Positions 1 through 64,000 of a DNA stretch of 64,000 nt are shown in pieces; position 1 is the first letter of the stretch, and each line of letters begins with the position of its first letter. Made by a program: the position numbers and the translations under genes. The notes beneath the pieces are model-generated. The model had not been told where the DNA came from and searched no databases. It worked only from the letters and a program-made list of their open reading frames with translations. The DNA comes from Phytophthora sp. 'mugwort' (taxonomy: Eukaryota > Oomycota > Peronosporomycetes > Peronosporales > Peronosporaceae), in the NCBI GenBank assembly GCA_033558025.1, contig JAUCEF010000018.1, forward strand, positions 496,001 through 560,000, read 5' to 3'.

Positions 1-2535
1 CCCGACGGCCAGCGTGAGTCCATCCCCAGAGAACCGCATCGTTCGTAGAGGTCTCTTGGAGTCTTTAGCCTCGAATTTCACTGCCAACGAGGCCTCACTC
101 AACACTGCGAAAGCTCCTTGTTTGTTCGGGTTCACCAGCTTCGGCTGCTGTCGCCGGCGCCATGCTACTAAATCCGGGTCAGTTATCGCTGAGCTCTCGT
201 CGTCTTCGTCTTCAGCTCCTTGACCCACAGCGATCGTAGAACCGTCGGGAGAGTAGGCACAGGCTCGAGCAGGCGCGTCCAGAGCCGAGATACGTAATTG
301 ACGGTGAAGTGAGAGGTCCCAGACGCGCACAGTGCGATCATCGCCGACCGAACAGCACTCGCGCCGCAGCGGATGCGTCGCGAGACCATGGAGCTGGAAT
401 GCCGAGTGCCCACAGACCACAGGACCAAAGTGCAGGTTGGATCCGTCACTTGACGCAATCTCGAAGATCTCAGCTCCTGCAGTGGCGATCAGCAACTTAG
501 CGCCTCCTTCTGGAGAAGCCACAAGACTACGCACACGAGGTGATGAGCTACCGAGCGCCACGAGGTCAAACTGGGCTCCCGGTTCCAACCGTCGACTCCA
601 AACGCGAACTTTGCCGTCCTTGCCCCCGCTCAGAACTCCACCAGGAAACGCAAAAAGAGTCGTCACGGCTGCTGCGTGGGCGTATAATACACGCACACAG
701 TTGCGTCCTTCGAAGAGCAGCAATTGTCCACGAGCTGTGCCAGCGATAACACCATTTCCTTGAGTATCTCCTGATAAAGCGGACAAACTAAGGATTTTCT
801 GCACTTTTGCCTTGCGTCCTAAGACGCCTGGGAGTCGTGCAAAGAGTGCATGAGAGCTGGCGTAGCGTGCGTCGCGCTCACGAGCCCAGAAGAACAAATG
901 GCGTCGTCCACCTGTCACGAATTGTGACTGTCCGGATGGTTCATTCAAGACTGTCAATGCGTGAACAGGTTCACGACCGCCACGTCCAGCGAAAATGAGC
1001 TCTGCTGGTTTATTCCAGTCCGCTGTATCGCCGCTACTCCCGTCAGTTTGAGTTACTCCAGGTTTCTCCCATTGATAGACCGCAACGCAATGGAATTCGT
1101 CTTGGCCGACTGTCACCAAAGTTCGTCCATTAGACATCCAAGCTACGTGTGAGACACCACGATGATGGAATCCACGAAGAACGCTAAGCACCCCACCACC
1201 ACCTCCAGCTCCACTTTCGTTTAGCATCTGTGAAGACCAAATGACGATCTTTGGCAGCAACGCAGCTTCACCCGTCGCAATCACGCGACGATCCGATGGA
1301 TGCACAGCTAATGTCTGCACCAGTCCCGAGTGATGACACGCAAACCGTTGCCGGTGAGCGACGGTATCGTACACAACGACGACGTTACCTGCAGGATATA
1401 CGGCTTCGGCAGGTGACACATAGTGCACAATATTGCGGAGATCGCTGTTGTAGCCGTAGACCCACTCAAGCTCAAGACTGGCTGCTGGCAGACGCGGATC
1501 AATCGTGGGTGGCGCGCTGGGCGTCGCATTCGCCACTGCCAACTGCCAGGGACGACGCGCTAGCGTCTTGTTCATTGTGAAGACGGGTGCTGCTGCATCA
1601 AACGGTAGGCTTGCGTCTCTCTTCCGCGCGGCAGCTTCATCATCCAGAGCTGAGGATGCCAGAAGCCACGCCGTAGCCTCCCGTTCGGCGTCGCTGTCGT
1701 CTCCATCCTGTTCGTCCACGTACTCGTCCGGACAGTCAAAGTAGTCGACCCACGACGTCATTTCTGGCGTCGTGTCGGCAAAGCTTAAGAATTCCGGCAA
1801 CGACAAAAAGTCGTCCATTCCAGGCTTCTGAGCTTTCTGGAAGGCGTGCTGGGCCAGATCTTCAAGCACGAGTTCCGTCGGACACGACACGCCCACACAC
1901 AGTTTGCACAGTCCTGTTAACGTTGATTTGAACGCTAGCGTTAACTCATCCAGCGACAACTGGCCCGTCTCGTTGAAGTCGTAGCAACTGTACACGACTG
2001 CAGCATAGAGCAAACTATCAAGTCAATGAAACCTTCGATAGACGATAATTCTGCAACTTACACGTGAGTTTCTGCGGAATGGGCATGGCCGACATCATGG
2101 CCATCGTGCCGAGGAACTCGAGCGCATCCACGAGTCCGTTCTAAGCTCAGAGACACAGCAAAACCGTTGAAAAACTATCAGTAAAAGGCAGGAAATTCGT
2201 GGCGTTGGGCTGTGGCACCTCGTCCGTGTCTAGCGCCGTGAAGAGTGCGACGCTGAGCTGGTCCATCTCGCTGCGTGCATGGATCTCGAGCGTCTGCTGC
2301 ATCGTGCGACAGATCTCCACCAGCTCGTCCTGGTTCAGGCCGAAGCCCTCGGCCACGTCGTTGAAGCACTCCCAGAGCTTGTTCACGTCCCGCTCGGAGG
2401 CTGGTGTACTCATATAGGTGAGACCGAGAGAGTGAGAAGAACTCAAAAGAGTGCAGAGTGGGGAGAGAATCGCTCACCATTGAGGAAGGAAGCCGTGGCT
2501 CTCAGATAAAGTGCTTTGCCCTGCAATTGCCCCAT
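1..2535 (-). CDS. EML/EMAP-like protein with EF-hands, HELP motif and WD40 repeats (5' part; 3' end outside window)
   Basis: Probable microtubule-associated protein of the echinoderm-MAP-like (EML) family, whose HELP + WD40 propellers bind tubulin; a cytoskeletal or flagellar role is inferred. My model has four exons: 2478-2535, 2219-2400, 2062-2140 and 1-1997. Introns start GTGAGC, GTGCCA and GTAAGT and end CAG, TAG and CAG; all joins keep frame. The splice at 2218/2141 rebuilds a perfect EF-hand loop (residues 77-88, D-x-D-x-N-G-x-x-D-x-x-E); a second loop is at 113-124 (D-x-N-x-T-G-x-x-S-x-D-E). An acidic stretch lies at 193-212 and a HELP-type motif (EWVYGYNSDLRN) starts near 284. WD-repeat endings include GKVRVW (568-573) and RTVRVWDL (661-668). 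The visible part is 772 codons, open to the window edge. The start at 2535 gives MGQLQGK; an alternative ATG at 2413 lies in intron 1 in the same frame and would replace exon 1. The glycine at residue 2 could be myristoylated, but that is weak. Confidence 0.88.
1998..2061 (-). other. Intron 3 of the EML-like gene
   Basis: 64 nt, donor ACGT|GTAAGT, acceptor TGCTGCAG|TCG, phase 1. The join gives KLTFVYSCYDFNETG, which leads directly into the second EF-hand loop. Confidence 0.88.
2141..2218 (-). other. Intron 2 of the EML-like gene
   Basis: 78 nt, donor GAG|GTGCCA, acceptor GCTTAG|AAC, phase 0. Without splicing the frame stops 24 codons after the donor, at 2148-2146. With splicing a canonical 12-residue EF-hand loop is formed across the junction, which is strong internal evidence for this intron. 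Confidence 0.88.
2401..2477 (-). other. Intron 1 of the EML-like gene
   Basis: 77 nt, donor G|GTGAGC, acceptor ACACCAG|CC. It splits an alanine codon (GCC). It is pyrimidine-rich in the middle. Reading through it is possible from an in-frame ATG at 2413, so the first exon needs transcript support. Confidence 0.75.
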
Positions 2536-3078
2536 GGCGACGTCGGAGGTGTGTCGCTTGTCAAGTGATGATCTTCAAGGGTTGCGATCTTGAAAGTGTG
2601 ACAAATATTAATTTTCAGATATAGATCATGCATTTTTTACAAGGAATTTAAAATATGGATGAATATCCTCACCGTTCCGACAGTACTTAGAGAGGGACTC
2701 ATACAAACTTTAAGTCTAAAAAAGTGCAAAACTTCGCCAAATATACAAAAGTCAAGTATGTAGGATAAATGAGGTATTCTGATTGGGTTAACTTGAGGAC
2801 GGATGTCATGCCACCCAGGCGAACATGCCTGCGGTTTGCATGCCGTGGGCGTAGCACGTGGGTGCAAACAAACGAACCAGCATTGCCCCCTTATCAAGCG
2901 GAGGCTCGCGTGCGAGCCGTAGCGGGCTTAGGGTTCTGTCACCATCGAGGTTAGCGAGCATTTTGGTTGGTTGGTTAAGGGACAGGGGGGGGGAGGAGGA
3001 TATATGTATCACAATGTCGTTTAGCATCTTTATATAACCGTCGGAAAGTGTAAGGATGTCGGAATCTTCACGATACGA
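2536..3078. other. Intergenic region between the EML-like gene and the tRNA array
   Basis: No convincing gene is visible. The part near 2536-2640 is the presumed promoter and 5' leader of the minus-strand EML-like gene; it includes an AT-rich stretch at about 2600-2660, but I see no clear TATA box or initiator. The open frames here (61-102 codons) overlap each other on both strands and look random. The right part is G-rich. Confidence 0.7.
2965..2999 (+). other. G-rich tract, possible G-quadruplex
   Basis: The + strand has three GG pairs spaced by TT, then GGG, an uninterrupted G9 run (2985-2993) and two more GG pairs. At least four G-runs with short loops could form a quadruplex. It lies 80 bp outside the array edge and about 430 bp upstream of the EML-like start codon. 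The GGTT pattern is too short and irregular to call a telomeric repeat. Confidence 0.5.
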
Positions 3079-3087
3079 CACAGCACC

Positions 3088-3091
3088 AAAA
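3088..3091 (-). terminator. First T4 run downstream of tRNA copy 1 (representative)
   Basis: TTTT on the minus strand within GGTTTTGG, about 333 nt past the mature tRNA 3' end. It is the first run of four T in the spacer and recurs in each unit. It could act as a distant fail-safe stop; this is inferred from position only. Confidence 0.35.
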
Positions 3092-3415
3092 CCGACGCCA
3101 CTGTGGATGCCCAAACATGCCTCTCTGGTGTCCTCTTTTCCGCTGCAGCCACAACGCTGCTGGTCGGCCGCCGTGCTGAACAGACTCTCGAGGCTGTGGA
3201 TGTTGGCTTCCGGTGTGCCTGTCGCGGTTAACCCAACACTGACCGCCTCAATCTGGGGGTTGGTCGGATCGTTGTTTTTGATGCAAGGCGGCGCTCGATG
3301 CGCAACGTTGTCAGCTGGAGACGGCAGCTGGCCGCGGCAACAAGCTAGTCAAGCTCCTGCTGGCTATTAACGAGCCATAACCATCTTTATCTACAGGAGA
3401 GCAGAGATTGCGGAG

Positions 3416-3423
3416 CAAAGACG
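3416..3423 (-). terminator. Weak T3 trailer of tRNA copy 1 (no canonical T4)
   Basis: The minus-strand trailer reads CGTCTTTG directly after the discriminator base. Only three T residues occur, below the usual minimum of four for Pol III termination. Every copy has the same T3; copy 38 has one base change beside it (GTGTTTG). Whether it terminates is uncertain. Confidence 0.4.
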
Positions 3424-3434
3424 GGGCCTCACCG

Positions 3435-3445
3435 GGAATCGAACC
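3435..3445 (-). promoter_or_regulatory. B box of tRNA copy 1 (representative of all copies)
   Basis: GGTTCGATTCC at tRNA nt 51-61 is a perfect eukaryotic B box (GGTTCGANTCC). It is also the T-loop region and is present unchanged in all 113 copies. Confidence 0.93.
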
Positions 3446-3476
3446 CGGGACCTCTCGCACCCGAAGCGAGAATCAT

Positions 3477-3488
3477 ACCACTAGACCA
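3477..3488 (-). promoter_or_regulatory. A box of tRNA copy 1 (representative of all copies)
   Basis: TGGTCTAGTGGT at tRNA nt 8-19 matches the eukaryotic Pol III A-box pattern TRGYNNARNGG. It lies at the same place in every copy and no variant was seen in it. Confidence 0.9.
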
Positions 3489-3495
3489 CGAGGCC

Positions 3496-3963
3496 ACACC
3501 AAACAGATCAAACCGCATGCACAATCAAAACGCCTGCTGGAAAGCCAACGCACGGTATACACCTAGCGCAGCTCCGATGGCACGCACTTCTCTCTACGAT
3601 ACCGCCTCATACGCTTCGTTATGGCACAGCACCAAAACCGACGCCACTGTGGATGCCCAAACATGCCTATCTGGTGTCCTCTTTTCCGCTGCAGCCACAA
3701 CGCTGCTGGTCGGCCGCCGTGCTGAACAGACTCTCGAGGCTGTGGATGTTGGCTTCCGGTGTGCCTGTCGCGGTTAACCCAACACTGACCGCCTCAATCT
3801 GGGGGTTGGTCGGATCATTGTTTTTGATGCAAGGCGGCGCTCGATGCGCAACGTTGTCAGCTGGAGACGGCAGCTGGCCGCGGCAACAAGCTAGTCAAGC
3901 TCCTGCTGGCTATTAACGAGCCATAACCATCTACAGGAGAGCAGAGATTGCGGAGCAAAGACG
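3496..3963. other. Inter-tRNA spacer (representative, unit 1)
   Basis: 468 bp between tRNA copies 1 and 2. Seen on the + strand: a T-poor 5' flank of the minus-strand tRNA, a GTATAC palindrome (3555-3560), a GC-rich middle with CAGCTG twice near its right end, TTTTT at about 3821, and the 3' flank. Open frames on the + strand (66-87 codons) are not supported as genes. I recognise no 5S rRNA, snRNA, second tRNA or transposon sequence in it. Confidence 0.75.
3527..3530 (-). promoter_or_regulatory. T4 run 32-35 nt upstream of tRNA copy 1 (representative)
   Basis: TTTT within GCGTTTTGAT in the 5' flank, present in each unit. It could stop read-through from the preceding tRNA gene or be part of the T-rich upstream region; neither is shown. 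A TATA-like GTATACC lies further out, about 60-65 nt upstream of the tRNA, too far for a usual Pol III TATA element. Confidence 0.3.
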
Positions 3964-4035
3964 GGGCCTCACCGGGAATCGAACCCGGGACCTCTCGCAC
4001 CCGAAGCGAGAATCATACCACTAGACCACGAGGCC
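3964..4035 (-). tRNA. tRNA-Pro(CGG), copy 2
   Basis: Standard sequence; 540 bp after copy 1; site 1 AG. Its unit carries the ctctctgg allele. Confidence 0.97.
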
Positions 4036-4509
4036 ACACCAAACAGATCAAACCGCATGCATAATCAAAACGCCTGCTAGAAAGCCAACGCACGGTATAC
4101 ACCTAGCGCAGCTCCCATGGCACGCACTTCTCTCTACGATACCGCCTCATACGCTTCGTTATGGCACAGCACCAAAACCGACGCCACTGTGGATGCCCAA
4201 ACATGCCTCTCTGGTGTCCTCTTTTCCGCTGCAGCCACAACGCTGCTGGTCGGCCGCCGTGCTGAACAGACTCTCGAGGCTGTGGATGTTGGCTTCCGGT
4301 GTGCCTGTCGCGGTTAACCCAACACTGACCGCCTCAATCTGGGGGTTGGTCGGATCGTTGTTTTTGATGCAAGGCGGCGCTCGATGCGCAACGTTGTCAG
4401 CTGGAGACGGCAGCTGGCCGCGGCAACAAGCTAGTCAAGCTCCTGCTGGCTATTAACGAGCCATAACCATCTTTATCTACAGGAGAGCAGAGATTGCGGA
4501 GCAAAGACG

Positions 4510-4581
4510 GGGCCTCACCGGGAATCGAACCCGGGACCTCTCGCACCCGAAGCGAGAATCATACCACTAGACCACGAGGCC
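4510..4581 (-). tRNA. tRNA-Pro(CGG), copy 3
   Basis: Standard; 546 bp after copy 2 (TTTATC in 3' flank); site 1 GG. Confidence 0.97.
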
Positions 4582-5049
4582 ACACCAAACAGATCAAACC
4601 GCATGCACAATCAAAACGCCTGCTGGAAAGCCAACGCACGGTATACACCTAGCGCAGCTCCGATGGCACGCACTTCTCTCTACGATACCGCCTCATACGC
4701 TTCGTTATGGCACAGCACCAAAACCGACGCCACTGTGGATGCCCAAACATGCCTATCTGGTGTCCTCTTTTCCGCTGCAGCCACAACGCTGCTGGTCGGC
4801 CGCCGTGCTGAACAGACTCTCGAGGCTGTGGATGTTGGCTTCCGGTGTGCCTGTCGCGGTTAACCCAACACTGACCGCCTCAATCTGGGGGTTGGTCGGA
4901 TCATTGTTTTTGATGCAAGGCGGCGCTCGATGCGCAACGTTGTCAGCTGGAGACGGCAGCTGGCCGCGGCAACAAGCTAGTCAAGCTCCTGCTGGCTATT
5001 AACGAGCCATAACCATCTACAGGAGAGCAGAGATTGCGGAGCAAAGACG

Positions 5050-5121
5050 GGGCCTCACCGGGAATCGAACCCGGGACCTCTCGCACCCGAAGCGAGAATC
5101 ATACCACTAGACCACGAGGCC
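5050..5121 (-). tRNA. tRNA-Pro(CGG), copy 4
   Basis: Standard; 540 bp interval; site 1 AG. Confidence 0.97.
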
Positions 5122-5589
5122 ACACCAAACAGATCAAACCGCATGCATAATCAAAACGCCTGCTAGAAAGCCAACGCACGGTATACACCTAGCGCAGCTC
5201 CCATGGCACGCACTTCTCTCTACGATACCGCCTCATACGCTTCGTTATGGCACAGCACCAAAACCGACGCCACTGTGGATGCCCAAACATGCCTATCTGG
5301 TGTCCTCTTTTCCGCTGCAGCCACAACGCTGCTGGTCGGCCGCCGTGCTGAACAGACTCTCGAGGCTGTGGATGTTGGCTTCCGGTGTGCCTGTCGCGGT
5401 TAACCCAACACTGACCGCCTCAATCTGGGGGTTGGTCGGATCATTGTTTTTGATGCAAGGCGGCGCTCGATGCGCAACGTTGTCAGCTGGAGACGGCAGC
5501 TGGCCGCGGCAACAAGCTAGTCAAGCTCCTGCTGGCTATTAACGAGCCATAACCATCTACAGGAGAGCAGAGATTGCGGAGCAAAGACG

Positions 5590-5661
5590 GGGCCTCACCG
5601 GGAATCGAACCCGGGACCTCTCGCACCCGAAGCGAGAATCATACCACTAGACCACGAGGCC
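5590..5661 (-). tRNA. tRNA-Pro(CGG), copy 5
   Basis: Standard; 540 bp interval; site 1 GG. Confidence 0.97.
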
Positions 5662-6135
5662 ACACCAAACAGATCAAACCGCATGCACAATCAAAACGCC
5701 TGCTGGAAAGCCAACGCACGGTATACACCTAGCGCAGCTCCCATGGCACGCACTTCTCTCTACGATACCGCCTCATACGCTTCGTTATGGCACAGCACCA
5801 AAACCGACGCCACTGTGGATGCCCAAACATGCCTATCTGGTGTCCTCTTTTCCGCTGCAGCCACAACGCTGCTGGTCGGCCGCCGTGCTGAACAGACTCT
5901 CGAGGCTGTGGATGTTGGCTTCCGGTGTGCCTGTCGCGGTTAACCCAACACTGACCGCCTCAATCTGGGGGTTGGTCGGATCGTTGTTTTTGATGCAAGG
6001 CGGCGCTCGATGCGCAACGTTGTCAGCTGGAGACGGCAGCTGGCCGCGGCAACAAGCTAGTCAAGCTCCTGCTGGCTATTAACGAGCCATAACCATCTTT
6101 ATCTACAGGAGAGCAGAGATTGCGGAGCAAAGACG

Positions 6136-6207
6136 GGGCCTCACCGGGAATCGAACCCGGGACCTCTCGCACCCGAAGCGAGAATCATACCACTAGACCA
6201 CGAGGCC
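6136..6207 (-). tRNA. tRNA-Pro(CGG), copy 6
   Basis: Standard; 546 bp interval (TTTATC in 3' flank); site 1 GA. Confidence 0.97.
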
Positions 6208-6675
6208 ACACCAAACAGATCAAACCGCATGCACAATCAAAACGCCTGCTGAAAAGCCAACGCACGGTATACACCTAGCGCAGCTCCCATGGCACGCACT
6301 TCTCTCTACGATACCGCCTCATACGCTTCGTTATGGCACAGCACCAAAACCGACGCCACTGTGGATGCCCAAACATGCCTATCTGGTGTCCTCTTTTCCG
6401 CTGCAGCCACAACGCTGCTGGTCGGCCGCCGTGCTGAACAGACTCTCGAGGCTGTGGATGTTGGCTTCCGGTGTGCCTGTCGCGGTTAACCCAACACTGA
6501 CCGCCTCAATCTGGGGGTTGGTCGGATCGTTGTTTTTGATGCAAGGCGGCGCTCGATGCGCAACGTTGTCAGCTGGAGACGGCAGCTGGCCGCGGCAACA
6601 AGCTAGTCAAGCTCCTGCTGGCTATTAACGAGCCATAACCATCTACAGGAGAGCAGAGATTGCGGAGCAAAGACG

Positions 6676-6747
6676 GGGCCTCACCGGGAATCGAACCCGG
6701 GACCTCTCGCACCCGAAGCGAGAATCATACCACTAGACCACGAGGCC
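6676..6747 (-). tRNA. tRNA-Pro(CGG), copy 7
   Basis: Standard; 540 bp interval; site 1 GG. Confidence 0.97.
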
Positions 6748-7215
6748 ACACCAAACAGATCAAACCGCATGCACAATCAAAACGCCTGCTGGAAAGCCAA
6801 CGCACGGTATACACCTAGCGCAGCTCCCATGGCACGCACTTCTCTCTACGATACCGCCTCATACGCTTCGTTATGGCACAGCACCAAAACCGACGCCACT
6901 GTGGATGCCCAAACATGCCTATCTGGTGTCCTCTTTTCCGCTGCAGCCACAACGCTGCTGGTCGGCCGCCGTGCTGAACAGACTCTCGAGGCTGTGGATG
7001 TTGGCTTCCGGTGTGCCTGTCGCGGTTAACCCAACACTGACCGCCTCAATCTGGGGGTTGGTCGGATCGTTGTTTTTGATGCAAGGCGGCGCTCGATGCG
7101 CAACGTTGTCAGCTGGAGACGGCAGCTGGCCGCGGCAACAAGCTAGTCAAGCTCCTGCTGGCTATTAACGAGCCATAACCATCTACAGGAGAGCAGAGAT
7201 TGCGGAGCAAAGACG

Positions 7216-7287
7216 GGGCCTCACCGGGAATCGAACCCGGGACCTCTCGCACCCGAAGCGAGAATCATACCACTAGACCACGAGGCC
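7216..7287 (-). tRNA. tRNA-Pro(CGG), copy 8
   Basis: Standard; 540 bp interval; site 1 GG. Confidence 0.97.
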
Positions 7288-7755
7288 ACACCAAACAGAT
7301 CAAACCGCATGCACAATCAAAACGCCTGCTGGAAAGCCAACGCACGGTATACACCTAGCGCAGCTCCCATGGCACGCACTTCTCTCTACGATACCGCCTC
7401 ATACGCTTCGTTATGGCACAGCACCAAAACCGACGCCACTGTGGATGCCCAAACATGCCTATCTGGTGTCCTCTTTTCCGCTGCAGCCACAACGCTGCTG
7501 GTCGGCCGCCGTGCTGAACAGACTCTCGAGGCTGTGGATGTTGGCTTCCGGTGTGCCTGTCGCGGTTAACCCAACACTGACCGCCTCAATCTGGGGGTTG
7601 GTCGGATCGTTGTTTTTGATGCAAGGCGGCGCTCGATGCGCAACGTTGTCAGCTGGAGACGGCAGCTGGCCGCGGCAACAAGCTAGTCAAGCTCCTGCTG
7701 GCTATTAACGAGCCATAACCATCTACAGGAGAGCAGAGATTGCGGAGCAAAGACG

Positions 7756-7827
7756 GGGCCTCACCGGGAATCGAACCCGGGACCTCTCGCACCCGAAGCG
7801 AGAATCATACCACTAGACCACGAGGCC
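7756..7827 (-). tRNA. tRNA-Pro(CGG), copy 9
   Basis: Standard; 540 bp interval; site 1 GG. Shares the rare ctccgatgg spacer allele with units 1 and 3. Confidence 0.97.
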
Positions 7828-8295
7828 ACACCAAACAGATCAAACCGCATGCACAATCAAAACGCCTGCTGGAAAGCCAACGCACGGTATACACCTAGCG
7901 CAGCTCCGATGGCACGCACTTCTCTCTACGATACCGCCTCATACGCTTCGTTATGGCACAGCACCAAAACCGACGCCACTGTGGATGCCCAAACATGCCT
8001 ATCTGGTGTCCTCTTTTCCGCTGCAGCCACAACGCTGCTGGTCGGCCGCCGTGCTGAACAGACTCTCGAGGCTGTGGATGTTGGCTTCCGGTGTGCCTGT
8101 CGCGGTTAACCCAACACTGACCGCCTCAATCTGGGGGTTGGTCGGATCATTGTTTTTGATGCAAGGCGGCGCTCGATGCGCAACGTTGTCAGCTGGAGAC
8201 GGCAGCTGGCCGCGGCAACAAGCTAGTCAAGCTCCTGCTGGCTATTAACGAGCCATAACCATCTACAGGAGAGCAGAGATTGCGGAGCAAAGACG

Positions 8296-8367
8296 GGGCC
8301 TCACCGGGAATCGAACCCGGGACCTCTCGCACCCGAAGCGAGAATCATACCACTAGACCACGAGGCC
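8296..8367 (-). tRNA. tRNA-Pro(CGG), copy 10
   Basis: Standard; 540 bp interval; site 1 AG. Confidence 0.97.
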
Positions 8368-8835
8368 ACACCAAACAGATCAAACCGCATGCATAATCAA
8401 AACGCCTGCTAGAAAGCCAACGCACGGTATACACCTAGCGCAGCTCCCATGGCACGCACTTCTCTCTACGATACCGCCTCATACGCTTCGTTATGGCACA
8501 GCACCAAAACCGACGCCACTGTGGATGCCCAAACATGCCTATCTGGTGTCCTCTTTTCCGCTGCAGCCACAACGCTGCTGGTCGGCCGCCGTGCTGAACA
8601 GACTCTCGAGGCTGTGGATGTTGGCTTCCGGTGTGCCTGTCGCGGTTAACCCAACACTGACCGCCTCAATCTGGGGGTTGGTCGGATCATTGTTTTTGAT
8701 GCAAGGCGGCGCTCGATGCGCAACGTTGTCAGCTGGAGACGGCAGCTGGCCGCGGCAACAAGCTAGTCAAGCTCCTGCTGGCTATTAACGAGCCATAACC
8801 ATCTACAGGAGAGCAGAGATTGCGGAGCAAAGACG

Positions 8836-8907
8836 GGGCCTCACCGGGAATCGAACCCGGGACCTCTCGCACCCGAAGCGAGAATCATACCACTAGACCA
8901 CGAGGCC
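8836..8907 (-). tRNA. tRNA-Pro(CGG), copy 11
   Basis: Standard; 540 bp interval; site 1 GG; ctctctgg allele in its unit. Confidence 0.97.
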
Positions 8908-9381
8908 ACACCAAACAGATCAAACCGCATGCACAATCAAAACGCCTGCTGGAAAGCCAACGCACGGTATACACCTAGCGCAGCTCCCATGGCACGCACT
9001 TCTCTCTACGATACCGCCTCATACGCTTCGTTATGGCACAGCACCAAAACCGACGCCACTGTGGATGCCCAAACATGCCTCTCTGGTGTCCTCTTTTCCG
9101 CTGCAGCCACAACGCTGCTGGTCGGCCGCCGTGCTGAACAGACTCTCGAGGCTGTGGATGTTGGCTTCCGGTGTGCCTGTCGCGGTTAACCCAACACTGA
9201 CCGCCTCAATCTGGGGGTTGGTCGGATCGTTGTTTTTGATGCAAGGCGGCGCTCGATGCGCAACGTTGTCAGCTGGAGACGGCAGCTGGCCGCGGCAACA
9301 AGCTAGTCAAGCTCCTGCTGGCTATTAACGAGCCATAACCATCTTTATCTACAGGAGAGCAGAGATTGCGGAGCAAAGACG

Positions 9382-9453
9382 GGGCCTCACCGGGAATCGA
9401 ACCCGGGACCTCTCGCACCCGAAGCGAGAATCATACCACTAGACCACGAGGCC
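9382..9453 (-). tRNA. tRNA-Pro(CGG), copy 12
   Basis: Standard; 546 bp interval (TTTATC); site 1 GG; ctctctgg allele in its unit. Confidence 0.97.
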
Positions 9454-9927
9454 ACACCAAACAGATCAAACCGCATGCACAATCAAAACGCCTGCTGGAA
9501 AGCCAACGCACGGTATACACCTAGCGCAGCTCCCATGGCACGCACTTCTCTCTACGATACCGCCTCATACGCTTCGTTATGGCACAGCACCAAAACCGAC
9601 GCCACTGTGGATGCCCAAACATGCCTCTCTGGTGTCCTCTTTTCCGCTGCAGCCACAACGCTGCTGGTCGGCCGCCGTGCTGAACAGACTCTCGAGGCTG
9701 TGGATGTTGGCTTCCGGTGTGCCTGTCGCGGTTAACCCAACACTGACCGCCTCAATCTGGGGGTTGGTCGGATCGTTGTTTTTGATGCAAGGCGGCGCTC
9801 GATGCGCAACGTTGTCAGCTGGAGACGGCAGCTGGCCGCGGCAACAAGCTAGTCAAGCTCCTGCTGGCTATTAACGAGCCATAACCATCTTTATCTACAG
9901 GAGAGCAGAGATTGCGGAGCAAAGACG

Positions 9928-9999
9928 GGGCCTCACCGGGAATCGAACCCGGGACCTCTCGCACCCGAAGCGAGAATCATACCACTAGACCACGAGGCC
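9928..9999 (-). tRNA. tRNA-Pro(CGG), copy 13
   Basis: Standard; 546 bp interval, the last TTTATC unit seen; site 1 GG. Confidence 0.97.
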
Positions 10000-10467
10000 A
10001 CACCAAACAGATCAAACCGCATGCACAATCAAAACGCCTGCTGGAAAGCCAACGCACGGTATACACCTAGCGCAGCTCCCATGGCACGCACTTCTCTCTA
10101 CGATACCGCCTCATACGCTTCGTTATGGCACAGCACCAAAACCGACGCCACTGTGGATGCCCAAACATGCCTATCTGGTGTCCTCTTTTCCGCTGCAGCC
10201 ACAACGCTGCTGGTCGGCCGCCGTGCTGAACAGACTCTCGAGGCTGTGGATGTTGGCTTCCGGTGTGCCTGTCGCGGTTAACCCAACACTGACCGCCTCA
10301 ATCTGGGGGTTGGTCGGATCATTGTTTTTGATGCAAGGCGGCGCTCGATGCGCAACGTTGTCAGCTGGAGACGGCAGCTGGCCGCGGCAACAAGCTAGTC
10401 AAGCTCCTGCTGGCTATTAACGAGCCATAACCATCTACAGGAGAGCAGAGATTGCGGAGCAAAGACG

Positions 10468-10539
10468 GGGCCTCACCGGGAATCGAACCCGGGACCTCTC
10501 GCACCCGAAGCGAGAATCATACCACTAGACCACGAGGCC
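10468..10539 (-). tRNA. tRNA-Pro(CGG), copy 14
   Basis: Standard; 540 bp interval; site 1 GG. Its unit has the first 11-bp deletion. Confidence 0.97.
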
Positions 10540-10996
10540 ACACCAAACAGATCAAACCGCATGCACAATCAAAACGCCTGCTGGAAAGCCAACGCACGGT
10601 ATACACCTAGCGCAGCTCCCATGGCACGCACTTCTCTCTACGATACCGCCTCATACGCTTCGTTATGGCACAGCACCAAAACCGACGCCACTGTGGATGC
10701 CCAAACATGCCTATCTGGTGTCCTCTTTTCCGCTGCAGCCACAACGCTGCTGGTCGGCCGCCGTGCTGAACAGACTCTCGAGGCTGTGGATGTTGGCTTC
10801 CGGTGTGCCTGTCGCGGTTAACCCAACACTGACCGCCTCAATCTGGGGGTTGGTCGGATCGTTGTTTTTGATGCAAGGCGGCGCTCGATGCGCAACGTTG
10901 TCAGCTGGAGACGGCAGCTGGCCGCGGCAACAAGCTAGTTGGGTATTAACGAGCCATAACCATCTACAGGAGAGCAGAGATTGCGGAGCAAAGACG

Positions 10997-11068
10997 GGGC
11001 CTCACCGGGAATCGAACCCGGGACCTCTCGCACCCGAAGCGAGAATCATACCACTAGACCACGAGGCC
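10997..11068 (-). tRNA. tRNA-Pro(CGG), copy 15
   Basis: Standard; 529 bp interval; site 1 GG. A 217-codon + strand open frame crosses this tRNA and is not a gene. Confidence 0.97.
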
Positions 11069-11536
11069 ACACCAAACAGATCAAACCGCATGCACAATCA
11101 AAACGCCTGCTGGAAAGCCAACGCACGGTATACACCTAGCGCAGCTCCCATGGCACGCACTTCTCTCTACGATACCGCCTCATACGCTTCGTTATGGCAC
11201 AGCACCAAAACCGACGCCACTGTGGATGCCCAAACATGCCTATCTGGTGTCCTCTTTTCCGCTGCAGCCACAACGCTGCTGGTCGGCCGCCGTGCTGAAC
11301 AGACTCTCGAGGCTGTGGATGTTGGCTTCCGGTGTGCCTGTCGCGGTTAACCCAACACTGACCGCCTCAATCTGGGGGTTGGTCGGATCGTTGTTTTTGA
11401 TGCAAGGCGGCGCTCGATGCGCAACGTTGTCAGCTGGAGACGGCAGCTGGCCGCGGCAACAAGCTAGTCAAGCTCCTGCTGGCTATTAACGAGCCATAAC
11501 CATCTACAGGAGAGCAGAGATTGCGGAGCAAAGACG

Positions 11537-11608
11537 GGGCCTCACCGGGAATCGAACCCGGGACCTCTCGCACCCGAAGCGAGAATCATACCACTAGACC
11601 ACGAGGCC
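11537..11608 (-). tRNA. tRNA-Pro(CGG), copy 16
   Basis: Standard; 540 bp interval; site 1 GG. Confidence 0.97.
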
Positions 11609-12065
11609 ACACCAAACAGATCAAACCGCATGCACAATCAAAACGCCTGCTGGAAAGCCAACGCACGGTATACACCTAGCGCAGCTCCCATGGCACGCAC
11701 TTCTCTCTACGATACCGCCTCATACGCTTCGTTATGGCACAGCACCAAAACCGACGCCACTGTGGATGCCCAAACATGCCTATCTGGTGTCCTCTTTTCC
11801 GCTGCAGCCACAACGCTGCTGGTCGGCCGCCGTGCTGAACAGACTCTCGAGGCTGTGGATGTTGGCTTCCGGTGTGCCTGTCGCGGTTAACCCAACACTG
11901 ACCGCCTCAATCTGGGGGTTGGTCGGATCGTTGTTTTTGATGCAAGGCGGCGCTCGATGCGCAACGTTGTCAGCTGGAGACGGCAGCTGGCCGCGGCAAC
12001 AAGCTAGTTGGGTATTAACGAGCCATAACCATCTACAGGAGAGCAGAGATTGCGGAGCAAAGACG

Positions 12066-12137
12066 GGGCCTCACCGGGAATCGAACCCGGGACCTCTCGC
12101 ACCCGAAGCGAGAATCATACCACTAGACCACGAGGCC
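12066..12137 (-). tRNA. tRNA-Pro(CGG), copy 17
   Basis: Standard; 529 bp interval; site 1 GA. Confidence 0.97.
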
Positions 12138-12605
12138 ACACCAAACAGATCAAACCGCATGCATAATCAAAACGCCTGCTGAAAAGCCAACGCACGGTAT
12201 ACACCTAGCGCAGCTCCCATGGCACGCACTTCTCTCTACGATACCGCCTCATACGCTTCGTTATGGCACAGCACCAAAACCGACGCCACTGTGGATGCCC
12301 AAACATGCCTATCTGGTGTCCTCTTTTCCGCTGCAGCCACAACGCTGCTGGTCGGCCGCCGTGCTGAACAGACTCTCGAGGCTGTGGATGTTGGCTTCCG
12401 GTGTGCCTGTCGCGGTTAACCCAACACTGACCGCCTCAATCTGGGGGTTGGTCGGATCATTGTTTTTGATGCAAGGCGGCGCTCGATGCGCAACGTTGTC
12501 AGCTGGAGACGGCAGCTGGCCGCGGCAACAAGCTAGTCAAGCTCCTGCTGGCTATTAACGAGCCATAACCATCTACAGGAGAGCAGAGATTGCGGAGCAA
12601 AGACG

Positions 12606-12677
12606 GGGCCTCACCGGGAATCGAACCCGGGACCTCTCGCACCCGAAGCGAGAATCATACCACTAGACCACGAGGCA
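12606..12677 (-). tRNA. tRNA-Pro(CGG), copy 18, G1-to-U variant
   Basis: The first base is U instead of G (+ strand A at 12677), so the terminal acceptor pair with C71 is lost. The rest is standard. 540 bp interval; site 1 GA. RNase P processing or aminoacylation may be reduced. Confidence 0.9.
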
Positions 12678-13145
12678 ACACCAAACAGATCAAACCGCAT
12701 GCATAATCAAAACGCCTGCTGAAAAGCCAACGCACGGTATACACCTAGCGCAGCTCCCATGGCACGCACTTCTCTCTACGATACCGCCTCATACGCTTCG
12801 TTATGGCACAGCACCAAAACCGACGCCACTGTGGATGCCCAAACATGCCTATCTGGTGTCCTCTTTTCCGCTGCAGCCACAACGCTGCTGGTCGGCCGCC
12901 GTGCTGAACAGACTCTCGAGGCTGTGGATGTTGGCTTCCGGTGTGCCTGTCGCGGTTAACCCAACACTGACCGCCTCAATCTGGGGGTTGGTCGGATCAT
13001 TGTTTTTGATGCAAGGCGGCGCTCGATGCGCAACGTTGTCAGCTGGAGACGGCAGCTGGCCGCGGCAACAAGCTAGTCAAGCTCCTGCTGGCTATTAACG
13101 AGCCATAACCATCTACAGGAGAGCAGAGATTGCGGAGCAAAGACG

Positions 13146-13217
13146 GGGCCTCACCGGGAATCGAACCCGGGACCTCTCGCACCCGAAGCGAGAATCATAC
13201 CACTAGACCACGAGGCC
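13146..13217 (-). tRNA. tRNA-Pro(CGG), copy 19
   Basis: Standard; 540 bp interval; site 1 AG. Confidence 0.97.
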
Positions 13218-13685
13218 ACACCAAACAGATCAAACCGCATGCATAATCAAAACGCCTGCTAGAAAGCCAACGCACGGTATACACCTAGCGCAGCTCCCAT
13301 GGCACGCACTTCTCTCTACGATACCGCCTCATACGCTTCGTTATGGCACAGCACCAAAACCGACGCCACTGTGGATGCCCAAACATGCCTATCTGGTGTC
13401 CTCTTTTCCGCTGCAGCCACAACGCTGCTGGTCGGCCGCCGTGCTGAACAGACTCTCGAGGCTGTGGATGTTGGCTTCCGGTGTGCCTGTCGCGGTTAAC
13501 CCAACACTGACCGCCTCAATCTGGGGGTTGGTCGGATCATTGTTTTTGATGCAAGGCGGCGCTCGATGCGCAACGTTGTCAGCTGGAGACGGCAGCTGGC
13601 CGCGGCAACAAGCTAGTCAAGCTCCTGCTGGCTATTAACGAGCCATAACCATCTACAGGAGAGCAGAGATTGCGGAGCAAAGACG

Positions 13686-13757
13686 GGGCCTCACCGGGAA
13701 TCGAACCCGGGACCTCTCGCACCCGAAGCGAGAATCATACCACTAGACCACGAGGCC
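13686..13757 (-). tRNA. tRNA-Pro(CGG), copy 20
   Basis: Standard; 540 bp interval; site 1 AG. Confidence 0.97.
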
Positions 13758-14225
13758 ACACCAAACAGATCAAACCGCATGCATAATCAAAACGCCTGCT
13801 AGAAAGCCAACGCACGGTATACACCTAGCGCAGCTCCCATGGCACGCACTTCTCTCTACGATACCGCCTCATACGCTTCGTTATGGCACAGCACCAAAAC
13901 CGACGCCACTGTGGATGCCCAAACATGCCTATCTGGTGTCCTCTTTTCCGCTGCAGCCACAACGCTGCTGGTCGGCCGCCGTGCTGAACAGACTCTCGAG
14001 GCTGTGGATGTTGGCTTCCGGTGTGCCTGTCGCGGTTAACCCAACACTGACCGCCTCAATCTGGGGGTTGGTCGGATCATTGTTTTTGATGCAAGGCGGC
14101 GCTCGATGCGCAACGTTGTCAGCTGGAGACGGCAGCTGGCCGCGGCAACAAGCTAGTCAAGCTCCTGCTGGCTATTAACGAGCCATAACCATCTACAGGA
14201 GAGCAGAGATTGCGGAGCAAAGACG

Positions 14226-14297
14226 GGGCCTCACCGGGAATCGAACCCGGGACCTCTCGCACCCGAAGCGAGAATCATACCACTAGACCACGAGGCC
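14226..14297 (-). tRNA. tRNA-Pro(CGG), copy 21
   Basis: Standard; 540 bp interval; site 1 AG. Its unit has the 11-bp deletion without the usual neighbouring C-to-G change. Confidence 0.97.
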
Positions 14298-14754
14298 ACA
14301 CCAAACAGATCAAACCGCATGCATAATCAAAACGCCTGCTAGAAAGCCAACGCACGGTATACACCTAGCGCAGCTCCCATGGCACGCACTTCTCTCTACG
14401 ATACCGCCTCATACGCTTCGTTATGGCACAGCACCAAAACCGACGCCACTGTGGATGCCCAAACATGCCTATCTGGTGTCCTCTTTTCCGCTGCAGCCAC
14501 AACGCTGCTGGTCGGCCGCCGTGCTGAACAGACTCTCGAGGCTGTGGATGTTGGCTTCCGGTGTGCCTGTCGCGGTTAACCCAACACTGACCGCCTCAAT
14601 CTGGGGGTTGGTCGGATCGTTGTTTTTGATGCAAGGCGGCGCTCGATGCGCAACGTTGTCAGCTGGAGACGGCAGCTGGCCGCGGCAACAAGCTAGTTGG
14701 CTATTAACGAGCCATAACCATCTACAGGAGAGCAGAGATTGCGGAGCAAAGACG

Positions 14755-14826
14755 GGGCCTCACCGGGAATCGAACCCGGGACCTCTCGCACCCGAAGCGA
14801 GAATCATACCACTAGACCACGAGGCC
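14755..14826 (-). tRNA. tRNA-Pro(CGG), copy 22
   Basis: Standard; 529 bp interval; site 1 AG; ctctctgg allele in its unit. Confidence 0.97.
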
Positions 14827-15294
14827 ACACCAAACAGATCAAACCGCATGCATAATCAAAACGCCTGCTAGAAAGCCAACGCACGGTATACACCTAGCGC
14901 AGCTCCCATGGCACGCACTTCTCTCTACGATACCGCCTCATACGCTTCGTTATGGCACAGCACCAAAACCGACGCCACTGTGGATGCCCAAACATGCCTC
15001 TCTGGTGTCCTCTTTTCCGCTGCAGCCACAACGCTGCTGGTCGGCCGCCGTGCTGAACAGACTCTCGAGGCTGTGGATGTTGGCTTCCGGTGTGCCTGTC
15101 GCGGTTAACCCAACACTGACCGCCTCAATCTGGGGGTTGGTCGGATCATTGTTTTTGATGCAAGGCGGCGCTCGATGCGCAACGTTGTCAGCTGGAGACG
15201 GCAGCTGGCCGCGGCAACAAGCTAGTCAAGCTCCTGCTGGCTATTAACGAGCCATAACCATCTACAGGAGAGCAGAGATTGCGGAGCAAAGACG

Positions 15295-15366
15295 GGGCCT
15301 CACCGGGAATCGAACCCGGGACCTCTCGCACCCGAAGCGAGAATCATACCACTAGACCACGAGGCC
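15295..15366 (-). tRNA. tRNA-Pro(CGG), copy 23
   Basis: Standard; 540 bp interval; site 1 GG; site 2 T. Confidence 0.97.
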
Positions 15367-15834
15367 ACACCAAACAGATCAAACCGCATGCACAATCAAA
15401 ACGCCTGCTGGAAAGCCAACGCACGGTATACACCTAGCGCAGCTCCCATGGCACGCACTTCTCTCTACGATACCGCCTCATACGCTTCGTTATGGCACAG
15501 CACCAAAACCGACGTCACTGTGGATGCCCAAACATGCCTATCTGGTGTCCTCTTTTCCGCTGCAGCCACAACGCTGCTGGTCGGCCGCCGTGCTGAACAG
15601 ACTCTCGAGGCTGTGGATGTTGGCTTCCGGTGTGCCTGTCGCGGTTAACCCAACACTGACCGCCTCAATCTGGGGGTTGGTCGGATCATTGTTTTTGATG
15701 CAAGGCGGCGCTCGATGCGCAACGTTGTCAGCTGGAGACGGCAGCTGGCCGCGGCAACAAGCTAGTCAAGCTCCTGCTGGCTATTAACGAGCCATAACCA
15801 TCTACAGGAGAGCAGAGATTGCGGAGCAAAGACG

Positions 15835-15906
15835 GGGCCTCACCGGGAATCGAACCCGGGACCTCTCGCACCCGAAGCGAGAATCATACCACTAGACCAC
15901 GAGGCC
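15835..15906 (-). tRNA. tRNA-Pro(CGG), copy 24
   Basis: Standard; 540 bp interval; site 1 GG; site 2 T, matching unit 23. Confidence 0.97.
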
Positions 15907-16374
15907 ACACCAAACAGATCAAACCGCATGCACAATCAAAACGCCTGCTGGAAAGCCAACGCACGGTATACACCTAGCGCAGCTCCCATGGCACGCACTT
16001 CTCTCTACGATACCGCCTCATACGCTTCGTTATGGCACAGCACCAAAACCGACGTCACTGTGGATGCCCAAACATGCCTATCTGGTGTCCTCTTTTCCGC
16101 TGCAGCCACAACGCTGCTGGTCGGCCGCCGTGCTGAACAGACTCTCGAGGCTGTGGATGTTGGCTTCCGGTGTGCCTGTCGCGGTTAACCCAACACTGAC
16201 CGCCTCAATCTGGGGGTTGGTCGGATCATTGTTTTTGATGCAAGGCGGCGCTCGATGCGCAACGTTGTCAGCTGGAGACGGCAGCTGGCCGCGGCAACAA
16301 GCTAGTCAAGCTCCTGCTGGCTATTAACGAGCCATAACCATCTACAGGAGAGCAGAGATTGCGGAGCAAAGACG

Positions 16375-16446
16375 GGGCCTCACCGGGAATCGAACCCGGG
16401 ACCTCTCGCACCCGAAGCGAGAATCATACCACTAGACCACGAGGCC
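16375..16446 (-). tRNA. tRNA-Pro(CGG), copy 25
   Basis: Standard; 540 bp interval; site 1 GG. Start of a run of near-identical units (25-28). Confidence 0.97.
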
Positions 16447-16914
16447 ACACCAAACAGATCAAACCGCATGCACAATCAAAACGCCTGCTGGAAAGCCAAC
16501 GCACGGTATACACCTAGCGCAGCTCCCATGGCACGCACTTCTCTCTACGATACCGCCTCATACGCTTCGTTATGGCACAGCACCAAAACCGACGCCACTG
16601 TGGATGCCCAAACATGCCTATCTGGTGTCCTCTTTTCCGCTGCAGCCACAACGCTGCTGGTCGGCCGCCGTGCTGAACAGACTCTCGAGGCTGTGGATGT
16701 TGGCTTCCGGTGTGCCTGTCGCGGTTAACCCAACACTGACCGCCTCAATCTGGGGGTTGGTCGGATCATTGTTTTTGATGCAAGGCGGCGCTCGATGCGC
16801 AACGTTGTCAGCTGGAGACGGCAGCTGGCCGCGGCAACAAGCTAGTCAAGCTCCTGCTGGCTATTAACGAGCCATAACCATCTACAGGAGAGCAGAGATT
16901 GCGGAGCAAAGACG

Positions 16915-16986
16915 GGGCCTCACCGGGAATCGAACCCGGGACCTCTCGCACCCGAAGCGAGAATCATACCACTAGACCACGAGGCC
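16915..16986 (-). tRNA. tRNA-Pro(CGG), copy 26
   Basis: Standard; 540 bp interval; site 1 GG. Confidence 0.97.
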
Positions 16987-17454
16987 ACACCAAACAGATC
17001 AAACCGCATGCACAATCAAAACGCCTGCTGGAAAGCCAACGCACGGTATACACCTAGCGCAGCTCCCATGGCACGCACTTCTCTCTACGATACCGCCTCA
17101 TACGCTTCGTTATGGCACAGCACCAAAACCGACGCCACTGTGGATGCCCAAACATGCCTATCTGGTGTCCTCTTTTCCGCTGCAGCCACAACGCTGCTGG
17201 TCGGCCGCCGTGCTGAACAGACTCTCGAGGCTGTGGATGTTGGCTTCCGGTGTGCCTGTCGCGGTTAACCCAACACTGACCGCCTCAATCTGGGGGTTGG
17301 TCGGATCATTGTTTTTGATGCAAGGCGGCGCTCGATGCGCAACGTTGTCAGCTGGAGACGGCAGCTGGCCGCGGCAACAAGCTAGTCAAGCTCCTGCTGG
17401 CTATTAACGAGCCATAACCATCTACAGGAGAGCAGAGATTGCGGAGCAAAGACG

Positions 17455-17526
17455 GGGCCTCACCGGGAATCGAACCCGGGACCTCTCGCACCCGAAGCGA
17501 GAATCATACCACTAGACCACGAGGCC
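17455..17526 (-). tRNA. tRNA-Pro(CGG), copy 27
   Basis: Standard; 540 bp interval; site 1 GG. Confidence 0.97.
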
Positions 17527-17994
17527 ACACCAAACAGATCAAACCGCATGCACAATCAAAACGCCTGCTGGAAAGCCAACGCACGGTATACACCTAGCGC
17601 AGCTCCCATGGCACGCACTTCTCTCTACGATACCGCCTCATACGCTTCGTTATGGCACAGCACCAAAACCGACGCCACTGTGGATGCCCAAACATGCCTA
17701 TCTGGTGTCCTCTTTTCCGCTGCAGCCACAACGCTGCTGGTCGGCCGCCGTGCTGAACAGACTCTCGAGGCTGTGGATGTTGGCTTCCGGTGTGCCTGTC
17801 GCGGTTAACCCAACACTGACCGCCTCAATCTGGGGGTTGGTCGGATCATTGTTTTTGATGCAAGGCGGCGCTCGATGCGCAACGTTGTCAGCTGGAGACG
17901 GCAGCTGGCCGCGGCAACAAGCTAGTCAAGCTCCTGCTGGCTATTAACGAGCCATAACCATCTACAGGAGAGCAGAGATTGCGGAGCAAAGACG

Positions 17995-18066
17995 GGGCCT
18001 CACCGGGAATCGAACCCGGGACCTCTCGCACCCGAAGCGAGAATCATACCACTAGACCACGAGGCC
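17995..18066 (-). tRNA. tRNA-Pro(CGG), copy 28
   Basis: Standard; 540 bp interval; site 1 GG. Confidence 0.97.
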
Positions 18067-18534
18067 ACACCAAACAGATCAAACCGCATGCACAATCAAA
18101 ACGCCTGCTGGAAAGCCAACGCACGGTATACACCTAGCGCAGCTCCCATGGCACGCACTTCTCTCTACGATACCGCCTCATACGCTTCGTTATGGCACAG
18201 CACCAAAACCGACGCCACTGTGGATGCCCAAACATGCCTATCTGGTGTCCTCTTTTCCGCTGCAGCCACAACGCTGCTGGTCGGCCGCCGTGCTGAACAG
18301 ACTCTCGAGGCTGTGGATGTTGGCTTCCGGTGTGCCTGTCGCGGTTAACCCAACACTGACCGCCTCAATCTGGGGGTTGGTCGGATCATTGTTTTTGATG
18401 CAAGGCGGCGCTCGATGCGCAACGTTGTCAGCTGGAGACGGCAGCTGGCCGCGGCAACAAGCTAGTCAAGCTCCTGCTGGCTATTAACGAGCCATAACCA
18501 TCTACAGGAGAGCAGAGATTGCGGAGCAAAGACG

Positions 18535-18606
18535 GGGCCTCACCGGGAATCGAACCCGGGACCTCTCGCACCCGAAGCGAGAATCATACCACTAGACCAC
18601 GAGGCC
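18535..18606 (-). tRNA. tRNA-Pro(CGG), copy 29
   Basis: Standard; 540 bp interval; site 1 GG; its unit has gatcgttg instead of gatcattg. Confidence 0.97.
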
Positions 18607-19074
18607 ACACCAAACAGATCAAACCGCATGCACAATCAAAACGCCTGCTGGAAAGCCAACGCACGGTATACACCTAGCGCAGCTCCCATGGCACGCACTT
18701 CTCTCTACGATACCGCCTCATACGCTTCGTTATGGCACAGCACCAAAACCGACGCCACTGTGGATGCCCAAACATGCCTATCTGGTGTCCTCTTTTCCGC
18801 TGCAGCCACAACGCTGCTGGTCGGCCGCCGTGCTGAACAGACTCTCGAGGCTGTGGATGTTGGCTTCCGGTGTGCCTGTCGCGGTTAACCCAACACTGAC
18901 CGCCTCAATCTGGGGGTTGGTCGGATCGTTGTTTTTGATGCAAGGCGGCGCTCGATGCGCAACGTTGTCAGCTGGAGACGGCAGCTGGCCGCGGCAACAA
19001 GCTAGTCAAGCTCCTGCTGGCTATTAACGAGCCATAACCATCTACAGGAGAGCAGAGATTGCGGAGCAAAGACG

Positions 19075-19146
19075 GGGCCTCACCGGGAATCGAACCCGGG
19101 ACCTCTCGCACCCGAAGCGAGAATCATACCACTAGACCACGAGGCA
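19075..19146 (-). tRNA. tRNA-Pro(CGG), copy 30, G1-to-U variant
   Basis: U at position 1 (+ strand A at 19146), breaking the terminal acceptor pair. 540 bp interval; site 1 GG; site 2 T. Confidence 0.9.
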
Positions 19147-19614
19147 ACACCAAACAGATCAAACCGCATGCACAATCAAAACGCCTGCTGGAAAGCCAAC
19201 GCACGGTATACACCTAGCGCAGCTCCCATGGCACGCACTTCTCTCTACGATACCGCCTCATACGCTTCGTTATGGCACAGCACCAAAACCGACGTCACTG
19301 TGGATGCCCAAACATGCCTATCTGGTGTCCTCTTTTCCGCTGCAGCCACAACGCTGCTGGTCGGCCGCCGTGCTGAACAGACTCTCGAGGCTGTGGATGT
19401 TGGCTTCCGGTGTGCCTGTCGCGGTTAACCCAACACTGACCGCCTCAATCTGGGGGTTGGTCGGATCATTGTTTTTGATGCAAGGCGGCGCTCGATGCGC
19501 AACGTTGTCAGCTGGAGACGGCAGCTGGCCGCGGCAACAAGCTAGTCAAGCTCCTGCTGGCTATTAACGAGCCATAACCATCTACAGGAGAGCAGAGATT
19601 GCGGAGCAAAGACG

Positions 19615-19686
19615 GGGCCTCACCGGGAATCGAACCCGGGACCTCTCGCACCCGAAGCGAGAATCATACCACTAGACCACGAGGCC
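19615..19686 (-). tRNA. tRNA-Pro(CGG), copy 31
   Basis: Standard; 540 bp interval; site 1 AG. Lies between two G1-to-U copies. Confidence 0.97.
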
Positions 19687-20154
19687 ACACCAAACAGATC
19701 AAACCGCATGCATAATCAAAACGCCTGCTAGAAAGCCAACGCACGGTATACACCTAGCGCAGCTCCCATGGCACGCACTTCTCTCTACGATACCGCCTCA
19801 TACGCTTCGTTATGGCACAGCACCAAAACCGACGCCACTGTGGATGCCCAAACATGCCTATCTGGTGTCCTCTTTTCCGCTGCAGCCACAACGCTGCTGG
19901 TCGGCCGCCGTGCTGAACAGACTCTCGAGGCTGTGGATGTTGGCTTCCGGTGTGCCTGTCGCGGTTAACCCAACACTGACCGCCTCAATCTGGGGGTTGG
20001 TCGGATCATTGTTTTTGATGCAAGGCGGCGCTCGATGCGCAACGTTGTCAGCTGGAGACGGCAGCTGGCCGCGGCAACAAGCTAGTCAAGCTCCTGCTGG
20101 CTATTAACGAGCCATAACCATCTACAGGAGAGCAGAGATTGCGGAGCAAAGACG

Positions 20155-20226
20155 GGGCCTCACCGGGAATCGAACCCGGGACCTCTCGCACCCGAAGCGA
20201 GAATCATACCACTAGACCACGAGGCA
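20155..20226 (-). tRNA. tRNA-Pro(CGG), copy 32, G1-to-U variant
   Basis: U at position 1 (+ strand A at 20226). 540 bp interval; site 1 GG; site 2 T. Same haplotype as copy 30, so it is probably a duplicate of it. Confidence 0.9.
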
Positions 20227-20694
20227 ACACCAAACAGATCAAACCGCATGCACAATCAAAACGCCTGCTGGAAAGCCAACGCACGGTATACACCTAGCGC
20301 AGCTCCCATGGCACGCACTTCTCTCTACGATACCGCCTCATACGCTTCGTTATGGCACAGCACCAAAACCGACGTCACTGTGGATGCCCAAACATGCCTA
20401 TCTGGTGTCCTCTTTTCCGCTGCAGCCACAACGCTGCTGGTCGGCCGCCGTGCTGAACAGACTCTCGAGGCTGTGGATGTTGGCTTCCGGTGTGCCTGTC
20501 GCGGTTAACCCAACACTGACCGCCTCAATCTGGGGGTTGGTCGGATCATTGTTTTTGATGCAAGGCGGCGCTCGATGCGCAACGTTGTCAGCTGGAGACG
20601 GCAGCTGGCCGCGGCAACAAGCTAGTCAAGCTCCTGCTGGCTATTAACGAGCCATAACCATCTACAGGAGAGCAGAGATTGCGGAGCAAAGACG

Positions 20695-20766
20695 GGGCCT
20701 CACCGGGAATCGAACCCGGGACCTCTCGCACCCGAAGCGAGAATCATACCACTAGACCACGAGGCC
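20695..20766 (-). tRNA. tRNA-Pro(CGG), copy 33
   Basis: Standard; 540 bp interval; site 1 GG. Confidence 0.97.
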
Positions 20767-21234
20767 ACACCAAACAGATCAAACCGCATGCACAATCAAA
20801 ACGCCTGCTGGAAAGCCAACGCACGGTATACACCTAGCGCAGCTCCCATGGCACGCACTTCTCTCTACGATACCGCCTCATACGCTTCGTTATGGCACAG
20901 CACCAAAACCGACGCCACTGTGGATGCCCAAACATGCCTATCTGGTGTCCTCTTTTCCGCTGCAGCCACAACGCTGCTGGTCGGCCGCCGTGCTGAACAG
21001 ACTCTCGAGGCTGTGGATGTTGGCTTCCGGTGTGCCTGTCGCGGTTAACCCAACACTGACCGCCTCAATCTGGGGGTTGGTCGGATCATTGTTTTTGATG
21101 CAAGGCGGCGCTCGATGCGCAACGTTGTCAGCTGGAGACGGCAGCTGGCCGCGGCAACAAGCTAGTCAAGCTCCTGCTGGCTATTAACGAGCCATAACCA
21201 TCTACAGGAGAGCAGAGATTGCGGAGCAAAGACG

Positions 21235-21306
21235 GGGCCTCACCGGGAATCGAACCCGGGACCTCTCGCACCCGAAGCGAGAATCATACCACTAGACCAC
21301 GAGGCC
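21235..21306 (-). tRNA. tRNA-Pro(CGG), copy 34
   Basis: Standard; 540 bp interval; site 1 GA. Confidence 0.97.
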
Positions 21307-21774
21307 ACACCAAACAGATCAAACCGCATGCATAATCAAAACGCCTGCTGAAAAGCCAACGCACGGTATACACCTAGCGCAGCTCCCATGGCACGCACTT
21401 CTCTCTACGATACCGCCTCATACGCTTCGTTATGGCACAGCACCAAAACCGACGCCACTGTGGATGCCCAAACATGCCTATCTGGTGTCCTCTTTTCCGC
21501 TGCAGCCACAACGCTGCTGGTCGGCCGCCGTGCTGAACAGACTCTCGAGGCTGTGGATGTTGGCTTCCGGTGTGCCTGTCGCGGTTAACCCAACACTGAC
21601 CGCCTCAATCTGGGGGTTGGTCGGATCATTGTTTTTGATGCAAGGCGGCGCTCGATGCGCAACGTTGTCAGCTGGAGACGGCAGCTGGCCGCGGCAACAA
21701 GCTAGTCAAGCTCCTGCTGGCTATTAACGAGCCATAACCATCTACAGGAGAGCAGAGATTGCGGAGCAAAGACG

Positions 21775-21846
21775 GGGCCTCACCGGGAATCGAACCCGGG
21801 ACCTCTCGCACCCGAAGCGAGAATCATACCACTAGACCACGAGGCC
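21775..21846 (-). tRNA. tRNA-Pro(CGG), copy 35
   Basis: Standard; 540 bp interval; site 1 GA, same haplotype as copy 34. Confidence 0.97.
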
Positions 21847-22314
21847 ACACCAAACAGATCAAACCGCATGCATAATCAAAACGCCTGCTGAAAAGCCAAC
21901 GCACGGTATACACCTAGCGCAGCTCCCATGGCACGCACTTCTCTCTACGATACCGCCTCATACGCTTCGTTATGGCACAGCACCAAAACCGACGCCACTG
22001 TGGATGCCCAAACATGCCTATCTGGTGTCCTCTTTTCCGCTGCAGCCACAACGCTGCTGGTCGGCCGCCGTGCTGAACAGACTCTCGAGGCTGTGGATGT
22101 TGGCTTCCGGTGTGCCTGTCGCGGTTAACCCAACACTGACCGCCTCAATCTGGGGGTTGGTCGGATCATTGTTTTTGATGCAAGGCGGCGCTCGATGCGC
22201 AACGTTGTCAGCTGGAGACGGCAGCTGGCCGCGGCAACAAGCTAGTCAAGCTCCTGCTGGCTATTAACGAGCCATAACCATCTACAGGAGAGCAGAGATT
22301 GCGGAGCAAAGACG

Positions 22315-22386
22315 GGGCCTCACCGGGAATCGAACCCGGGACCTCTCGCACCCGAAGCGAGAATCATACCACTAGACCACGAGGCC
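22315..22386 (-). tRNA. tRNA-Pro(CGG), copy 36
   Basis: Standard; 540 bp interval; site 1 GA; 11-bp deletion in its unit. Confidence 0.97.
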
Positions 22387-22843
22387 ACACCAAACAGATC
22401 AAACCGCATGCATAATCAAAACGCCTGCTGAAAAGCCAACGCACGGTATACACCTAGCGCAGCTCCCATGGCACGCACTTCTCTCTACGATACCGCCTCA
22501 TACGCTTCGTTATGGCACAGCACCAAAACCGACGCCACTGTGGATGCCCAAACATGCCTATCTGGTGTCCTCTTTTCCGCTGCAGCCACAACGCTGCTGG
22601 TCGGCCGCCGTGCTGAACAGACTCTCGAGGCTGTGGATGTTGGCTTCCGGTGTGCCTGTCGCGGTTAACCCAACACTGACCGCCTCAATCTGGGGGTTGG
22701 TCGGATCGTTGTTTTTGATGCAAGGCGGCGCTCGATGCGCAACGTTGTCAGCTGGAGACGGCAGCTGGCCGCGGCAACAAGCTAGTTGGGTATTAACGAG
22801 CCATAACCATCTACAGGAGAGCAGAGATTGCGGAGCAAAGACG

Positions 22844-22915
22844 GGGCCTCACCGGGAATCGAACCCGGGACCTCTCGCACCCGAAGCGAGAATCATACCA
22901 CTAGACCACGAGGCC
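22844..22915 (-). tRNA. tRNA-Pro(CGG), copy 37
   Basis: Standard; 529 bp interval; site 1 AG. Confidence 0.97.
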
Positions 22916-23383
22916 ACACCAAACAGATCAAACCGCATGCATAATCAAAACGCCTGCTAGAAAGCCAACGCACGGTATACACCTAGCGCAGCTCCCATGG
23001 CACGCACTTCTCTCTACGATACCGCCTCATACGCTTCGTTATGGCACAGCACCAAAACCGACGCCACTGTGGATGCCCAAACATGCCTATCTGGTGTCCT
23101 CTTTTCCGCTGCAGCCACAACGCTGCTGGTCGGCCGCCGTGCTGAACAGACTCTCGAGGCTGTGGATGTTGGCTTCCGGTGTGCCTGTCGCGGTTAACCC
23201 AACACTGACCGCCTCAATCTGGGGGTTGGTCGGATCATTGTTTTTGATGCAAGGCGGCGCTCGATGCGCAACGTTGTCAGCTGGAGACGGCAGCTGGCCG
23301 CGGCAACAAGCTAGTCAAGCTCCTGCTGGCTATTAACGAGCCATAACCATCTACAGGAGAGCAGAGATTGCGGAGCAAACACG

Positions 23384-23455
23384 GGGCCTCACCGGGAATC
23401 GAACCCGGGACCTCTCGCACCCGAAGCGAGAATCATACCACTAGACCACGAGGCC
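23384..23455 (-). tRNA. tRNA-Pro(CGG), copy 38
   Basis: Standard tRNA with a unique base change 4 nt past its 3' end (+ strand C at 23380), next to the T3 trailer. 540 bp interval; site 1 AG; site 4 A. Confidence 0.97.
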
Positions 23456-23923
23456 ACACCAAACAGATCAAACCGCATGCACAATCAAAACGCCTGCTAG
23501 AAAGCCAACGCACGGTATACACCTAGCGCAGCTCCCATGGCACGCACTTCTCTCTACGATACCGCCTCATACGCTTCGTTATGGCACAGCACCAAAACCG
23601 ACGCCACTGTGAATGCCCAAACATGCCTATCTGGTGTCCTCTTTTCCGCTGCAGCCACAACGCTGCTGGTCGGCCGCCGTGCTGAACAGACTCTCGAGGC
23701 TGTGGATGTTGGCTTCCGGTGTGCCTGTCGCGGTTAACCCAACACTGACCGCCTCAATCTGGGGGTTGGTCGGATCATTGTTTTTGATGCAAGGCGGCGC
23801 TCGATGCGCAACGTTGTCAGCTGGAGACGGCAGCTGGCCGCGGCAACAAGCTAGTCAAGCTCCTGCTGGCTATTAACGAGCCATAACCATCTACAGGAGA
23901 GCAGAGATTGCGGAGCAAAGACG

Positions 23924-23995
23924 GGGCCTCACCGGGAATCGAACCCGGGACCTCTCGCACCCGAAGCGAGAATCATACCACTAGACCACGAGGCC
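23924..23995 (-). tRNA. tRNA-Pro(CGG), copy 39
   Basis: Standard; 540 bp interval; site 1 AG. Confidence 0.97.
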
Positions 23996-24463
23996 ACACC
24001 AAACAGATCAAACCGCATGCATAATCAAAACGCCTGCTAGAAAGCCAACGCACGGTATACACCTAGCGCAGCTCCCATGGCACGCACTTCTCTCTACGAT
24101 ACCGCCTCATACGCTTCGTTATGGCACAGCACCAAAACCGACGCCACTGTGGATGCCCAAACATGCCTATCTGGTGTCCTCTTTTCCGCTGCAGCCACAA
24201 CGCTGCTGGTCGGCCGCCGTGCTGAACAGACTCTCGAGGCTGTGGATGTTGGCTTCCGGTGTGCCTGTCGCGGTTAACCCAACACTGACCGCCTCAATCT
24301 GGGGGTTGGTCGGATCATTGTTTTTGATGCAAGGCGGCGCTCGATGCGCAACGTTGTCAGCTGGAGACGGCAGCTGGCCGCGGCAACAAGCTAGTCAAGC
24401 TCCTGCTGGCTATTAACGAGCCATAACCATCTACAGGAGAGCAGAGATTGCGGAGCAAAGACG

Positions 24464-24535
24464 GGGCCTCACCGGGAATCGAACCCGGGACCTCTCGCAC
24501 CCGAAGCGAGAATCATACCACTAGACCACGAGGCC
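24464..24535 (-). tRNA. tRNA-Pro(CGG), copy 40
   Basis: Standard; 540 bp interval; site 1 AG. Confidence 0.97.
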
Positions 24536-25003
24536 ACACCAAACAGATCAAACCGCATGCATAATCAAAACGCCTGCTAGAAAGCCAACGCACGGTATAC
24601 ACCTAGCGCAGCTCCCATGGCACGCACTTCTCTCTACGATACCGCCTCATACGCTTCGTTATGGCACAGCACCAAAACCGACGCCACTGTGGATGCCCAA
24701 ACATGCCTATCTGGTGTCCTCTTTTCCGCTGCAGCCACAACGCTGCTGGTCGGCCGCCGTGCTGAACAGACTCTCGAGGCTGTGGATGTTGGCTTCCGGT
24801 GTGCCTGTCGCGGTTAACCCAACACTGACCGCCTCAATCTGGGGGTTGGTCGGATCATTGTTTTTGATGCAAGGCGGCGCTCGATGCGCAACGTTGTCAG
24901 CTGGAGACGGCAGCTGGCCGCGGCAACAAGCTAGTCAAGCTCCTGCTGGCTATTAACGAGCCATAACCATCTACAGGAGAGCAGAGATTGCGGAGCAAAG
25001 ACG

Positions 25004-25075
25004 GGGCCTCACCGGGAATCGAACCCGGGACCTCTCGCACCCGAAGCGAGAATCATACCACTAGACCACGAGGCC
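25004..25075 (-). tRNA. tRNA-Pro(CGG), copy 41
   Basis: Standard; 540 bp interval; site 1 AG. The only 11-bp-deletion unit that carries gatcattg. Confidence 0.97.
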
Positions 25076-25532
25076 ACACCAAACAGATCAAACCGCATGC
25101 ATAATCAAAACGCCTGCTAGAAAGCCAACGCACGGTATACACCTAGCGCAGCTCCCATGGCACGCACTTCTCTCTACGATACCGCCTCATACGCTTCGTT
25201 ATGGCACAGCACCAAAACCGACGCCACTGTGGATGCCCAAACATGCCTATCTGGTGTCCTCTTTTCCGCTGCAGCCACAACGCTGCTGGTCGGCCGCCGT
25301 GCTGAACAGACTCTCGAGGCTGTGGATGTTGGCTTCCGGTGTGCCTGTCGCGGTTAACCCAACACTGACCGCCTCAATCTGGGGGTTGGTCGGATCATTG
25401 TTTTTGATGCAAGGCGGCGCTCGATGCGCAACGTTGTCAGCTGGAGACGGCAGCTGGCCGCGGCAACAAGCTAGTTGGGTATTAACGAGCCATAACCATC
25501 TACAGGAGAGCAGAGATTGCGGAGCAAAGACG

Positions 25533-25604
25533 GGGCCTCACCGGGAATCGAACCCGGGACCTCTCGCACCCGAAGCGAGAATCATACCACTAGACCACGA
25601 GGCC
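25533..25604 (-). tRNA. tRNA-Pro(CGG), copy 42
   Basis: Standard; 529 bp interval; site 1 GA. Confidence 0.97.
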
Positions 25605-26072
25605 ACACCAAACAGATCAAACCGCATGCATAATCAAAACGCCTGCTGAAAAGCCAACGCACGGTATACACCTAGCGCAGCTCCCATGGCACGCACTTCT
25701 CTCTACGATACCGCCTCATACGCTTCGTTATGGCACAGCACCAAAACCGACGCCACTGTGGATGCCCAAACATGCCTATCTGGTGTCCTCTTTTCCGCTG
25801 CAGCCACAACGCTGCTGGTCGGCCGCCGTGCTGAACAGACTCTCGAGGCTGTGGATGTTGGCTTCCGGTGTGCCTGTCGCGGTTAACCCAACACTGACCG
25901 CCTCAATCTGGGGGTTGGTCGGATCGTTGTTTTTGATGCAAGGCGGCGCTCGATGCGCAACGTTGTCAGCTGGAGACGGCAGCTGGCCGCGGCAACAAGC
26001 TAGTCAAGCTCCTGCTGGCTATTAACGAGCCATAACCATCTACAGGAGAGCAGAGATTGCGGAGCAAAGACG

Positions 26073-26144
26073 GGGCCTCACCGGGAATCGAACCCGGGAC
26101 CTCTCGCACCCGAAGCGAGAATCATACCACTAGACCACGAGGCC
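26073..26144 (-). tRNA. tRNA-Pro(CGG), copy 43
   Basis: Standard; 540 bp interval; site 1 AG. Confidence 0.97.
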
Positions 26145-26612
26145 ACACCAAACAGATCAAACCGCATGCATAATCAAAACGCCTGCTAGAAAGCCAACGC
26201 ACGGTATACACCTAGCGCAGCTCCCATGGCACGCACTTCTCTCTACGATACCGCCTCATACGCTTCGTTATGGCACAGCACCAAAACCGACGCCACTGTG
26301 GATGCCCAAACATGCCTATCTGGTGTCCTCTTTTCCGCTGCAGCCACAACGCTGCTGGTCGGCCGCCGTGCTGAACAGACTCTCGAGGCTGTGGATGTTG
26401 GCTTCCGGTGTGCCTGTCGCGGTTAACCCAACACTGACCGCCTCAATCTGGGGGTTGGTCGGATCATTGTTTTTGATGCAAGGCGGCGCTCGATGCGCAA
26501 CGTTGTCAGCTGGAGACGGCAGCTGGCCGCGGCAACAAGCTAGTCAAGCTCCTGCTGGCTATTAACGAGCCATAACCATCTACAGGAGAGCAGAGATTGC
26601 GGAGCAAAGACG

Positions 26613-26684
26613 GGGCCTCACCGGGAATCGAACCCGGGACCTCTCGCACCCGAAGCGAGAATCATACCACTAGACCACGAGGCC
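26613..26684 (-). tRNA. tRNA-Pro(CGG), copy 44
   Basis: Standard; 540 bp interval; site 1 AG. Confidence 0.97.
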
Positions 26685-27152
26685 ACACCAAACAGATCAA
26701 ACCGCATGCATAATCAAAACGCCTGCTAGAAAGCCAACGCACGGTATACACCTAGCGCAGCTCCCATGGCACGCACTTCTCTCTACGATACCGCCTCATA
26801 CGCTTCGTTATGGCACAGCACCAAAACCGACGCCACTGTGGATGCCCAAACATGCCTATCTGGTGTCCTCTTTTCCGCTGCAGCCACAACGCTGCTGGTC
26901 GGCCGCCGTGCTGAACAGACTCTCGAGGCTGTGGATGTTGGCTTCCGGTGTGCCTGTCGCGGTTAACCCAACACTGACCGCCTCAATCTGGGGGTTGGTC
27001 GGATCATTGTTTTTGATGCAAGGCGGCGCTCGATGCGCAACGTTGTCAGCTGGAGACGGCAGCTGGCCGCGGCAACAAGCTAGTCAAGCTCCTGCTGGCT
27101 ATTAACGAGCCATAACCATCTACAGGAGAGCAGAGATTGCGGAGCAAAGACG

Positions 27153-27224
27153 GGGCCTCACCGGGAATCGAACCCGGGACCTCTCGCACCCGAAGCGAGA
27201 ATCATACCACTAGACCACGAGGCC
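27153..27224 (-). tRNA. tRNA-Pro(CGG), copy 45
   Basis: Standard; 540 bp interval; site 1 AG. Confidence 0.97.
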
Positions 27225-27692
27225 ACACCAAACAGATCAAACCGCATGCATAATCAAAACGCCTGCTAGAAAGCCAACGCACGGTATACACCTAGCGCAG
27301 CTCCCATGGCACGCACTTCTCTCTACGATACCGCCTCATACGCTTCGTTATGGCACAGCACCAAAACCGACGCCACTGTGGATGCCCAAACATGCCTATC
27401 TGGTGTCCTCTTTTCCGCTGCAGCCACAACGCTGCTGGTCGGCCGCCGTGCTGAACAGACTCTCGAGGCTGTGGATGTTGGCTTCCGGTGTGCCTGTCGC
27501 GGTTAACCCAACACTGACCGCCTCAATCTGGGGGTTGGTCGGATCATTGTTTTTGATGCAAGGCGGCGCTCGATGCGCAACGTTGTCAGCTGGAGACGGC
27601 AGCTGGCCGCGGCAACAAGCTAGTCAAGCTCCTGCTGGCTATTAACGAGCCATAACCATCTACAGGAGAGCAGAGATTGCGGAGCAAAGACG

Positions 27693-27764
27693 GGGCCTCA
27701 CCGGGAATCGAACCCGGGACCTCTCGCACCCGAAGCGAGAATCATACCACTAGACCACGAGGCC
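27693..27764 (-). tRNA. tRNA-Pro(CGG), copy 46
   Basis: Standard; 540 bp interval; site 1 GA. Confidence 0.97.
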
Positions 27765-28232
27765 ACACCAAACAGATCAAACCGCATGCATAATCAAAAC
27801 GCCTGCTGAAAAGCCAACGCACGGTATACACCTAGCGCAGCTCCCATGGCACGCACTTCTCTCTACGATACCGCCTCATACGCTTCGTTATGGCACAGCA
27901 CCAAAACCGACGCCACTGTGGATGCCCAAACATGCCTATCTGGTGTCCTCTTTTCCGCTGCAGCCACAACGCTGCTGGTCGGCCGCCGTGCTGAACAGAC
28001 TCTCGAGGCTGTGGATGTTGGCTTCCGGTGTGCCTGTCGCGGTTAACCCAACACTGACCGCCTCAATCTGGGGGTTGGTCGGATCATTGTTTTTGATGCA
28101 AGGCGGCGCTCGATGCGCAACGTTGTCAGCTGGAGACGGCAGCTGGCCGCGGCAACAAGCTAGTCAAGCTCCTGCTGGCTATTAACGAGCCATAACCATC
28201 TACAGGAGAGCAGAGATTGCGGAGCAAAGACG

Positions 28233-28304
28233 GGGCCTCACCGGGAATCGAACCCGGGACCTCTCGCACCCGAAGCGAGAATCATACCACTAGACCACGA
28301 GGCA
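28233..28304 (-). tRNA. tRNA-Pro(CGG), copy 47, G1-to-U variant
   Basis: U at position 1 (+ strand A at 28304). 540 bp interval; site 1 AG; site 4 A. Confidence 0.9.
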
Positions 28305-28772
28305 ACACCAAACAGATCAAACCGCATGCACAATCAAAACGCCTGCTAGAAAGCCAACGCACGGTATACACCTAGCGCAGCTCCCATGGCACGCACTTCT
28401 CTCTACGATACCGCCTCATACGCTTCGTTATGGCACAGCACCAAAACCGACGCCACTGTGAATGCCCAAACATGCCTATCTGGTGTCCTCTTTTCCGCTG
28501 CAGCCACAACGCTGCTGGTCGGCCGCCGTGCTGAACAGACTCTCGAGGCTGTGGATGTTGGCTTCCGGTGTGCCTGTCGCGGTTAACCCAACACTGACCG
28601 CCTCAATCTGGGGGTTGGTCGGATCATTGTTTTTGATGCAAGGCGGCGCTCGATGCGCAACGTTGTCAGCTGGAGACGGCAGCTGGCCGCGGCAACAAGC
28701 TAGTCAAGCTCCTGCTGGCTATTAACGAGCCATAACCATCTACAGGAGAGCAGAGATTGCGGAGCAAAGACG

Positions 28773-28844
28773 GGGCCTCACCGGGAATCGAACCCGGGAC
28801 CTCTCGCACCCGAAGCGAGAATCATACCACTAGACCACGAGGCC
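28773..28844 (-). tRNA. tRNA-Pro(CGG), copy 48
   Basis: Standard; 540 bp interval; site 1 GG; 11-bp deletion in its unit. Confidence 0.97.
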
Positions 28845-29301
28845 ACACCAAACAGATCAAACCGCATGCATAATCAAAACGCCTGCTGGAAAGCCAACGC
28901 ACGGTATACACCTAGCGCAGCTCCCATGGCACGCACTTCTCTCTACGATACCGCCTCATACGCTTCGTTATGGCACAGCACCAAAACCGACGCCACTGTG
29001 GATGCCCAAACATGCCTATCTGGTGTCCTCTTTTCCGCTGCAGCCACAACGCTGCTGGTCGGCCGCCGTGCTGAACAGACTCTCGAGGCTGTGGATGTTG
29101 GCTTCCGGTGTGCCTGTCGCGGTTAACCCAACACTGACCGCCTCAATCTGGGGGTTGGTCGGATCGTTGTTTTTGATGCAAGGCGGCGCTCGATGCGCAA
29201 CGTTGTCAGCTGGAGACGGCAGCTGGCCGCGGCAACAAGCTAGTTGGGTATTAACGAGCCATAACCATCTACAGGAGAGCAGAGATTGCGGAGCAAAGAC
29301 G

Positions 29302-29373
29302 GGGCCTCACCGGGAATCGAACCCGGGACCTCTCGCACCCGAAGCGAGAATCATACCACTAGACCACGAGGCC
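29302..29373 (-). tRNA. tRNA-Pro(CGG), copy 49
   Basis: Standard; 529 bp interval; site 1 GA. Confidence 0.97.
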
Positions 29374-29841
29374 ACACCAAACAGATCAAACCGCATGCAT
29401 AATCAAAACGCCTGCTGAAAAGCCAACGCACGGTATACACCTAGCGCAGCTCCCATGGCACGCACTTCTCTCTACGATACCGCCTCATACGCTTCGTTAT
29501 GGCACAGCACCAAAACCGACGCCACTGTGGATGCCCAAACATGCCTATCTGGTGTCCTCTTTTCCGCTGCAGCCACAACGCTGCTGGTCGGCCGCCGTGC
29601 TGAACAGACTCTCGAGGCTGTGGATGTTGGCTTCCGGTGTGCCTGTCGCGGTTAACCCAACACTGACCGCCTCAATCTGGGGGTTGGTCGGATCATTGTT
29701 TTTGATGCAAGGCGGCGCTCGATGCGCAACGTTGTCAGCTGGAGACGGCAGCTGGCCGCGGCAACAAGCTAGTCAAGCTCCTGCTGGCTATTAACGAGCC
29801 ATAACCATCTACAGGAGAGCAGAGATTGCGGAGCAAAGACG

Positions 29842-29913
29842 GGGCCTCACCGGGAATCGAACCCGGGACCTCTCGCACCCGAAGCGAGAATCATACCACT
29901 AGACCACGAGGCA
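29842..29913 (-). tRNA. tRNA-Pro(CGG), copy 50, G1-to-U variant
   Basis: U at position 1 (+ strand A at 29913). 540 bp interval; site 1 AG; site 4 A. Same haplotype as copy 47. Confidence 0.9.
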
Positions 29914-30381
29914 ACACCAAACAGATCAAACCGCATGCACAATCAAAACGCCTGCTAGAAAGCCAACGCACGGTATACACCTAGCGCAGCTCCCATGGCA
30001 CGCACTTCTCTCTACGATACCGCCTCATACGCTTCGTTATGGCACAGCACCAAAACCGACGCCACTGTGAATGCCCAAACATGCCTATCTGGTGTCCTCT
30101 TTTCCGCTGCAGCCACAACGCTGCTGGTCGGCCGCCGTGCTGAACAGACTCTCGAGGCTGTGGATGTTGGCTTCCGGTGTGCCTGTCGCGGTTAACCCAA
30201 CACTGACCGCCTCAATCTGGGGGTTGGTCGGATCATTGTTTTTGATGCAAGGCGGCGCTCGATGCGCAACGTTGTCAGCTGGAGACGGCAGCTGGCCGCG
30301 GCAACAAGCTAGTCAAGCTCCTGCTGGCTATTAACGAGCCATAACCATCTACAGGAGAGCAGAGATTGCGGAGCAAAGACG

Positions 30382-30453
30382 GGGCCTCACCGGGAATCGA
30401 ACCCGGGACCTCTCGCACCCGAAGCGAGAATCATACCACTAGACCACGAGGCC
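30382..30453 (-). tRNA. tRNA-Pro(CGG), copy 51
   Basis: Standard; 540 bp interval; site 1 GG. Confidence 0.97.
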
Positions 30454-30921
30454 ACACCAAACAGATCAAACCGCATGCATAATCAAAACGCCTGCTGGAA
30501 AGCCAACGCACGGTATACACCTAGCGCAGCTCCCATGGCACGCACTTCTCTCTACGATACCGCCTCATACGCTTCGTTATGGCACAGCACCAAAACCGAC
30601 GCCACTGTGGATGCCCAAACATGCCTATCTGGTGTCCTCTTTTCCGCTGCAGCCACAACGCTGCTGGTCGGCCGCCGTGCTGAACAGACTCTCGAGGCTG
30701 TGGATGTTGGCTTCCGGTGTGCCTGTCGCGGTTAACCCAACACTGACCGCCTCAATCTGGGGGTTGGTCGGATCATTGTTTTTGATGCAAGGCGGCGCTC
30801 GATGCGCAACGTTGTCAGCTGGAGACGGCAGCTGGCCGCGGCAACAAGCTAGTCAAGCTCCTGCTGGCTATTAACGAGCCATAACCATCTACAGGAGAGC
30901 AGAGATTGCGGAGCAAAGACG

Positions 30922-30993
30922 GGGCCTCACCGGGAATCGAACCCGGGACCTCTCGCACCCGAAGCGAGAATCATACCACTAGACCACGAGGCC
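30922..30993 (-). tRNA. tRNA-Pro(CGG), copy 52
   Basis: Standard; 540 bp interval; site 1 AG. Confidence 0.97.
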
Positions 30994-31461
30994 ACACCAA
31001 ACAGATCAAACCGCATGCATAATCAAAACGCCTGCTAGAAAGCCAACGCACGGTATACACCTAGCGCAGCTCCCATGGCACGCACTTCTCTCTACGATAC
31101 CGCCTCATACGCTTCGTTATGGCACAGCACCAAAACCGACGCCACTGTGGATGCCCAAACATGCCTATCTGGTGTCCTCTTTTCCGCTGCAGCCACAACG
31201 CTGCTGGTCGGCCGCCGTGCTGAACAGACTCTCGAGGCTGTGGATGTTGGCTTCCGGTGTGCCTGTCGCGGTTAACCCAACACTGACCGCCTCAATCTGG
31301 GGGTTGGTCGGATCATTGTTTTTGATGCAAGGCGGCGCTCGATGCGCAACGTTGTCAGCTGGAGACGGCAGCTGGCCGCGGCAACAAGCTAGTCAAGCTC
31401 CTGCTGGCTATTAACGAGCCATAACCATCTACAGGAGAGCAGAGATTGCGGAGCAAAGACG

Positions 31462-31533
31462 GGGCCTCACCGGGAATCGAACCCGGGACCTCTCGCACCC
31501 GAAGCGAGAATCATACCACTAGACCACGAGGCC
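31462..31533 (-). tRNA. tRNA-Pro(CGG), copy 53
   Basis: Standard; 540 bp interval; site 1 GG. Confidence 0.97.
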
Positions 31534-32001
31534 ACACCAAACAGATCAAACCGCATGCACAATCAAAACGCCTGCTGGAAAGCCAACGCACGGTATACAC
31601 CTAGCGCAGCTCCCATGGCACGCACTTCTCTCTACGATACCGCCTCATACGCTTCGTTATGGCACAGCACCAAAACCGACGCCACTGTGGATGCCCAAAC
31701 ATGCCTATCTGGTGTCCTCTTTTCCGCTGCAGCCACAACGCTGCTGGTCGGCCGCCGTGCTGAACAGACTCTCGAGGCTGTGGATGTTGGCTTCCGGTGT
31801 GCCTGTCGCGGTTAACCCAACACTGACCGCCTCAATCTGGGGGTTGGTCGGATCATTGTTTTTGATGCAAGGCGGCGCTCGATGCGCAACGTTGTCAGCT
31901 GGAGACGGCAGCTGGCCGCGGCAACAAGCTAGTCAAGCTCCTGCTGGCTATTAACGAGCCATAACCATCTACAGGAGAGCAGAGATTGCGGAGCAAAGAC
32001 G

Positions 32002-32073
32002 GGGCCTCACCGGGAATCGAACCCGGGACCTCTCGCACCCGAAGCGAGAATCATACCACTAGACCACGAGGCC
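32002..32073 (-). tRNA. tRNA-Pro(CGG), copy 54
   Basis: Standard; 540 bp interval; site 1 AG. Confidence 0.97.
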
Positions 32074-32541
32074 ACACCAAACAGATCAAACCGCATGCAT
32101 AATCAAAACGCCTGCTAGAAAGCCAACGCACGGTATACACCTAGCGCAGCTCCCATGGCACGCACTTCTCTCTACGATACCGCCTCATACGCTTCGTTAT
32201 GGCACAGCACCAAAACCGACGCCACTGTGGATGCCCAAACATGCCTATCTGGTGTCCTCTTTTCCGCTGCAGCCACAACGCTGCTGGTCGGCCGCCGTGC
32301 TGAACAGACTCTCGAGGCTGTGGATGTTGGCTTCCGGTGTGCCTGTCGCGGTTAACCCAACACTGACCGCCTCAATCTGGGGGTTGGTCGGATCATTGTT
32401 TTTGATGCAAGGCGGCGCTCGATGCGCAACGTTGTCAGCTGGAGACGGCAGCTGGCCGCGGCAACAAGCTAGTCAAGCTCCTGCTGGCTATTAACGAGCC
32501 ATAACCATCTACAGGAGAGCAGAGATTGCGGAGCAAAGACG

Positions 32542-32610
32542 GGGCCTCACCGGGAATCGAACCCGGGACTCGCACCCGAAGCGAGAATCATACCACTAGA
32601 CCACGAGGCC
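32542..32610 (-). pseudogene. tRNA-Pro(CGG), copy 55, variable region deleted (probable pseudo-tRNA)
   Basis: Only 69 nt. A 3-bp deletion near + 32568-32571 removes AGG from the variable region, leaving 2 nt (TC) instead of 5 between the anticodon stem and the T stem. All stems, both internal promoter boxes and the anticodon remain, so it may be transcribed, but folding of the L shape should be impaired. 537 bp interval; site 1 AG. Confidence 0.85.
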
Positions 32611-33078
32611 ACACCAAACAGATCAAACCGCATGCACAATCAAAACGCCTGCTAGAAAGCCAACGCACGGTATACACCTAGCGCAGCTCCCATGGCACGC
32701 ACTTCTCTCTACGATACCGCCTCATACGCTTCGTTATGGCACAGCACCAAAACCGACGCCACTGTGGATGCCCAAACATGCCTATCTGGTGTCCTCTTTT
32801 CCGCTGCAGCCACAACGCTGCTGGTCGGCCGCCGTGCTGAACAGACTCTCGAGGCTGTGGATGTTGGCTTCCGGTGTGCCTGTCGCGGTTAACCCAACAC
32901 TGACCGCCTCAATCTGGGGGTTGGTCGGATCGTTGTTTTTGATGCAAGGCGGCGCTCGATGCGCAACGTTGTCAGCTGGAGACGGCAGCTGGCCGCGGCA
33001 ACAAGCTAGTCAAGCTCCTGCTGGCTATTAACGAGCCATAACCATCTACAGGAGAGCAGAGATTGCGGAGCAAAGACG

Positions 33079-33150
33079 GGGCCTCACCGGGAATCGAACC
33101 CGGGACCTCTCGCACCCGAAGCGAGAATCATACCACTAGACCACGAGGCC
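33079..33150 (-). tRNA. tRNA-Pro(CGG), copy 56
   Basis: Standard; 540 bp interval; site 1 AG; site 4 A; 11-bp deletion in its unit. Confidence 0.97.
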
Positions 33151-33607
33151 ACACCAAACAGATCAAACCGCATGCACAATCAAAACGCCTGCTAGAAAGC
33201 CAACGCACGGTATACACCTAGCGCAGCTCCCATGGCACGCACTTCTCTCTACGATACCGCCTCATACGCTTCGTTATGGCACAGCACCAAAACCGACGCC
33301 ACTGTGAATGCCCAAACATGCCTATCTGGTGTCCTCTTTTCCGCTGCAGCCACAACGCTGCTGGTCGGCCGCCGTGCTGAACAGACTCTCGAGGCTGTGG
33401 ATGTTGGCTTCCGGTGTGCCTGTCGCGGTTAACCCAACACTGACCGCCTCAATCTGGGGGTTGGTCGGATCGTTGTTTTTGATGCAAGGCGGCGCTCGAT
33501 GCGCAACGTTGTCAGCTGGAGACGGCAGCTGGCCGCGGCAACAAGCTAGTTGGGTATTAACGAGCCATAACCATCTACAGGAGAGCAGAGATTGCGGAGC
33601 AAAGACG

Positions 33608-33679
33608 GGGCCTCACCGGGAATCGAACCCGGGACCTCTCGCACCCGAAGCGAGAATCATACCACTAGACCACGAGGCC
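33608..33679 (-). tRNA. tRNA-Pro(CGG), copy 57
   Basis: Standard; 529 bp interval; site 1 AG; second consecutive 11-bp-deletion unit. Confidence 0.97.
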
Positions 33680-34136
33680 ACACCAAACAGATCAAACCGC
33701 ATGCACAATCAAAACGCCTGCTAGAAAGCCAACGCACGGTATACACCTAGCGCAGCTCCCATGGCACGCACTTCTCTCTACGATACCGCCTCATACGCTT
33801 CGTTATGGCACAGCACCAAAACCGACGCCACTGTGGATGCCCAAACATGCCTATCTGGTGTCCTCTTTTCCGCTGCAGCCACAACGCTGCTGGTCGGCCG
33901 CCGTGCTGAACAGACTCTCGAGGCTGTGGATGTTGGCTTCCGGTGTGCCTGTCGCGGTTAACCCAACACTGACCGCCTCAATCTGGGGGTTGGTCGGATC
34001 GTTGTTTTTGATGCAAGGCGGCGCTCGATGCGCAACGTTGTCAGCTGGAGACGGCAGCTGGCCGCGGCAACAAGCTAGTTGGGTATTAACGAGCCATAAC
34101 CATCTACAGGAGAGCAGAGATTGCGGAGCAAAGACG

Positions 34137-34208
34137 GGGCCTCACCGGGAATCGAACCCGGGACCTCTCGCACCCGAAGCGAGAATCATACCACTAGACC
34201 ACGAGGCC
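34137..34208 (-). tRNA. tRNA-Pro(CGG), copy 58
   Basis: Standard; 529 bp interval; site 1 AG; site 4 A. Confidence 0.97.
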
Positions 34209-34676
34209 ACACCAAACAGATCAAACCGCATGCACAATCAAAACGCCTGCTAGAAAGCCAACGCACGGTATACACCTAGCGCAGCTCCCATGGCACGCAC
34301 TTCTCTCTACGATACCGCCTCATACGCTTCGTTATGGCACAGCACCAAAACCGACGCCACTGTGAATGCCCAAACATGCCTATCTGGTGTCCTCTTTTCC
34401 GCTGCAGCCACAACGCTGCTGGTCGGCCGCCGTGCTGAACAGACTCTCGAGGCTGTGGATGTTGGCTTCCGGTGTGCCTGTCGCGGTTAACCCAACACTG
34501 ACCGCCTCAATCTGGGGGTTGGTCGGATCATTGTTTTTGATGCAAGGCGGCGCTCGATGCGCAACGTTGTCAGCTGGAGACGGCAGCTGGCCGCGGCAAC
34601 AAGCTAGTCAAGCTCCTGCTGGCTATTAACGAGCCATAACCATCTACAGGAGAGCAGAGATTGCGGAGCAAAGACG

Positions 34677-34748
34677 GGGCCTCACCGGGAATCGAACCCG
34701 GGACCTCTCGCACCCGAAGCGAGAATCATACCACTAGACCACGAGGCC
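34677..34748 (-). tRNA. tRNA-Pro(CGG), copy 59
   Basis: Standard; 540 bp interval; site 1 GA. Confidence 0.97.
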
Positions 34749-35216
34749 ACACCAAACAGATCAAACCGCATGCATAATCAAAACGCCTGCTGAAAAGCCA
34801 ACGCACGGTATACACCTAGCGCAGCTCCCATGGCACGCACTTCTCTCTACGATACCGCCTCATACGCTTCGTTATGGCACAGCACCAAAACCGACGCCAC
34901 TGTGGATGCCCAAACATGCCTATCTGGTGTCCTCTTTTCCGCTGCAGCCACAACGCTGCTGGTCGGCCGCCGTGCTGAACAGACTCTCGAGGCTGTGGAT
35001 GTTGGCTTCCGGTGTGCCTGTCGCGGTTAACCCAACACTGACCGCCTCAATCTGGGGGTTGGTCGGATCATTGTTTTTGATGCAAGGCGGCGCTCGATGC
35101 GCAACGTTGTCAGCTGGAGACGGCAGCTGGCCGCGGCAACAAGCTAGTCAAGCTCCTGCTGGCTATTAACGAGCCATAACCATCTACAGGAGAGCAGAGA
35201 TTGCGGAGCAAAGACG

Positions 35217-35288
35217 GGGCCTCACCGGGAATCGAACCCGGGACCTCTCGCACCCGAAGCGAGAATCATACCACTAGACCACGAGGCC
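35217..35288 (-). tRNA. tRNA-Pro(CGG), copy 60
   Basis: Standard; 540 bp interval; site 1 AG. Confidence 0.97.
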
Positions 35289-35756
35289 ACACCAAACAGA
35301 TCAAACCGCATGCATAATCAAAACGCCTGCTAGAAAGCCAACGCACGGTATACACCTAGCGCAGCTCCCATGGCACGCACTTCTCTCTACGATACCGCCT
35401 CATACGCTTCGTTATGGCACAGCACCAAAACCGACGCCACTGTGGATGCCCAAACATGCCTATCTGGTGTCCTCTTTTCCGCTGCAGCCACAACGCTGCT
35501 GGTCGGCCGCCGTGCTGAACAGACTCTCGAGGCTGTGGATGTTGGCTTCCGGTGTGCCTGTCGCGGTTAACCCAACACTGACCGCCTCAATCTGGGGGTT
35601 GGTCGGATCATTGTTTTTGATGCAAGGCGGCGCTCGATGCGCAACGTTGTCAGCTGGAGACGGCAGCTGGCCGCGGCAACAAGCTAGTCAAGCTCCTGCT
35701 GGCTATTAACGAGCCATAACCATCTACAGGAGAGCAGAGATTGCGGAGCAAAGACG

Positions 35757-35828
35757 GGGCCTCACCGGGAATCGAACCCGGGACCTCTCGCACCCGAAGC
35801 GAGAATCATACCACTAGACCACGAGGCC
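35757..35828 (-). tRNA. tRNA-Pro(CGG), copy 61
   Basis: Standard; 540 bp interval; site 1 GG. Confidence 0.97.
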
Positions 35829-36296
35829 ACACCAAACAGATCAAACCGCATGCACAATCAAAACGCCTGCTGGAAAGCCAACGCACGGTATACACCTAGC
35901 GCAGCTCCCATGGCACGCACTTCTCTCTACGATACCGCCTCATACGCTTCGTTATGGCACAGCACCAAAACCGACGCCACTGTGGATGCCCAAACATGCC
36001 TATCTGGTGTCCTCTTTTCCGCTGCAGCCACAACGCTGCTGGTCGGCCGCCGTGCTGAACAGACTCTCGAGGCTGTGGATGTTGGCTTCCGGTGTGCCTG
36101 TCGCGGTTAACCCAACACTGACCGCCTCAATCTGGGGGTTGGTCGGATCATTGTTTTTGATGCAAGGCGGCGCTCGATGCGCAACGTTGTCAGCTGGAGA
36201 CGGCAGCTGGCCGCGGCAACAAGCTAGTCAAGCTCCTGCTGGCTATTAACGAGCCATAACCATCTACAGGAGAGCAGAGATTGCGGAGCAAAGACG

Positions 36297-36368
36297 GGGC
36301 CTCACCGGGAATCGAACCCGGGACCTCTCGCACCCGAAGCGAGAATCATACCACTAGACCACGAGGCC
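36297..36368 (-). tRNA. tRNA-Pro(CGG), copy 62
   Basis: Standard; 540 bp interval; site 1 AG. Confidence 0.97.
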
Positions 36369-36836
36369 ACACCAAACAGATCAAACCGCATGCATAATCA
36401 AAACGCCTGCTAGAAAGCCAACGCACGGTATACACCTAGCGCAGCTCCCATGGCACGCACTTCTCTCTACGATACCGCCTCATACGCTTCGTTATGGCAC
36501 AGCACCAAAACCGACGCCACTGTGGATGCCCAAACATGCCTATCTGGTGTCCTCTTTTCCGCTGCAGCCACAACGCTGCTGGTCGGCCGCCGTGCTGAAC
36601 AGACTCTCGAGGCTGTGGATGTTGGCTTCCGGTGTGCCTGTCGCGGTTAACCCAACACTGACCGCCTCAATCTGGGGGTTGGTCGGATCATTGTTTTTGA
36701 TGCAAGGCGGCGCTCGATGCGCAACGTTGTCAGCTGGAGACGGCAGCTGGCCGCGGCAACAAGCTAGTCAAGCTCCTGCTGGCTATTAACGAGCCATAAC
36801 CATCTACAGGAGAGCAGAGATTGCGGAGCAAAGACG

Positions 36837-36908
36837 GGGCCTCACCGGGAATCGAACCCGGGACCTCTCGCACCCGAAGCGAGAATCATACCACTAGACC
36901 ACGAGGCC
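36837..36908 (-). tRNA. tRNA-Pro(CGG), copy 63
   Basis: Standard; 540 bp interval; site 1 AG. Confidence 0.97.
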
Positions 36909-37376
36909 ACACCAAACAGATCAAACCGCATGCATAATCAAAACGCCTGCTAGAAAGCCAACGCACGGTATACACCTAGCGCAGCTCCCATGGCACGCAC
37001 TTCTCTCTACGATACCGCCTCATACGCTTCGTTATGGCACAGCACCAAAACCGACGCCACTGTGGATGCCCAAACATGCCTATCTGGTGTCCTCTTTTCC
37101 GCTGCAGCCACAACGCTGCTGGTCGGCCGCCGTGCTGAACAGACTCTCGAGGCTGTGGATGTTGGCTTCCGGTGTGCCTGTCGCGGTTAACCCAACACTG
37201 ACCGCCTCAATCTGGGGGTTGGTCGGATCATTGTTTTTGATGCAAGGCGGCGCTCGATGCGCAACGTTGTCAGCTGGAGACGGCAGCTGGCCGCGGCAAC
37301 AAGCTAGTCAAGCTCCTGCTGGCTATTAACGAGCCATAACCATCTACAGGAGAGCAGAGATTGCGGAGCAAAGACG

Positions 37377-37448
37377 GGGCCTCACCGGGAATCGAACCCG
37401 GGACCTCTCGCACCCGAAGCGAGAATCATACCACTAGACCACGAGGCC
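37377..37448 (-). tRNA. tRNA-Pro(CGG), copy 64
   Basis: Standard; 540 bp interval; site 1 AG. Confidence 0.97.
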
Positions 37449-37916
37449 ACACCAAACAGATCAAACCGCATGCATAATCAAAACGCCTGCTAGAAAGCCA
37501 ACGCACGGTATACACCTAGCGCAGCTCCCATGGCACGCACTTCTCTCTACGATACCGCCTCATACGCTTCGTTATGGCACAGCACCAAAACCGACGCCAC
37601 TGTGGATGCCCAAACATGCCTATCTGGTGTCCTCTTTTCCGCTGCAGCCACAACGCTGCTGGTCGGCCGCCGTGCTGAACAGACTCTCGAGGCTGTGGAT
37701 GTTGGCTTCCGGTGTGCCTGTCGCGGTTAACCCAACACTGACCGCCTCAATCTGGGGGTTGGTCGGATCATTGTTTTTGATGCAAGGCGGCGCTCGATGC
37801 GCAACGTTGTCAGCTGGAGACGGCAGCTGGCCGCGGCAACAAGCTAGTCAAGCTCCTGCTGGCTATTAACGAGCCATAACCATCTACAGGAGAGCAGAGA
37901 TTGCGGAGCAAAGACG

Positions 37917-37988
37917 GGGCCTCACCGGGAATCGAACCCGGGACCTCTCGCACCCGAAGCGAGAATCATACCACTAGACCACGAGGCC
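37917..37988 (-). tRNA. tRNA-Pro(CGG), copy 65
   Basis: Standard; 540 bp interval; site 1 AG; gatcgttg in its unit. Confidence 0.97.
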
Positions 37989-38456
37989 ACACCAAACAGA
38001 TCAAACCGCATGCATAATCAAAACGCCTGCTAGAAAGCCAACGCACGGTATACACCTAGCGCAGCTCCCATGGCACGCACTTCTCTCTACGATACCGCCT
38101 CATACGCTTCGTTATGGCACAGCACCAAAACCGACGCCACTGTGGATGCCCAAACATGCCTATCTGGTGTCCTCTTTTCCGCTGCAGCCACAACGCTGCT
38201 GGTCGGCCGCCGTGCTGAACAGACTCTCGAGGCTGTGGATGTTGGCTTCCGGTGTGCCTGTCGCGGTTAACCCAACACTGACCGCCTCAATCTGGGGGTT
38301 GGTCGGATCGTTGTTTTTGATGCAAGGCGGCGCTCGATGCGCAACGTTGTCAGCTGGAGACGGCAGCTGGCCGCGGCAACAAGCTAGTCAAGCTCCTGCT
38401 GGCTATTAACGAGCCATAACCATCTACAGGAGAGCAGAGATTGCGGAGCAAAGACG

Positions 38457-38528
38457 GGGCCTCACCGGGAATCGAACCCGGGACCTCTCGCACCCGAAGC
38501 GAGAATCATACCACTAGACCACGAGGCC
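38457..38528 (-). tRNA. tRNA-Pro(CGG), copy 66
   Basis: Standard; 540 bp interval; site 1 AG; first unit with site 5 T. Confidence 0.97.
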
Positions 38529-38996
38529 ACACCAAACAGATCAAACCGCATGCATAATCAAAACGCCTGCTAGAAAGCCAACGCACGGTATACACCTAGC
38601 GCAGCTCCCATGGCACGCACTTCTCTCTACGATACCGCCTCATACGCTTCGTTATGGCACAGCACCAAAACCGACGCCACTGTGGATGCCCAAACATGCC
38701 TATCTGGTGTCCTCTTTTCCGCTGCAGCCACAACGCTGCTGGTCGGCTGCCGTGCTGAACAGACTCTCGAGGCTGTGGATGTTGGCTTCCGGTGTGCCTG
38801 TCGCGGTTAACCCAACACTGACCGCCTCAATCTGGGGGTTGGTCGGATCGTTGTTTTTGATGCAAGGCGGCGCTCGATGCGCAACGTTGTCAGCTGGAGA
38901 CGGCAGCTGGCCGCGGCAACAAGCTAGTCAAGCTCCTGCTGGCTATTAACGAGCCATAACCATCTACAGGAGAGCAGAGATTGCGGAGCAAAGACG

Positions 38997-39068
38997 GGGC
39001 CTCACCGGGAATCGAACCCGGGACCTCTCGCACCCGAAGCGAGAATCATACCACTAGACCACGAGGCC
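38997..39068 (-). tRNA. tRNA-Pro(CGG), copy 67
   Basis: Standard; 540 bp interval; site 1 AG. Confidence 0.97.
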
Positions 39069-39536
39069 ACACCAAACAGATCAAACCGCATGCATAATCA
39101 AAACGCCTGCTAGAAAGCCAACGCACGGTATACACCTAGCGCAGCTCCCATGGCACGCACTTCTCTCTACGATACCGCCTCATACGCTTCGTTATGGCAC
39201 AGCACCAAAACCGACGCCACTGTGGATGCCCAAACATGCCTATCTGGTGTCCTCTTTTCCGCTGCAGCCACAACGCTGCTGGTCGGCCGCCGTGCTGAAC
39301 AGACTCTCGAGGCTGTGGATGTTGGCTTCCGGTGTGCCTGTCGCGGTTAACCCAACACTGACCGCCTCAATCTGGGGGTTGGTCGGATCATTGTTTTTGA
39401 TGCAAGGCGGCGCTCGATGCGCAACGTTGTCAGCTGGAGACGGCAGCTGGCCGCGGCAACAAGCTAGTCAAGCTCCTGCTGGCTATTAACGAGCCATAAC
39501 CATCTACAGGAGAGCAGAGATTGCGGAGCAAAGACG

Positions 39537-39608
39537 GGGCCTCACCGGGAATCGAACCCGGGACCTCTCGCACCCGAAGCGAGAATCATACCACTAGACC
39601 ACGAGGCC
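39537..39608 (-). tRNA. tRNA-Pro(CGG), copy 68
   Basis: Standard; 540 bp interval; site 1 AG; site 5 T. Its full-length unit carries the C-to-G change (40023) otherwise seen only with the 11-bp deletion. Confidence 0.97.
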
Positions 39609-40076
39609 ACACCAAACAGATCAAACCGCATGCATAATCAAAACGCCTGCTAGAAAGCCAACGCACGGTATACACCTAGCGCAGCTCCCATGGCACGCAC
39701 TTCTCTCTACGATACCGCCTCATACGCTTCGTTATGGCACAGCACCAAAACCGACGCCACTGTGGATGCCCAAACATGCCTATCTGGTGTCCTCTTTTCC
39801 GCTGCAGCCACAACGCTGCTGGTCGGCTGCCGTGCTGAACAGACTCTCGAGGCTGTGGATGTTGGCTTCCGGTGTGCCTGTCGCGGTTAACCCAACACTG
39901 ACCGCCTCAATCTGGGGGTTGGTCGGATCATTGTTTTTGATGCAAGGCGGCGCTCGATGCGCAACGTTGTCAGCTGGAGACGGCAGCTGGCCGCGGCAAC
40001 AAGCTAGTCAAGCTCCTGCTGGGTATTAACGAGCCATAACCATCTACAGGAGAGCAGAGATTGCGGAGCAAAGACG

Positions 40077-40148
40077 GGGCCTCACCGGGAATCGAACCCG
40101 GGACCTCTCGCACCCGAAGCGAGAATCATACCACTAGACCACGAGGCC
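40077..40148 (-). tRNA. tRNA-Pro(CGG), copy 69
   Basis: Standard; 540 bp interval; site 1 GG; site 3 A. Confidence 0.97.
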
Positions 40149-40616
40149 ACACCAAACAGATCAAACCGCATGCACAATCAAAACGCCTGCTGGAAAGCCA
40201 ACGCACGGTATACACCTAGCGCAGCTCCCATGGCACGCACTTCTCTCTACGATACCGCCTCATACGCTTCGTTATGGCACAGCACCAAAACCGACGCCAC
40301 TATGGATGCCCAAACATGCCTATCTGGTGTCCTCTTTTCCGCTGCAGCCACAACGCTGCTGGTCGGCCGCCGTGCTGAACAGACTCTCGAGGCTGTGGAT
40401 GTTGGCTTCCGGTGTGCCTGTCGCGGTTAACCCAACACTGACCGCCTCAATCTGGGGGTTGGTCGGATCATTGTTTTTGATGCAAGGCGGCGCTCGATGC
40501 GCAACGTTGTCAGCTGGAGACGGCAGCTGGCCGCGGCAACAAGCTAGTCAAGCTCCTGCTGGCTATTAACGAGCCATAACCATCTACAGGAGAGCAGAGA
40601 TTGCGGAGCAAAGACG

Positions 40617-40688
40617 GGGCCTCACCGGGAATCGAACCCGGGACCTCTCGCACCCGAAGCGAGAATCATACCACTAGACCACGAGGCC
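40617..40688 (-). tRNA. tRNA-Pro(CGG), copy 70
   Basis: Standard; 540 bp interval; site 1 GA; site 3 A. Confidence 0.97.
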
Positions 40689-41156
40689 ACACCAAACAGA
40701 TCAAACCGCATGCATAATCAAAACGCCTGCTGAAAAGCCAACGCACGGTATACACCTAGCGCAGCTCCCATGGCACGCACTTCTCTCTACGATACCGCCT
40801 CATACGCTTCGTTATGGCACAGCACCAAAACCGACGCCACTATGGATGCCCAAACATGCCTATCTGGTGTCCTCTTTTCCGCTGCAGCCACAACGCTGCT
40901 GGTCGGCCGCCGTGCTGAACAGACTCTCGAGGCTGTGGATGTTGGCTTCCGGTGTGCCTGTCGCGGTTAACCCAACACTGACCGCCTCAATCTGGGGGTT
41001 GGTCGGATCATTGTTTTTGATGCAAGGCGGCGCTCGATGCGCAACGTTGTCAGCTGGAGACGGCAGCTGGCCGCGGCAACAAGCTAGTCAAGCTCCTGCT
41101 GGCTATTAACGAGCCATAACCATCTACAGGAGAGCAGAGATTGCGGAGCAAAGACG

Positions 41157-41228
41157 GGGCCTCACCGGGAATCGAACCCGGGACCTCTCGCACCCGAAGC
41201 GAGAATCATACCACTAGACCACGAGGCC
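41157..41228 (-). tRNA. tRNA-Pro(CGG), copy 71
   Basis: Standard; 540 bp interval; site 1 AG. Confidence 0.97.
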
Positions 41229-41696
41229 ACACCAAACAGATCAAACCGCATGCATAATCAAAACGCCTGCTAGAAAGCCAACGCACGGTATACACCTAGC
41301 GCAGCTCCCATGGCACGCACTTCTCTCTACGATACCGCCTCATACGCTTCGTTATGGCACAGCACCAAAACCGACGCCACTGTGGATGCCCAAACATGCC
41401 TATCTGGTGTCCTCTTTTCCGCTGCAGCCACAACGCTGCTGGTCGGCCGCCGTGCTGAACAGACTCTCGAGGCTGTGGATGTTGGCTTCCGGTGTGCCTG
41501 TCGCGGTTAACCCAACACTGACCGCCTCAATCTGGGGGTTGGTCGGATCATTGTTTTTGATGCAAGGCGGCGCTCGATGCGCAACGTTGTCAGCTGGAGA
41601 CGGCAGCTGGCCGCGGCAACAAGCTAGTCAAGCTCCTGCTGGCTATTAACGAGCCATAACCATCTACAGGAGAGCAGAGATTGCGGAGCAAAGACG

Positions 41697-41768
41697 GGGC
41701 CTCACCGGGAATCGAACCCGGGACCTCTCGCACCCGAAGCGAGAATCATACCACTAGACCACGAGGCC
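41697..41768 (-). tRNA. tRNA-Pro(CGG), copy 72
   Basis: Standard; 540 bp interval; site 1 GG. Confidence 0.97.
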
Positions 41769-42236
41769 ACACCAAACAGATCAAACCGCATGCACAATCA
41801 AAACGCCTGCTGGAAAGCCAACGCACGGTATACACCTAGCGCAGCTCCCATGGCACGCACTTCTCTCTACGATACCGCCTCATACGCTTCGTTATGGCAC
41901 AGCACCAAAACCGACGCCACTGTGGATGCCCAAACATGCCTATCTGGTGTCCTCTTTTCCGCTGCAGCCACAACGCTGCTGGTCGGCCGCCGTGCTGAAC
42001 AGACTCTCGAGGCTGTGGATGTTGGCTTCCGGTGTGCCTGTCGCGGTTAACCCAACACTGACCGCCTCAATCTGGGGGTTGGTCGGATCATTGTTTTTGA
42101 TGCAAGGCGGCGCTCGATGCGCAACGTTGTCAGCTGGAGACGGCAGCTGGCCGCGGCAACAAGCTAGTCAAGCTCCTGCTGGCTATTAACGAGCCATAAC
42201 CATCTACAGGAGAGCAGAGATTGCGGAGCAAAGACG

Positions 42237-42308
42237 GGGCCTCACCGGGAATCGAACCCGGGACCTCTCGCACCCGAAGCGAGAATCATACCACTAGACC
42301 ACGAGGCC
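42237..42308 (-). tRNA. tRNA-Pro(CGG), copy 73
   Basis: Standard; 540 bp interval; site 1 AG. Confidence 0.97.
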
Positions 42309-42776
42309 ACACCAAACAGATCAAACCGCATGCATAATCAAAACGCCTGCTAGAAAGCCAACGCACGGTATACACCTAGCGCAGCTCCCATGGCACGCAC
42401 TTCTCTCTACGATACCGCCTCATACGCTTCGTTATGGCACAGCACCAAAACCGACGCCACTGTGGATGCCCAAACATGCCTATCTGGTGTCCTCTTTTCC
42501 GCTGCAGCCACAACGCTGCTGGTCGGCCGCCGTGCTGAACAGACTCTCGAGGCTGTGGATGTTGGCTTCCGGTGTGCCTGTCGCGGTTAACCCAACACTG
42601 ACCGCCTCAATCTGGGGGTTGGTCGGATCATTGTTTTTGATGCAAGGCGGCGCTCGATGCGCAACGTTGTCAGCTGGAGACGGCAGCTGGCCGCGGCAAC
42701 AAGCTAGTCAAGCTCCTGCTGGCTATTAACGAGCCATAACCATCTACAGGAGAGCAGAGATTGCGGAGCAAAGACG

Positions 42777-42848
42777 GGGCCTCACCGGGAATCGAACCCG
42801 GGACCTCTCGCACCCGAAGCGAGAATCATACCACTAGACCACGAGGCC
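42777..42848 (-). tRNA. tRNA-Pro(CGG), copy 74
   Basis: Standard; 540 bp interval; site 1 GG. Confidence 0.97.
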
Positions 42849-43316
42849 ACACCAAACAGATCAAACCGCATGCACAATCAAAACGCCTGCTGGAAAGCCA
42901 ACGCACGGTATACACCTAGCGCAGCTCCCATGGCACGCACTTCTCTCTACGATACCGCCTCATACGCTTCGTTATGGCACAGCACCAAAACCGACGCCAC
43001 TGTGGATGCCCAAACATGCCTATCTGGTGTCCTCTTTTCCGCTGCAGCCACAACGCTGCTGGTCGGCCGCCGTGCTGAACAGACTCTCGAGGCTGTGGAT
43101 GTTGGCTTCCGGTGTGCCTGTCGCGGTTAACCCAACACTGACCGCCTCAATCTGGGGGTTGGTCGGATCATTGTTTTTGATGCAAGGCGGCGCTCGATGC
43201 GCAACGTTGTCAGCTGGAGACGGCAGCTGGCCGCGGCAACAAGCTAGTCAAGCTCCTGCTGGCTATTAACGAGCCATAACCATCTACAGGAGAGCAGAGA
43301 TTGCGGAGCAAAGACG

Positions 43317-43388
43317 GGGCCTCACCGGGAATCGAACCCGGGACCTCTCGCACCCGAAGCGAGAATCATACCACTAGACCACGAGGCC
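43317..43388 (-). tRNA. tRNA-Pro(CGG), copy 75
   Basis: Standard; 540 bp interval; site 1 AG. Confidence 0.97.
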
Positions 43389-43856
43389 ACACCAAACAGA
43401 TCAAACCGCATGCATAATCAAAACGCCTGCTAGAAAGCCAACGCACGGTATACACCTAGCGCAGCTCCCATGGCACGCACTTCTCTCTACGATACCGCCT
43501 CATACGCTTCGTTATGGCACAGCACCAAAACCGACGCCACTGTGGATGCCCAAACATGCCTATCTGGTGTCCTCTTTTCCGCTGCAGCCACAACGCTGCT
43601 GGTCGGCCGCCGTGCTGAACAGACTCTCGAGGCTGTGGATGTTGGCTTCCGGTGTGCCTGTCGCGGTTAACCCAACACTGACCGCCTCAATCTGGGGGTT
43701 GGTCGGATCATTGTTTTTGATGCAAGGCGGCGCTCGATGCGCAACGTTGTCAGCTGGAGACGGCAGCTGGCCGCGGCAACAAGCTAGTCAAGCTCCTGCT
43801 GGCTATTAACGAGCCATAACCATCTACAGGAGAGCAGAGATTGCGGAGCAAAGACG

Positions 43857-43928
43857 GGGCCTCACCGGGAATCGAACCCGGGACCTCTCGCACCCGAAGC
43901 GAGAATCATACCACTAGACCACGAGGCC
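43857..43928 (-). tRNA. tRNA-Pro(CGG), copy 76
   Basis: Standard; 540 bp interval; site 1 AG. Confidence 0.97.
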
Positions 43929-44396
43929 ACACCAAACAGATCAAACCGCATGCATAATCAAAACGCCTGCTAGAAAGCCAACGCACGGTATACACCTAGC
44001 GCAGCTCCCATGGCACGCACTTCTCTCTACGATACCGCCTCATACGCTTCGTTATGGCACAGCACCAAAACCGACGCCACTGTGGATGCCCAAACATGCC
44101 TATCTGGTGTCCTCTTTTCCGCTGCAGCCACAACGCTGCTGGTCGGCCGCCGTGCTGAACAGACTCTCGAGGCTGTGGATGTTGGCTTCCGGTGTGCCTG
44201 TCGCGGTTAACCCAACACTGACCGCCTCAATCTGGGGGTTGGTCGGATCATTGTTTTTGATGCAAGGCGGCGCTCGATGCGCAACGTTGTCAGCTGGAGA
44301 CGGCAGCTGGCCGCGGCAACAAGCTAGTCAAGCTCCTGCTGGCTATTAACGAGCCATAACCATCTACAGGAGAGCAGAGATTGCGGAGCAAAGACG

Positions 44397-44468
44397 GGGC
44401 CTCACCGGGAATCGAACCCGGGACCTCTCGCACCCGAAGCGAGAATCATACCACTAGACCACGAGGCC
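44397..44468 (-). tRNA. tRNA-Pro(CGG), copy 77
   Basis: Standard; 540 bp interval; site 1 GG. Confidence 0.97.
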
Positions 44469-44936
44469 ACACCAAACAGATCAAACCGCATGCACAATCA
44501 AAACGCCTGCTGGAAAGCCAACGCACGGTATACACCTAGCGCAGCTCCCATGGCACGCACTTCTCTCTACGATACCGCCTCATACGCTTCGTTATGGCAC
44601 AGCACCAAAACCGACGCCACTGTGGATGCCCAAACATGCCTATCTGGTGTCCTCTTTTCCGCTGCAGCCACAACGCTGCTGGTCGGCCGCCGTGCTGAAC
44701 AGACTCTCGAGGCTGTGGATGTTGGCTTCCGGTGTGCCTGTCGCGGTTAACCCAACACTGACCGCCTCAATCTGGGGGTTGGTCGGATCATTGTTTTTGA
44801 TGCAAGGCGGCGCTCGATGCGCAACGTTGTCAGCTGGAGACGGCAGCTGGCCGCGGCAACAAGCTAGTCAAGCTCCTGCTGGCTATTAACGAGCCATAAC
44901 CATCTACAGGAGAGCAGAGATTGCGGAGCAAAGACG

Positions 44937-45008
44937 GGGCCTCACCGGGAATCGAACCCGGGACCTCTCGCACCCGAAGCGAGAATCATACCACTAGACC
45001 ACGAGGCC
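44937..45008 (-). tRNA. tRNA-Pro(CGG), copy 78
   Basis: Standard; 540 bp interval; site 1 GG; unique A-to-T change in its spacer near 45259. Confidence 0.97.
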
Positions 45009-45476
45009 ACACCAAACAGATCAAACCGCATGCACAATCAAAACGCCTGCTGGAAAGCCAACGCACGGTATACACCTAGCGCAGCTCCCATGGCACGCAC
45101 TTCTCTCTACGATACCGCCTCATACGCTTCGTTATGGCACAGCACCAAAACCGACGCCACTGTGGATGCCCAAACATGCCTATCTGGTGTCCTCTTTTCC
45201 GCTGCAGCCACAACGCTGCTGGTCGGCCGCCGTGCTGAACAGACTCTCGAGGCTGTGGTTGTTGGCTTCCGGTGTGCCTGTCGCGGTTAACCCAACACTG
45301 ACCGCCTCAATCTGGGGGTTGGTCGGATCATTGTTTTTGATGCAAGGCGGCGCTCGATGCGCAACGTTGTCAGCTGGAGACGGCAGCTGGCCGCGGCAAC
45401 AAGCTAGTCAAGCTCCTGCTGGCTATTAACGAGCCATAACCATCTACAGGAGAGCAGAGATTGCGGAGCAAAGACG

Positions 45477-45548
45477 GGGCCTCACCGGGAATCGAACCCG
45501 GGACCTCTCGCACCCGAAGCGAGAATCATACCACTAGACCACGAGGCC
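45477..45548 (-). tRNA. tRNA-Pro(CGG), copy 79
   Basis: Standard; 540 bp interval; site 1 AG; site 3 A. Confidence 0.97.
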
Positions 45549-46016
45549 ACACCAAACAGATCAAACCGCATGCATAATCAAAACGCCTGCTAGAAAGCCA
45601 ACGCACGGTATACACCTAGCGCAGCTCCCATGGCACGCACTTCTCTCTACGATACCGCCTCATACGCTTCGTTATGGCACAGCACCAAAACCGACGCCAC
45701 TATGGATGCCCAAACATGCCTATCTGGTGTCCTCTTTTCCGCTGCAGCCACAACGCTGCTGGTCGGCCGCCGTGCTGAACAGACTCTCGAGGCTGTGGAT
45801 GTTGGCTTCCGGTGTGCCTGTCGCGGTTAACCCAACACTGACCGCCTCAATCTGGGGGTTGGTCGGATCATTGTTTTTGATGCAAGGCGGCGCTCGATGC
45901 GCAACGTTGTCAGCTGGAGACGGCAGCTGGCCGCGGCAACAAGCTAGTCAAGCTCCTGCTGGCTATTAACGAGCCATAACCATCTACAGGAGAGCAGAGA
46001 TTGCGGAGCAAAGACG

Positions 46017-46088
46017 GGGCCTCACCGGGAATCGAACCCGGGACCTCTCGCACCCGAAGCGAGAATCATACCACTAGACCACGAGGCC
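46017..46088 (-). tRNA. tRNA-Pro(CGG), copy 80
   Basis: Standard; 540 bp interval; site 1 GG. Confidence 0.97.
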
Positions 46089-46556
46089 ACACCAAACAGA
46101 TCAAACCGCATGCACAATCAAAACGCCTGCTGGAAAGCCAACGCACGGTATACACCTAGCGCAGCTCCCATGGCACGCACTTCTCTCTACGATACCGCCT
46201 CATACGCTTCGTTATGGCACAGCACCAAAACCGACGCCACTGTGGATGCCCAAACATGCCTATCTGGTGTCCTCTTTTCCGCTGCAGCCACAACGCTGCT
46301 GGTCGGCCGCCGTGCTGAACAGACTCTCGAGGCTGTGGATGTTGGCTTCCGGTGTGCCTGTCGCGGTTAACCCAACACTGACCGCCTCAATCTGGGGGTT
46401 GGTCGGATCATTGTTTTTGATGCAAGGCGGCGCTCGATGCGCAACGTTGTCAGCTGGAGACGGCAGCTGGCCGCGGCAACAAGCTAGTCAAGCTCCTGCT
46501 GGCTATTAACGAGCCATAACCATCTACAGGAGAGCAGAGATTGCGGAGCAAAGACG

Positions 46557-46628
46557 GGGCCTCACCGGGAATCGAACCCGGGACCTCTCGCACCCGAAGC
46601 GAGAATCATACCACTAGACCACGAGGCC
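46557..46628 (-). tRNA. tRNA-Pro(CGG), copy 81
   Basis: Standard; 540 bp interval; site 1 AG. Confidence 0.97.
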
Positions 46629-47096
46629 ACACCAAACAGATCAAACCGCATGCATAATCAAAACGCCTGCTAGAAAGCCAACGCACGGTATACACCTAGC
46701 GCAGCTCCCATGGCACGCACTTCTCTCTACGATACCGCCTCATACGCTTCGTTATGGCACAGCACCAAAACCGACGCCACTGTGGATGCCCAAACATGCC
46801 TATCTGGTGTCCTCTTTTCCGCTGCAGCCACAACGCTGCTGGTCGGCCGCCGTGCTGAACAGACTCTCGAGGCTGTGGATGTTGGCTTCCGGTGTGCCTG
46901 TCGCGGTTAACCCAACACTGACCGCCTCAATCTGGGGGTTGGTCGGATCATTGTTTTTGATGCAAGGCGGCGCTCGATGCGCAACGTTGTCAGCTGGAGA
47001 CGGCAGCTGGCCGCGGCAACAAGCTAGTCAAGCTCCTGCTGGCTATTAACGAGCCATAACCATCTACAGGAGAGCAGAGATTGCGGAGCAAAGACG

Positions 47097-47168
47097 GGGC
47101 CTCACCGGGAATCGAACCCGGGACCTCTCGCACCCGAAGCGAGAATCATACCACTAGACCACGAGGCC
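47097..47168 (-). tRNA. tRNA-Pro(CGG), copy 82
   Basis: Standard; 540 bp interval; site 1 AG. Confidence 0.97.
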
Positions 47169-47636
47169 ACACCAAACAGATCAAACCGCATGCATAATCA
47201 AAACGCCTGCTAGAAAGCCAACGCACGGTATACACCTAGCGCAGCTCCCATGGCACGCACTTCTCTCTACGATACCGCCTCATACGCTTCGTTATGGCAC
47301 AGCACCAAAACCGACGCCACTGTGGATGCCCAAACATGCCTATCTGGTGTCCTCTTTTCCGCTGCAGCCACAACGCTGCTGGTCGGCCGCCGTGCTGAAC
47401 AGACTCTCGAGGCTGTGGATGTTGGCTTCCGGTGTGCCTGTCGCGGTTAACCCAACACTGACCGCCTCAATCTGGGGGTTGGTCGGATCATTGTTTTTGA
47501 TGCAAGGCGGCGCTCGATGCGCAACGTTGTCAGCTGGAGACGGCAGCTGGCCGCGGCAACAAGCTAGTCAAGCTCCTGCTGGCTATTAACGAGCCATAAC
47601 CATCTACAGGAGAGCAGAGATTGCGGAGCAAAGACG

Positions 47637-47708
47637 GGGCCTCACCGGGAATCGAACCCGGGACCTCTCGCACCCGAAGCGAGAATCATACCACTAGACC
47701 ACGAGGCC
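47637..47708 (-). tRNA. tRNA-Pro(CGG), copy 83
   Basis: Standard; 540 bp interval; site 1 GG on a cataatc background, a recombinant flank. Confidence 0.97.
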
Positions 47709-48176
47709 ACACCAAACAGATCAAACCGCATGCATAATCAAAACGCCTGCTGGAAAGCCAACGCACGGTATACACCTAGCGCAGCTCCCATGGCACGCAC
47801 TTCTCTCTACGATACCGCCTCATACGCTTCGTTATGGCACAGCACCAAAACCGACGCCACTGTGGATGCCCAAACATGCCTATCTGGTGTCCTCTTTTCC
47901 GCTGCAGCCACAACGCTGCTGGTCGGCCGCCGTGCTGAACAGACTCTCGAGGCTGTGGATGTTGGCTTCCGGTGTGCCTGTCGCGGTTAACCCAACACTG
48001 ACCGCCTCAATCTGGGGGTTGGTCGGATCATTGTTTTTGATGCAAGGCGGCGCTCGATGCGCAACGTTGTCAGCTGGAGACGGCAGCTGGCCGCGGCAAC
48101 AAGCTAGTCAAGCTCCTGCTGGCTATTAACGAGCCATAACCATCTACAGGAGAGCAGAGATTGCGGAGCAAAGACG

Positions 48177-48248
48177 GGGCCTCACCGGGAATCGAACCCG
48201 GGACCTCTCGCACCCGAAGCGAGAATCATACCACTAGACCACGAGGCC
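48177..48248 (-). tRNA. tRNA-Pro(CGG), copy 84
   Basis: Standard; 540 bp interval; site 1 AG. Confidence 0.97.
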
Positions 48249-48716
48249 ACACCAAACAGATCAAACCGCATGCATAATCAAAACGCCTGCTAGAAAGCCA
48301 ACGCACGGTATACACCTAGCGCAGCTCCCATGGCACGCACTTCTCTCTACGATACCGCCTCATACGCTTCGTTATGGCACAGCACCAAAACCGACGCCAC
48401 TGTGGATGCCCAAACATGCCTATCTGGTGTCCTCTTTTCCGCTGCAGCCACAACGCTGCTGGTCGGCCGCCGTGCTGAACAGACTCTCGAGGCTGTGGAT
48501 GTTGGCTTCCGGTGTGCCTGTCGCGGTTAACCCAACACTGACCGCCTCAATCTGGGGGTTGGTCGGATCATTGTTTTTGATGCAAGGCGGCGCTCGATGC
48601 GCAACGTTGTCAGCTGGAGACGGCAGCTGGCCGCGGCAACAAGCTAGTCAAGCTCCTGCTGGCTATTAACGAGCCATAACCATCTACAGGAGAGCAGAGA
48701 TTGCGGAGCAAAGACG

Positions 48717-48788
48717 GGGCCTCACCGGGAATCGAACCCGGGACCTCTCGCACCCGAAGCGAGAATCATACCACTAGACCACGAGGCC
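48717..48788 (-). tRNA. tRNA-Pro(CGG), copy 85
   Basis: Standard; 540 bp interval; site 1 GG. Confidence 0.97.
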
Positions 48789-49256
48789 ACACCAAACAGA
48801 TCAAACCGCATGCACAATCAAAACGCCTGCTGGAAAGCCAACGCACGGTATACACCTAGCGCAGCTCCCATGGCACGCACTTCTCTCTACGATACCGCCT
48901 CATACGCTTCGTTATGGCACAGCACCAAAACCGACGCCACTGTGGATGCCCAAACATGCCTATCTGGTGTCCTCTTTTCCGCTGCAGCCACAACGCTGCT
49001 GGTCGGCCGCCGTGCTGAACAGACTCTCGAGGCTGTGGATGTTGGCTTCCGGTGTGCCTGTCGCGGTTAACCCAACACTGACCGCCTCAATCTGGGGGTT
49101 GGTCGGATCATTGTTTTTGATGCAAGGCGGCGCTCGATGCGCAACGTTGTCAGCTGGAGACGGCAGCTGGCCGCGGCAACAAGCTAGTCAAGCTCCTGCT
49201 GGCTATTAACGAGCCATAACCATCTACAGGAGAGCAGAGATTGCGGAGCAAAGACG

Positions 49257-49328
49257 GGGCCTCACCGGGAATCGAACCCGGGACCTCTCGCACCCGAAGC
49301 GAGAATCATACCACTAGACCACGAGGCC
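49257..49328 (-). tRNA. tRNA-Pro(CGG), copy 86
   Basis: Standard; 540 bp interval; site 1 AG on a cacaatc background. Confidence 0.97.
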
Positions 49329-49796
49329 ACACCAAACAGATCAAACCGCATGCACAATCAAAACGCCTGCTAGAAAGCCAACGCACGGTATACACCTAGC
49401 GCAGCTCCCATGGCACGCACTTCTCTCTACGATACCGCCTCATACGCTTCGTTATGGCACAGCACCAAAACCGACGCCACTGTGGATGCCCAAACATGCC
49501 TATCTGGTGTCCTCTTTTCCGCTGCAGCCACAACGCTGCTGGTCGGCCGCCGTGCTGAACAGACTCTCGAGGCTGTGGATGTTGGCTTCCGGTGTGCCTG
49601 TCGCGGTTAACCCAACACTGACCGCCTCAATCTGGGGGTTGGTCGGATCGTTGTTTTTGATGCAAGGCGGCGCTCGATGCGCAACGTTGTCAGCTGGAGA
49701 CGGCAGCTGGCCGCGGCAACAAGCTAGTCAAGCTCCTGCTGGCTATTAACGAGCCATAACCATCTACAGGAGAGCAGAGATTGCGGAGCAAAGACG

Positions 49797-49868
49797 GGGC
49801 CTCACCGGGAATCGAACCCGGGACCTCTCGCACCCGAAGCGAGAATCATACCACTAGACCACGAGGCC
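49797..49868 (-). tRNA. tRNA-Pro(CGG), copy 87
   Basis: Standard; 540 bp interval; site 1 AG; site 5 T. Confidence 0.97.
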
Positions 49869-50336
49869 ACACCAAACAGATCAAACCGCATGCATAATCA
49901 AAACGCCTGCTAGAAAGCCAACGCACGGTATACACCTAGCGCAGCTCCCATGGCACGCACTTCTCTCTACGATACCGCCTCATACGCTTCGTTATGGCAC
50001 AGCACCAAAACCGACGCCACTGTGGATGCCCAAACATGCCTATCTGGTGTCCTCTTTTCCGCTGCAGCCACAACGCTGCTGGTCGGCTGCCGTGCTGAAC
50101 AGACTCTCGAGGCTGTGGATGTTGGCTTCCGGTGTGCCTGTCGCGGTTAACCCAACACTGACCGCCTCAATCTGGGGGTTGGTCGGATCGTTGTTTTTGA
50201 TGCAAGGCGGCGCTCGATGCGCAACGTTGTCAGCTGGAGACGGCAGCTGGCCGCGGCAACAAGCTAGTCAAGCTCCTGCTGGCTATTAACGAGCCATAAC
50301 CATCTACAGGAGAGCAGAGATTGCGGAGCAAAGACG

Positions 50337-50408
50337 GGGCCTCACCGGGAATCGAACCCGGGACCTCTCGCACCCGAAGCGAGAATCATACCACTAGACC
50401 ACGAGGCC
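50337..50408 (-). tRNA. tRNA-Pro(CGG), copy 88
   Basis: Standard; 540 bp interval; site 1 AG; site 5 T; G6 run in its unit at 50714-50719. Confidence 0.97.
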
Positions 50409-50877
50409 ACACCAAACAGATCAAACCGCATGCATAATCAAAACGCCTGCTAGAAAGCCAACGCACGGTATACACCTAGCGCAGCTCCCATGGCACGCAC
50501 TTCTCTCTACGATACCGCCTCATACGCTTCGTTATGGCACAGCACCAAAACCGACGCCACTGTGGATGCCCAAACATGCCTATCTGGTGTCCTCTTTTCC
50601 GCTGCAGCCACAACGCTGCTGGTCGGCTGCCGTGCTGAACAGACTCTCGAGGCTGTGGATGTTGGCTTCCGGTGTGCCTGTCGCGGTTAACCCAACACTG
50701 ACCGCCTCAATCTGGGGGGTTGGTCGGATCGTTGTTTTTGATGCAAGGCGGCGCTCGATGCGCAACGTTGTCAGCTGGAGACGGCAGCTGGCCGCGGCAA
50801 CAAGCTAGTCAAGCTCCTGCTGGCTATTAACGAGCCATAACCATCTACAGGAGAGCAGAGATTGCGGAGCAAAGACG

Positions 50878-50949
50878 GGGCCTCACCGGGAATCGAACCC
50901 GGGACCTCTCGCACCCGAAGCGAGAATCATACCACTAGACCACGAGGCC
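50878..50949 (-). tRNA. tRNA-Pro(CGG), copy 89
   Basis: Standard; 541 bp interval; site 1 AG; 11-bp deletion in its unit. Confidence 0.97.
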
Positions 50950-51406
50950 ACACCAAACAGATCAAACCGCATGCATAATCAAAACGCCTGCTAGAAAGCC
51001 AACGCACGGTATACACCTAGCGCAGCTCCCATGGCACGCACTTCTCTCTACGATACCGCCTCATACGCTTCGTTATGGCACAGCACCAAAACCGACGCCA
51101 CTGTGGATGCCCAAACATGCCTATCTGGTGTCCTCTTTTCCGCTGCAGCCACAACGCTGCTGGTCGGCCGCCGTGCTGAACAGACTCTCGAGGCTGTGGA
51201 TGTTGGCTTCCGGTGTGCCTGTCGCGGTTAACCCAACACTGACCGCCTCAATCTGGGGGTTGGTCGGATCGTTGTTTTTGATGCAAGGCGGCGCTCGATG
51301 CGCAACGTTGTCAGCTGGAGACGGCAGCTGGCCGCGGCAACAAGCTAGTTGGGTATTAACGAGCCATAACCATCTACAGGAGAGCAGAGATTGCGGAGCA
51401 AAGACG

Positions 51407-51478
51407 GGGCCTCACCGGGAATCGAACCCGGGACCTCTCGCACCCGAAGCGAGAATCATACCACTAGACCACGAGGCC
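51407..51478 (-). tRNA. tRNA-Pro(CGG), copy 90
   Basis: Standard; 529 bp interval; site 1 AG; 11-bp deletion in its unit too. Confidence 0.97.
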
Positions 51479-51935
51479 ACACCAAACAGATCAAACCGCA
51501 TGCATAATCAAAACGCCTGCTAGAAAGCCAACGCACGGTATACACCTAGCGCAGCTCCCATGGCACGCACTTCTCTCTACGATACCGCCTCATACGCTTC
51601 GTTATGGCACAGCACCAAAACCGACGCCACTGTGGATGCCCAAACATGCCTATCTGGTGTCCTCTTTTCCGCTGCAGCCACAACGCTGCTGGTCGGCCGC
51701 CGTGCTGAACAGACTCTCGAGGCTGTGGATGTTGGCTTCCGGTGTGCCTGTCGCGGTTAACCCAACACTGACCGCCTCAATCTGGGGGTTGGTCGGATCG
51801 TTGTTTTTGATGCAAGGCGGCGCTCGATGCGCAACGTTGTCAGCTGGAGACGGCAGCTGGCCGCGGCAACAAGCTAGTTGGGTATTAACGAGCCATAACC
51901 ATCTACAGGAGAGCAGAGATTGCGGAGCAAAGACG

Positions 51936-52007
51936 GGGCCTCACCGGGAATCGAACCCGGGACCTCTCGCACCCGAAGCGAGAATCATACCACTAGACCA
52001 CGAGGCC
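51936..52007 (-). tRNA. tRNA-Pro(CGG), copy 91
   Basis: Standard; 529 bp interval; site 1 AG. Confidence 0.97.
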
Positions 52008-52475
52008 ACACCAAACAGATCAAACCGCATGCATAATCAAAACGCCTGCTAGAAAGCCAACGCACGGTATACACCTAGCGCAGCTCCCATGGCACGCACT
52101 TCTCTCTACGATACCGCCTCATACGCTTCGTTATGGCACAGCACCAAAACCGACGCCACTGTGGATGCCCAAACATGCCTATCTGGTGTCCTCTTTTCCG
52201 CTGCAGCCACAACGCTGCTGGTCGGCCGCCGTGCTGAACAGACTCTCGAGGCTGTGGATGTTGGCTTCCGGTGTGCCTGTCGCGGTTAACCCAACACTGA
52301 CCGCCTCAATCTGGGGGTTGGTCGGATCATTGTTTTTGATGCAAGGCGGCGCTCGATGCGCAACGTTGTCAGCTGGAGACGGCAGCTGGCCGCGGCAACA
52401 AGCTAGTCAAGCTCCTGCTGGCTATTAACGAGCCATAACCATCTACAGGAGAGCAGAGATTGCGGAGCAAAGACG

Positions 52476-52547
52476 GGGCCTCACCGGGAATCGAACCCGG
52501 GACCTCTCGCACCCGAAGCGAGAATCATACCACTAGACCACGAGGCC
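52476..52547 (-). tRNA. tRNA-Pro(CGG), copy 92
   Basis: Standard; 540 bp interval; site 1 AG; site 5 T; G6 run at 52853-52858, as in unit 88. Confidence 0.97.
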
Positions 52548-53016
52548 ACACCAAACAGATCAAACCGCATGCATAATCAAAACGCCTGCTAGAAAGCCAA
52601 CGCACGGTATACACCTAGCGCAGCTCCCATGGCACGCACTTCTCTCTACGATACCGCCTCATACGCTTCGTTATGGCACAGCACCAAAACCGACGCCACT
52701 GTGGATGCCCAAACATGCCTATCTGGTGTCCTCTTTTCCGCTGCAGCCACAACGCTGCTGGTCGGCTGCCGTGCTGAACAGACTCTCGAGGCTGTGGATG
52801 TTGGCTTCCGGTGTGCCTGTCGCGGTTAACCCAACACTGACCGCCTCAATCTGGGGGGTTGGTCGGATCGTTGTTTTTGATGCAAGGCGGCGCTCGATGC
52901 GCAACGTTGTCAGCTGGAGACGGCAGCTGGCCGCGGCAACAAGCTAGTCAAGCTCCTGCTGGCTATTAACGAGCCATAACCATCTACAGGAGAGCAGAGA
53001 TTGCGGAGCAAAGACG

Positions 53017-53088
53017 GGGCCTCACCGGGAATCGAACCCGGGACCTCTCGCACCCGAAGCGAGAATCATACCACTAGACCACGAGGCC
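53017..53088 (-). tRNA. tRNA-Pro(CGG), copy 93
   Basis: Standard; 541 bp interval; site 1 AG. Confidence 0.97.
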
Positions 53089-53556
53089 ACACCAAACAGA
53101 TCAAACCGCATGCATAATCAAAACGCCTGCTAGAAAGCCAACGCACGGTATACACCTAGCGCAGCTCCCATGGCACGCACTTCTCTCTACGATACCGCCT
53201 CATACGCTTCGTTATGGCACAGCACCAAAACCGACGCCACTGTGGATGCCCAAACATGCCTATCTGGTGTCCTCTTTTCCGCTGCAGCCACAACGCTGCT
53301 GGTCGGCCGCCGTGCTGAACAGACTCTCGAGGCTGTGGATGTTGGCTTCCGGTGTGCCTGTCGCGGTTAACCCAACACTGACCGCCTCAATCTGGGGGTT
53401 GGTCGGATCATTGTTTTTGATGCAAGGCGGCGCTCGATGCGCAACGTTGTCAGCTGGAGACGGCAGCTGGCCGCGGCAACAAGCTAGTCAAGCTCCTGCT
53501 GGCTATTAACGAGCCATAACCATCTACAGGAGAGCAGAGATTGCGGAGCAAAGACG

Positions 53557-53628
53557 GGGCCTCACCGGGAATCGAACCCGGGACCTCTCGCACCCGAAGC
53601 GAGAATCATACCACTAGACCACGAGGCC
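53557..53628 (-). tRNA. tRNA-Pro(CGG), copy 94
   Basis: Standard; 540 bp interval; site 1 GG. Confidence 0.97.
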
Positions 53629-54096
53629 ACACCAAACAGATCAAACCGCATGCATAATCAAAACGCCTGCTGGAAAGCCAACGCACGGTATACACCTAGC
53701 GCAGCTCCCATGGCACGCACTTCTCTCTACGATACCGCCTCATACGCTTCGTTATGGCACAGCACCAAAACCGACGCCACTGTGGATGCCCAAACATGCC
53801 TATCTGGTGTCCTCTTTTCCGCTGCAGCCACAACGCTGCTGGTCGGCCGCCGTGCTGAACAGACTCTCGAGGCTGTGGATGTTGGCTTCCGGTGTGCCTG
53901 TCGCGGTTAACCCAACACTGACCGCCTCAATCTGGGGGTTGGTCGGATCGTTGTTTTTGATGCAAGGCGGCGCTCGATGCGCAACGTTGTCAGCTGGAGA
54001 CGGCAGCTGGCCGCGGCAACAAGCTAGTCAAGCTCCTGCTGGCTATTAACGAGCCATAACCATCTACAGGAGAGCAGAGATTGCGGAGCAAAGACG

Positions 54097-54168
54097 GGGC
54101 CTCACCGGGAATCGAACCCGGGACCTCTCGCACCCGAAGCGAGAATCATACCACTAGACCACGAGGCC
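54097..54168 (-). tRNA. tRNA-Pro(CGG), copy 95
   Basis: Standard; 540 bp interval; site 1 AG. Confidence 0.97.
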
Positions 54169-54636
54169 ACACCAAACAGATCAAACCGCATGCATAATCA
54201 AAACGCCTGCTAGAAAGCCAACGCACGGTATACACCTAGCGCAGCTCCCATGGCACGCACTTCTCTCTACGATACCGCCTCATACGCTTCGTTATGGCAC
54301 AGCACCAAAACCGACGCCACTGTGGATGCCCAAACATGCCTATCTGGTGTCCTCTTTTCCGCTGCAGCCACAACGCTGCTGGTCGGCCGCCGTGCTGAAC
54401 AGACTCTCGAGGCTGTGGATGTTGGCTTCCGGTGTGCCTGTCGCGGTTAACCCAACACTGACCGCCTCAATCTGGGGGTTGGTCGGATCGTTGTTTTTGA
54501 TGCAAGGCGGCGCTCGATGCGCAACGTTGTCAGCTGGAGACGGCAGCTGGCCGCGGCAACAAGCTAGTCAAGCTCCTGCTGGCTATTAACGAGCCATAAC
54601 CATCTACAGGAGAGCAGAGATTGCGGAGCAAAGACG

Positions 54637-54708
54637 GGGCCTCACCGGGAATCGAACCCGGGACCTCTCGCACCCGAAGCGAGAATCATACCACTAGACC
54701 ACGAGGCC
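54637..54708 (-). tRNA. tRNA-Pro(CGG), copy 96
   Basis: Standard; 540 bp interval; site 1 GG. Confidence 0.97.
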
Positions 54709-55176
54709 ACACCAAACAGATCAAACCGCATGCACAATCAAAACGCCTGCTGGAAAGCCAACGCACGGTATACACCTAGCGCAGCTCCCATGGCACGCAC
54801 TTCTCTCTACGATACCGCCTCATACGCTTCGTTATGGCACAGCACCAAAACCGACGCCACTGTGGATGCCCAAACATGCCTATCTGGTGTCCTCTTTTCC
54901 GCTGCAGCCACAACGCTGCTGGTCGGCCGCCGTGCTGAACAGACTCTCGAGGCTGTGGATGTTGGCTTCCGGTGTGCCTGTCGCGGTTAACCCAACACTG
55001 ACCGCCTCAATCTGGGGGTTGGTCGGATCGTTGTTTTTGATGCAAGGCGGCGCTCGATGCGCAACGTTGTCAGCTGGAGACGGCAGCTGGCCGCGGCAAC
55101 AAGCTAGTCAAGCTCCTGCTGGCTATTAACGAGCCATAACCATCTACAGGAGAGCAGAGATTGCGGAGCAAAGACG

Positions 55177-55248
55177 GGGCCTCACCGGGAATCGAACCCG
55201 GGACCTCTCGCACCCGAAGCGAGAATCATACCACTAGACCACGAGGCC
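55177..55248 (-). tRNA. tRNA-Pro(CGG), copy 97
   Basis: Standard; 540 bp interval; site 1 GG. Confidence 0.97.
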
Positions 55249-55716
55249 ACACCAAACAGATCAAACCGCATGCACAATCAAAACGCCTGCTGGAAAGCCA
55301 ACGCACGGTATACACCTAGCGCAGCTCCCATGGCACGCACTTCTCTCTACGATACCGCCTCATACGCTTCGTTATGGCACAGCACCAAAACCGACGCCAC
55401 TGTGGATGCCCAAACATGCCTATCTGGTGTCCTCTTTTCCGCTGCAGCCACAACGCTGCTGGTCGGCCGCCGTGCTGAACAGACTCTCGAGGCTGTGGAT
55501 GTTGGCTTCCGGTGTGCCTGTCGCGGTTAACCCAACACTGACCGCCTCAATCTGGGGGTTGGTCGGATCATTGTTTTTGATGCAAGGCGGCGCTCGATGC
55601 GCAACGTTGTCAGCTGGAGACGGCAGCTGGCCGCGGCAACAAGCTAGTCAAGCTCCTGCTGGCTATTAACGAGCCATAACCATCTACGGGAGAGCAGAGA
55701 TTGCGGAGCAAAGACG

Positions 55717-55788
55717 GGGCCTCACCGGGAATCGAACCCGGGACCTCTCGCACCCGAAGCGAGAATCATACCACTAGACCACGAGGCC
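55717..55788 (-). tRNA. tRNA-Pro(CGG), copy 98
   Basis: Standard; 540 bp interval; site 1 GG; unique ctacggg in its 3' flank (55688). Confidence 0.97.
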
Positions 55789-56256
55789 ACACCAAACAGA
55801 TCAAACCGCATGCACAATCAAAACGCCTGCTGGAAAGCCAACGCACGGTATACACCTAGCGCAGCTCCCATGGCACGCACTTCTCTCTACGATACCGCCT
55901 CATACGCTTCGTTATGGCACAGCACCAAAACCGACGCCACTGTGGATGCCCAAACATGCCTATCTGGTGTCCTCTTTTCCGCTGCAGCCACAACGCTGCT
56001 GGTCGGCCGCCGTGCTGAACAGACTCTCGAGGCTGTGGATGTTGGCTTCCGGTGTGCCTGTCGCGGTTAACCCAACACTGACCGCCTCAATCTGGGGGTT
56101 GGTCGGATCATTGTTTTTGATGCAAGGCGGCGCTCGATGCGCAACGTTGTCAGCTGGAGACGGCAGCTGGCCGCGGCAACAAGCTAGTCAAGCTCCTGCT
56201 GGCTATTAACGAGCCATAACCATCTACAGGAGAGCAGAGATTGCGGAGCAAAGACG

Positions 56257-56328
56257 GGGCCTCACCGGGAATCGAACCCGGGACCTCTCGCACCCGAAGC
56301 GAGAATCATACCACTAGACCACGAGGCC
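56257..56328 (-). tRNA. tRNA-Pro(CGG), copy 99
   Basis: Standard; 540 bp interval; site 1 GA; upstream GTATAC changed to GTAGAC (56391). Confidence 0.97.
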
Positions 56329-56796
56329 ACACCAAACAGATCAAACCGCATGCATAATCAAAACGCCTGCTGAAAAGCCAACGCACGGTAGACACCTAGC
56401 GCAGCTCCCATGGCACGCACTTCTCTCTACGATACCGCCTCATACGCTTCGTTATGGCACAGCACCAAAACCGACGCCACTGTGGATGCCCAAACATGCC
56501 TATCTGGTGTCCTCTTTTCCGCTGCAGCCACAACGCTGCTGGTCGGCCGCCGTGCTGAACAGACTCTCGAGGCTGTGGATGTTGGCTTCCGGTGTGCCTG
56601 TCGCGGTTAACCCAACACTGACCGCCTCAATCTGGGGGTTGGTCGGATCGTTGTTTTTGATGCAAGGCGGCGCTCGATGCGCAACGTTGTCAGCTGGAGA
56701 CGGCAGCTGGCCGCGGCAACAAGCTAGTCAAGCTCCTGCTGGCTATTAACGAGCCATAACCATCTACAGGAGAGCAGAGATTGCGGAGCAAAGACG

Positions 56797-56868
56797 GGGC
56801 CTCACCGGGAATCGAACCCGGGACCTCTCGCACCCGAAGCGAGAATCATACCACTAGACCACGAGGCC
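56797..56868 (-). tRNA. tRNA-Pro(CGG), copy 100
   Basis: Standard; 540 bp after copy 99. A 9-bp duplication in its 5' flank makes the next interval 549 bp; site 1 GA. Confidence 0.97.
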
Positions 56869-56903
56869 ACACCAAACAGATCAAACCGCATGCATAATCA
56901 AAA

Positions 56904-56921
56904 CGCCTGCTGCGCCTGCTG
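56904..56921 (+). repeat. 9-bp direct duplication in the spacer
   Basis: CGCCTGCTG occurs twice in a row, upstream of tRNA copy 100. All other units have it once. It explains the single 549-bp interval and looks like a replication-slippage event. Confidence 0.93.
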
Positions 56922-57345
56922 AAAAGCCAACGCACGGTATACACCTAGCGCAGCTCCCATGGCACGCACTTCTCTCTACGATACCGCCTCATACGCTTCG
57001 TTATGGCACAGCACCAAAACCGACGCCACTGTGGATGCCCAAACATGCCTATCTGGTGTCCTCTTTTCCGCTGCAGCCACAACGCTGCTGGTCGGCCGCC
57101 GTGCTGAACAGACTCTCGAGGCTGTGGATGTTGGCTTCCGGTGTGCCTGTCGCGGTTAACCCAACACTGACCGCCTCAATCTGGGGGTTGGTCGGATCAT
57201 TGTTTTTGATGCAAGGCGGCGCTCGATGCGCAACGTTGTCAGCTGGAGACGGCAGCTGGACGCGGCAACAAGCTAGTCAAGCTCCTGCTGGCTATTAACG
57301 AGCCATAACCATCTACAGGAGAGCAGAGATTGCGGAGCAAAGACG

Positions 57346-57417
57346 GGGCCTCACCGGGAATCGAACCCGGGACCTCTCGCACCCGAAGCGAGAATCATAC
57401 CACTAGACCACGAGGCC
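57346..57417 (-). tRNA. tRNA-Pro(CGG), copy 101
   Basis: Standard; 549 bp interval; site 1 GA; GTAGAC upstream (57480). Confidence 0.97.
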
Positions 57418-57885
57418 ACACCAAACAGATCAAACCGCATGCATAATCAAAACGCCTGCTGAAAAGCCAACGCACGGTAGACACCTAGCGCAGCTCCCAT
57501 GGCACGCACTTCTCTCTACGATACCGCCTCATACGCTTCGTTATGGCACAGCACCAAAACCGACGCCACTGTGGATGCCCAAACATGCCTATCTGGTGTC
57601 CTCTTTTCCGCTGCAGCCACAACGCTGCTGGTCGGCCGCCGTGCTGAACAGACTCTCGAGGCTGTGGATGTTGGCTTCCGGTGTGCCTGTCGCGGTTAAC
57701 CCAACACTGACCGCCTCAATCTGGGGGTTGGTCGGATCGTTGTTTTTGATGCAAGGCGGCGCTCGATGCGCAACGTTGTCAGCTGGAGACGGCAGCTGGC
57801 CGCGGCAACAAGCTAGTCAAGCTCCTGCTGGCTATTAACGAGCCATAACCATCTACAGGAGAGCAGAGATTGCGGAGCAAAGACG

Positions 57886-57957
57886 GGGCCTCACCGGGAA
57901 TCGAACCCGGGACCTCTCGCACCCGAAGCGAGAATCATACCACTAGACCACGAGGCC
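57886..57957 (-). tRNA. tRNA-Pro(CGG), copy 102
   Basis: Standard; 540 bp interval; site 1 GG; GTAGAC upstream (58020). Confidence 0.97.
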
Positions 57958-58425
57958 ACACCAAACAGATCAAACCGCATGCATAATCAAAACGCCTGCT
58001 GGAAAGCCAACGCACGGTAGACACCTAGCGCAGCTCCCATGGCACGCACTTCTCTCTACGATACCGCCTCATACGCTTCGTTATGGCACAGCACCAAAAC
58101 CGACGCCACTGTGGATGCCCAAACATGCCTATCTGGTGTCCTCTTTTCCGCTGCAGCCACAACGCTGCTGGTCGGCCGCCGTGCTGAACAGACTCTCGAG
58201 GCTGTGGATGTTGGCTTCCGGTGTGCCTGTCGCGGTTAACCCAACACTGACCGCCTCAATCTGGGGGTTGGTCGGATCGTTGTTTTTGATGCAAGGCGGC
58301 GCTCGATGCGCAACGTTGTCAGCTGGAGACGGCAGCTGGCCGCGGCAACAAGCTAGTCAAGCTCCTGCTGGCTATTAACGAGCCATAACCATCTACAGGA
58401 GAGCAGAGATTGCGGAGCAAAGACG

Positions 58426-58497
58426 GGGCCTCACCGGGAATCGAACCCGGGACCTCTCGCACCCGAAGCGAGAATCATACCACTAGACCACGAGGCC
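58426..58497 (-). tRNA. tRNA-Pro(CGG), copy 103
   Basis: Standard; 540 bp interval; site 1 GG. Confidence 0.97.
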
Positions 58498-58965
58498 ACA
58501 CCAAACAGATCAAACCGCATGCACAATCAAAACGCCTGCTGGAAAGCCAACGCACGGTATACACCTAGCGCAGCTCCCATGGCACGCACTTCTCTCTACG
58601 ATACCGCCTCATACGCTTCGTTATGGCACAGCACCAAAACCGACGCCACTGTGGATGCCCAAACATGCCTATCTGGTGTCCTCTTTTCCGCTGCAGCCAC
58701 AACGCTGCTGGTCGGCCGCCGTGCTGAACAGACTCTCGAGGCTGTGGATGTTGGCTTCCGGTGTGCCTGTCGCGGTTAACCCAACACTGACCGCCTCAAT
58801 CTGGGGGTTGGTCGGATCATTGTTTTTGATGCAAGGCGGCGCTCGATGCGCAACGTTGTCAGCTGGAGACGGCAGCTGGCCGCGGCAACAAGCTAGTCAA
58901 GCTCCTGCTGGCTATTAACGAGCCATAACCATCTACAGGAGAGCAGAGATTGCGGAGCAAAGACG

Positions 58966-59037
58966 GGGCCTCACCGGGAATCGAACCCGGGACCTCTCGC
59001 ACCCGAAGCGAGAATCATACCACTAGACCACGAGGCC
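58966..59037 (-). tRNA. tRNA-Pro(CGG), copy 104
   Basis: Standard; 540 bp interval; site 1 GG on a cataatc background. Confidence 0.97.
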
Positions 59038-59505
59038 ACACCAAACAGATCAAACCGCATGCATAATCAAAACGCCTGCTGGAAAGCCAACGCACGGTAT
59101 ACACCTAGCGCAGCTCCCATGGCACGCACTTCTCTCTACGATACCGCCTCATACGCTTCGTTATGGCACAGCACCAAAACCGACGCCACTGTGGATGCCC
59201 AAACATGCCTATCTGGTGTCCTCTTTTCCGCTGCAGCCACAACGCTGCTGGTCGGCCGCCGTGCTGAACAGACTCTCGAGGCTGTGGATGTTGGCTTCCG
59301 GTGTGCCTGTCGCGGTTAACCCAACACTGACCGCCTCAATCTGGGGGTTGGTCGGATCATTGTTTTTGATGCAAGGCGGCGCTCGATGCGCAACGTTGTC
59401 AGCTGGAGACGGCAGCTGGCCGCGGCAACAAGCTAGTCAAGCTCCTGCTGGCTATTAACGAGCCATAACCATCTACAGGAGAGCAGAGATTGCGGAGCAA
59501 AGACG

Positions 59506-59577
59506 GGGCCTCACCGGGAATCGAACCCGGGACCTCTCGCACCCGAAGCGAGAATCATACCACTAGACCACGAGGCC
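59506..59577 (-). tRNA. tRNA-Pro(CGG), copy 105
   Basis: Standard; 540 bp interval; site 1 AG; site 5 T; unique ccggcgcc near 59723. First unit of the homogeneous right block. Confidence 0.97.
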
Positions 59578-60045
59578 ACACCAAACAGATCAAACCGCAT
59601 GCATAATCAAAACGCCTGCTAGAAAGCCAACGCACGGTATACACCTAGCGCAGCTCCCATGGCACGCACTTCTCTCTACGATACCGCCTCATACGCTTCG
59701 TTATGGCACAGCACCAAAACCGGCGCCACTGTGGATGCCCAAACATGCCTATCTGGTGTCCTCTTTTCCGCTGCAGCCACAACGCTGCTGGTCGGCTGCC
59801 GTGCTGAACAGACTCTCGAGGCTGTGGATGTTGGCTTCCGGTGTGCCTGTCGCGGTTAACCCAACACTGACCGCCTCAATCTGGGGGTTGGTCGGATCGT
59901 TGTTTTTGATGCAAGGCGGCGCTCGATGCGCAACGTTGTCAGCTGGAGACGGCAGCTGGCCGCGGCAACAAGCTAGTCAAGCTCCTGCTGGCTATTAACG
60001 AGCCATAACCATCTACAGGAGAGCAGAGATTGCGGAGCAAAGACG

Positions 60046-60117
60046 GGGCCTCACCGGGAATCGAACCCGGGACCTCTCGCACCCGAAGCGAGAATCATAC
60101 CACTAGACCACGAGGCC
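60046..60117 (-). tRNA. tRNA-Pro(CGG), copy 106
   Basis: Standard; 540 bp interval; site 1 AG; site 5 T. Confidence 0.97.
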
Positions 60118-60585
60118 ACACCAAACAGATCAAACCGCATGCATAATCAAAACGCCTGCTAGAAAGCCAACGCACGGTATACACCTAGCGCAGCTCCCAT
60201 GGCACGCACTTCTCTCTACGATACCGCCTCATACGCTTCGTTATGGCACAGCACCAAAACCGACGCCACTGTGGATGCCCAAACATGCCTATCTGGTGTC
60301 CTCTTTTCCGCTGCAGCCACAACGCTGCTGGTCGGCTGCCGTGCTGAACAGACTCTCGAGGCTGTGGATGTTGGCTTCCGGTGTGCCTGTCGCGGTTAAC
60401 CCAACACTGACCGCCTCAATCTGGGGGTTGGTCGGATCGTTGTTTTTGATGCAAGGCGGCGCTCGATGCGCAACGTTGTCAGCTGGAGACGGCAGCTGGC
60501 CGCGGCAACAAGCTAGTCAAGCTCCTGCTGGCTATTAACGAGCCATAACCATCTACAGGAGAGCAGAGATTGCGGAGCAAAGACG

Positions 60586-60657
60586 GGGCCTCACCGGGAA
60601 TCGAACCCGGGACCTCTCGCACCCGAAGCGAGAATCATACCACTAGACCACGAGGCC
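60586..60657 (-). tRNA. tRNA-Pro(CGG), copy 107
   Basis: Standard; 540 bp interval; site 1 AG; site 5 T. Confidence 0.97.
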
Positions 60658-61125
60658 ACACCAAACAGATCAAACCGCATGCATAATCAAAACGCCTGCT
60701 AGAAAGCCAACGCACGGTATACACCTAGCGCAGCTCCCATGGCACGCACTTCTCTCTACGATACCGCCTCATACGCTTCGTTATGGCACAGCACCAAAAC
60801 CGACGCCACTGTGGATGCCCAAACATGCCTATCTGGTGTCCTCTTTTCCGCTGCAGCCACAACGCTGCTGGTCGGCTGCCGTGCTGAACAGACTCTCGAG
60901 GCTGTGGATGTTGGCTTCCGGTGTGCCTGTCGCGGTTAACCCAACACTGACCGCCTCAATCTGGGGGTTGGTCGGATCGTTGTTTTTGATGCAAGGCGGC
61001 GCTCGATGCGCAACGTTGTCAGCTGGAGACGGCAGCTGGCCGCGGCAACAAGCTAGTCAAGCTCCTGCTGGCTATTAACGAGCCATAACCATCTACAGGA
61101 GAGCAGAGATTGCGGAGCAAAGACG

Positions 61126-61197
61126 GGGCCTCACCGGGAATCGAACCCGGGACCTCTCGCACCCGAAGCGAGAATCATACCACTAGACCACGAGGCC
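61126..61197 (-). tRNA. tRNA-Pro(CGG), copy 108
   Basis: Standard; 540 bp interval; site 1 AG; site 5 T. Confidence 0.97.
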
Positions 61198-61665
61198 ACA
61201 CCAAACAGATCAAACCGCATGCATAATCAAAACGCCTGCTAGAAAGCCAACGCACGGTATACACCTAGCGCAGCTCCCATGGCACGCACTTCTCTCTACG
61301 ATACCGCCTCATACGCTTCGTTATGGCACAGCACCAAAACCGACGCCACTGTGGATGCCCAAACATGCCTATCTGGTGTCCTCTTTTCCGCTGCAGCCAC
61401 AACGCTGCTGGTCGGCTGCCGTGCTGAACAGACTCTCGAGGCTGTGGATGTTGGCTTCCGGTGTGCCTGTCGCGGTTAACCCAACACTGACCGCCTCAAT
61501 CTGGGGGTTGGTCGGATCGTTGTTTTTGATGCAAGGCGGCGCTCGATGCGCAACGTTGTCAGCTGGAGACGGCAGCTGGCCGCGGCAACAAGCTAGTCAA
61601 GCTCCTGCTGGCTATTAACGAGCCATAACCATCTACAGGAGAGCAGAGATTGCGGAGCAAAGACG

Positions 61666-61737
61666 GGGCCTCACCGGGAATCGAACCCGGGACCTCTCGC
61701 ACCCGAAGCGAGAATCATACCACTAGACCACGAGGCC
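61666..61737 (-). tRNA. tRNA-Pro(CGG), copy 109
   Basis: Standard; 540 bp interval; site 1 AG; site 5 T. Confidence 0.97.
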
Positions 61738-62205
61738 ACACCAAACAGATCAAACCGCATGCATAATCAAAACGCCTGCTAGAAAGCCAACGCACGGTAT
61801 ACACCTAGCGCAGCTCCCATGGCACGCACTTCTCTCTACGATACCGCCTCATACGCTTCGTTATGGCACAGCACCAAAACCGACGCCACTGTGGATGCCC
61901 AAACATGCCTATCTGGTGTCCTCTTTTCCGCTGCAGCCACAACGCTGCTGGTCGGCTGCCGTGCTGAACAGACTCTCGAGGCTGTGGATGTTGGCTTCCG
62001 GTGTGCCTGTCGCGGTTAACCCAACACTGACCGCCTCAATCTGGGGGTTGGTCGGATCGTTGTTTTTGATGCAAGGCGGCGCTCGATGCGCAACGTTGTC
62101 AGCTGGAGACGGCAGCTGGCCGCGGCAACAAGCTAGTCAAGCTCCTGCTGGCTATTAACGAGCCATAACCATCTACAGGAGAGCAGAGATTGCGGAGCAA
62201 AGACG

Positions 62206-62277
62206 GGGCCTCACCGGGAATCGAACCCGGGACCTCTCGCACCCGAAGCGAGAATCATACCACTAGACCACGAGGCC
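62206..62277 (-). tRNA. tRNA-Pro(CGG), copy 110
   Basis: Standard; 540 bp interval; site 1 AG; site 5 T. Confidence 0.97.
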
Positions 62278-62745
62278 ACACCAAACAGATCAAACCGCAT
62301 GCATAATCAAAACGCCTGCTAGAAAGCCAACGCACGGTATACACCTAGCGCAGCTCCCATGGCACGCACTTCTCTCTACGATACCGCCTCATACGCTTCG
62401 TTATGGCACAGCACCAAAACCGACGCCACTGTGGATGCCCAAACATGCCTATCTGGTGTCCTCTTTTCCGCTGCAGCCACAACGCTGCTGGTCGGCTGCC
62501 GTGCTGAACAGACTCTCGAGGCTGTGGATGTTGGCTTCCGGTGTGCCTGTCGCGGTTAACCCAACACTGACCGCCTCAATCTGGGGGTTGGTCGGATCGT
62601 TGTTTTTGATGCAAGGCGGCGCTCGATGCGCAACGTTGTCAGCTGGAGACGGCAGCTGGCCGCGGCAACAAGCTAGTCAAGCTCCTGCTGGCTATTAACG
62701 AGCCATAACCATTTACAGGAGAGCAGAGATTGCGGAGCAAAGACG

Positions 62746-62817
62746 GGGCCTCACCGGGAATCGAACCCGGGACCTCTCGCACCCGAAGCGAGAATCATAC
62801 CACTAGACCACGAGGCC
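62746..62817 (-). tRNA. tRNA-Pro(CGG), copy 111
   Basis: Standard; 540 bp interval; site 1 AG; site 5 T; unique catttacagg in its 3' flank (62713). Confidence 0.97.
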
Positions 62818-63285
62818 ACACCAAACAGATCAAACCGCATGCATAATCAAAACGCCTGCTAGAAAGCCAACGCACGGTATACACCTAGCGCAGCTCCCAT
62901 GGCACGCACTTCTCTCTACGATACCGCCTCATACGCTTCGTTATGGCACAGCACCAAAACCGACGCCACTGTGGATGCCCAAACATGCCTATCTGGTGTC
63001 CTCTTTTCCGCTGCAGCCACAACGCTGCTGGTCGGCTGCCGTGCTGAACAGACTCTCGAGGCTGTGGATGTTGGCTTCCGGTGTGCCTGTCGCGGTTAAC
63101 CCAACACTGACCGCCTCAATCTGGGGGTTGGTCGGATCGTTGTTTTTGATGCAAGGCGGCGCTCGATGCGCAACGTTGTCAGCTGGAGACGGCAGCTGGC
63201 CGCGGCAACAAGCTAGTCAAGCTCCTGCTGGCTATTAACGAGCCATAACCATCTACAGGAGAGCAGAGATTGCGGAGCAAAGACG

Positions 63286-63357
63286 GGGCCTCACCGGGAA
63301 TCGAACCCGGGACCTCTCGCACCCGAAGCGAGAATCATACCACTAGACCACGAGGCC
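63286..63357 (-). tRNA. tRNA-Pro(CGG), copy 112
   Basis: Standard; 540 bp interval; site 1 AG; site 5 T. Confidence 0.97.
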
Positions 63358-63825
63358 ACACCAAACAGATCAAACCGCATGCATAATCAAAACGCCTGCT
63401 AGAAAGCCAACGCACGGTATACACCTAGCGCAGCTCCCATGGCACGCACTTCTCTCTACGATACCGCCTCATACGCTTCGTTATGGCACAGCACCAAAAC
63501 CGACGCCACTGTGGATGCCCAAACATGCCTATCTGGTGTCCTCTTTTCCGCTGCAGCCACAACGCTGCTGGTCGGCTGCCGTGCTGAACAGACTCTCGAG
63601 GCTGTGGATGTTGGCTTCCGGTGTGCCTGTCGCGGTTAACCCAACACTGACCGCCTCAATCTGGGGGTTGGTCGGATCGTTGTTTTTGATGCAAGGCGGC
63701 GCTCGATGCGCAACGTTGTCAGCTGGAGACGGCAGCTGGCCGCGGCAACAAGCTAGTCAAGCTCCTGCTGGCTATTAACGAGCCATAACCATCTACAGGA
63801 GAGCAGAGATTGCGGAGCAAAGACG

Positions 63826-63897
63826 GGGCCTCACCGGGAATCGAACCCGGGACCTCTCGCACCCGAAGCGAGAATCATACCACTAGACCACGAGGCC
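63826..63897 (-). tRNA. tRNA-Pro(CGG), copy 113 (last in window)
   Basis: Standard; 540 bp interval; site 1 AG. Its unit is cut by the window end 103 bp after the tRNA, so the array clearly continues. Confidence 0.97.
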
Positions 63898-64000
63898 ACA
63901 CCAAACAGATCAAACCGCATGCATAATCAAAACGCCTGCTAGAAAGCCAACGCACGGTATACACCTAGCGCAGCTCCCATGGCACGCACTTCTCTCTACG

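Follow-up and report, generated by a model that had tools for sequence, protein, structure and literature searches.

The window analyzed here, a stretch of 64,000 nucleotides (C18:496001-560000; C-numbers denote contigs of an 86.26-Mb assembly that consists of 154 contigs), contains most of a tandem array that we interpret, with a probability of about 0.8, as a bank of genes for one proline isoacceptor: 119 near-identical, ordinary RNA polymerase III (Pol III) tRNA-Pro(CGG) genes in a single tandem array, presumably in working order. In the mechanism that we propose, unequal crossing-over together with gene conversion would expand and homogenize the array, at least part of the copies would be transcribed to provide the tRNA that reads CCG, and demand would loosely hold the copy number. 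Arrays of this kind are already known in oomycetes and are ordinary for the group; what the present analysis adds is the genome-wide exclusivity of the tRNA and of the core of its spacer, the organization of proline tRNA genes in three arrays, and the missing TTTT near the gene.

The layout of the array largely follows the original prediction, which placed its start at position 3079 and called for at least 113 tRNA genes in units of about 540 bp, all in one direction. ARAGORN detects exactly 113 tRNA genes in the window, between positions 3423 and 63897, every one on the minus strand, and none in the window outside the array. The further claim that every unit carries tRNA-Pro(CGG) holds for 112 of these genes and fails for one, which is called Arg(TCG) and corresponds to the Pro(CGG) gene of the array minus three bases. 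The array was also expected to be unfinished at the window edge, and the 100 kb that follow contain a further six tRNA-Pro(CGG) genes, the final one at 3065-3137 of the sequence past the edge (L009); the array ends, about 3.5 kb past the edge, in a truncated 120th spacer at approximately 67,550 in window coordinates, and spans about 64.5 kb in all. The units abut head to tail, and the 118 tRNA-to-tRNA spacings are mostly 540 bp (100 cases), the others being 529 (10), 546 (4), 541 (2), 537 (1) and 549 bp (1). Tandem Repeats Finder, whose longest period of 500 falls short of the unit, gave no repeat for the window. Given that ARAGORN places a single tRNA gene in each unit, an array of several different tRNA genes was rejected, as was chance as the source of the array, the mean identity of 118 aligned units being 99.5%.

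Table 1. Positions of the Pro(CGG) array, its parts and left neighbor (window coordinates), and of related tRNA genes elsewhere in the assembly
Feature	Location	Strand	Remarks
EML-type WD40 protein gene, left neighbor outside the array	1..2013	-	frame open at window edge
Tandem array, units of ~540 bp with one tRNA-Pro(CGG) each	3079..64000, running ~3.5 kb further	-	119 genes in all
First spacer segment, lying 3' of the first tRNA gene	3079..3422	-	32-nt core of the spacer with 120 genome matches at up to three mismatches
First tRNA-Pro(CGG) gene of the array	3423..3495	-	commonest 73-base sequence, found in 113/119 copies
Damaged copy with 3-nt deletion	32541..32610	-	ARAGORN call Arg(TCG)
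Leu(TAG) array	about 33 kb beyond the Pro(CGG) array		six copies, ~2.2 kb apart
Pro(TGG) array	C1		22 copies, unit ~1,123 bp; anticodon-arm pattern, all among the matches listed
Solitary Pro(AGG) gene	C1:3608086		anticodon-arm pattern
Leu(AAG) array	C6, 330683 to 416739		at least 96 copies, spacing mostly 735 bp
Pro(AGG) array	C17		177 forward copies, spacing mostly 377 bp, some 366; anticodon-arm pattern

The repeated gene has the canonical tRNA fold, with the four copies examined each matching the full Rfam model RF00005 at 55.8 bits (cut-off 29); no Rfam family besides tRNA reaches its cut-off in the 2.9 kb searched. The 73-base tRNA sequence is identical in all copies except six, five of which have an altered first base and one the deletion. 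To find out where else this sequence occurs, the whole genome was scanned, allowing up to three mismatches, with a 64-nt tRNA pattern and a 32-nt pattern from the spacer core. These yielded 118 and 120 matches, respectively, in each case on one strand and with 100 among the matches listed, and the window together with the sequence past its edge contains 118 and 120 matches by itself. Because the genome totals equal the array's own counts, neither the tRNA nor the spacer core was found dispersed: at up to three mismatches there is no copy of the former (in 64 nt) or of the latter (in 32 nt) outside the array, a sensitivity at which older, more diverged dispersed copies would escape both patterns. 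At this level of divergence the family occupies a single chromosomal location, and the array seems, from the sequence, to comprise every Pro(CGG) copy found in the genome. Since the genome yielded no further Pro(CGG) gene at this sensitivity, the array likely supplies the Pro(CGG) tRNA, and among the roles proposed originally the supply of CCG decoding fits best.

Variation was scored on the 118 aligned units, which differ at 24 variant sites or indels and share a mean pairwise identity of 99.5% (lowest 98.7%). These 24 sites define 46 unit types that are interspersed along the array in a patchwork. Neighboring units differ at 2.15 scored sites on average, whereas 500 shuffles give 2.95 (sd 0.10), and units farther apart along the array tend to differ more; this is the pattern expected from local unequal exchange or conversion. 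The tRNA is not significantly depleted in variant sites relative to the spacer (2 of 73 vs 22 of 467 columns; Fisher p = 0.76). Nucleotide diversity in the tRNA is one fifth of that in the spacer (0.0011 vs 0.0055), a difference that may be due to chance. Selfish amplification, suggested at the outset, is disfavored in the form of a short interspersed element (SINE), but the data are compatible with neutral growth of the array through unequal exchange.

The 3' end of the gene is peculiar. Four or more T residues are usual at Pol III terminators. In all 119 copies of the array, the gene is directly followed by TTT only, and no terminator of at least four T is close to it in any of them, the nearest TTTT lying 316-333 nt downstream. 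The Leu(TAG) gene is alike, with TTT first and no TTTT before 254 nt, and TTTT is present within 15 nt downstream in Pro(TGG), Pro(AGG), Leu(AAG) and three Val(TAC) copies. The missing TTTT implies that either three T suffice or some genes make long precursors; the Pro(CGG) array may use a three-T terminator or yield long read-through precursors.

The same observation also fits an alternative interpretation, namely, that the array is a mostly silent satellite that grew by chance unequal exchange and in which most copies are heterochromatic and untranscribed. That variant sites are not significantly scarcer in the tRNA points in the same direction, as does the epigenetic silencing of tRNA clusters in most tissues of Arabidopsis, described in PMC10701932 and PMC12308677. 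However, the tRNA genes of Arabidopsis are mostly dispersed, whereas here Pro(CGG) genes were not detected outside the array within three mismatches, which suggests that at least some copies of the array should be active. We consider a mostly silent satellite possible and somewhat unlikely; it overlaps with the interpretation of the array as a bank of working genes if a few copies are active.

A different type of explanation has been advanced for Peronospora effusa, where comparable arrays are called SINE-like on account of rapid copy-number change and open reading frames in the spacers (PMC11540230). By analogy, the Pro(CGG) unit would be a repeat derived from a tRNA and multiplying in the manner of a transposable element, and indeed, it also contains frames without stops, the longest of 143 aa. 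This longest frame has no detectable relative, however, none of the 14 candidates from a protein search reaching E <= 0.01, and no Pfam match at E <= 1. The tRNA of the array is complete, and neither it nor the spacer core has copies outside the array within the three mismatches allowed. Moreover, PMC11540230 itself places every element at a single chromosomal site and regards mobility as unlikely. A SINE-like element thus appears improbable, and the array is probably a working set of Pro(CGG) genes, as far as can be judged from sequence. Inflation of the copy number by the assembler is highly improbable: PMC9584435 warns that tRNA counts shift with the assembly method, but the array is internal to a 4.92-Mb contig, the 164 kb read contain no N, the 118 units form a patchwork of 46 types, and in Phytophthora infestans, according to the same source, array sizes agreed with read depth.

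The array was initially regarded as unusual for being made of one proline isoacceptor, a view that does not hold for oomycetes. Monomeric arrays in Phytophthora infestans, as portrayed in PMC9584435, likewise repeat a single tRNA gene at a constant unit length comparable to that seen here, their repeats are near-identical with few variants that tend to group, and about two thirds of the families reside on a single chromosome. That genome contains 7,519 tRNA genes, including 271 tRNA-Cys(GCA) genes in 513-nt units on one chromosome, and the proline family with the greatest expansion decodes a codon that is used infrequently; the proline expansion there is mostly UGG, whereas here three isoacceptors were found in separate arrays, with CGG at 119. 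For Peronospora effusa, PMC11540230 reports 33-39 clusters with over 6,000 tRNA genes per isolate, each cluster containing, as here, 10 to 970 near-identical tRNA genes in a constant unit and being confined to one place; inverted segments also occur. The spacers in Peronospora effusa contain open reading frames, some annotated as genes, whereas the one spacer frame tested here is without relatives, and the clusters are called SINE-like, whereas no dispersed copies of the Pro(CGG) tRNA or spacer core were found within three mismatches. In Phytophthora agathidicida, tRNA genes have been tabulated by chromosome (PMC9667082). Outside oomycetes, tRNA genes also form tandem arrays in Entamoeba, but a unit there can contain as many as five tRNA genes, separated by short tandem repeats, rather than one (PMC2652664). 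Proline tRNA gene clusters exist in Arabidopsis as well; as described in PMC10701932 and PMC12308677, these are small and lie in silenced regions, and most tRNA genes are dispersed. With its fixed head-to-tail unit, its single location at the sensitivity used, its near-identical repeats and its grouped variants, the Pro(CGG) array has the features of the one-isoacceptor arrays of oomycetes. No earlier report of this array itself was found in the literature searched, outside of which most subscription journals fall.

This is, then, one more genome in which tRNA genes are regularly kept in one-isoacceptor arrays. The published interpretations of such arrays differ, some treating them as real tRNA gene banks and others as SINE-like repeats, and the Pro(CGG) array bears on both; an array in which all detected copies of an isoacceptor reside favors the former. 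It also presents a natural case of tRNA gene dosage residing in a structure that easily changes length.

At least four further one-isoacceptor arrays, Pro(TGG), Pro(AGG), Leu(AAG) and Leu(TAG), were identified in the same genome (Table 1). A proline anticodon-arm pattern, with at most one mismatch, has 177 forward and 142 reverse matches in the genome (319 in total, 100 of them among the matches listed), which are accounted for by the three proline arrays, 118 of them by Pro(CGG), together with an inverted unit at an array edge and a lone AGG gene; matches beyond those listed were assigned by count and span, and proline tRNA genes with a different arm would escape the pattern. The Pro(AGG) array, the first part of which is among the matches listed and the far end of which was read directly, carries the inverted unit at its edge, and its last forward copy is near 2,809,759. 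The solitary Pro(AGG) gene is probably related to this array because its flanks, compared by eye, resemble the unit of the array. Two A-box/B-box patterns (117 and 137 matches, 100 listed for each) led, among the matches listed, to the Leu(AAG) array and for the most part to copies on small contigs and dispersed Met-like ones. In a genome search with RF00005, 63 of the 9,329 candidates were scored, and 62 of the 63 were one sequence present on many small contigs. At each of the 8 loci looked at, out of 30, this small-contig tRNA lies within a mitochondrial-looking tRNA cluster.

The proline tRNA genes found number 119 for CGG, 179 for AGG and 22 for TGG (37, 56 and 7%, respectively). We compared these shares with codon usage, taking the assignment of codons to the CGG, AGG and TGG tRNAs from general decoding rules. 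The matched portions of eight chaperonin genes contain 104 proline codons, of which 33 are CCG, 63 CCC or CCT and 8 CCA (32, 61 and 8%), so that the sizes of the proline arrays roughly track chaperonin codon use, in a comparison of three classes and one gene family. Nine of 19 chaperonin-family matches were used, covering the eight genes; those left out are C6:1111999 (internal stops), two short first-exon pieces and seven weaker matches. The comparison with CCG codon use that the original prediction recommended thus gives a close match in the chaperonin genes and a poorer fit to the gene shares in the EML gene, with 10 CCG, 15 CCC or CCT and 9 CCA among 34 proline codons; six flank open reading frames, which may be transposons, were excluded from the count. 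The greatest proline expansion of Phytophthora infestans, being for an infrequent codon, likewise counts against a tie between copy number and codon demand. It is conceivable, and we put this forward tentatively, that nearly all proline decoding rests on three tandem banks, one per isoacceptor, with sizes tuned to codon demand. If so, the tRNA supply would be set by the unstable length of arrays and would be quickly changeable by unequal exchange.

The EML gene on the left likely has more exons, up to about 2.45 kb, and the assignment of the genome to oomycetes comes from this one gene: the closest named relatives of the EML protein are from Phytophthora ramorum (76% over 75% of the query) and Phytophthora cinnamomi (88% over 31%). 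Just past the right end of the array, there is a frame that matches the DDE_3 transposase family (E 2.8e-9).

The Pro(CGG) array is followed on the same contig, C18, by a second, smaller array of a single isoacceptor, which consists of six Leu(TAG) genes and is located approximately 33 kb past the Pro(CGG) array. Also past the Pro(CGG) array are scattered Val(TAC) genes, with flanking sequences that are partly alike. All 119 Pro(CGG) genes (window 3079-64000 and the continuation of the array) are directly followed on the 3' side by TTT only, the nearest TTTT being 316-333 nt downstream; Leu(TAG) in L012 is similar in this respect, with TTTT at 254 nt. On contig C17, the edge of the separate Pro(AGG) array is a small palindrome formed by a terminal inverted unit.

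Two other kinds of tRNA sequence recur in the assembly. A cluster of Asn, Ser, Met, Pro(TGG), Met and Gly genes is repeated across many contigs (8 loci inspected out of 30); this cluster looks mitochondrial in origin, and many mitochondrial copies appear to be present in the assembly. Approximately 10 dispersed, slightly different copies of a Met-like (CAT) sequence, found among the listed matches to the A-box/B-box patterns, could represent a tRNA-derived SINE family.

Locations of tRNA features in the assembly (L009 and L011-L014, stretches of C18 past the window edge; L056, stretch of C17)
Feature	Location	Strand	Spacing
tRNA-Leu(TAG) genes (6)	L012:6482-8792; L013:915-7592 (C18)	plus	~2.2 kb
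tRNA-Val(TAC) genes (3)	L009:6311-6384; L011:488-561; L014:1124-1197		
Inverted unit closing Pro(AGG) array	L056:3734-3923 (C17)		
Asn-Ser-Met-Pro(TGG)-Met-Gly cluster	small contigs, many from C19 on; also C15:19994		
Met-like (CAT) copies	C1, C4, C5, C6, C11, C12, C18
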